From contig OZ004595.1 of assembly GCA_963924555.1 (NCBI GenBank), positions 2,542,001-2,606,000 on the forward strand: a stretch of DNA of 64,000 nt, in the 5' to 3' direction. This document shows positions 1 through 64,000 of the stretch, in pieces. The position numbers and the translations under genes were made by a program. The notes beneath the pieces were generated by a model that worked only from the letters and a program-made list of their open reading frames with translations, was not told the DNA's origin and ran no database searches. How positions within the stretch are numbered: the first letter of the stretch is position 1; every line of letters begins with the position of its first letter. The DNA comes from Crambe crambe (Eukaryota > Porifera > Demospongiae > Poecilosclerida > Crambeidae).

Positions 1-220
1 AGAAGGGTGGAAATGGGATCAATCTTTGTTCTGTATATCCAACCAACGATCCCTACATATACGTTGGGTAGCTTCAGATTATAGTGTAGTAATGTATGTA
101 TATGTAGGGATTGTTGGCTGGATATACAGAACAAAGATTGATCCCTTCTTGTTTCCTTACTTTTTTGAGCAGTGGTCATCCCTACATCTTTTTTCATTTC
201 AAGAAATGATTTTTCCCTTA
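1..220. mobile_element. Palindromic MITE, cut by window edge
   Basis: An inverted repeat whose two halves contain GTTCTGTATATCCA and its complement, ending in TTTTTCCCTTA. Two fuller copies of the same palindrome occur at 22631-22912 and 26550-26851, which identifies it as a mobile family rather than a chance hairpin. No coding capacity is apparent. Confidence 0.75.
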
Positions 221-227
221 TTCTATA

Positions 228-1250
228 TTTAGTGTAGTAAATTTAGATTTCTTTCGTGGTGTGTATCCTAGCTTCTGTCTCCATCCACAATTGAATATTA
301 TCCACATTCTTTTTCTGGACTATATAGTAGCCTTGTTAATCTTCATCACTTATGTATGACAGAAATTATCATTGCCTCAAATTGGCATGGAAGCCTTTCA
401 AGTATCTTCTCACATATTACCAAAGGCAGTGGAATATACGAATGTCCCTCATCGAAATATTCGCCACTTTCATCCTGCTTTCCAGCACTAAGATACTATC
501 TGTTTCTTTTGTTTCACTATAGCCTATGATGAGATGAGGACAGAGATCAAGAAGAAATTCCTATTCTATGATGCCAATATTGAGTATTTTGGATATGATC
601 ATCTTCCATTTGCTGTGCTTGCATTATTGATTGGCTTTGTATTCGTGTTTCTCCCTTTCCTCTTACTAGTCCTCTACCCTTGTCGCTGCTTCCAGAGATG
701 TCTGAACTGCTTGGGGTGGAGATGCCAGGCACTACATATCTTCATGGATGCCTTCCAAGGTAGCTACAAGATAGAGCCTTATGACCTGAGGTACTTCTCA
801 GCATTCTACCTCCTTTTGCGTTTCTTATTCCTTATAATAACTGAACTCATGCTCTCTTTCTTTGTGATTCCCACACTAGCTTTCACTATGCTATTAAGTG
901 CTTTTATATTTATAATATTTCAGCCATACAAGAAAACTTCTCAGAACAGGTTGGATATTACTTTCATGCTTTTGGTCACATTATTTTCGTGGCATTCACA
1001 GCTGAGATATTAGCCTCATACCTTGATACTTGCTGGCTAGCTGCAGCAGGAGCTCTTTTGATTGTTTCCGTAACGCTTATCATCCTCTACCTCATTTTAA
1101 TGTTTGCTTGGCTTATATTCCATCGAATACTTAAAAAGGTATTCCTGAAGATAATGAATTGTAGATCATCAGATTATCGGCAAGATCCTTCGAAGCATTA
1201 GAGAGAAGCGAGAGGCAAATCATTTCACTACATTACCCTCCTCTGCTGAG
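228..1250 (+). pseudogene. Broken C-terminal half of a multi-membrane protein gene
   Basis: Corresponds to the second half of the copy at 18079-19814, from the segment read there as VNLDFFRGVYPSF to the C-terminus. Motifs such as MDAFQGSYKIEPYDLRYFSA (near 745-815) are well kept, and several hydrophobic membrane segments are visible. The reading frame changes near 960-1010 and elsewhere, and the N-terminal half is absent here. The family has at least four damaged copies in this window and one intact relative at 11140-14748. Function unknown; it looks like a relic of a duplicated membrane protein. Orientation is opposite to the copy at 2817-4568, with which it forms an imperfect inverted pair. 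Confidence 0.75.
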
Positions 1251-1627
1251 ATCATAATAGCTTTTAATAAGCCAAAAATGCTTGTAGCAGATCATATCAG
1301 TGCATATGCATGATACTTCACCTAACGATGTAAATATTCTAGCTGTTGTAAATTATTTAGTTGTTTAGTTCGATTTCTACTTATCTCATTATTCTTTCCT
1401 TTACTTCAGTGTTTATCACCTTTTTTGATGTAGCTAATGCAGATAGAGATGAATATTCATCATAATTTTTTTATGTGTTAGCTAGCTAATGTCATTATGT
1501 GTTATTTTTGTCATGGCCACATTATCATGATCATTGACATTGTGCACCTATAGGACTATACAAGATTTAAATATATTGGGACTTACATGTAGTGCTGTAG
1601 CATATAATATATATTATAACTAGCTAT

Positions 1628-2045
1628 AAAATGTGTCATTGCTACCACTGACAATCTTTTATTTCCTTGTGGTGATTCTGAGGGTCAGTGATGAACCAAG
1701 TCATCTCAATGGGATCGTATTTGCATTGCAGTACTTATTATCACCACTCATGCAACGAATATTTGATGGTACAGCTAGTGCTAGTACTTTTTCTTGTATC
1801 TATAATAATATTATAGTCTATAAAAATTGGTGTCATAAATTTAGATTTCTTGGTGTGTTACTATCTAGCTTAATTCCGCAACTGAATCTTTCTTTTTTAT
1901 ATCTTTCACTATAGCCTGGGGTCAGAGATCAAGAAGAAATTCCTTTGCTATGATGCTTATATTGAGTATTTTGGACATGATCATCTTTCATTTACTGTAT
2001 AATTACCTTAAAATCCACGCTTGCTACTGTATTTATTGGGACCAT
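1628..2045 (+). pseudogene. Scrambled middle and N-terminal pieces of the same membrane family
   Basis: 1633-1915 reads as the membrane segment LPLTIFYFLVVILRVS followed by SHLNGIVFALQ, the middle of the family protein. About 1915-2000 skips ahead to an EIKKKF-like piece. About 1996-2045 then reads NYLKIHACYCIYWDH, which belongs near the N-terminus of intact-like copies. The order of pieces is therefore not colinear with the other copies, so this is a rearranged relic, not a gene. Confidence 0.65.
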
Positions 2046-2816
2046 CCATGTGGTGGTGCCTTGTTTTTTGGGGGGAAGTGGGGACTCAAATCTATAATTG
2101 CAATAATTATTTTTGGCCACATAATTATGCAAAACATTTATGCAAACTTAAAACTGTTTACAATGACTGCAATTATTACTGCATTCACATGAATGACAGT
2201 AGCTATTCTGTGATACACGTGTACATTACATATACATAAATTATTATCACTTTACATGATTTCAAAATTATTTTCCATAATTCATGTGCATAGCTATAGC
2301 TACACAGAGAATATTTCGGATATCAGATCACAAAAACCTGGAACCATGACTAGCTATTTAAATGTCTAAAATGTCCAGGTACCCAAGTTAACAAACCCTT
2401 GCTGCCATGCCAAGAAACTAATCAACCCTTCACTGCATGTGCATGACCATGGATGTAGAAATTATTACCCTGCGCATGCACGTGCAGCAAGGGGTTATAA
2501 AGTGGTGTATGTCTCCCCCCCCCCAAATTTTAAGAATCAGCAAAACTACACATTCAACTAGCTAGCTCTTAAATAACACTATATCAGAACTGCAAGCAAA
2601 ACCAGCTCAATTCTTATTAATAATTCATTCATACTACAAATATGGTATGCATGCATAATTTGTGTGAAATATAATATGAAATCTCTGATTATACAATCAA
2701 GTTTACTAGTCACAACATATTCAGGAGAATAAGTTAAAAAATAAGCTCAACCAGCTATAATATTTGTTACAATCTGCTAAGTAATAATTGTACATGTGCT
2801 TTCTCTAACTACATAA
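2046..2816. other. Intergenic, one imperfect hairpin
   Basis: No gene is supported. About 2392-2498 forms an imperfect inverted repeat (AACCCTTGCTGC against GCAGCAAGGGGTT), probably a small MITE. The rest is AT-rich with AGCTAGCT strings. Confidence 0.4.
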
Positions 2817-4568
2817 TTACTTGTAACTCAGCAGAGGAGGATAATTACGTATTTCTCCCTCGCTTCTCTCAAATGTTTCAAAGGATCTTGCCAACGAACT
2901 TGATGATCCACGATTCATTATCTTCAGGAATAACTTTTTAAGTATTCGATGGAATGTAAACCAAGCAAACATTGAAATGAGGTAGAGGAAGATAAGTATC
3001 ATGGAAATAATTGCAAGAATTCCTGCTGAGGTTACCCAATGCCTATCAAGGTAGAAGGCTAGTATTTCAGTTGTGTATATCAAAAAAAATAATGCAACTA
3101 AAAGCATAAAAATAATATCCGACCTGTTTTGAGAACTTTACTTGTACGGCTGAAATATTGCGAATACAAGAGCACTAAGTAGCATAGTGATAGCTCGCAT
3201 GGGTGCAGAAAAGAAGGAGGGCAAAAGTTCAACTATTATAGCTAAGGAATAAGAAACGCAAGAGGAGGTAAAATGCTGAGAAGTACCTAAGGTCATAGGG
3301 CTCTATTTTGTAGCTACCTTGGAAGGCATCCATGAAGATATGTAATGCCTGGCATCTCCACCCCAAGAAGTTCAGACATCTCTGGAAGCAGTGACAAGGG
3401 TAGAGGACTAGTAGGAGGAAAGGGAGGAACACGAATACAAGGCCAATCAGTAATGCAAGCACAGCAAATGGAAGATAATCATGTCCAAAATACTCCATAT
3501 TGGCATCATACAATAGGAATTTCTTCTTGATCTCTGTCCCCATCTCATCATAGGCTATAGTGAAAGTCAGGAGATCAAAAGAAACTGATAATACCTTAGT
3601 GCTGGAAAGCAGGATGAAAGTGGCAAATGTTTCAATGAGGGACGTTCGTATGTTCCATTGCCTTTGGTAGCATCCTAGAAGATACTTGAATGGCTTCCAT
3701 GCCAATTTGAGGCAACGATAATTTCTGTCATACAATGTCAGTAACACATAAGTGATGAAGATTAAAATGAAAGGATACAAGGCTACTATATAGTCCAGAA
3801 AAAGAATGTGGATAATATTCAGTTGTGGATGGAGACAGAAGCTAGGATACACACCACGAAAGAAATCTAAATTTACTACACCAATTATTGATATGCTTAT
3901 TTTATAAGCACCAAAATATCTTTCCTAGATCTTGAGCCAGTGAATGTTCGTTGCATGAGTGGTGATGCTAAGCACTGTAATGCAAATACGATCCCATTGA
4001 GATGACTTGATGCAACACTGATCCTCAGAATCATCACTAGGAAATAAAAGACTGTCAGTGGTAGTAAAGCCACTGCAAAATACTGCAACCAGTTTTTGTA
4101 CCCATAGTCTGTGCACGGTACACAGATGGTGTATTGATACGAGTATGCTGCCAGCCCATATTGAGGTTTGCATCGACCACAGAAACGTCCTTCACGATGT
4201 GTATCTGCATATGAAGTTGATGGGCTGCATACAGCTTCATTAAACAATGTTCCATTCGATATGGAGTATCTCTCGATAGGATAGAATGGACTAGAACTTC
4301 GAGCATAAAAACATGATATTAAGCAACTTCCAACGGCAGATTTGTTAGTGTCCTGGTCCCAATAAATGCAGTAGCAAGCATGGATTTTAAGATAATTATT
4401 GTTTTCATCGCATTTCACAACTCCAATCTTGTCAACCCCACATGGATATTCACCAGTAGCATCAGGGATCCAAATTTTACGATTTACTTCCAAGTCAACA
4501 GAAGCATTGACAAGCACTAAACTGCATATTATCAAACTAAGTAAGTAGTCGATGAAAAGACATGCCAT
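2817..4568 (-). pseudogene. Multi-membrane protein, frame-damaged copy (F1)
   Basis: Starts at ATG 4568 with a signal peptide (MACLFIDYLLSLIICSLVLV), then a cysteine-rich ectodomain (HACYCIYWDQ, REGRFCGRCKPQYG, ICVPCTDYGYKNW), then hydrophobic segments continuing through 3852-3229 and 3107-2817. Against the copy at 18079-19814, about 60 nt near 3870-3935 has been replaced by unrelated sequence that ends the frame, and another frame change lies near 3190-3240. The end of the coding region (2817) aligns with that copy. A whole copy would be roughly 570-600 residues in one exon. The ectodomain motif G.FCG.CK.G and the membrane region are shared with the 11140-14748 protein. Role unknown; likely cell surface. 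It could still be transcribed. Confidence 0.7.
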
Positions 4569-5212
4569 TACACTGCAGTGTTGAACTATTAACTATCAGG
4601 TCTGCTGTTAAGATAATAGGATTTATCAGTGCATGGTACGTATTTATAGTATTGGAGAAAATAATTTTGGGAAACTTTCATAGATTAGCATCCAATTAGC
4701 TACGTAGTCATAAAGTAGTAAATAGCTAAGTACAGCTGAATTGTAGAGGGAAGGAGGAAGTAGTTAGCTTACCAATAATAGAAAATATGACTTAATTATG
4801 GCTACGTTAGCTCTCTTGGACTGCAATTGAATCAAGAATGGGGAGAATGTATCTGCAAATAAGGCTTATCTGAGAGTAGCTACATATGATAGTACTCCCT
4901 AAGTAGGGATGGCATGGATTTCCCCATTGGACTAGTAGTTAGCATCTTCTTTTATACTTCTCTCCTACTATCAGCAACTCCTAACTTGAAGCCAGAACAC
5001 CCTCAATGTGCTAGGACTCAAGTATGAGGAGCAGAAGACAAAGCAGTATCATTTTATAGCAACTTCTAAAATCGCCATTTTTCATCTGATCATCATCATC
5101 ACACAGGTAGCTAAAACATAGAAGATTCAGTTTTACATTAAAAGTCATCGATAGTACTGTAACAACCACAATAACCACACCCATAGCTATAAGCTAACTA
5201 TCCCTACTTCAC

Positions 5213-5245
<33 letters not shown>

Positions 5246-5336
5246 ATGAGGACAGATAATCAGAAATCAGAAATTGGTGTGGTTCTTGAGTTTGGTGATG
5301 GGTAAGGGGTGATTGATTCACTTGTTACTGGACCTT
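4569..5336. other. Intergenic, repeats and a C32 tract
   Basis: No gene seen. A run of 32 C lies at 5214-5245. The text around 4890-4925 (CTAAGTAGGGATGGCA) recurs near 20185, and 5275-5330 (TGAGTTTGGTGATGGGTA) recurs inside the foldback at 21847-22204. Both are therefore older repeat debris, into which the copia element later inserted. Confidence 0.45.
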
Positions 5337-5341
5337 TTTTG

Positions 5342-5557
5342 TGTTAAAGATATTGCACTCTCCACTCATTACATGCACCTAACACGTGGCTATGGATATA
5401 CGGACTCTAGAACATTCTAGAACATTCTATTCTATTGTATCATGATTCATGCGTGCAGTTTTGTCAGTCAGACACTTTTGATCCTTTTGTTAAAGTCATT
5501 ATTGTTGCTGTTGTCTTCGCGCATTGCTACCTGCTGTGCTATCCAACTCCGCCAATA
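5342..5557 (+). repeat. Left LTR of the copia element
   Basis: 216 bp, begins TGTTAAAGATATTGC and ends CTCCGCCAATA; pairs with 9540-9755 at a constant offset of 4198 bases. Contains a duplicated CTAGAACATT motif. Confidence 0.95.
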
Positions 5558-8500
5558 GGTTATGGGCTCAGGACGAAGATGGCAGAAGTGAAGACAACTG
5601 TCATTGTGCCACTGAAAGGAGCAAACTACTCGACGTGGAAGGTCCAATGCCGTATGGCCCTAGTACGTGATGGACTATGGGGGATAGTCTGTGGGACAGA
5701 GACTGCACCTGCAGAAGGTGAAGACGGTCGATCGAAGTTCCTCACCAGACGAGACCGTGCACTGGCTACTATTGTGTTAGCGGTTGATCCGTCGTTACTC
5801 TATTTGATAGGAGACCCAGAAGACCCCGTTGTTGTTTGGCAGAAACTACAAAATCAATTTCAAAAAAAAGACATGGGCCAATAAGTTAGCTCTTCGCCGC
5901 CGACTACACTCGCTACAGTTGAAGAATGGAGAATCAGTTCAAGTTCATGTAAAGACTATGACCGAGCTGTTTAATGAACTGGCTATAGTCGGAGATGCAA
6001 TCGGAGAAGAAGATCGAGTAGTGCACTTGTTAGCAAGTTTGCCTGACTCATTTAACACCCTTGTTACTGCTCTTGAAGCTAATGAAGATGTCCCCAAGAT
6101 GGAAGTTGTAACTGAAAGGCTACTACATTTCGAGAGGAAGCAGAAGGAAGCGTCAAGTTCTGACTCTGGGGAGAAGGCAATGTTTACGAAGCGACAATTC
6201 AAAGGTAAAGGTCCACAGTGTCACTACTGTAAGAAGTATGGGCACATCCAGAAAAACTGTATCGATCGCATCAAGGCCGAATCTAAGCAGGGGGGTCCCG
6301 AGATAACAAGAGGGAAGAAACCAAAGGCCAACAAAGTGGGACTGCTTACCTGTCATGTTCTTGGAGTGAGAACAGCTGATCATGATTGGATAATAGATTC
6401 AGGCGCTACCTGCCATATCTGCAATTCCAAAGAGCTATTTGAGGAGTTTCACCCTCTATCGAAGCCTCAAAAGGTTACCCTGGGTGATGGCCGCACCCTG
6501 GAAGCAATTGGAACAGGTGCTGTGGAAGTGAAACTGAAACTACCCAGTGAGAGGTCCAAGATCGGAAGACTGAGTGAAGTCCTATATGTTCCTACCCTGG
6601 CTTACAACCTTCTGAGTGTAGCCAAAGCTACTGAAGCTGGGAAGATGATTACGTTTGGCGAGACAGAAGGTGAAATCGTTGATGACCAAGGAGAAACCGT
6701 TGCTGTTGCATCAAAAGCAGGAAGTCTATACTACCTCAATTGTGAGCCGCTGGATAACCAATCGATCAACTCAGCCAGTCATCAAGCAAACGAGGATCTG
6801 TGGCACCGGAGATTTGGCCATCTGGGGGAGAGAAGTCTGTGTAGGCTGAAGAAAGATGGATTAGTTCACGGCTTTGACTATGATGTCTCAAAAGAGATCG
6901 ATTTTTGTGAGCCGTGCGTAAGTGGAAAAATTCATCGAAGTCCCTTCCCAAAAACTGGTCGAGAGAGAGCCAAGGAGCCGCTGGGGCTTGTCCACAGTGA
7001 TGTGTGCGGGAAAATCAGTTCACCGTCACTTGGTGGTGCCGAGTACTTCATCACATTTATTGACGACAAAACACACTATGTGTGGGTGTATGTGATCAAG
7101 CACAAGCATGAAGTGTTCCAGAAGTTTACAGAATGGAAGTCCTTGGTTGAAAAATCATCTGGCCACAAGGTGAAGAAGTTGCGAACCGATAACGGAGGTG
7201 AATACGTATCAACAGAATTCGAGAATTTTCTGAAGAAGGAAGGCATAGAGCATCAGTATACCATTCCTAAGACGCCAGAGCAAAACGGAGTCTCAGAAAG
7301 ATTTAATCGGACATTGATAGAGAAAGTTCGATCGATGCTTGCTGACTCAGAACTGCCACACAGTTTTTGGGCCGAAGCCTTGTCTACAGCAGCCTACCTG
7401 GTCAACCGAAGCCCTACAAAGACCCTCGATGACAAAACACCATTTGAAGCTTGGTACAGGAAGAAACCCAATGTCAATCACTTACGAGTGTTCGGGTGCC
7501 TGACATACATCCACATTCCAAAGGATGAGAGGAAGAAATTGGACCCCAAGGCAAAAAGGTGTATTTTCCTGGGGTATGGTACCTCGAGAAAAGGATATCG
7601 CCTCTACAACAGGAAGACATCGAGTATAACTCACAGTCGTGATATTATCTGCAATGAATCCTCAAAAGGATGGGAGTCCAAGGAAGAGAAACGGCTCATT
7701 GAAGTGGAGAATTTCACAGAGGAGCCAGAATCAGAAGTACCAGAATCAGAAGTACCAGAACCAGAACCAGAAGTACCAGAACCAGAAGTACCAGAACCAG
7801 AACCAGAACCAGAAGCATCCGAATCAGAAGGAGAACCTGAAGCTGATCCTGAAAGGATTGATCACATAAGTGAACCTGAAGTGGAAGACTCCACAGATGT
7901 TACAATTCCTCAAAGAACGTCTGCTAGAAGAACCCAAAAACCTGACTACTATGGCACTTGGGCATGCACAGTTGCTGAGCAGAAGGAACCACAGACAGTG
8001 GAGGAAGCTGTAAACTGTTTTGAGAAGGAGCACTGGAAAGCTGCAATGCAAAAGGAGATGGATTCTATTTACTCCAACGATGTGTGGGATCTCGTGGAGT
8101 TACCTGAAAACAGAAAGCCAGTTGGAAACAAATGGGTATTCAAGAAGAAAACCAAAGCAGATGGATCGATTGAACGATTCAAAGCTCGACTAGTCGCTCA
8201 GGGATTTTCACAAAAACAGGGTCTGGACTATGACGAAACCTTCAGTCCAGTCATCAGGTTTGAATCATTTCGGAGCCTGATTGCAATTGCTGCTCAAAAA
8301 CATCTCAAGCTTCATCAGATGGACATCACTGCAGCATTTCTAAATGGACACTTAGAAGAGGAAGTGTTCATGAAGCAACCGGAAGGATTTGCGGTGAAAG
8401 GGAAAGAACATCTAGTCTGCCGGTTAAAACAGAGTCTCTATGGCTTGAAGCAATCTTCCAGATGCTGGAATTCTACATTGGACGTTCATCTGAAGAGTAT

Positions 8501-9539
8501 GGGATATGTTCAGTCCACTAATGATCCATGCATTTATACAGGAGAGTCGTCCATCATTGGAGTCTATGTTGATGACTTCGTAATCGCAGCAGAAAGTTCG
8601 GAAAGAATTGAGCAAGTGAGAAGAGCGCTGTCACAGAAGTTTGACGTGAAAGATCTCGGAGAGCTACATTATTTCCTCGGAGTACAGGTTACTCAAGATC
8701 ATGAAAAAGGCACTGTCTGGATAGGTCAACCAACCTTTACTGAATCTATTCTCCAGAAGTATGGCATGAGTGAAGCGAAGCCAGCCAAGACTCCTGTTAG
8801 TGTCAACTCCAAGTTACTGAAGGCATCAGAAGAGAGTGAGCTTGTTAACCAAAACTTGTACCAGTCAGCAGTTGGAAGTCTGCTTTATCTGTCTACAAAA
8901 TCACGTCCTGACCTTGCATTTGCTGTTGGCAACGTTGCTCGCTACTGTTCTAAGCCAACCAAACTACACTGGATGGCAGTGAAACGGATATTTAGATATC
9001 TCAGAGGGACTACTCAGTTTGGACTGCTTTACTCCAAGGAAGCAAGAACAAATGCTCTGATTGGCTACTCTGATGCAGATTGGGCAGGGGACTGTAACGA
9101 CTACAAGTCTACCACTGGATACTTGTTTCAGATTGGTGGCACTGCAGTATCTTGGATGAGCAAGAAGCAATCATGTGTTGCTTTATCAACGGCAGAAGCC
9201 GAGTACATGGCTCTTTCAAGTGCAGCTCAGGAAGCCATTTGGATGCGAGAACTGAACTCTGACCTGGGAAATCCTCAATCTCAACCGACCCTAATATTTG
9301 AGGACAATCAGTCTGCTATAGCAATGGCTAAAAACCCTCAGTTCCATGGAAGATCAAAGCACATTAACATTAAGTTTCATTTTATTCGGGAGCAAGTCAG
9401 CAATGACAAGATTAGCCTTATGTATTGCCCCACTGAAGACATGCTAGCAGATTTATTGACCAAAGGAATTGGACCTGAGAAATTCGGAAAACTCAGAAAG
9501 CTATGTGGAATGTGTAATCAAGTGTCAAGTGAGAAGGAG

Positions 9540-9755
9540 TGTTAAAGATATTGCACTCTCCACTCATTACATGCACCTAACACGTGGCTATGGATATACG
9601 GACTCTAGAACATTCTAGAACATTCTATTCTATTGTATCATGATTCATGCGTGCAGTTTTGTCAGTCAGACACTTTTGATCCTTTTGTTAAAGTCATTAT
9701 TGTTGCTGTTGTCTTCGCGCATTGCTACCTGCTGTGCTATCCAACTCCGCCAATA
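9540..9755 (+). repeat. Right LTR of the copia element
   Basis: Same 216 bp as the left LTR, with no difference found by eye. The element's coding region ends just inside it. Confidence 0.95.
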
Positions 9756-9889
9756 TTTTGAGCCATCCTTGTCTTTTTTCTAGAATAGTCACCACATAGT
9801 GCTGATTTTCTTTTAGAACTAGCTATGCGGTTTGTGGTTGTCAGGCATCACCTGCTAACCGACAAACAGCATGTGATGAATTTTCAGGA

Positions 9890-10215
9890 GTGTTAATCTT
9901 TGCTTTATGCCTTTCAGTGGGTCTTAGTCATACAGATATGGTGAGTCTGAGATACCTATATGGGTACTGGTTCAGGGTGGTTATACTAGGATGGCCTGTG
10001 TCTACTGTTCATATATGGAATGTCTCTGGAACTAATCTTCAAAGAAGGATTGTTCTATCAAGTGATAGCGTTAGTGTCAATATTGTTATTGGACAGTTGA
10101 GCTACTCTGAGAGTAGAGAGCATGACCCAATTTGTAAGCTTGCTCACATTCACATCCTCTGTTGAACTCAATGGCTCCAACATAAGTCGTATCAATGTGA
10201 CTTGGTGGTGTTCAA
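9890..10215 (+). pseudogene. Fragment of an Ig-like receptor gene
   Basis: 10015-10135 reads WNVSGTNLQRRIVLSSDSV and then IGQLSYSESREHD, the C-terminal half of an Ig-type domain as found in sponge Ig/FN3 receptors (W..SG, then S..Y/D....). In another frame, 10160-10215 continues with SSVELNGSNISRINVTW-like text, as expected after such a domain. The frame shift between the two, and the lack of a cysteine where the domain would close, indicate a decayed fragment. No start or splice context was found. A complete but different Ig-FN3 gene lies at 55265-57858. Confidence 0.45.
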
Positions 10216-11139
10216 GAAGGAGTGGCAAGACTGACTGTTACTTACTCTAGCTATAGGTTCACCATGATGCTCTAGTCTCGCGGGCCCGACCCTTCAACAC
10301 ATTTAGACACATTGCTGGTGGAGAGTACATGATATCTACATATTATGTAGAAAAAACTTCACTTCTCAATCAAAGAAGAATTATATACATGTATAAGTCT
10401 TGAAATTTGCTATAGAGATAGTTCAATCATTACAGGAATTTGAAAGGGGGGGGGGGGGCACGATGCCCATGTGCACTGTAAGACCACTGCCAGAGTTCCA
10501 TTGAGGAATTTAATTTGAGGTAGAAGCTTGAAGGTAGGCTACACAGCATGCGAAGCACGCCATCTAGGAGGGCCCAGGGGTATGCTCCCCGGGAAAATAT
10601 TGAGTTTTCGATTCTCTTAGATTGCGTCTGTTTTTGAGAGGCAAAAACAGGATAGCTAAGTCTGTTATATGCCTCAGTAGTATCCTGCTAGCTAAATGAG
10701 AGGGGGTGCATCAGTCCCCCGGCCCCGGCCCCCTCCCTGTATCCACCCCTGGAACACATGACAGAAGTTTGGGGCAATTTCATTAAAGCATGTTTGAGAA
10801 ATTCCCCATTCAACTAAGCTACTTAAAAACGGGATATTCGATTTCTTCCAGGGACTGTCAAACCAAGAAAACTCACATAAGCAGTAGATAATAAAGTCCA
10901 AATCCAATAACTAAATATGCGGTTATACAAATGGACACAACTTATATAAACAATCAATGAATCAGTTAATGACATCACAGTTGTTTTTTTGTTGTTGTTT
11001 TTTTGAAAATCAATCAGTTCAGTTCCCATAACATAATGTGAGCATTTATATGGGAAAGATAACAACTATGCCAACAACAATAACACAACAGTAGGTATAT
11101 AATCCACTACAACTATTTTTATCATTCTTGCCTTCCAAA
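10216..11139. other. Intergenic with MITE termini
   Basis: TAGTCTCGCGGGCCCGACCC at 10273-10292 matches the terminal sequence of the element at 58567-61529, so a partial copy of that family probably ends here. A G run lies at about 10446-10458. 10690-10755 is GC-rich text ending near CCACCCCTG, again typical of a transposon end. No gene is supported. 11060-11139 is the upstream region of the next gene. Confidence 0.4.
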
Positions 11140-14100
11140 ATGCAGCACTCCCTTCAGTTACTCTTCATTGTGGCCCTCTCTTACTGTGGACTAAGCAGTA
11201 GTGTACTACGGGCGACTTACTGTGTTCTCCCATTCCCAAGTAACAAAGATTGCAATAAAACGTGTCAAGAGTGTGCTTCATTAGCTGTGTACTCCACCCT
11301 GAACATAAGCGATGATTCCTCTTTTTTATTCTATCCTGGAGTTCATTATTTAAATCAGACCTGGATGATACAAAATGTTCACAACGTGTCCTTTGATGCC
11401 AAAGGAAGTGTCACCATTAAATGCTCGACCTCGACTGCTAATGCTGGGCTGTACTTCTTAAATGTCACAGGAATCAGTATCGATGGAATTGAAATTCTAC
11501 ACTGTGGCTTAAGTAAACACATCAATCATCATGAGTACAATACAGCAATAATCATCCAGAATGGCAAGGATGTCATGATGAATGCTCTCAAAGTCAGTGA
11601 CTCATTTTCTGGTGGAATGACTCTTTTAAATGTTGTGGGTGATATTAATATCAATGGGTCAACGTTTCTCAACAACACACTAGTAAATACTACACAAGGT
11701 AATTTCATTGTGTACAATGACTGTAGAGGTACTTCCACCTTGAACATTGCCAACACTCTATTCCAGAATAACTCGTACAGTTTTTCATGTACGAATAAGG
11801 ACTATCCGGCTGCTGGACTTACATTGATTATTAAATGCAATGGCTTGGTGATGAATTTCTCTAATTTAACCTTCACAAGAAATAGAGGGTGTCACGGCGG
11901 TAATTTGGCTCTAATCTGTTTTGGTGCGTACCAATTAAAAAATACGAATATCACCATAGACAATAGCTTGATAGAGCATGGAGAAGGAGTCATTGGTGGT
12001 GGAATATACATTCTACTTGCTAACTCAAAACCTTATTTCGGCTATGGCAGTGGATTGATAATAATAATCAAAAATTCAGTCTTCAAGAACAACGGAGCTA
12101 ACTATGTAGGTGGTGCAATCTATATCAAGAGTTTTGAAGTTCTGAAATACTCTGATGGTAGCAGGGCTGTCAATGTTACGATTGAAGGATGTCACTTTGA
12201 AGGAAACTACTTGAGTGGCTATGGCAATAGTGATGGCTTAGCACTGCATTTATCCGCATTTATTACAAGGAGATATGAGCAACATCATGAACCCCAACTG
12301 AAACTTACTCTTTCTTCTTCCAATTTCACAAAACATACCAATAATTTGACTAGCTCTGTGATCCTCGTTCGAGCATGTCATTTTTTCAAGATCAGTAGCA
12401 TCAATATAACATATAATAATTGTACTGGTCTGATGGCAATAACAAGCAATATTCTTGTATCTGGAAATGTTCATATCAGCCGAAATCATGCATATAGTGG
12501 CGGGGGGATATCATTAAGTTCTGGATCAACCATTTACTTTCAAAAATATACTACGCTGTACATAATAAGAAATTCAGCGAAGCATACAGGTGGAGGGATA
12601 TATATTGAAACAGATAGTGTTGCCGAAAGACCTCCATGCTTTTTTCAACTCGACTCTGAAGCCTACGAAAATGAATCTCTGAGAGACATAAGAGCTGTTG
12701 TGAGAAATAATACAGCAGATTTTGCTGGTGACAATATCTATGGAGGCTCAATAGAGAACTGTTATTTGATTCAAAGTCCACATTATGATAATACATTTTT
12801 GTTCAAAAAAATATTTTCCATATATTACAACAGTTACTCACCGAAATATAATTCATCTATCACCTCCTTTCCCAAGAAAGTTTGCCCGTTTAATAGAACT
12901 ACAAGAAGAATTCAAAATTGCACTGGCCAAAGGAATTACGCTATCAGTCAAGTTCAAGTTCATCCTGGACAGGCATTTAGAATCGAAGCAGCTATAGTTG
13001 GCCAGATGAATGGAATAGTTCCAGGTACAGTGTACGCTACACTGTTCCCTACACTGTACACTTTACATCTACATAGAGGTGAAAGTGTGCAGAAGATACC
13101 TTCAAAAGAAAAGAAAATGTTATCTTATACAGTTTACTCAGTCAAAGAAAATATCAATGCCACTATGTACCTAACAGTTGTTGAAGCACGTTTCAACAAA
13201 CTCATTATTCCCATCCATATAAAATCATGTCCATTGGGTTATTCCTTGAAATCTGAAAAGGGTAGTACTGAACATTACTGCAACTGTGACAAATTTAAAC
13301 AGTTGTCACACTATCCAACTAGAATTAAATGCTACAAAAATAAGAGGGTTGGCATACTCTATCATCCACCAATGTGGATAGGAGTAATAAGAAATGGAGA
13401 TAAACAACATCTTGCTATTTCCAACCTTTGTCCACGTGATTATTGCTATTCATCCAAAGTGTTTCTCAATTTAAAAAATATCACTGAAAAGGATTACATC
13501 AATGACATTCAATGTTACTACAATCGCACTGGGATATTGTGTGGTAGTTGCAAGAATGGAGCAAGCCTTTTACTTGGAACTCCTGGATGTAGAAAAGATT
13601 GCACTAATCTTTCACTCCTCTTACTCATCGTATTTGCCTTTGCAGGAGCTTTTCTTATCTTCATAATCACACTTTTAAACTTAACTGTTTCCATGGGTAC
13701 AGTCAATGGACTCATATTTTATGCCAACATTCTTCAAATATTCACCTTCATTCTATTTGACGATGATCAGATACTCAGCTACGTTTTGAAAGTATTTATA
13801 GCTTGGCTAAATTTAGATTTCGGTATTACAACTTGCTTCTTTGAAGGAATGGATGGTTTTTCTAAAGCACTATTGCAATTTGTATTCCCCGTCTACATTT
13901 GGATGATTGCTGGAACGATCATCATCCTCAGTAGACGATACACCACAGCGATGAATCTGCTTGGCCAAAATAGTATCAAAATCTTGGCTACAGTTATTCT
14001 GTTATCTTATTCTAAAACAATTCATGCAGTAATGGATGCTCTGCACTTCACTGTCTTGAAGTCAACAGACACTCTAGAAAATCCCACACGTTGGACAATC

Positions 14101-14748
14101 AATGGCAGTTTAGTATATTTGGGGAGCAAACATATTGTAATATTTCTCATTGGTGTACTCTTTGGAATACTTTCATTGCCCTTTATGATCATCTTTCTGT
14201 GTATCTGCCATCTTCCACGTTTCTCCAACTGGCCTTTTTTCTCCTGGATTAACACTCTAAATCCTTTTTTCGATTGCTATACAGGTCCTTTCACTAATAG
14301 AGGTCGTTTTTGGACTGGACTGTTACTTCTTGCTCGTATTTTTATCCTAGCTATTTATTCCTGCAATAACACAGGTTCTGATATCATAACGATGTCAAGT
14401 ACTGTGATGGTCTGCATCTTTCTAATGTTTGTAGCCTTAACTCTGCCTCGAGGATTATACAAAAAATATCATCTTAACATCATTGAATATTTTTTCCTCA
14501 TCAACCTTGGGCTGCTTTTTTCAGGCTTGATTTGCACAACTTATTACGATGCTCCAACTGCTCAAAAATGGTTGATACGCACATTTATCGGACTTTCTTT
14601 CATTGCCTTTACTCTCATAATCATATATCATATTGGCATCAAGTTTCGCTGTCATATGCAAAGGATACAATTTTTCAGAAATAACAGAATGATGCATTAT
14701 CCAGACACTAGTGAAGAATATGAACCCTTAATTTCTCATACTGATTAA
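11140..14748 (+). CDS. Beta-helix ectodomain multi-membrane protein
   Basis: A single-exon protein of 1,202 residues. The ATG at 11140 is chosen because it opens a clear signal peptide (MQHSLQLLFIVALSYCGLSS). Residues ~25-560 carry repeated, Asn-rich short strands with GGG/GGA turns (GVIGGGIYI, YVGGAIYI, HTGGGIYIE), the pattern of right-handed parallel beta-helix repeats, with many N-X-S/T sites. Residues ~700-830 are cysteine-rich (CPLGYS, CNC, CPRDYC, GILCGSCKNG). From ~835 there are about eight to nine hydrophobic helices (LLLLIVFAFAGAFLIFIITL onward) and a short cytoplasmic end (residues ~1170-1202). The membrane half matches the broken copies nearby (NGLIFYANI against NGIVFALQC; LNLDFG against VNLDFF; GPFTNRGRFW...LLLARIFIL against GSYKIEPYD...LLLRFLFLI). 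Function unknown: perhaps a surface receptor or adhesion protein. Beta-helix repeats often bind sugars, which is inference here. No frame break seen. Confidence 0.85.
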   Translation: MQHSLQLLFIVALSYCGLSSSVLRATYCVLPFPSNKDCNKTCQECASLAVYSTLNISDDSSFLFYPGVHYLNQTWMIQNVHNVSFDAKGSVTIKCSTSTANAGLYFLNVTGISIDGIEILHCGLSKHINHHEYNTAIIIQNGKDVMMNALKVSDSFSGGMTLLNVVGDININGSTFLNNTLVNTTQGNFIVYNDCRGTSTLNIANTLFQNNSYSFSCTNKDYPAAGLTLIIKCNGLVMNFSNLTFTRNRGCHGGNLALICFGAYQLKNTNITIDNSLIEHGEGVIGGGIYILLANSKPYFGYGSGLIIIIKNSVFKNNGANYVGGAIYIKSFEVLKYSDGSRAVNVTIEGCHFEGNYLSGYGNSDGLALHLSAFITRRYEQHHEPQLKLTLSSSNFTKHTNNLTSSVILVRACHFFKISSINITYNNCTGLMAITSNILVSGNVHISRNHAYSGGGISLSSGSTIYFQKYTTLYIIRNSAKHTGGGIYIETDSVAERPPCFFQLDSEAYENESLRDIRAVVRNNTADFAGDNIYGGSIENCYLIQSPHYDNTFLFKKIFSIYYNSYSPKYNSSITSFPKKVCPFNRTTRRIQNCTGQRNYAISQVQVHPGQAFRIEAAIVGQMNGIVPGTVYATLFPTLYTLHLHRGESVQKIPSKEKKMLSYTVYSVKENINATMYLTVVEARFNKLIIPIHIKSCPLGYSLKSEKGSTEHYCNCDKFKQLSHYPTRIKCYKNKRVGILYHPPMWIGVIRNGDKQHLAISNLCPRDYCYSSKVFLNLKNITEKDYINDIQCYYNRTGILCGSCKNGASLLLGTPGCRKDCTNLSLLLLIVFAFAGAFLIFIITLLNLTVSMGTVNGLIFYANILQIFTFILFDDDQILSYVLKVFIAWLNLDFGITTCFFEGMDGFSKALLQFVFPVYIWMIAGTIIILSRRYTTAMNLLGQNSIKILATVILLSYSKTIHAVMDALHFTVLKSTDTLENPTRWTINGSLVYLGSKHIVIFLIGVLFGILSLPFMIIFLCICHLPRFSNWPFFSWINTLNPFFDCYTGPFTNRGRFWTGLLLLARIFILAIYSCNNTGSDIITMSSTVMVCIFLMFVALTLPRGLYKKYHLNIIEYFFLINLGLLFSGLICTTYYDAPTAQKWLIRTFIGLSFIAFTLIIIYHIGIKFRCHMQRIQFFRNNRMMHYPDTSEEYEPLISHTD

Positions 14749-15559
14749 GCTAGTAACATTATGATCCTTTCATTAGATATGTAGAATGTTCGTTCAGTAG
14801 CTAACAGTTTTAATCATGGCCCAAACAACTGCATGATTTAAGAGCCTGTGGTCATCACCAGTTTTAGATGTCAGGACTTTCCTATAGGTATATTAGGTAT
14901 CAATAGATAGCTAGTTAGGTTATTTCAGTTATTTGTTAGTTGTCATCTGTTGTCAATATATATATTGTATTATTGCTACTTCTGTGTGCTATCGCATGTA
15001 CGTAAGCAAGGTTTCCATGCTAATGTAATCAAATAATTCCTGTTGTATAATGTTACCATCATCATGTTGGATGCAGACTGGATGAAGGCAGAAGTCATGC
15101 AGGATACACATCACGAAGGAAATTCAAATTAAGTATCTAAGTAGCTATAATGCTGAATAACCTACAGGTGTTATGGCATCCATATTCCATTTTTTGCACC
15201 ATACATAGGTGATAATAAGCACTGCAATATGAATGTAATCCCATTGAGATGACTTGATGCAACACTGATCCACATAATCACCAAAGGCGACTGTTAGAGG
15301 TAGCAGTACCTATGTGTTCAAATTAACAGAATTGATGAAACCCCATACTATACATTTAACCCTTAGATGCACAGCTCTAGATCATTAGTAGTGATAATTG
15401 AGATGTAGCCATGGCAAAATTCTAATTATATGGAAATAACGATTATGAGGATATGAATTTAAAACTGTTCAAGACAACTAAATTTGTTAGTATCAATGAT
15501 AAAATCTGCTAAATCAATGTACATGCATTTTCATGGCTTGCTAGCTAGCTCTATGACTG
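14749..15559. other. Downstream region and diverged family remnants
   Basis: No gene. 15090-15330 contains diverged pieces of the membrane family in reverse orientation (CATTGAGATGACTTGATGCA, matching 19275-19295). From about 15050 onward the sequence is paralogous to 17580 onward, so this is the edge of a segmental duplication. Confidence 0.5.
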
Positions 15560-16680
15560 CCTGGAACTCAGCAGAGCCAAAAGATCATAAGCAACTGATA
15601 GTATCTTAGTGCTGTAAAGTGGCAAATGCTTCGATAAGGGATGTTCGTATGTTCCACTGCCTTTGGTAACATGTGAGAAGATACTTGAAAGGCTACCATG
15701 CCAATTTGATGAAATGATAATTTCTATCATACAATGTCAGGAACACATAAATGATGAAGATTAAAATGAAAGGATACAAGGCTACTATATAATCCAGAAA
15801 AAGAATGTGGATAATATTCAATTGTGGATGGAGGCAGAAGCTGGGATACACGCCACGAAAGAAATCTAAATTTACTACACCAAAAAATTATGGAGAAGAG
15901 TATTTTAGAAAGGATGTTATGGAGAAAAGAAAAAGCACTAGCATTAAAGCAGCTTTCAAATATTCGTTGCATAAGTGGTGATAATAAACACTGCAATGCA
16001 AATATAAGATGACTTGATGCAACACTGATCCTCAGAATCACCACAAGGAAATAAAAGACTGTCAGTGGTAGCAAAGCCACTGCGAAATATTTCAGCCAAT
16101 TTTTTGTACCCATAGTCTGTGCAAGGTACACAGATGGTGTATTGATAGGAGTATCATATTGAGGTTTGCATCAACCACAAAAACGTCCTTCACGATGTGT
16201 ATCTGCATATGAAGTTGATGGGTTGCATACAGCTTCATTAAACAATGTTCCATTTGATATGGAATATCTCTCAATAGGATAGAACAGACTAGAGTCTCCA
16301 GTATAAAAACATGTTACCAAGCTAGTTCCCATAACAGATTTTTTAGTTTCCTGGTCCCAATAAATGCAGTAGCAAGTAAGATTGTTTTCATTGCATTTCA
16401 CAACTCCAATCTTGTCAATCCCACATGGATATTCACCAGCAGCATCAGGGATCGATTGTGACCATCTACTTCCGAACCATCTTTTTCAATAGAAGCATTC
16501 ACAAGCACTAAACTGCATAATATCAAATAAAGTAAGAGATTCATGAAAAGACATGCCATTGCTCTGCAATGTGATTTGATGTTGAACTGAGAGCTATTAG
16601 TTATGTTATAGGTAGTTATATCCAATCAAAGCTACACAATAGCTATTATTATAACTAATTGAAAGTGTACATTTCACACA
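15050..16680. repeat. Segmental duplication, copy 1 (copy 2 at 17580-19940)
   Basis: Stretches of 15050-15560 recur in order at 17580-18110, for example TTAACCCTTAGATGCACAGC and GATTTAGCAGATTTTATCA-like text. The gene copies and their upstream text (TATATCCAATCAAAGCTACA) also match (16618 and 19873). Copy 1 lost most of the C-terminal half of its gene. Confidence 0.7.
15560..16559 (-). pseudogene. Multi-membrane protein, internally deleted copy (F2)
   Basis: ATG at 16559 opens the family signal peptide (MACLFMNLLLYLILCSLVLV). The cysteine-rich ectodomain (CYCIYWDQ, REGRFCG) and the first membrane segment (LKYFAVALLPLTVFYFLVV) are recognisable. Relative to 18079-19814 there are small frame changes (near 16190, 16390, 16455) and a large loss removing most of the C-terminal membrane half, so text near 15560-15700 jumps almost to the gene end. 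Clearly a pseudogene. Confidence 0.75.
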
Positions 16681-17036
16681 AATTAGCTAGCTATATGTGT
16701 GTCCATTGTGTAAAGGTGTGCACAATTCAATTCTGTTTTTACAGTGTAGATTATATGCATTCAATAATGGATACAATAAGCTAATCATACTGAATTTCCG
16801 CATCAATATTGAAACTGTTATGGGTAATTGCATGTAGTCTATAGCAACATGCTTTTTAGCTGGCTGACTACAGTTTAAGTTCCATTCACCTATTTTAAAG
16901 AGGTGAAGTTCTTGAACTGCCTATAGTTATCTCGACTCAAACCCACTGCAAAATACTTTAATCAGTTCTTGTAGCCATAGTTCTCACATTTTATGCAGCT
17001 GATATAGGAGTATGTGGCTAGTCCATGGCTATGTCA
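16626..17036. other. Intergenic with a diverged family fragment
   Basis: 16930-17030 matches the minus-strand family text for the ICVPCTDYGYKNW segment at low identity. A MITE begins at 17037 and interrupts it. The remainder is AT-rich with nothing supported. Confidence 0.4.
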
Positions 17037-17232
17037 GGGGTGTATCCATGGTCCGGTGTTCTTGTGCGCAGATGGCCATGCCAACTTTTGTTTTTTAATC
17101 AGTAAAGAAATGCTAGTGCAGTAGTGTGAATTTTGCAAAAATGGATGATTAAGGTGTGTGATGTTTCGTAGGTGGGATAATAATAGTGATCCGGTGAAAA
17201 CCGGACCAACCAGAGTGGTGGATACACCCCTG
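17037..17232. mobile_element. MITE with CAGGGGTGTATCCA termini
   Basis: Terminal inverted repeats CAGGGGTGTATCCA (17037-17050) and TGGATACACCCCTG (17219-17232), plus an internal CCGGT pair. It sits within a diverged membrane-family fragment that resumes at 17233. The right part recurs at about 22330-22450 with the same neighbouring fragment. I could not fix the target duplication. Confidence 0.7.
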
Positions 17233-18078
17233 CATATATTTCTGCATAACATCCTTCACGATGTGTATTGATGTACTGTACCTATGCATGAATAATTATT
17301 AACTGCATACAGCACATCATTGAACAGTGTTCCATTCACAGAGTACCTTAATTTCTATTGGATAAAATACACTGGAGTGCCTTGTGCAGTAACATGCCGC
17401 AGTTTCCGATGATCGATTTATCATGGATCATAATTATGATCCAATAATTATTTTAATTTGTTATGACTGATGTTTATCATTATTGTGGCAGCAAAGCAGA
17501 TGTTTTTATTTACTGGGCTAGACTGCTTATATGTATTAATAATTATTCCTGTTGTAGCTATTAATAATGATTGTTACCATCATCTATCATGTTGGATGGA
17601 GACGGGTAGATGATATTTAATTGTGGATGAAGGCAGAAGTGATGCAGGATACACATCACGAAAGAAATTCAAATTAAGTGTCTAAGTAAACTAATGCTGA
17701 ATAACCTATATATGCCATATCCATATATTATTTTTTGCACCATACAAAGCACTGCAACATGAATGTAATCCCATTGAGATGACACTGATCCACATAATCA
17801 CCACAAGGAGATAAAATTGACTGTTAGAGGTAGTAGTGAAGCCCCATACTATAGCAATATTTAACCCTTAGATGCACAGCTCTCTTGATATAGATCATTA
17901 GTTGTGATAATTAAGATGTAGCCATGGCAACAACATGGAAATAACAATTATGAGGATATGAATTAAAAAAGAAAGCTAAACTGTTCAAGACAACTAAATT
18001 TAATTGTATCAATGATAAAATCTGCTAAATCAATGTACATGCATTTTCATGGCTTGCTATGCATATAGCTAGCTAGCT
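17233..18078. other. Family remnants and a shared repeat
   Basis: 17233-17410 continues the diverged membrane-family fragment. 17436-17535 (AATTATTTTAATTTGTTATG and following) recurs at 27165-27256, so it is a dispersed repeat. 17580-18078 is the flank of the segmental duplication. No gene. Confidence 0.5.
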
Positions 18079-19940
18079 CTATGACTGCCTGGAACTCAGC
18101 AGAGGAGGAAAATTACATGGATGGAACTGTCTCTCACTTCTCTCAAATGCTTCGAAGGACCTTGGCAATGAACACGATGATCTACGATTCCTTATCTTCA
18201 GGAATAACTTCTTAAGTATTTGGTGGAATGTGAACCAAGAAAATATTAAGATGAGGTAGAGGATGATAAGTGTTACAGAAAGTGTTACAAGAACTTTTGC
18301 TGCAGTTAGCCAGTGTGTATCAAGGTACGAGGCTAGTACATCAGCTGTGAATGTCACTAGAAGTAATGCAACCAAAAGCATAAAAGATATATCTAACCTA
18401 TTTTGAGAACTTTTCTTGTATGGCTGAAAAAGGGCAAATATAAGAGCACTTAGTAACATAGTGATAGCTAGTGTGGGAATGACAACCGAAGAGGGCATGA
18501 GTTCAGTTATTATCAAGAATAAGAAACGCAAGAGGAGGTAAAATGCTGAGAAGTACCTCAGGTCATAAGGCTCTATCTTGTAGCTACCTTGGAAGGCATC
18601 CATGAAGATATATAGCGCCTGGCATCTCCACCCCAAGCAGTTCAGACATCTCTGGAAGCAGTGACAAGGGTAGAGGATTAGTAGGAGGAAAGGGAGAAAC
18701 ACGAATACAAAGCCAATCAATAATGCAAGCACAGCAAATGGAAGATGATCATGTCCGAAATACTCGATATTGGCATCATACAATAGGAATTTCTTCTTGA
18801 TCTCTGTCCCCATCTCATCATAGGCTATAGTGAAAGCCAAGAGATCAAAAGAAACAGATAGTATCTTAGTGCTGGAAAGCAGGATGAAAGTGGCGAATGT
18901 TTCGATGAGGGACGTTCGTATGTTCCACTGCCTTTGGAAACATCCAAGAAGATACTTGAAAGGCTTCCATGCCAATTTGAGGCAACGATAATTTCTGTCA
19001 TGCAATGATAGCAACACATAAGTGATGAAGATTAAAATGAAAGGATACAAGGCTACTATATAGTCCAGAAAAAGAATGTGGATTATATTCAATCGTGGAT
19101 GGAGGCAGAAGCTAGGATACACACCACGAAAGAAATCTAAATTTACTACACCAAATATAGAGAGGAGTATTTTAGAAAGGATGTTATGGAGAAAAGAAAA
19201 AGCACTAGCATCTAAGCAGCTTTCAAATATTCGTTGCATTAGTGGTGATACTAAGCACTGCAATGCAAATATGATCCCATTGAGATGACTTGATGCAACA
19301 CTGATCCTCAGAATCACCACAAGGAAATAAAAGACTGTCAGTGGTAGCAAAGCCACTGTGAAATACTTCAGCCAGTTTTTGTACCCATAGTCTGTGCAAG
19401 GTACACAGATGGTGTATTGATAGGAGTATGCTGCCAGTCCATATTAAGGTTTGCATCGACCACAGAAACGTCCTTCACGATGTGTATCTACATATGAAGT
19501 TGATAGGCTGCATACAGCTTAGGGTCTCCAGTATAAAAACATGTTATCAAGCTAGTTCCGACGACAGATTTATTAGTGTCCTGGTCCCAATAAATGCAGT
19601 AGCAAGCATGGATTTTAAGATATTTATCATTTTCATTGCATTTCACAACTCCAATCTTGTCAATCCCACATAGATATTCACCAGCAGCATCAGGGATCCA
19701 TTGTGACCAAATTTTACGATTTACTTCCGAGCCATCTCTTTCGATAGAAGCATTCACAAGCACTAAATTGCATAATATCAAACAAATTAAGTAGTCCATG
19801 AAAAGACATGCCATTGCTCTGCAGTGCAATTTCATGATGAACCGAGAGCTATTAGTTATGTTATAGGTAGTTATATCCAATCAAAGCTACACAGTTGCTA
19901 TTAGCTATTATGGCTAATTGAAAGTGTATACATTTCACAC
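17580..19940. repeat. Segmental duplication, copy 2
   Basis: Paralogous to 15050-16680, including the downstream flank, the membrane-protein gene and the upstream text. Longer than copy 1 because copy 1 lost part of its gene. Confidence 0.7.
18079..19814 (-). pseudogene. Multi-membrane protein, best-kept family copy (F3)
   Basis: The ATG at 19814 opens a signal peptide (MACLFMDYLICLILCNLVLV) and a cysteine-rich ectodomain with HACYCIYWDQ. The C-terminal 440 or so residues (19443-18079) are open and hold about seven to eight hydrophobic helices, MDAFQGSYKIEPYDLRYFSA and a charged Ser-rich tail. Two lesions spoil the N-terminal half against the 2817-4568 copy. About 60 nt are missing near 19520, shifting the frame. 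A stop (TAA at about 19444-19446) replaces a Gln codon in the KPQYG motif. The C-terminal part could in principle still be expressed from an internal start, which is unproven. Allelic or assembly error at the stop is possible. Confidence 0.75.
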
Positions 19941-21846
19941 AAAGCTGTGTGCATAGTGTAAAGGGACATTTTGATGTGCACAATTCTGTTTTTACAGTGT
20001 AGATTAAAACTCAGTCAACACAAACAAGTTATATACGTAACAGTAAGTTCTAATAGATACCAAAATAATTCTTCTACGTTCATTAATTTTAGTTCAACAA
20101 ATTCTTTTGCTACTTGGTAAACTTCAATTTTGTCTGTCATATCTTTATGAGTGATTTTCGTTAATCAGAGAGTGTGGTAGCACTCTCTAAGTAGGGATGG
20201 CAGGTCAAAGTCCATAGGACTGTATAAACTAAAAACTCTTCTTTCTCTTCTACCCTTACTCTACAGGTTCTCAGAAGGCTACAGAGAATCATTACACCTA
20301 CACAGTAGAGACAAGAATGTTCAAAAATCTAAAATTTATTCGCTAACATACGAAAAAACGACATCTAAAATTGACTTTTGTTCAGTTTCTTCATAATAAT
20401 TAAGATCAGCGTACTGACTTACTGGCTGCAGCTATGACATTGAAATTGTTGTGATCTACTCTAGCGCTACTTCCAGGCGTGCCTTTTGCTATTTGTTAAA
20501 ACTAAAAAGGCTTTATTCCAGAAAAAAGGCACGATTCCAGCTGTGTACTATTATAGCCTATAGGCCTACTCCATATAATGCACACTCTGTGCTGCCGACC
20601 ATTACCTACTTCATCTATTCTATAAGGTGAGTTGATAGCTGGAGTATCTTTAGTTAAAAGTCTACGACGGCTTTATGCATTACCTAGCTGCTTCAGTCTT
20701 ACCTGCATGCTTAATCATATCTGTGCAGTTCTCCAAGCAGTAGCTAGTACAGACACTGCTAGCTAGCTCAACAGTATTGAATGCTTTATAGATTATTCAA
20801 AATAAAATATCTCATCAGTTATCTGCTCAATATCCACGAACACAGTGTGCGCAGAGGGTTAGCACTTCAGCGCTTTTCATTATAGCACTGCCCATTTGTA
20901 CTGCAGATGCTCATCCCCCATACTCTCCTCCCTCAAGCAAGACAACCAAATCTCAGCAGCCATTAGTAATGATTGGTTTAGCTAGTTATTCTGATCAGAC
21001 TGTGTTCTACAATAAAGCTTTTATGCTGCAGTCGCTCCTTCAAGGTGGTCATACTCTCCTCCCTCAAGACAACAAAACTTCAGCTATAGGCTACAAAGAA
21101 AAAAAAGGAGATAAATTCATTACAAAATACCCTGAAAGTGTTCAATGAATTGTCATAGCTATAGCTAAATATAATTACAAAGAAAAAGAATGGAAATAAG
21201 TGAGTGCAAAAAATTTGGGATGGCTCCAAAATTTATCACTGCAGCATGACAGTTTGCAAGTTATCTGCAGACTGGCTAAGCATCAAGTGGGCACAGTTTC
21301 CCTAAAAAGGGTGTGGTTAGGCAAAGTGGGCACGGTCGGGTAAAACATTTTTTTTTCCACGCGCAAGCACGCGAACATCCTGGATCCACCACTGTTGATT
21401 GCTTAGCTAGCTATCTATTCTGGCCAGATGGCCACTCCTCAGTATAGATGCTCATCCTACATGGCTGTACATATAGCTAGTCTGCTCAGTTTAGGCCACT
21501 ATTTGTTGATCATAAGTTTCTCATCAGATGGTTTTGCTCAGACTGATGCGGGCGGGCGGCATAGTATAAGCCATTATGTCATTATTTTGATAGTTCTATT
21601 CAGTCATTTTCTTGGCAGTCAGAAGTGATGCGGTATAGAAATTCAATTATAATGGCCAAATCCTGTAGGTAGAGTAAACTAATGCGGTCGGGAGATGAGA
21701 AACTTGTAATCAACCAATAGTGGCCTTATCATGCCAGTGTGTGCACCTCCAACTACACAAATTTCGTTAATAATCTTCCACATCCAGTGTTACGTACTTA
21801 CAAAAGATGAATTTCTATAATTACAAAGAAAAAGAATGGAAACAAG
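19941..21846. other. Repeat-rich intergenic stretch
   Basis: No gene found on either strand. 20165-20205 (AGAGAGTGTGGTAGCACTCT) matches the inner end of the inverted arms at 24190-24216 and 25819-25855, so it is another copy of that terminus. 21240-21400 resembles a MITE end (CATCCTGGATCCACCACTG). The rest is AT-rich. Confidence 0.45.
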
Positions 21847-22204
21847 TGAGCGCAAAAAATTTCTTCTAAATAAAAAGTGAAGTAGAGATAGGCATTCCTA
21901 TCACTCCTAGCCCTCCTAATTTCAATAACCACGCCTCCCAACTTAAATCCCTACTCTTCACTCCCCCTTCAGCAGGCACAGGAGTGAAGTAGGAATAGTA
22001 GTTTTGTAATAATATTATTGCTGTGATTCTTGAGTTTGGTGATGGGTACGGGTAAGGGGTTACTTGACTCACTTATTGCTGAAGGGGGAGTGAAGAGTAG
22101 GGATTTAAGTTGGGAGGTGTGGTTATTGAAATTAGGAGGGCTAGGAGTGATAGGAATGCCTATCCCTACTTCACTTTTTATTTAGAAGAAATTTTTTGCG
22201 CTCA
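21847..22204. mobile_element. Foldback element, ~125-bp arms
   Basis: The left arm (21847-21975) and right arm (22078-22204) are near-perfect reverse complements, from TGAGCGCAAAAAATTTC inward to CTTCAGCA/TGCTGAAG. The loop contains TGAGTTTGGTGATGGGTA, which recurs near 5290. Probably a non-autonomous DNA transposon able to form a long hairpin. Confidence 0.85.
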
Positions 22205-22630
22205 TTGTCAATAGAGTTGAAAATGTTTCACTTTGCACATGCAGTCATGTATAATTGTCTCCTACAATGACAAATATTAAATCTGGGGGGGGGGGGGGCC
22301 ATGGCCCCCTGGCCCCCCAGGTTCCTCCGCCTATGTGCTAGTGTGAATTTTGCAAAAACGGATGATTAAGGTGTATGATGTTTCGTAGGTGGGATAATAA
22401 TAGTGATCCGGTGAAAACAGGACCGACCAGAGTGGTGGATACACCCCTGCATATGTTTCTGCATTGACCATAGAAACACCCTCCACGATGTGTATCGATG
22501 TACTGTATGCAATAACTACAGCTCATTATTGAACAGTGTTCCATTCACAGAGTAAGCTTACCTCAATCTCTATTGGACACTGAAGTGCCTTGTGCAGTAA
22601 CATGCAGTTTCATGACGATGGCAGATAATA
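22205..22630. other. MITE end plus membrane-family fragment
   Basis: 22285-22335 is a GC-rich transposon end with a G run. 22338-22450 repeats the 17100-17232 MITE segment. 22451-22610 repeats the adjoining diverged membrane-family fragment. Nothing intact. Confidence 0.5.
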
Positions 22631-22912
22631 TAAGGGAAAAAGCATTTCGTGAAATGAAAAAAGATGTAGGGATGACCACTGCTCAAAAAAGTAAGGAAAC
22701 AAGAAGGATGGAATCTTTGTTCTGTATATCCAGCCAACAATCCCTACATATACGTCGGGTAGCTTCAGATTATAGTGTAGTAATGTACGTACATGTAGGG
22801 ATTGTTGGCTGGATATACAGAACAAAGATTCCATCCTTCTTGTTTCCTTACTTTTTTGAGCAGTGGTCATCCCTACATCTTTTTTCATTTCACGAAATGC
22901 TTTTTCCCTTAC
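22631..22912. mobile_element. Palindromic MITE, full copy
   Basis: Each half contains AAAAGATGTAGGGATGACCA and GTTCTGTATATCC or the complement; the ends are TAAGGGAAAAAGC and GCTTTTTCCCTTA. Three copies are present in this window. Confidence 0.85.
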
Positions 22913-23252
22913 TTGTTCCTGGTCTTTTTTCCTCTCTTTTATGGTTTTAGCTATGTATAGAGTTCATTCTTCTATGTGTATGCAGGGACAGATGAAAGAA
23001 GAATAGTTCTCCAATAGCATACCAGCCCAATCACTATCAACGAGTCAAGGTGGAGGTAGAAGATGCTGAAATAGAGTCTACCTTGTTGAATCTAAATCCC
23101 CGAGTCGATACAGTAGTCTATCATCATCATCATTATTCTAGCTACAAATACCTATACCTAGGACCTAGCTAGCTAGCTAGCTAGAGGCAGCTGAGTAATA
23201 TTATGATTTCGAATAATTGGATATCAAATACATGCGCATGCGTATTATAGAA

Positions 23253-23791
23253 GGCTGCCAGGCTGCCCAGGCTGCAGCCTTGGCCCCTTCCAAGGAGACC
23301 CCTGGCCTCCTTGCCAGCTCCCTCTCTCGCCCAGCTGATATCCTTCTACCCAATTGGAAAGGGGGCCGTCCTGCAGCTCTGGATGTCCATGTAATCAGCC
23401 CCCTGCAGCAGCAAACTCTAAATGAAGCCTCCTTCACCCCAGGCCATGCCCTTCAGGTGGGAGTGAACCGCAAGCTAGCATCCTCTTTATCAGCTTGCCG
23501 CTCGGCAGGCTTGCACTTCATTCCTCTGGTAGCAGAAACATTAGGGGGCCTTGCTGATGACACAATTCAAACTGTTCGCTCCATTGGCAAGGCCATCGCA
23601 GACAGAGTGGGTACTACAGATTCCTCCAACTCTTCCAAGCACCTCTTTGGTCGACTAGCCATCGCCCTATGGCGTGGCAACGCCTGTTTATGGCTACATC
23701 GCCTCCCAACTCTCCCCCCCTCTCTAGACGGAGTGCCATGACTTGGACTTGTTTGTTTGTCTGTGTATAATCTAATTCCAAAAAAAAAAAA
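23253..23791 (+). mobile_element. 5'-truncated non-LTR retrotransposon end with poly(A)
   Basis: A poly(A) tail (about 23780-23791) and target duplication ATTATAGAA (23244-23252, 23792-23800) bracket the insert; the empty site is seen in the other inverted arm (near 26245). The insert reads open for about 155 codons ending PTLPPSLDGVP, then a ~40-nt 3' UTR. The text RPADILLPNWKGG...ALDVHVISPL has the look of a PD-(D/E)XK nuclease core, followed by FIPLVAETLGG and LFGRLAIALWRGNACLWLHR. I take it as the C-terminal end of a retroelement polymerase protein; the exact family is uncertain. Confidence 0.7.
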
Positions 23792-24391
23792 ATTATAGAA
23801 AAGATGGCTTCCTAATTGAATTAGTCGAGTGCTGTGCTCCTTAGTGTCTCCTTTTTCATCGACTCTTTCGAGGATCAACGAGTAGAAAAGATCGTAGTTC
23901 GTAGAATTTGGAGTGGATTTGTCCAGAAATCATAGCTGTAGCTTGAGTGGTTCGAGAGATATGGTTGTCTAAGAAGAATAATAATAGAGAAGAAGAAGAA
24001 TATAGCGATTTACCTGCTTGCCGTATTTCTGAAACGGTAAGCTCCCTGGTCCTGAAACTTGGTCTGCACATTGTAGTAGGCTCCAGTAGGCTGGATAATC
24101 ATTCACAGTAGCTTTTGTTAGGTCTTAGTGGGGGAACTGGAATTTCACTTTTGTATTAGTCTATAGGCGGCGCGCGCGGCCGTCCGAGTCATCCCTACAT
24201 TGCTACCGCACTCTCTGCATAGATGTGGGTCCGGGGCCGGGGGGGGGGGGGCGGAGCGGACTAGTATATATATATAGTGGGCGCTCTATATCGCGCGCGC
24301 ATAATATGGCGCCATTGCCACGCCCTTTACTGATGACAGCTAGCTAGCTAGCTAGCTAGTGCAAGCATAGATAATTAGTTGATTGCATAAA

Positions 24392-27300
24392 ATGGAGATG
24401 ATAGTGCGTTTGCTTATCCTCAGTTCATGCCTAACGCCCAACAGTATATTGGTTGTGGGAATAGAAGTGGTCTTCGACCCCAGCACACTATCTCAATATG
24501 ATGCCAGGTAAATTTCATTCTAGCTTTTATTAAAACTGGCTAGGAGTTTTCATGATGCTCATAGCATGGCATAAAGGATAGCTAATTAGCTGATGGCCAC
24601 ATAGCTAGCAGAGATGGATACAGCCCAGTAGAATTTAATGTAGCTAAGCTAGTGGTGTAGCCTGGATTTGAAGGGAAGCAAGTATAGACCTTAACAGTAA
24701 TGTGACTATAAAATGTGAAATATCCCATTGAGCATGCAGCTGTAATCTCAACTAGAAGGCGCTTGAGCATCTTTGGGCAGTATTGTAGATGTTCAGATTT
24801 GTTCAGTTAGCAGTATTTTAGCATGCCAGTGTTTTGCCTTCTTGAGCATCGAATCCTTGGGCTAGCCATTGCAATATTGTTGCCAAGTGCTAGTTCGTTG
24901 TTGTTGTTTTTTGCCAAATACAACTATCTAGGTTCACTTTCATTCGTCATGGTCCCATCTTGCCCACCTGCACATGCTCAGTTGCCAAACTCATCATAGA
25001 GCATAATTTCAAGAATGTAATTTCAAGAGTGACTCTTTATTCCCCCCAAAGTACTAGGACGGTTGGTTGCCTGCAGCCCAGCCACATGCACATTGCACAC
25101 TGCAGTTCAAGCATGGCTAATCCTGTGGGTGATTAAAGCATGTACTTCTAGACCACCCTTCTCTATTAATTAAGGCTCAGTTCTAAGATTACACAACTGC
25201 TTAGAAACATGATAGAGTCAGGTATCTAACTGCCTCCCATTTGTTCCTGTAAGTAGGTTCAGTGCATGTGTGATGGTGTTCGTATCAATGGAGTTGTTAA
25301 TTTTTTTACATTCATCCCATAGCAACCCTCTTCAGGTCACTCTGGGAGATCAGTTGATCATTAGATGTCCTGATTTCGACAGCAAGATTTATCGACTTGT
25401 AAGTTTACGGAAATATTTAAAAGTTTTCTGTTTGCATGCCTGTGGAATAGATAGAGCTTCTACATTGCTATAATTAGAAGTTTTATAAATAGCATCGTTT
25501 ATTTGTTGTTTGTTCAGGGGTACCGGGTGGAATCCATTATTTCAGCTGCTGTGTAAACTTTAAAAATTGATATAAGTTAAATCAACATCAAGGCCGGGGA
25601 TGCATGGCCAAATTTCCTAAAATCTAACAAAAATTCATAATCATGTTCAGTGTGTCAGGGTTCTGTTGTATGAAGTGAATGGACTTGTGAAACTATTGAA
25701 CAAGTGTATGCCAAGTCTGTTGGCAGTTGATTGTCAATTGCTCTATACCCGTGCTTTTGTGTTCTACCGAATGGCACATTTGCTAATGAACTATAGTTGG
25801 AACAATGAAGTGATTTTCAGAGAGTGCGGTAGCACTCTCTATGTAGGGATGACTCGGACGGCTGCGCGCGCCGCCTATAGACTAATACTAAAGTGAAATT
25901 CTAGTTCCCCCACTTAGACCTAACAAAAGCTACTGTGAATGATTATCCAGCCTACTAGAGCCTACTACAATGTGCAGACCAAGTTTCAGGACCAGGGAGC
26001 TTACCGTTTCAGAAATACGGCAAGCAGGTAAATCGCTGGATTCTTCTTCTTCTCTATTATTATTATTATTCTTCTTAGACAACCATATCTCTTGAACCAC
26101 TCAAGCTACAGCTATGATTTCTGGATAAATCAACTCCAAATTTATGAACTACGATCTTTTCTACTCGTTGATCCTCGAAAGAGTCGATGAAAAAGGAGAC
26201 ACTACGGAGCACAGCACTCGACTAATTCGATTAGGAAGCCATCTTTTCTATAATACGCATGCGCATATCCAATTATTTGAAATTATAATATTACTCAGCT
26301 GTCTCTAGCTAGCTAGTTCTAGCTAGCTAGCTCTAGATGATGATAGACTACTGTATCTACTCGGGGATTTAGATTCACCACGGTAGACCATCTTCGACCT
26401 CCAAGTACACAACACCTTGACTCGTTGATAATGATGGCTGGTATGCTGGAGAACTATTCTTTCATCTGTCCCTGCATAGCTACACATAGAAGAATGAACT
26501 CTATACATAGCTAAAACCATAAAAGAGAGGAAAAAAGACCAGGAACAAGTAAGGGAAAAAGCATTTCGTGAAATGAAAAAAGATGTAGGGATGACCACTG
26601 CTCAAAAAAGTAAGGAAACAAGAAGGATGGAAATGGGATCAATCTTTGTTCTGTATATCCAGCCAACAATCCCTACATATACGTCGGGTAGCTTCAGATT
26701 ATAGTGTAGTAATGTACGTATATGTAGGGATTGTTGGCTGGATATACAGAACAAAGATTGATCCCATTTCCATCCTTCTTGTTTCCTTACTTTTTTGAGC
26801 AGTGGTCATCCCTACATCTTTTTTCATTTCACGAAATGCTTTTTCCCCTTATACACACTGTATCACCAGACCACTATGATCAGGTCATACACAGGGCCAA
26901 AGATCACTCAACTACATGCTATTATTACTTCCTCCATGTCATGGAGTCATACTAGAACATAATATACACTTCTCCTTACAGTGATTAATGTACATATGCT
27001 GTACATCTTGTAAAGCAATTCAAGGTACAAATAACTGTACTTTACCATGTGATATGGTACAGTTCATTGAATTAGAGAATTCTTTAACCACTTCTTCTTA
27101 TTATCTATGTACTTCCTTATCTCTTCAGTCAAGCTTGTTGCTATTATTTGTTTAGGGTCCCTCCCAATAATTATTTTAATTTGTTATGACTGTTTATCAT
27201 AATTGTGGCAGCAAAGCGGATGTTTTTATTTACTGGGCTAGACTGCTTATGTAAATACCAATGTTGAAGGCCACCCCTTTGTATGACTAATGGTCAATGC

Positions 27301-30300
27301 TGGGTTCACAATAACACTATTATTGTCTGGACATGATTATGTAATCACACTAGGGCAGCAATGACTGGACAAAGTTGACCAGAAAATGTCTTGCGACTGA
27401 CTGTTATTGTTAACCCAAAAACCTGAGGTGACTAGAAGGGTAAAGTGATAATTTCCCAGCAAAGGAGGTGATTATAAGAAGGAATTTCATTGCATTTTAT
27501 AATGCATGTGTGAAGTAATTTAATACCCTTCATATTCAAATAGGGTGATTCTAGAGTGGAATGTAGGTTATAATAAAATGGTAATTTATGGAATCTGGGT
27601 TTTAAGTTTAGACATACAGCTTGAGTCTTTGTTTCTCATTCCGCTTATTTTTCCATTCCGAAATTGCATGCTGGCCAGGGGAGGAGTATGCATACTGACT
27701 ACATAATTTCATGTAAACTATGAACAGATGATTGCAGTGAATCAAGTGAAATTCTCAGTTGCATTGTACTATATATACTCTATGCATCATGAATGATATT
27801 CACGAGGTTACTTTGTGTGGGGCCTGAGATAAGCTAATTACATTAATTGATGATTTCACATATTCTAACTATTTTTGAGAAATCCTTCAGTCTCTCCAGT
27901 CTGATTGTTTTTTTCTTTCTTTTCTCTTCTTTTACGTTGGCTAGTGGGACCAACTATACTATGACTATAGTGATTTGGTGTGTCAAAATGTAATAATCAA
28001 AAACCGATGAGAAAAATTAATGTGCCGAGGTTAGCTATCGCCATGTATCCCACCAAGTTGATGGTATGTTTTTGGTAACTCTTCATATCACTGACACTCG
28101 CAACAAAAAACAAAGCGAGAGAGTATGCACATCAGGCAGACAACACTCGTTTAAGGGGGAAGGGGCCTCGGAAAAAGAGGGAAAGAGTCCTCATATTGTT
28201 TATTCATGGTGTTGATAATATTATTCATAAGTAATTGACACTATGTGACCAATCCTGATTTAGGATTGCCAAAAGGAGAATATCAAAGAGTCCACATTGA
28301 GGGTTCCACTGTTGAGGGTTTCTATTTCATGAAGTCCACTTTGAGGGTTCCACTGTTCATGAAGTCCACTTTGAGGGTTCCATTGTAAAAGCTTTTGCAT
28401 GAAGTCCACATTGAAAGGTTCCACTGTAGGGATTTTCGAGTGGGTCCACATTGATTCTACTGTAGGGATTTTCAGTCCACATTGAGGGGTTCCACTCTAT
28501 CATAAATAAGAGTCGCTTTCTCTTATTGCAGCTGGATCGAGGAGAGTATGACGATTGTGTCTCTCACACTAGTGTGTCCATCGGGCAGTGTTTCGGTGCT
28601 TCAATTGAGGACCATTTCTTGGACATAATGATCTCCCTCACTTCTTCTTCACTGGACCAAGTGATTGTATATGAGCCAAATATGATATATTATCTTGCTA
28701 GTAAGTGTTTATACATATTTTTGTGATTTTGAAAAAGTTGAAGCATTCCTTTGTTATTATTGTTGTTGTTTTTTTGTTTTTTGTTTTTCATTCAAAAGTA
28801 CCCATGAAAGTTTTCCCTCCCAGGTCTCACTTGATCATTTGTTACATCGCTCTAACTTTCTCAATTCTGGGCCATAATTTAAAACACCAGTGGAAGGCTG
28901 ATCACTCCCTCCCACTGTATGAGGTGATTTTTTGATATTTGAAATTGGTTTAAGAATTGAGAAAGTTATAGCAGTTTTAATAAACGATCAAATGAATCCA
29001 AATAGACATTAGTACTGCGAGTTAGACCTTGGAAGTACATTGGTGCCATGGAGTCTTTCATTTGTTTTGGAGAGTGTATGTTTGCATAAAACTTCCTTCA
29101 AGCCATAAAAGTTTCTTACTTAGTGTGGCTACTCAGTTTCAAGGTCTTCATCATCACGAATAGGCTGTATTGAGAAAACAACTGGTTAGGTCACCTTCCT
29201 TGATAAAAATAGAGAAAGTGGGTCAATGCCTTTCATTGGTGTTCAGTTGAATTACCATACCTTAGCAGGATTCTGCCCAGAATTCTTGAGCTGTGGCCGA
29301 AATTTATTTTGCCTAGATGTTCATTTAGGGGCGTCCCTTTGGATGATCAAAACCATCACTAATATGTAGTACAAGCTGAAAGTAGTATGAGTAGTGGCTG
29401 AAATAGCAAAGTGGTGGCCACAATGGCCACTGTCAACCAGTGTGGGCAGAACCCTGCCTTAGTACACCTCAGCTGCTTCTAAGAAGGTACAGCAGATTGC
29501 AGTGATCTTGCAACATGAAATCCATAACAGCAAAACCAAAATTTACATAGCCTCCTTTCAAATGACTTTGGAGTTAGGCTACTTGAAAGGAGGCTATGTA
29601 AATTTTGGTTTTGCAGTTCTGGATTTCCTGTTGCAAGATTACTGCAATCTGCTGTATGCACATATTACTAGCACAGAGCTTGGCATAGTAATGCAATTAA
29701 CATGCTAGGCATATGGAAGTTGCTACAGTAGCATGGGAGAAGCCCCCCCCCCCCCCCCCTCCCTTGAGAATTCCTTTCACATAGTGCCCCCTCCTTCCCT
29801 CATAATTAAACAGTATGCTAGGAACATGTATAATCTCTGAACTGGCTACTGGTTTCTGGAAGAGTTCATACACTGGCCCTTGGAATCAAGTTTTCATTCC
29901 AAACAAATTAGTCACGAGGCTTAGGGATACAAACCATACCCCAATATAGAAGCCACACCCAGTTTGATATTTTGAGTAGCTGTGCTGCAACCCCTCATGT
30001 AAATAAAACATAATATATAACCACAAGCATGCAGAGGTGTAATAGCTGGAGCTTCCATGATTAAATTGGGACAGTACAGTATGTAACCACGGAAACTATA
30101 GAAGCTCCACCTCTGCATTTGTATATAATGTTGAATGTCTAGCAGTTGCAGTTTTTTTCCCCCCACTAACTTCATTCATGATCACCCGACTGTGGGTCTC
30201 CAGCCCTTATAATATTATTTCCATAGAAAGGTATAAACCCCCCCCCCCCCAAATTTGACGTCCCCAAATCAGGACTGCAAGGAGGGGTGCTTCCCCCACC

Positions 30301-32473
30301 AACTCATCCCCCTTCCCAAAAATTTGAAGCCTCTATCACATAATTAACTATTTTTAATTTTTTTAACGACCACTTGTGAAGGCACTATGAGAGTAGCTGT
30401 ATACCCTAAAGGGTTAAAAATTTGCTTCTTGGGACAATGATAACTTAATTTAAAAAAATTTTAAAATTATAATTAAGATATCATTTGAATCTTCTTTAGA
30501 AGCTCTACAAAATGTGGCTCTCTATTTCCAAATATGGGCACTGTAATCCACGTTAAATGACCTAAAGTACTGAAAGGTACTTGAAAACATTAGTGAATCA
30601 CTTAAAAGATGGTTTAAAAATTGTGTGTGTTGCTATGGAAAAAGGAAAGCCACATTTTGTAGTCCTTCAACATAATTAGCACTGTGTAAAGTGATGAAAT
30701 TTTACCACAATTTTTTCCTGAGTTATTACTGTCGGTCTTCATTTTTGCTTGAACGCAATATTTTGGGGCCTCAATTCTTAAGCCACACCCATTTTTTGGT
30801 TCGTAAGTACTCCAACTATCATTGAAATAGCATACTTAATTTCATGCGAATACACATTACGGTTAATGAGTAATCCAATATTTTTTAGTGCAAAATTTTT
30901 AGCCAGGGAACCCCCCTTAAAGATGTAATAATCATATCCGTACATACATGAGGTCTCAATGTGGGTCTGTTATTTTTTTCCCCTCAAGGTTTTGTAAATG
31001 GAAGTACAAGCCCATTATCTGGAGGAGCATGTACTCGTGGTTTTAAGATGGCCATTGAAGTACTTCCTAATGGTGGTGGTGGTGGTGGTGGAGGAGGTGG
31101 TGGTGGAGGAGGAGGAGGAGGTTCTACTTCTGTGACTGCGTCTGCTGGAGGTATGTCTATTGTATGTATGTATGTATGTATGTATGTATGTATGTATGTA
31201 TGTACACTGATATCAGATCCTCTTATAAATGGTCACTTCCCAACTCATTTAAAAACTTATGACCAAATCTCTGTTACCACCAGCTCTGTATTGTTGCAAT
31301 AATATTAAATTATTTGAATTAGGTACTGAAGGTCTCTCGCCACCATCATTTGGAACTAACGAAATAATAATAGTGGCTGTTGTGGGAGGAGTTTGTATCA
31401 TAGTCTTGCCGATTTTAATAATACCGATTTTAATAATATGTGTTGTAATGTATAAGAAGAAGAAATCAGGACAAAATATTGAAAAAGTCGATATCGAAAA
31501 AGTAACTCTAAAGGAGTCACCACCAGGATCATTGAATTCAAATGATATAGAATCAGCAAAAGGTAAACTGAATCAAGATAAGAAAACTGAAGCCAAACGT
31601 AGACGAGTAGAACCTGACTCAACTGTTGAGTTTGATGTTGGGAAAAGGAAGGCAACTTTTCGTAAGCAAACTAAAGATGAGACTGATGCAAATCCGACTC
31701 GTGCAGCTATGAAAAATGGGAACATTCCCAGCAAAAGTGGTAAAGAAGGTGGTGGTAAGAAACCGACTCCGAATGCTGCCCTAGGTTCAGCACAAAATGG
31801 TAGCAGATCAAGACCAGGGAAGGGACTTCAAAATCAAAGTGTATCTGGATCAGAGAAGATAAAAGGGCCTTCACAGAAGCAAGGTGATGCTAAAAATCAA
31901 AGTGTATCTGGATCAAACAAGAAAACAGTGCCTTCACAGAAGCAAAGTGATACTCAAAATCAAAGTATTTCTGGACCAGAGAAGAAAAAAGGGCCTTCAC
32001 AGAAGCAAAGTGATGCTCAAAATCAAAGTGTATCTGGATCAGAGAAGAAAAAACAGAAGCAAACTGATCCTCAAAATCAAACTGTTTCTGGACTGGAGAA
32101 GAAAACTGGACCTCTACATAACCAAACTGATGCTGGAACCAGATTAAATCCAACAAGGCCACTTTCAACAAGTCACTACTCAAATCATAGTAAGAATATT
32201 GGTGCGAAGACATCAAATTCAGAAAGTGCAAGAAAAGGAATTGGTAGTGGGAAAGTTGCCCCTGAAAGTAAACAAGAAAGAAATAGAACTACTACCACAC
32301 AACCCACTAACAGCAGTACAAATGGCCAGTCTGGAAATTTGAACAAGACTCCCTCTAGAATTGACAGGCCGAAACGAAGTGCTCCTGCACCACCTGCACC
32401 ACCTACCAGCAGCCTACCAGTATCAACTGGAAAAAAACGAACAGGACGGGATCCCCATCATTCTTTGAAATAA
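24392..32473 (+). CDS. Ephrin-like membrane protein A, poly-Gly linker and repeat tail
   Basis: Five exons: 24392-24507, 25323-25398, 28532-28700, 30989-31150, 31323-32473. Total 557 residues, frame continuous, intron phases 2-0-1-1. Signal peptide from MEMIVRLLIL. The head (exons 1-4) follows the ephrin ectodomain order: VTLGDQLIIRCP, Y.L, EYDDC, a third Cys (GQC), a YYLAS strand and a fourth Cys (GGAC). Four cysteines match the two disulfides known in ephrins. Then come 17 glycines, a short Ser/Thr stretch, a membrane helix (VAVVGGVCIIVLPILIIPIL, about 31370-31445), KKKK and a Lys/Ser/Gln-rich tail. The tail has five ~21-residue units around QNQSVSGSEKKKGPSQKQ (31828-32140) and ends in Pro-rich text. 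Known ephrins bind Eph kinases; ligand activity here is inference. The promoter side and intron 2 carry the two inverted arms. It lacks the N-terminal Trp of its paralogs. Confidence 0.75.
25819..26851 (-). mobile_element. Right ~1.03-kb inverted arm, in intron 2
   Basis: Reverse complement of 22631-24216 without the nested LINE. Begins AGAGAGTGCGGTAGCACTCT, itself a small hairpin, and ends with the palindromic MITE at 26550-26851. It lies in intron 2 of the gene at 24392-32473, so exons 1 and 2 sit in the 1.6-kb loop between arms. Confidence 0.8.
26550..26851. mobile_element. Palindromic MITE, full copy
   Basis: Same family as 1-220 and 22631-22912; this copy keeps the GGAAATGGGATCAATC stem extension also seen at the window start. 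Confidence 0.85.
26852..28531. other. Rest of intron 2 of ephrin-like A, with a minisatellite
   Basis: 27165-27256 is a dispersed repeat shared with 17436-17535. 28270-28500 holds degenerate tandem units of about 30-50 bp built on GTCCACATTGAGGGTTCCAC, ending just before the exon 3 acceptor at 28531. No other gene seen. Confidence 0.6.
28701..30988. other. Intron 3 of ephrin-like A, with hairpin MITE
   Basis: 29488-29656 is an inverted repeat of about 75-bp arms (CAGCAGATTGCAGT against ACTGCAATCTGCTG), a MITE. A smaller hairpin lies at about 30030-30118 (TGCAGAGGTG/CACCTCTGCA). C runs lie near 29743 and 30240. No gene. Confidence 0.6.
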
Positions 32474-32739
32474 TTAATCGCTAGCTACACTCTTTAGTTA
32501 TTACAGTCCCTCATCATCATTAATGCATTGTGTTTGTTGTTGATATCCTTTACCAATGAAATGATGACTGTCACAAAAATTTAATGATAATCGAGTCAAA
32601 ATCTCATGTATCACCCAAATAGAGCATAAAAACAACAAAATACAATAGTTACATGTAAATGCAATTAAACTTGCTCAAAAAGTTCAGGTTTCCTGCCTTC
32701 AAATTGTTCACAATTGTGCTCGCCTGTCTGCTATCTCCC

Positions 32740-34200
32740 ACGTCCCTGTGACTGATCCATCAGCAAGCCCCCCAGGTCCCCCACATCACACTGTGGACAC
32801 GGCTTACTCCCCTTTCCATGAGAACTTAACACCCTGCTGAGGTTTTTTAGCCCCTTGACTTGCCAGGATCATGATTCACTCTATCCCACAGCTCGGACCC
32901 ACCCATGTCTTCCTAACAAAGTTCCTAATTCAAAGTTCATTAATCAAAGTTCATTGTAAAGGCCCAGTGGGCATATAGAGTACAGAATTAAAAGTTCAGA
33001 ATAGCTCGCTCATGTCATCACTACACATGTAGATGCCAACTTCACCTCGGATGAACTTTTGCAAGAACTGTCATCAGTTTCAGACTCTGACTTGACTACC
33101 TGTGTCACTTTGCTAAATTATTTTAACTTTAGTTTTGTTATACCATACATTAGTCACTGACTCTGACTGAACTCTGTTCAATTAGCTACCTGTGTTCTTT
33201 AGCTAAGCAGGTGGTCCCTTTGAACACTGACACTTTCACACACTGGGCATGCAGATGTAGCATGGGAGGGGAAAGCGATCACACGTACCAAGTTCTTCAG
33301 CCCATCAACACATCTCTCACCGCCATCCAGTGCAAGGTCCCATAGCCTCGGCCATCCCACCTCACTTTCAATCTTCGCTCATGAACCAGGCAGATGGAGC
33401 TGATGTCGTCAGAGAGAGAGAGAGAGAGTAAGGTCTGGGAACTCAGAGTATCACTATTCTCCAGGGCAGTAATTTTGCCAAGGAACTTCAGTTTTCTCAC
33501 CAGACACAATGCTCTGGCAGTTCTCAGTCCGACCACGATAGAGGCTGGTGTGTTACAGTACCACTGTGGGAGTTTGAGGAGCCTCTTTGTGAGTTCCCCA
33601 AGGAAGGAGTTCAACATTTGGATGGAGTTTGGTGTCAGACACCAGTTCTCTGCACCATATTATAAGAGCACAGGTAGGATGCAGGTGTCCACGACAGACT
33701 TCCCAGACACAGGTGAGAGTTGCTCCTGGAAGAGACCCATGCTACCATAGGCAAAGAAAGATTTCCTGGCCTTCAAGATGTAATCGATTGATGGTTTGGC
33801 CGAAAGGTCGTGGTGCCATTTGAAACCGAGGTATTTGGCAGTGCCCCTGGATGGCAGGGTTGTGTTCTCGATCTCACAGACAGGGTGTGGGACATTATTC
33901 TTCTGGGCAAAGGAGACAATCTCACATTTACTAGGATTTAGCTGGAGGAAGTTGTTCTTGCAAAATGCGTAATCTGCTCTTCAAGAGTGGTGGCTGATGT
34001 GGACAGGGTTCTGATATCATCAGCATGCAAGTAGGCACCACCTTACAACCTGTTCACACAAGCCCAAATCCGATGACTCCAAAGATGTCAGCAGCGGGTC
34101 CATTACAATATTAAAAAGAGTCGGGGAAAGGACTGAACCCTGGCGCACACCTCTTTCAATAGGGAACACACGAGATGAAACTCCATCGACACACACACAG
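32740..34200 (-). mobile_element. Decayed LINE (non-LTR retrotransposon) fragment
   Basis: Minus-strand text near 34140-34080 reads GVRQGSVLSPTLFN, the reverse transcriptase motif before the active site; the expected YADD appears as HADD near 34030. Further on are FAQKNNVPHPVC, LSAKPSIDYILKARKSFFAYG and LPVLLYGAENWCLTPNSIQ (33930-33590), typical of the thumb and connector of jockey/CR1-like elements. 32900-32770 resembles the C-terminal Cys region (PCPQCD). There are several frame changes and no upstream endonuclease, so it is a dead 5'-truncated copy. Confidence 0.75.
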
Positions 34201-34428
34201 CAAGTCCCATCTCCTTGATAGCTCGAGTGCGCATGCGCATATTATGCGTGCGCAATGGCTGTCAGTTATGCCATAGATTAAAGAATGGGTTTTGCTCTTA
34301 TACAGGGGTGCTTTATCGCGTGTACTGCGCGCTGACTGACGCACGTCGTTCGTTCATCACACTATTACAAGCTGGGCAACTGGAATGCTTAGTTTCGCTC
34401 CTTCTAGGGTGCTTTATCACATGCACAC

Positions 34429-50192
<15,764 letters not shown>

Positions 50193-50436
50193 TTTCAGAA
50201 CTGAAAATAGTGGGTTCTGGAGCCAAGTGATTCCAAAGTCAGCACAAGATTAGCTACTCTGAGATAAACCCAGCACAAGTGTACTGTTCAGGACTGAACT
50301 AAGTTAAGTATACGTAGCTAATTTATTATTATACATTATTTAGTAGCTAATGCTCAATAATTGGAAGACTACTGTTAAGACGCATTGATTGGCTGATATC
50401 GTCCCCAAATGATGGACAGTCACATTCGATAATGCC

Positions 50437-50484
50437 TAGCCTCGCGCCAGGCTCTCCTGAGAGCTAGAGCCTGGCGCGAGGCTA
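50437..50484. repeat. Short perfect hairpin between genes B and C
   Basis: TAGCCTCGCGCCAGGCTCT pairs with AGAGCCTGGCGCGAGGCTA around a short loop. It lies about 125 bp before the next ATG. Its TAGCCTCG end resembles the element at 47480-48223, so a tiny MITE derivative is likely; a role as a terminator or insulator is untested. Confidence 0.6.
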
Positions 50485-50609
50485 TGCTATGCGATCATGT
50501 GATACAAGCAGCATGACGCAAAAAGCGCGTGTGAATTGTACGTACATTATGTCATGATGTGTCTTCAAGACGCTACAGAATTAGGTAGATAACTCCAGCT
50601 CCATGCATA

Positions 50610-52200
50610 ATGCAGGAACTCAAGTGCTTCGTATTGATTTCATTGGGATACTTCATTCTGATTCAAAGTGGTAATATAGGTGGGGAGATGCCAAGAATTG
50701 AGATCAATTGGACGAGGAGTGGCATTGCGAACTTCAAACCCAAGTAGGCTAAGTATTGGAAGATTCGTTTTAGAATTAGCTAGATCAAACGTTGGTGGTT
50801 TGTTTCATAAGCTAATTTTATAGGAACTAATTCTATTGAATTATTATACTCTCATTGTATATGCAGCACTCCATTGAATATGACACTTGGCAGTTTACTC
50901 ATTATCAACTGCATAAATCGCAATTATAGCACTATCTATGTATTGGTAAGGAAGAAACTGCTATAATATTTCATGTTAGAAATAATTAATTCATGTTATA
51001 ATTAATTTCATACGCTGCAGCTAGCTAGCTAGCTATATAGCTTGTAATAAGCTCTGTTATTTTGATACAGGTACAAGTGTACGAAAATATTTCAACAATA
51101 AAATAAAAACAAATTACTGTATCTAAGTTATATCTGACTGTATAATTGTAGCTAATAAGTATTACATTATAGCTAACACTCATCTGTATGGCCCATCCTA
51201 GCATACCTTCCAAGAATCTAATACACAAGTCTGCAATTGATATGATCACATCATATCCTCCCTTTGTAATTACAGACCGACCGAAGGCAGTATGATATGT
51301 GCAGATGCAGTGCAATTGAAGCAGGATGTGTTAGTTCACAGCTAGTCAGTCAAAATTGTCATCCTGAAGTAGGAACTGTCCATGTTCCAATCAACAATTC
51401 TCAAGGAATCAATAGTTCTTTCCGGTATACACCAGGAGCAGTGTTCTACTTAGCATGTACGTAAGCCTGAACAAAAGTGAGGGAGGATTTGCATAATTTT
51501 GTGTATGTAGAATACAAGAAATTAGAAGTGCTAGCTATAGCTAGCTAAATAAAAAATTTCGGCTAGCTAGCCTAGTTTATAAATTTTTTGGGTTCATGAA
51601 TTAAAGGTATTAGTGCTCTCATCACAAGCATTTATTACGAAGAGAGAGTTTTGGTGTAGTGCTGCAATGGGTTAACTAGCTATACGTAGCTATAATAATC
51701 AAATTTTTCTCTTGAAACAGCTTTCCCTAATTCAACGAAAGAAGGAGGTCCATGCCTTCCAACTAACACTGAGCCTGGAATGAGAATGGCTATTGCTATT
51801 GCAAGTGAGTGTTGGTCATCTATGTAGATACAGCCCAAAAACTGGACATTTGCCTCACTGGTTAGCTAGCATCTATACTCTCTTTATGACAGCTATAGGT
51901 AGCTATGAGCCACAAAGATAATTATGTATTAAGTGGATTGTCTCAGAATTGACTGCAAAAAGATCCTGTAGCTCCTTTAACTTTTATAATTAATTACATG
52001 CATTGCAGGTACGTCTTTCAATGGATCTGTACTCCAATCACAAATCACTGGCTCTGCACTCTCTATACCTACAAGTGTTCCCACATTATCCAGTAGTGAA
52101 GTTAATGTACACACTGTAGCTAACTGACTTAAAAATTTTATACTCCTAATTTGGCATAGCAACTACAAAAATTATATGCAGATACTAGTCATACCTTTTT

Positions 52201-52236
<36 letters not shown>

Positions 52237-52390
52237 TTTTGTGCTTGCAGATTCAGTTATAATAATTGCCGCTGCTGGAAGTTTTGGTGGTTTAGCACTC
52301 ATAGCATTCATTATGTTTGGTATCATCTTTATGCTAGAAATAAGGGACAGAAAAAAGGCAAAGAAAAAGATGATGAGGCGCAAAAATTAG
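50610..52390 (+). CDS. Short ephrin-like membrane protein C
   Basis: Six exons: 50610-50743, 50867-50945, 51276-51456, 51721-51804, 52009 to about 52092, 52251-52390; about 233 residues, phases 2-0-1-1-1. The ATG at 50610 is used because the one at 50603 runs into a stop. Signal peptide MQELKCFVLISLGYFILIQS. Head: EINWTRSG, LGSLLIINC, YDMCRC, AIEAGC, FYLAS, EGGPC, the same cysteine layout as B and E. A ~28-residue Ser/Thr-rich stalk replaces the giant mucin. A membrane helix (IIIAAAGSFGGLALIAFIMF) is followed by a short Lys/Arg-rich end, MMRRKN. This is the closest to a plain ephrin-B form but has no C-terminal PDZ-type motif. The exon 5 donor is weak (A|GTAGTG or A|GTGAAG); its exact end is uncertain. 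The first intron is only 123 bp. Confidence 0.7.
52198..52240 (+). repeat. (TTTA)n just before the last exon of C
   Basis: About ten TTTA/TATT units run up to TTTTGTGCTTGCAG, the acceptor of exon 6 of the gene at 50610-52390. Confidence 0.85.
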
Positions 52391-53618
52391 AGGTTAGTAA
52401 TGTTCCATAGTAAGAGATTTTATGGTTGCAGTTATGTGATAGGTATGTCTTCAGTACAAAGCTATGTAGCATCTACATGCATGTAGCTAGGTGTTGCCAT
52501 TGCATGTCCTCTTGCATGTAGCTATCTTACAGCTCTATATGAACTTGACAGATCAAATTGGTTAATTCTCTTTTTTTTCAACCCTTAATTCCCCCCTTCC
52601 TCCCCAGTACAGTATTATATCAAAGCTACACGACAATCCTAGAAGCCACAGCTCTATAAAATAAGAAATCCAGAACCATCCTCGCCAAGCTGAATTTATA
52701 GATGTATATAGCGAGCATAGAAACATACGTAGTTCTGTATAGATATGATAGTTATTATAATTATTTCTAGCTGTGCTATCATGATATCTGGGTTGGTCAT
52801 GTGACCAATCCCAAAAAGTGATAGAGTGATTATACTGTACATACACATCAGTGCCAAAATTATGAGCTATACTATTGAAAAGCAATCTTACTGATGTACT
52901 GATAGCTAAGTACATCAATCGACTAGCTATCATTATTATCAGGTGGCAAATCTAAATGCATATGTAGTATAAAAAGCAATAAGAGATGTAAAAAATTCCA
53001 TGTGGGGGTGGGTAGGGCTAAGACTAATTACACCCTGACATTTAGTTGACCATTGAGAATGAGTGACCAGCTATTCAAGGGATGTTGAATCATGTGCCAA
53101 TGAGAGCTTGAAAATTCAACACGAATTGAAACTCAAGATGCAAAATAGGCATTGGTATTGGTAGACATTCTAACAGTCTAACAGGGGATTGAATGGTATT
53201 GATGATACCAATGTTGCCACAGGCAGCAATACACTCAATCTAGAGAAGTTGTTGTGTCCAAGCAAGCACAATTAGCAGAGATGCATTGTAGTAGTAAGTA
53301 TCAATAGAAATTTAATCGATCAACGAGGATCTTCTTCAGTAGTTCAGTAGTGATTATACAATTCTAATTTACCTCATAGCATAAACTACTACTATATTTA
53401 AAAAAATGCACTCACATTTAGTTAATTGTCACTGATAGTTAGCTACAGCTTAGCTGGCTAGCTAATCATAATGCACTTGATCTACATAATTAATAATGGC
53501 CATTAATTCTACAAGATAAACTAGCATTATATAATGCATTGTTCAGGTGGTAATACTATTAGGGATTTTCTCAGGGAGTAGGCAAGTATAAGGCACATCC
53601 AGAGCCTCGTTACAAACT
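52391..53618. other. Intergenic, no gene seen
   Basis: AT-rich with AGCTAGCT strings; no ORF with family resemblance and no clear repeat pair found by eye. Confidence 0.4.
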
Positions 53619-54360
53619 TTAATTTCGCCAGATAGCTACACCTTCCAAATTCGGAATACTTTTCTCAATGAAACGCTTGTAAGGGTTACAAAACTGCATA
53701 GCCATGGTATCATGAATAAAAAGGTTATCATTATCAGGTGTGGATATAAGAGGGGGGTACATATAATGAACAGAAGAAGAGCCATGTTGCATGCTCCATT
53801 GCTGAGTACCATACACTTAACATGCTTGGGACACAATAATTATATATGTAGTTATAGTCCAGGAATACCTGGTAACAATATTATTATAGCTGTGTTTTAC
53901 CTACATTTACCTCCAACTCTTCATTAAGTGTCACCCCACGTGTGAGAAAAGGCTTCACATATCATAGGTGACCTTAAAGTTGGAAGGAAGTCTATAGTGC
54001 ACCCTCTTATGACCACTGGGTTAACACCATTGAGCATCTGTCGACCAAATTCTACATCAGCCATCCAAAGAGAAGCTTGATACAATGTGAGATCACCTTG
54101 CTTGAGATCATTTGAAAGTGTAGTGAAATATTCCAAACTATCAACACTCTTTTATGTCCTTGTGGCATCACACTAACTGCAGTTTTAAGAGTGAAATCAA
54201 TATTCTTCACCCTTGGAAATTGTTCATCTTCAGGAAGGCTTGAAACACTATCATCTCATCTATTCCAGAAGGGACCCCTGTCAGGGAATAGTGCCCATTG
54301 ATACTGTTGCTTTCTTTTATCGATTTGATTGCTTCAGTCATACACCAATACAGCACTACT
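53619..54360 (-). pseudogene. Lipoxygenase-like gene fragment
   Basis: 54136-53924 on the minus strand reads SLWMADVEFGRQMLNGVNPV followed by VIRGC, close to the conserved lipoxygenase stretch W..D..FG.Q.LNG.NP..I..C. Upstream text (about 54350-54170) includes YQWALFPDRGPFWNR and LPEDEQFPRVK, which suit the region before it, but with frame changes. The catalytic iron-binding His region was not found in the window. A relic of a fatty-acid dioxygenase gene is the best reading; an exon of a spliced live gene is less likely given the broken frames. Confidence 0.45.
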
Positions 54361-55264
54361 CTTGATATCTTTCAGCGTGGCTACACATGGGAAAGTAATA
54401 ATAGCTAAGTGCAGACCCTTCAAGGTATAGGCTACAATTAGGATTGATAGTGCATTGTCTCCTGAAATTTGTAAATTTTTCATGCATTGTGTGGTAATCA
54501 TTATATGGGAAAACTCATGCACTCACTGCATGCACATGTAGTACTGATCAAAAACAACAAAGACAAAACAAAACAAACAAACAAAAAGTCTTAAAGACAA
54601 TGATCGATGAATGTGTGAGACTTCAAAATGAAGCTTGCGAAAATATTCATGGAGCATTTTATTCGATAATAATTCACTGCATGGAGACATAGTATTCTTT
54701 ATCCTTTATCCTCAAACCAATAGTCTCGTCCCCAGACCCCACCCTCGCAAAATTAAAAGCGGAAGGAAGAGGGTGGGGTCTGGGGACAAGACTACCTCGA
54801 ACCCAGCCTGGGCAAGGCTAAGTATTCTTGTACTTAAGAATGAATGAAAATAATGATGAAGCTTAATTGCGTCATTGATTCATTGGAGGCTCTTATAATA
54901 CAACTTACCAGTACTGGAAATGGTGCATGCAGTGATCAATAGCTAGTAGCTAATGCATGCAAAGAGGTCAATCAGGGAAAAGATAGCGCAGTTTATGAAG
55001 AGAGGCTTTGTTCTTTGACAAGAGGATAATTTATGGCAGCTCCGGACAAATTTTTCGTCACACCCCAGACAAAATATAGCTAGCTATCCCTGGACAAAAT
55101 ATTTCGTTACAGGCCACCCACTAGGTGTTTTGTGGTAAGCAATGCATGCCAAGCATTACAGGTTCACATAAACAGCAATTACCTAGCCAGTTTCTCATGC
55201 ACGCGCCATGCGCGCGCAAACAATTAGCTACCCTCACGCGACGCGCGAGACGTTCAACAAAAAT
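54361..55264. other. Intergenic with one hairpin MITE
   Basis: 54721-54794 is a palindrome: TAGTCTCGTCCCCAGACCCC against GGGGTCTGGGGACAAGACTA. 55020-55110 has three GACAAAAT(A/T)TTTCGT-like repeats. 55190-55264 is the GC-richer upstream region of the next gene. Confidence 0.6.
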
Positions 55265-57858
55265 ATGGGGTATCTCACAAGAGAGTCAATCCTAGGCATT
55301 GTTTCAATCACACTTTTCACTCCCATGTATCGTGCCCAGGAAGGACTGACTATCACCATCTCTCCTCCAACCTTCATAGCCAGTGAAGGAACAGACTTTA
55401 CCTCTACCTGTGTTGTATCCAGCCCTCCTCAGAGTCTGATCATGCTAGTGAACAAAACTGTGCTAAGTTCACCCAATATAATAGAAAGAAGGATTAATCG
55501 CACTGCACTATCCTTTACACTATCAAAAGTAACAGCAGCCTACAATAATACTTCATTTCTGTGTCAGGCTATCGTAGGATCTAATGTATCCTATAGCTCT
55601 TTTCAAACTCTTCTTGTTCAAGGGATCTTATCCCCACCTACACAGTTATCTGCAGTTATAGATGATAGGATCACAACTATTTTTTGGAAACCGCCTTTCA
55701 CTCTGGACATTACAAATGAAGACCCTGATGTTGAGTACAGGATATGTTTGCATTTAAGTGAAGTTACTACAGGAAATCCATCCTGTGTGATCGCTGTGAT
55801 GACCCAATTCTCAAATCATAAATTCCTCGATTTATGTGAACTATCAAATACACCAATTTCAATATCAGTCACAGCTCTTAACGTGGTTGGAGAGAGTAGA
55901 CCAATTGATATCACCTACAAACACTGTGATGGTAATAAAGAGCTTGTATGAATGCTGGCTCTCTATAGATCTATAAAATGGCCTGCCCCTTACTTTATGT
56001 CTGATCTAGAATCAGTAATATTGGGCAAATGAAGAAAATACACTATGGCTATCATGTCATGTGATACATTTTGTGGTCATCCATATGTATGTATGTGGAC
56101 TGTTATGAGGTTTAGATACCAAAATCGAAAAAGTTCAAATTTTGGTGATTCGTGTATACCTTTTGATTTACTATATCCCATCCATTGCAGTGATAGCTAC
56201 CAATAAGCTACCTTGCTATTAATAGCATGATTAGTTTTACGTACTAGACAGTTTTTTGTGTCCTTAAATAGATATGAGTAACTATAATACGTACCAAATT
56301 TCAACTAAGCCCTAGAGATGTGTGGGGAAATGATAACTCTAACCTAACCTTTTTACACTCAGATTTTATTAATTTTTTGCTATATATTATTCTCCCCTAC
56401 TATTCTATAGTACCACAACATGTGCTAGTGTACAGAAGGCACAAGGTCATAATAAGAGAAGTAACCATTTTGGGATTTGCTGCAGTTGTGATGGTTACAG
56501 TCAGCATATGTGTGTGTTTTTACTGTCGAAAGAAATTACCAAGACAGCCTGATGCAGCAAGCACAAGCACACTAGATGGCTTTAAAAATGGCATATCCAA
56601 AAATGAACATGTTATTGACCATGGAGCTTCACAACCTAAAACACTAACAACATCCACTCAAACAGAACAATTGAGCGATTTTGAGACCCATCCATTGAAT
56701 AGGAAACAAAAGACTGATTCTGACAAAAAGGATATATTGATTCAGAAGCAAGAAAGTCTTTCAGATTTTGATGTTGGCATAGCACGTTTATTGAAAGAGA
56801 GAGATGTGGAAAAGCAAGACAATAACTCAGAATTAGATTATACATGTAGTGTAACACATCCATTCATTCAGAAGCAAGAGGCTGAATTTGAGAATAACAT
56901 AACAGATCCATTGATACTGAAGCAGGAAAATGATTCAAATCTTGATTGTAGCATAACACATGAGAAGCAAAAGATCGATTCCAAAACTGATCATGAGGTA
57001 CAGAAGCAAGAGATTGATTCTGGAACTGATCATGGCATGAAACTCTTTTGGAAAAAAGAAAGCAACTCACATAAGAGCATAACACATCCATCAATCCAGA
57101 AGCAAGAAACTGATTGTAAAACTGATCATAAAATGACAGATCAAATACTAGATTTTGATAGCACAGTACGTCCATCGATTCAGACGCTATCTGATTCAGA
57201 GTCTAGTTTTAGCACAGTACATGGGAAGCAAGAAACTGATTCTAAAACTCATCATAAAATGACATATCGAATGCCAGACTTCGATAGCACAGTACATCGA
57301 CGTCCAAGAATTCAGACGCAATCTGATTCAGAGTCTAGTATTAGCACAATACAGACTTTTTCTGATGCTGATCAAATTCAGAACATAACACGTCCACTGA
57401 GTCATAAATTTCGTGATTATAGCATTAAAGGTCTATTTCAGAGTGCACAAAATCATAGCCATGACACAATAACAGTACGCCCTAGATCTGAAGGAGGCAG
57501 AAGTATGTCAAGTCAAAACAGTATGAATCAACAACGAAGGACGTCAGCCACAATAAATATAATGGTGGAACCAGCCGAGAGGAGACATTCAACAGGAAAC
57601 GTGGCAGTGTTGAATGTTGGTGAGAGCTCCATATTGAACGTTGGTGAGAGACATAGACGTTCATCATTTGATAGTTACAGCAATCCCCGCAGCACTCCCA
57701 CACACAGTCATCTAAGTAGTCCCACACAACAAGAGAATTTTGATATAGGACCGGTGCGGCAATCAATCAACAGTTATCAAGATGAAGAGGCAGGACTACT
57801 TCCTGAGACTCCACTGTCTTCAAGAAGCATTTCTGCACCTCCAGGAGAACCTTATTAG
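55265..57858 (+). CDS. Ig-FN3 single-pass membrane receptor with repeat tail
   Basis: Two exons, 55265-55931 and 56411-57858, phase 1, 704 residues. The ATG at 55265 is preferred over an upstream in-frame ATG (55208) because it opens a signal-like segment (GIVSITLFTPMYRA). Residues ~30-115: an Ig-type domain (STCVVSSPP ... TSFLCQAIVG, Cys to Cys) with N-glycosylation sites. Residues ~120-220: a fibronectin III domain (SPPTQLSAVIDDRITTIFWK onward, then ISVTALNVVGESRP). The membrane helix is at about 56463-56530 (ILGFAAVVMVTVSICVCFYC). The cytoplasmic tail (~430 residues) repeats ITHPSIQKQETDSKTDHKM-like units, then a Ser/Arg-rich end; no kinase or phosphatase domain. It sits between ephrin-like genes C and E on the same strand. 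Likely a surface recognition or adhesion receptor; ligand unknown. Confidence 0.75.
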
Positions 57859-58566
57859 CTTTAATTGCTAGCTATCACAACATAAGTTGTTGTTGTTGTT
57901 TTTTCAATAATTACATAGCTACTATTATTATCTTGTTCCCAGACCTGCCATGCCATAGATTTGGTCCGTGAGGACAAGATATGGCAGCCATATTTTGTCC
58001 GGACAAAATATGGCAGCCATATCTTGTCCTCGTGGACCAAATCTGGTTGCAATATTTGGTCCCCTCTTGCCATATTTTGTCCCCCAATCCCCTTATTTTT
58101 TGTCCAGACATAATTATTTTTGTCCATGGGACACTGCAATTTTCATCCAGACAATTATAAGCAGTTATATTTTGCTCAGACAAAATACGACAACTACATT
58201 CTGTCCAGCCATTATTATAATTCTCAGACATTTTTTTAATCTGGACAATTACAAATAATAGCAGCTATAGCTAGCTAGACAAAAAACCATCTATAGCTGT
58301 AGCTATAGCTGCTATTAATTTTTTTCCAAGGGTAGCAGAGCTATATCTGTACTAACTAGCTATAAACTTTTATCCACCTCACACAAAATTCATCCCATCA
58401 ATAATAAAAGATCATAAGCTATACTCCACTGAATTCTTGAAACTGAGACAGAGGAACCATACAAGTTGAATTTTGATCAGTAAGAAGACTTTATGTAAAA
58501 ATCTGCTGATCTAGCTATATGCTTGTTATTGTTGTTGTTGTTGTTTTGCTACCAGCTGTACGCATA
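57859..58566. other. Intergenic with hairpin and TTTTGTCC repeats
   Basis: 57959-58041 is an inverted repeat (TTGGTCC.TGAGGACAAGAT and complement), followed to about 58250 by degenerate units on (A/T)TTTTGTCC(A/G)GACA. No gene. Confidence 0.6.
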
Positions 58567-59157
58567 GTCTCGCGGGCCGACCCTTTACCAACGCATGAGC
58601 GTTTCGTTCTGCACACTCAGCAAAATAGAACGTGCTAATGATTTGCGTGCGTCACAGTGCGTCACATAATTGCGCGCATGGAATAGTGCTACCATAGATC
58701 TTTTAAAAGAGTAGTCTGGCGTTGCCAGCCCAGATAGCTTTGAGGTTATTTTTTATGGTGGCCGAGAAGGGTCACCCGCGACCGCTTCGCAAATATTTAC
58801 TGCCGCCCGCGGTATCCACAATACCGCCAGCGGTACCCCACGCATCCCGCCAGCGGTACCCCCCCCCCCCCCCCCCCCCCCCGCATACCGCCCGCGGTAT
58901 CCGCGGTTGGTTCCGGCATGCATAACAGATCCGGAGACCCTTTACCCAGTACCACGTGTCGCGCGCGATCGCACGAGCTGCAGATCCGGAGACCCTTTAC
59001 CCAGTCATTGATGTACTGATTTGTAATATTTTCACCGAGATACGCCGAAAGAAATGCATCAAGTCCTTAAAGCGATTCTGCACCTTACACATAATTATCT
59101 CTGTTGCGGTATATTTATTATTATAATGGATGATTCAGACTGGTATGTGGGTACAGC

Positions 59158-59651
59158 AATGAGGTTGGGGGAAAAATGAAGGGAACAGCAGAGATCACGA
59201 GAGTTGGTGAAATGAAAGATGAATAAGTTTGTCCTGTTCCACACACTAACAATCTAGCACAAAAGAGAACAGAATATTGACATCATTATAATTATTTTTA
59301 TTTCACTAGATGATACCTTATCACCGGTTGCACGTTTGCTGTGCTTCCTTCAAACATAATTGTATTACTTCATGATATATATTGAAGAGGTAATGATGAG
59401 GTTGGGGGGGGGGGGGGGGGGGGATGAAGGGAACAGCAGATATCACAAGGGTTGGTGAAATGAAAGAATAGATTCATGACTAAAAGTTTGTCCTGTTCCA
59501 CACACTAACAATCTAGCACAAAAGAGAACAGAATATTGACATCATCATAATTATTATTTTTATTTTGCTAGATGATACCTTATCACTGGTTGCACGTTTG
59601 CTGTGCTTCTTCAAACATAATTGTATTACTTCATGATATATATTGAAGAGG
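59158..59651. repeat. ~245-bp tandem duplication
   Basis: About 59158-59396 and 59400-59651 are near copies (GAGGTTGGGG, ATGAAGGGAACAGCAGA, TTTGTCCTGTTCCACACACT, GTTGCACGTTTGCTGTGCTT). The second overlaps the last exon of the minus-strand kinase gene, so its 3' end has been duplicated; a long G run marks the junction. Confidence 0.8.
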
Positions 59652-61213
59652 TAAGGGACCAACTCCCCTCCCCTCTTGTCCACTGCAGTGAGTAGTGTCT
59701 TTGGTGCCCGTACTGCTTCATCAAATAGCTCTACCTACACAATTAAAAAATAATAGCAAAATTAATTTTCCATTTAATATTTTTCTATGGACCCAACAAG
59801 GGTTCATAATCAAAGAAGTGACTTTTCTTTTGATTATGAACTCCTGGCCAAATTAATGATAACACTCCCAAGTTTGGTTCTTTGTATGATACCAAGGCCT
59901 CTGATGAACTTGGAGATCTTATTGCAATGCAGACCATTAGTTATAACTATTGGCTCTCAATTATTAAAAATGCTGGCGTGCTCTTTTTAGGGATTTTTCA
60001 TAAAAATACAGTGCAGAGGTACAAGGGAAACCTGATATCCACACTACTCACCAGTGTGCGGTCTTCTCTGGTTTCATCATAAGCCTCGGCACCAGTCAAA
60101 GTTTCCAAAGTGACCTGGACAGTATTCATTTTGTGAATGCCAAGCTCTCTCCTCATCAACTTACTACACCATAGGCATAGACATCTGTTTTTGGAGACTG
60201 GTGGCAGGTGTCCAGCTCTGGGGCACTACACCCCAAAGTCTTTGCGACTGACTTGACAGTGACCAGAGTTCTCCCTGAAATAACTGGTGGCAGCTCGCGT
60301 GCAAAACCAAAATCACCAAGCTTGCCAGAAAAATTTGCATCCAGTAAAATATTGGCCCTTCAATCAGCAAACATTGTAATGTGCCATCCATCAATGGTAT
60401 ATACTGCTAACGTTTTCAAGTCACCATGGACTAAGTTGGCTGCATGTAGCCACACCAGCCCCCTGCTAACACCTTTCAATATCTTTGAACGTTGCTGCCA
60501 ATTCAATGCTTTCTTCTATCAGATCAGGATATCAGGGGTAGATCAGAGTGGCTACATACACTTATTATACATACTTGACTGTGTTCCCCTTCTCCATATA
60601 TTCATATATTAGTATGGGGGGGGGGGGGGGGGGGGGGCTCACACAGAAGCCCATTAGATCTACCAAATTTTGGTGCCTGCACCTATAAAATTTAATACAA
60701 GCTCTCAACTACTCATTAGATGTCACACTACCATACCTGCCTAAAGCCATCATCTCTTCCCTCATGAGGTCAGCTGGTGAGCATGAGGTGGCCAAAGTAG
60801 TGGAAGTAAATGAGGCAGCTGACTTGCTCTATCAAAATAATACTATTTCATAGCTATCTTCTGTAATAAATACAAAATAGCCAATACGTACCTCAATGGC
60901 ACTCCACATCACCCCAGATGGGGGGTCCCTACAGCGTCTATTCAGGCCAAGCCTCTTTAATCTCCTTTTCAGCCAGCTTAAACTACTTTGAACAAAGTAA
61001 CTTAAAATTCCTGCTTATAGAATTAAACTAGCTCTGGATTTGGACCTTCTTGATAGACCATGAACCAGCTGAAGCCGATGAACTATCCTTTGATAACTCC
61101 TACCGGAGTAAAAATATTCGGTCAGTAGCTCATCAACACCTGCAAAGGTAAAAGAAATCAGTATAGGCCCAGCCAGTAAAGCTGTACTCACCACTCGCAC
61201 CTGCACCACGCAT
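59513..61213 (-). CDS. Chimeric HTH-kinase gene inside the TIR element
   Basis: Exons on the minus strand: 61213-61192, 61139-61046, 60985-60892, 60828-60737, 60676-60575, 60515-60412, 60357-60165, 60114-60052, 59734-59513; introns mostly 46-65 bp with GT-AG. From ATG 61213 it reads GVDELLTEYFYSGRSY, LVHGLSRSSLSWLKRRLKRL: the helix-turn-helix N-terminus of integrase/transposase proteins. It then splices in frame to a kinase of IRAK/RLK type: LMREEMMALGRHQNLVDLMG, YEYMEKGN, HGDLK, ANILLD, GDFGFAREL, SAPEL, DVYAYGVVTLETLTG. The Gly-rich loop and the ATP-binding Lys are absent, so catalysis is doubtful. A 22-G run (60616-60637) encodes seven prolines in frame. The junction of the fifth and sixth listed exons misses frame by one base, so the copy may be dead. 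The 3' end is uncertain; the stop at 59513 assumes no further intron. Confidence 0.6.
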
Positions 61214-61573
61214 TGCTTGACCTTGACACGTGGTATAAATTACTGGGTAAAGGGTCTCGGGATCTGTCATGCATGCCGCGCCGCGCCGGAACCAACCGCG
61301 GATACCGCGGGCGGTATGCGGGGGGGTACCGCTGGCGGGTACCGCTGGCGGTATGCGGGGGGTACCGCTGGCGGTATTGTGGATACCGCGGGCGGCAGTA
61401 AATATTTGCGAAGCGGTCGCGGGTGACCCTTCTCGGCCACCATAATTTTTACAGTGAATTAATTATCGGTCCGAAACGCTCATGCGAGTTTCCCTTCCCT
61501 TCGGTTGGTAAAGGGTCGTCCCGCGAGACTAAGCTACGCAACCAGAAACAGATTTCTTCGAGTTGTATGAGCC

Positions 61574-63895
61574 ATGTTTCTTAAGTGGTTTGTATTGATT
61601 GCACTTGGATGCTCTACTCTAATTCAAAATAGTAAAGTCCTAGGCGTTGAGCTCAATTGGACCAGAAGTGGCATTGCAAACTACAAACCCAAGTAAGTAG
61701 CTGTCATGCAGTTGCTCATCATAGCCCAATCGTTAGAGAGTATAGGTACGTAGTTACATAGAATTTTTTATGAAAATCCTTATCATTTTACAGCTCTCCG
61801 TTAACTGTGAGTGCCGGTGTTAAACTTAAAATAAATTGTATAAACGATAGCTACAGCACTATCTATGTATTGGTAAGGAACTACTGGTATAACTGAATTT
61901 TGTTATAGCTAATTCTTATTACAATTACAGACTGACAGAAGGCAGTATGATATGTGCAATTGCAGTGCAATTGAAGCAGGTTGTGTTAGTTCACAGCTAG
62001 TCAGTAGAACTTGTTTTGCTCAGCTCAGATTTGTAGAAATAACGATCAATCACAATTCTGAAGGACTTGATAATTCATTTGATTATAGACCAGGAGAAAC
62101 ATACTATTATGCATGTAAGCACATAATCATATAGGGTAGGTAGCTATTCAATAATGTACTAATGGGTTGCCCTTCTGTACTGTTCTCAACAAGATTTTCT
62201 TGTTATATGTTATAACATCATTAATAACACCATTAAGCTGTGTGACCTATAAGCAGTTAATTCAACTATGTTCTTGAAACAGCTTTCCCTCATGGAACGA
62301 AAGAGGGTGGTCCATGCTTTCCAACCAACACTGAGCCTGGAATGAGAATGGCTATTGCTATCCAAAGTGAGGAAACAGGTAGGTTGGCATAGCTAGCTAC
62401 TAGTAATTACACAATGTCATAAGGTGTTTGACTGTTAAGGTGTTGGTTGGAAGCTATATAAGCATTGCATTGTTACTTTATACAATTGAAATAGTACAGT
62501 ATTATTAAGGTAAAGTTGGGCTATTTCGAACGGCGGGGCTATTCCGTAGGTTCAAATATTTCTGAAACTACCGAGACTTTTGAGCTCAATGTTGGAGGAT
62601 ATAATCTACTATAATAGTAGAATATATCTTTCAAAATAGAGCTCTTAAGCTCGTGAAGGTTTGAAAATATTTGACCCTATGGAATAGCCCTGCCGTTCGA
62701 AATAGCCCCGCTTTACCTTAACAGTTATTCTCTCTGTATATGATTATTTTTGGAATCTACTACATTTCTTCAATTCTTCAATTTAACAACACAACATTGT
62801 AACGTCTTTAACTTCACAACTAAATACAAAAAACTGTTTGAGTTTGCTTTAATTCGCCAAAGTTTGCTCTGTAATTATTAGTTTGCCAAGTGTTGAGCTA
62901 TGTATGCGCCCAAATTTAGTTCCATCGAGCTGGTAATTTGAACTGAAGTGAGTAATGGATAGATCTAAGGTAGGAAGGAACTGGAGTCACCAATTTTGAA
63001 CAGTTAGTGTAGCTTTCTCCTTTTTTTTTTCTTTTTTTTCTTCTTTTTTTTTTTTTGTCATCATCGGGCCATGCCACGATCTTCTCTTCCTGTGGAGTCA
63101 ATTCTAACTATAAGGAGATTTCCACCAAATCTCTCTGTTGGAAGCAAGTCCTCTTTTGGAAAGACTGAGATGGCAAAAGCTGTATGTGGTAGGTAGGTGA
63201 AGAGTGCAAATATAAAGGGAAGAAACTACAGCCTATAGCCATCACCATTGGAACCGCTTTATTGTACCATCCCAATCTATAGAAGAGGGACCAATTAATC
63301 TATCCCTCAGTTTGCAGGTTCATGCATTGTTAGGATTCCACCATTCCAATCTACTACGAAATACCATATCAATCTAATTATTATATCCACTCCCCATCAC
63401 TGCTAATTCCCAAGCTCCAATAATATATTGAATGCATGGTTACATATGAAGTATTCAGTGAAACAATGGAACCTCAAGCTTGTTATAGAAGATAGTGTGA
63501 AGGTATTTGAGAAGAATGATGTACAATATCAATCCTTTGTGTCCTTTTAAGGTCGTCATGAAGTGTAGTACCAACACCAGATTTTCTGCACTGCAGATTG
63601 TATAGTGGGTGATATCTTTCCATTAACAAACAAAAAAATAATAATTTGGGCTCTATTATCCATGAGGTTCCATTGAATCACACCTAAGTTTCTATTTTCA
63701 AAGTCTCGTCTCTCTCTTTTTTTTCCAGGTAATAATGGAGGTAATCAAGGTGGAGATGGAACGACCAGTATATCAGATGCAGAAGGTCTTGCTGGATCCT
63801 TCTCCCTCAGCCAACTATCCCCACCAAATCACAAATACATGATTTTTATCCCGGCACTTGTTACTTTCTGTCAAGTATTCCACACACACATTTAA
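61574..63895 (+). CDS. Ephrin-like protein E, probably GPI-anchored
   Basis: Five exons: 61574-61692, 61794-61872, 61931-62114, 62283-62378, 63729-63895; 214 residues, phases 2-0-1-1, frame continuous. The ATG at 61574 is taken because ATG 61568 meets a stop at once. Signal peptide MFLKWFVLIALGCSTLIQNS. Head: ELNWTRSG, SAGVKLKINC, STIYVL, RRQYDMCNC, AIEAGC, TYYYAS, EGGPC, the closest match to gene C. The last exon gives a short Gly/Asp/Thr linker, Ser-rich text and a hydrophobic C-terminus (MIFIPALVTF...) with no cytoplasmic tail, as in GPI-signal precursors. Ephrin-A proteins are known to be GPI-linked; the assignment here is inference. An earlier donor at 62366 would also keep phase. Another 3' exon beyond the window cannot be excluded. 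Confidence 0.7.
62506..62722. mobile_element. Hairpin MITE in intron 4 of E
   Basis: Ends TTAAGGTAAAG and CTTTACCTTAA with long complementary arms (GGGCTATTTCGAACGGC against GCCGTTCGAAATAGCCC). No coding capacity. Confidence 0.85.
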
Positions 63896-64000
63896 ATGAT
63901 AGAAACTTCCTCTCTGAGTATCTCCAACTATAAGAATATGTTTTCCCAATGATAATTATCAGGTTTCCTATAAGATCGGGCTTTGTTAGTCAACAAGATT
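63896..64000. other. 3' flank of E, nothing recognised
   Basis: The first hundred bases after the stop; no clear poly(A) signal or next gene seen before the window ends. Confidence 0.4.

What the first reader, a model, noticed from the sequence alone, without database searches (positions are those of the whole stretch)
24392..63895. Tandem cluster of four ephrin-like genes with one shared head and four different anchors
Four plus-strand genes (24392, 34429, 50610, 61574) share a head of about 150 residues encoded by four exons with identical phases (2-0-1-1) and near-equal exon lengths (exon 2 is 76 or 79 nt in all). The head follows the ephrin ectodomain order: EVNW, LGD.L.I.C, Y.L, Y..C, C, YYYAS, GG.C, with the four ephrin cysteines. 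Beyond the head the genes diverge completely. This would be an unusual ephrin expansion in an animal without nerves or true organs.
Basis: partly seen in the sequence, partly recalled or inferred. Interest (0 to 1): 0.92.

Follow-up and report, generated by a model that had tools for sequence, protein, structure and literature searches.

The report
Sponge ephrin genes with swapped anchors
A sponge genome carries a cluster of genes that put the same ephrin-type signalling head on very different membrane anchors, one of them an enormous proline-threonine stalk, and elsewhere in the same genome a copy of that head appears to sit on the body of its own receptor.

Summary
Four plus-strand genes share an ephrin-type head on four exons with end phases 2-0-1-1. 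Beyond it they diverge: g1 has a Gly linker, TM and ~340-residue tail; g2 a ~3,260-codon Pro/Thr stalk, TM and tail; g3 a short stalk and 17-residue basic tail; the TM exon I assign to g4 lies past the window end. Ephrin similarity is consistent but sub-threshold: Pfam Ephrin matches 7 of 8 distinct heads, every score shown under the cut-off; 13 of 15 PDB profile hits are ephrins, best E 0.0047. The animal is a sponge, probably a demosponge (silicatein-type motifs), with at least nine head genes and 33 Eph LBD matches, 30 over cut-off. In the Eph array one head copy precedes, in compatible phase, Eph Cys-rich, FN3 and TM-tail exons, the LBD exon being gone: a predicted ephrin-Eph chimera. Sponge ephrins were published in 2019 (PMC6485061); I met no report of the chimera or giant stalk in the papers listed or opened. 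No transcript or fold was tested; g2's stalk has one frame change.

The parts
24392..32473 (+). g1: ephrin-type head (exons 24392-24507, 25323-25398, 28532-28700, 30989-31150 incl. poly-Gly linker), then exon 31323-32473 with TM and a long basic tail; 557 aa
   Evidence: Pfam Ephrin E 6.5e-4, under cut-off
34429..37129 (+). g2 head exons 34429-34538 (GC donor), 35529-35607, 36139-36310, 37046-37129
   Evidence: Pfam Ephrin E 1.4e-4, under cut-off
37198..46963 (+). g2 stalk exon: tandem TTPPP-type then [18 protein letters not shown] repeats, 2,501 codons in frame A plus 763 in frame B; one frame change near 44,686; 3' end is my count of the donor in the sequence printed
47107..47309 (+). g2 TM exon, phase-compatible with stalk frame B (my phase count)
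48951..50192 (+). g2 cytoplasmic tail exon, 413 codons, contains SGYYD
50610..51804 (+). g3 head exons 50610-50743, 50867-50945, 51276-51456, 51721-51804
   Evidence: no Pfam Ephrin match at E up to 1
52009..52390 (+). g3 short Ser/Thr stalk exon (52009 to about 52095, donor uncertain) and TM exon 52251-52390 with a 17-residue basic tail
61574..62366 (+). g4 head exons 61574-61692, 61794-61872, 61931-62114, 62283-62366 (alternative donor at 62378, same phase); assigned TM exon outside the window at 64826
   Evidence: Pfam Ephrin E 6.3e-4, under cut-off

Best explanation
These are transmembrane ephrin-family ligands of a sponge. A head module (signal peptide plus ephrin receptor-binding domain) whose last exon ends in phase 1 has been duplicated and joined to different phase-1 stalk and TM exons. 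Shown by sequence: shared head, conserved phases, different anchors, many Eph ligand-binding-domain matches in the same genome, three of them 70-84 kb past the window end. Inferred: the head binds Eph ligand-binding domains on neighbouring cells; stalk length sets reach (about 1 micrometre if the g2 stalk is extended, from a recalled length per residue); tails differ in reverse signalling (Tyr motif SGYYD in g2 and g4, no tyrosine in g3's). At C18:4.363-4.369 Mb a g4-like head has replaced the LBD exon of an Eph-type gene whose model has no kinase exon, giving a predicted ephrin-Eph chimera.
For: Pfam Ephrin is the only family matched by more than one of 8 distinct heads: 7 of 8 at E up to 1, best 8.8e-5. 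PDB profile: 13 of 15 hits up to E 10 are ephrin-B2 or B1. Phases 2-0-1-1 in 4 of 4 window genes. A hydrophobic segment in each anchor, peaks 2.47-3.47. 33 LBD matches, 27 on the window's contig C18; one Eph gene read with LBD, Cys-rich, FN3, TM, juxtamembrane, kinase and SAM exons. Chimera: every exon junction from head exon 3 to the TM exon is phase 1 and 422 codons are open to the stop; by eye, the intron before its Cys-rich exon matches native Eph introns back to the former LBD donor. Of 22 Cys-rich exon matches on C18 of 80% identity or more covering 49-50 of 50 residues, 21 have an LBD match 281-565 nt upstream (two of these LBD matches are below cut-off) and one, this one, has the ephrin head instead.
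Against: No Pfam score shown reaches the gathering score of 25 bits; g3 gave no Ephrin match at E up to 1. The first PDB profile was weaker: best E 0.099, 11 of 13 hits ephrins. No transcript evidence. g2's stalk has one frame change. In the chimera, reading through the exon 4 donor gives a stop soon after, so a secreted head plus a separate headless Eph-type gene is possible. Of the 26 C18 Cys-rich matches I tabulated, two others also lack an LBD within 3 kb upstream: 4493557 (76% identity) and 4420886 (partial).
Confidence: 0.8

Rival explanations
1. The heads are a sponge-specific cupredoxin-like adhesion family related to ephrins but no longer binding Eph receptors; the anchors serve adhesion or mucus-like coats.
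For: Every Pfam score shown is below cut-off; two extra cysteines in g2-g4 and a hydrophilic stretch where ephrins have the G-H loop (my reading).
Against: Many Eph LBD matches coexist in the genome; cysteine order and the GG.C motif are kept in 8 of 8 aligned heads.
Confidence: 0.15
2. The locus at C18:4.363-4.369 Mb is two units: a secreted or broken head copy beside an Eph-type gene that lost its LBD exon, i.e. a pseudogene pair.
For: The head copy is young (dS 0.057 to g4, exons 2-4); read-through of exon 4 ends in a stop; the array holds other partial LBD matches.
Against: All eight modelled exons are open, introns GT-AG, phases compatible; differences to g4 in head exons 2-4 are 4 synonymous and 2 non-synonymous; same strand and order.
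Confidence: 0.35
3. The g2 stalk is a non-coding satellite and g2 ends shortly after exon 4.
For: A read-through stop follows exon 4; one frame change exists.
Against: 0 stops in 7,481 nt of frame A against 7-405 in the other five frames, and 0 against 2-100 in the second array; 40 of 41 spacings of the GGATCCAC marker there are multiples of 3; both ends are phase-compatible with head and TM exons.
Confidence: 0.12

Closest known systems
Sponge ephrins of Krishnan, Degnan and Degnan 2019, PMC6485061 (seen: abstract, background, results through the lineage-expansion part, section 11, and found passages)
   Same: Divergent ephrin RBD found by HMM, conserved cysteines, TM anchors; lineage-specific Eph expansions and Eph architectures without a kinase are reported for sponges
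   Different: They report 13 ephrins over 8 sponge species; here at least nine head genes in one genome, a giant Pro/Thr stalk and a head on an Eph scaffold. The word beginnings chimer, fusion and stalk do not occur in that main text; its supplements were not seen
Ephrin-B2 (top PDB hits)
   Same: Aligned from the Gly-Asp strand to the GG.C motif; TM anchored (recalled)
   Different: Best E only 0.0047; heads are split over four exons and g2-g4 have two extra cysteines; vertebrate gene structure was not compared
Spongilla ephrin, PMC10176882 (passages seen)
   Same: Sponge ephrin found by HMM and by predicted fold; differentially expressed in pinacocytes
   Different: No cluster or anchor swapping in the passages seen

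Membership tests
Ephrin (PF00812) | Profile match over the curated cut-off | tested here: not met
   20.1-22.3 bits for 3 of 4 window heads, no match for g3; cut-off 25; 7 of 8 distinct heads match at E up to 1, scores shown for one only, 19.5 bits. I call them ephrin homologues by best match
Ephrin (PF00812) | Four cysteines in ephrin order | tested here: met
   8 of 8 aligned heads keep C34, C57, C73, C128; disulphide pairing as in PMC6485061 not tested
Ephrin (PF00812) | Conserved aromatics (W25, F120, Y126, Y127 of 3CZU_B) | tested here: inconclusive
   W present in g2, g3, g4 but not g1; the tyrosine pair varies; positions mapped by eye
Ephrin (PF00812) | Membrane anchor | tested here: met
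   Hydropathy peaks 2.47-3.47 in the four modelled anchors, g4's outside the window
Ephrin (PF00812) | Cupredoxin fold | not tested
Ephrin (PF00812) | Binds Eph LBD | not testable with these tools
   needs protein binding
Eph receptor (C18:4.08 Mb gene) | LBD, Cys-rich, FN3, TM, kinase, SAM | tested here: inconclusive
   LBD E 9.7e-11, SAM_2 E 6.6e-17, EphA2_TM E 6.2e-8 are met; kinase exons only read by eye, no HRD exon seen among frames of 50 codons or more; one FN3 domain seen, where two are usual (recalled)
Eph receptor (chimera locus) | Ephrin ligand-binding domain | tested here: not met
   No LBD match listed between 4359331 and 4379204; ephrin head in its place

The most novel reading that the evidence does not exclude
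The ephrin head is an exon-shuffled recognition module in this sponge, and at one locus it has replaced the ligand-binding exon of an Eph receptor at its splice boundary, making a protein with ligand head and receptor body. Ligand and receptor would then share one scaffold, allowing new wiring of contact signalling, perhaps in self-recognition.
Probability: 0.4. Interest if true: 0.8.

Novelty: new variant of a known kind. Interest (0 to 1): 0.6.

Why it matters
Ephrins and Ephs are thought to be among the early animal contact signals. A sponge that swaps the ligand head between anchors, including its own receptor's body, would show how a ligand-receptor system is rewired by exon shuffling, and gives a system where reach and reverse signalling can be compared with related heads.

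Tried and rejected
Pfam Ephrin against the whole genome, frame by frame, gave 0 matches, and 0 in the tool's control genomes; the head exons are short. Pfam at E up to 0.01 on 9 other window frames, including the g1 and g2 tails, gave hits only for a Ty1/copia-type element. The kinase search listed one match inside the C18 Eph array but scored 121 of 1944 candidates, so it says little. tblastn of the four heads against the window, 60 kb on each side and the first 20 LBD loci gave no further head; the best hit outside the four genes was E 0.38 or weaker. In the first stalk array a cruder spacing marker gave 161 of 348 spacings divisible by 3; it recurs inside units, so I do not use it. Pfam gave nothing at 0.01 for the isolated Cys-rich exon, an Ig-like piece near 2.69 Mb, or the Ig/FN3-looking window piece.

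Paper searches: ephrin with sponge (117 papers, 20 listed), with chimeric and others (47: 167, 15 listed), Porifera and tandem (48: 5), exon shuffling (65: 0), demosponge (66: 5), Eph gene cluster (67: 2). In these listings and the papers opened I met no ephrin-Eph fusion; most listed papers were seen only as title and start of abstract, and subscription papers are not held. PMC8242945 and PMC8662651 were opened for passages and added nothing. Structure prediction was not run.

Full report
The window is C18:2542001-2606000 of a 143-Mb genome in 119 contigs. A silicatein-type active-site pattern, written from memory, matches six places on contig C15 and none in the reversed control; two of the loci were translated and fit a silicatein context (recalled). 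I take the animal to be a sponge, most likely a demosponge; its species is not known to me.

Heads. Conceptual splicing gives four head exons in each gene, end phases 2-0-1-1 in 4 of 4. The mature heads share 28 invariant columns of 141. Pfam Ephrin matches g2 (1.4e-4), g4 (6.3e-4) and g1 (6.5e-4), not g3 at E up to 1, all under the cut-off. With eight distinct heads standing for nine genes, 7 of 8 match, and the profile finds ephrin-B2 or B1 in 13 of 15 PDB hits, best E 0.0047; with the four window heads alone it was 11 of 13, best E 0.099.

Anchors. g1: Gly-rich linker, TM, basic tail, 557 residues. g2: exon 5 is a stalk of Pro/Thr repeats, 2,501 codons at 87% Pro plus Thr, then 763 codons in a second frame; both together hold 1,568 Ser/Thr and 29 N-glycosylation sequons. 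The stalk frame has 0 stops where the other five frames have 7-405 in the first array and 2-100 in the second; one of 41 marker spacings in the second array is not a multiple of three, at the frame change. TM exon 47107-47309 and tail exon 48951-50192 fit in phase (my count). g3: short stalk, TM, 17-residue basic tail. g4: assigned TM exon past the window end, with SGYYD in its tail, as in g2's tail.

Genome. The g3 exon 3 query gives 8 matches: g2, g3, g4, three g4-like copies on C18, one on C17 and a weak one (E 0.015) on C3; the g1 exon 3 query finds only itself, so divergent heads may be missed. That makes at least nine head genes: g1-g4, C18:3.331, 3.351 and 4.368 Mb, C17:3.626 Mb and an intronless one at C3:8.281 Mb whose open frame includes a hydrophobic segment. 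The copies at 3.331 and 3.351 Mb do not differ in exons 2-4; dN/dS between pairs with a finite dS above zero runs from 0.12 to 0.61, and pairs with g1 are saturated.

Receptors. LBD search: 33 matches at E up to 1, 30 over cut-off, 27 on C18 and 6 on C11. Three lie 70-84 kb past the window end. By eye their loci show LBD and FN3-like exons, with Cys-rich exons, and for two of the three Ig-like stretches further on; Pfam did not confirm the one Ig-like piece tested. At C18:4.08 Mb a gene with LBD, Cys-rich, FN3, TM, juxtamembrane, kinase and SAM exons was read; only one FN3 domain was seen, and kinase exons were read by eye.

Chimera. At C18:4362984-4369064 (minus) a g4-like head is followed by an Eph Cys-rich exon, two exons that together make one FN3 domain (E 5.7e-12) and a TM-tail exon; the spliced reading is 422 residues with a TM peak of 3.85. 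The Cys-rich exon alone gave no Pfam hit but is 80-92% identical to 21 others of the array. By eye, the intron before it keeps native sequence back to the lost LBD donor (compared with five Eph loci). No LBD match is listed between 4359331 and 4379204, and the LBD gene at 4379204 has its own Cys-rich exon. I tabulated 26 of the 30 C18 rows (59 rows in all; left out: 4420822, 2676333, 2681889, 4327431): 23 have an LBD within 3 kb upstream, 3 do not. The TM-tail exon has 19 matches, 16 of them in C18:4.25-4.50 Mb, so it belongs to the array and not to the head. None of the 59 Cys-rich matches lies within 70 kb of the other eight heads.

Mechanism. Juxtacrine ephrin-Eph contact is inferred from family knowledge; what each anchor does is inference. 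Background in print: PMC6485061 (parts read), PMC6993872 (passages) and PMC10176882 (passages) describe sponge ephrins; the first also describes kinase-less Ephs and Eph expansions.

Noticed in passing
window 5811-9545 (+): Ty1/copia-type element in one open frame of 1,244 codons with gag, integrase and reverse transcriptase domains.
   Followed up: no
window 11095-14748 (+): Single open frame of 1,217 codons without a Pfam hit at E up to 0.01.
   Followed up: no
window 55187-57858 (+): Between g3 and g4, a gene that by eye looks like Ig plus FN3, TM and a repetitive tail; no Pfam hit at 0.01.
   Followed up: partly
window 3229-4592 and 15727-19880 (-): Similar membrane-type open frames on both stretches, probably local duplicates; three of them gave no Pfam hit at 0.01, the rest were not tested.
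   Followed up: no
G000 C15:872855-884857: Silicatein-type motifs in three units about 5.05 kb apart, each a minus/plus pair.
   Followed up: no
G000 C18:4.25-4.50 Mb: A Tyr-containing TM-tail exon with 16 matches in the Eph array, pointing to Eph-like receptors without a kinase.
   Followed up: partly
G000 C16:5.42-6.05 Mb: Dense run of tyrosine-kinase-family matches, most in long single frames.
   Followed up: no
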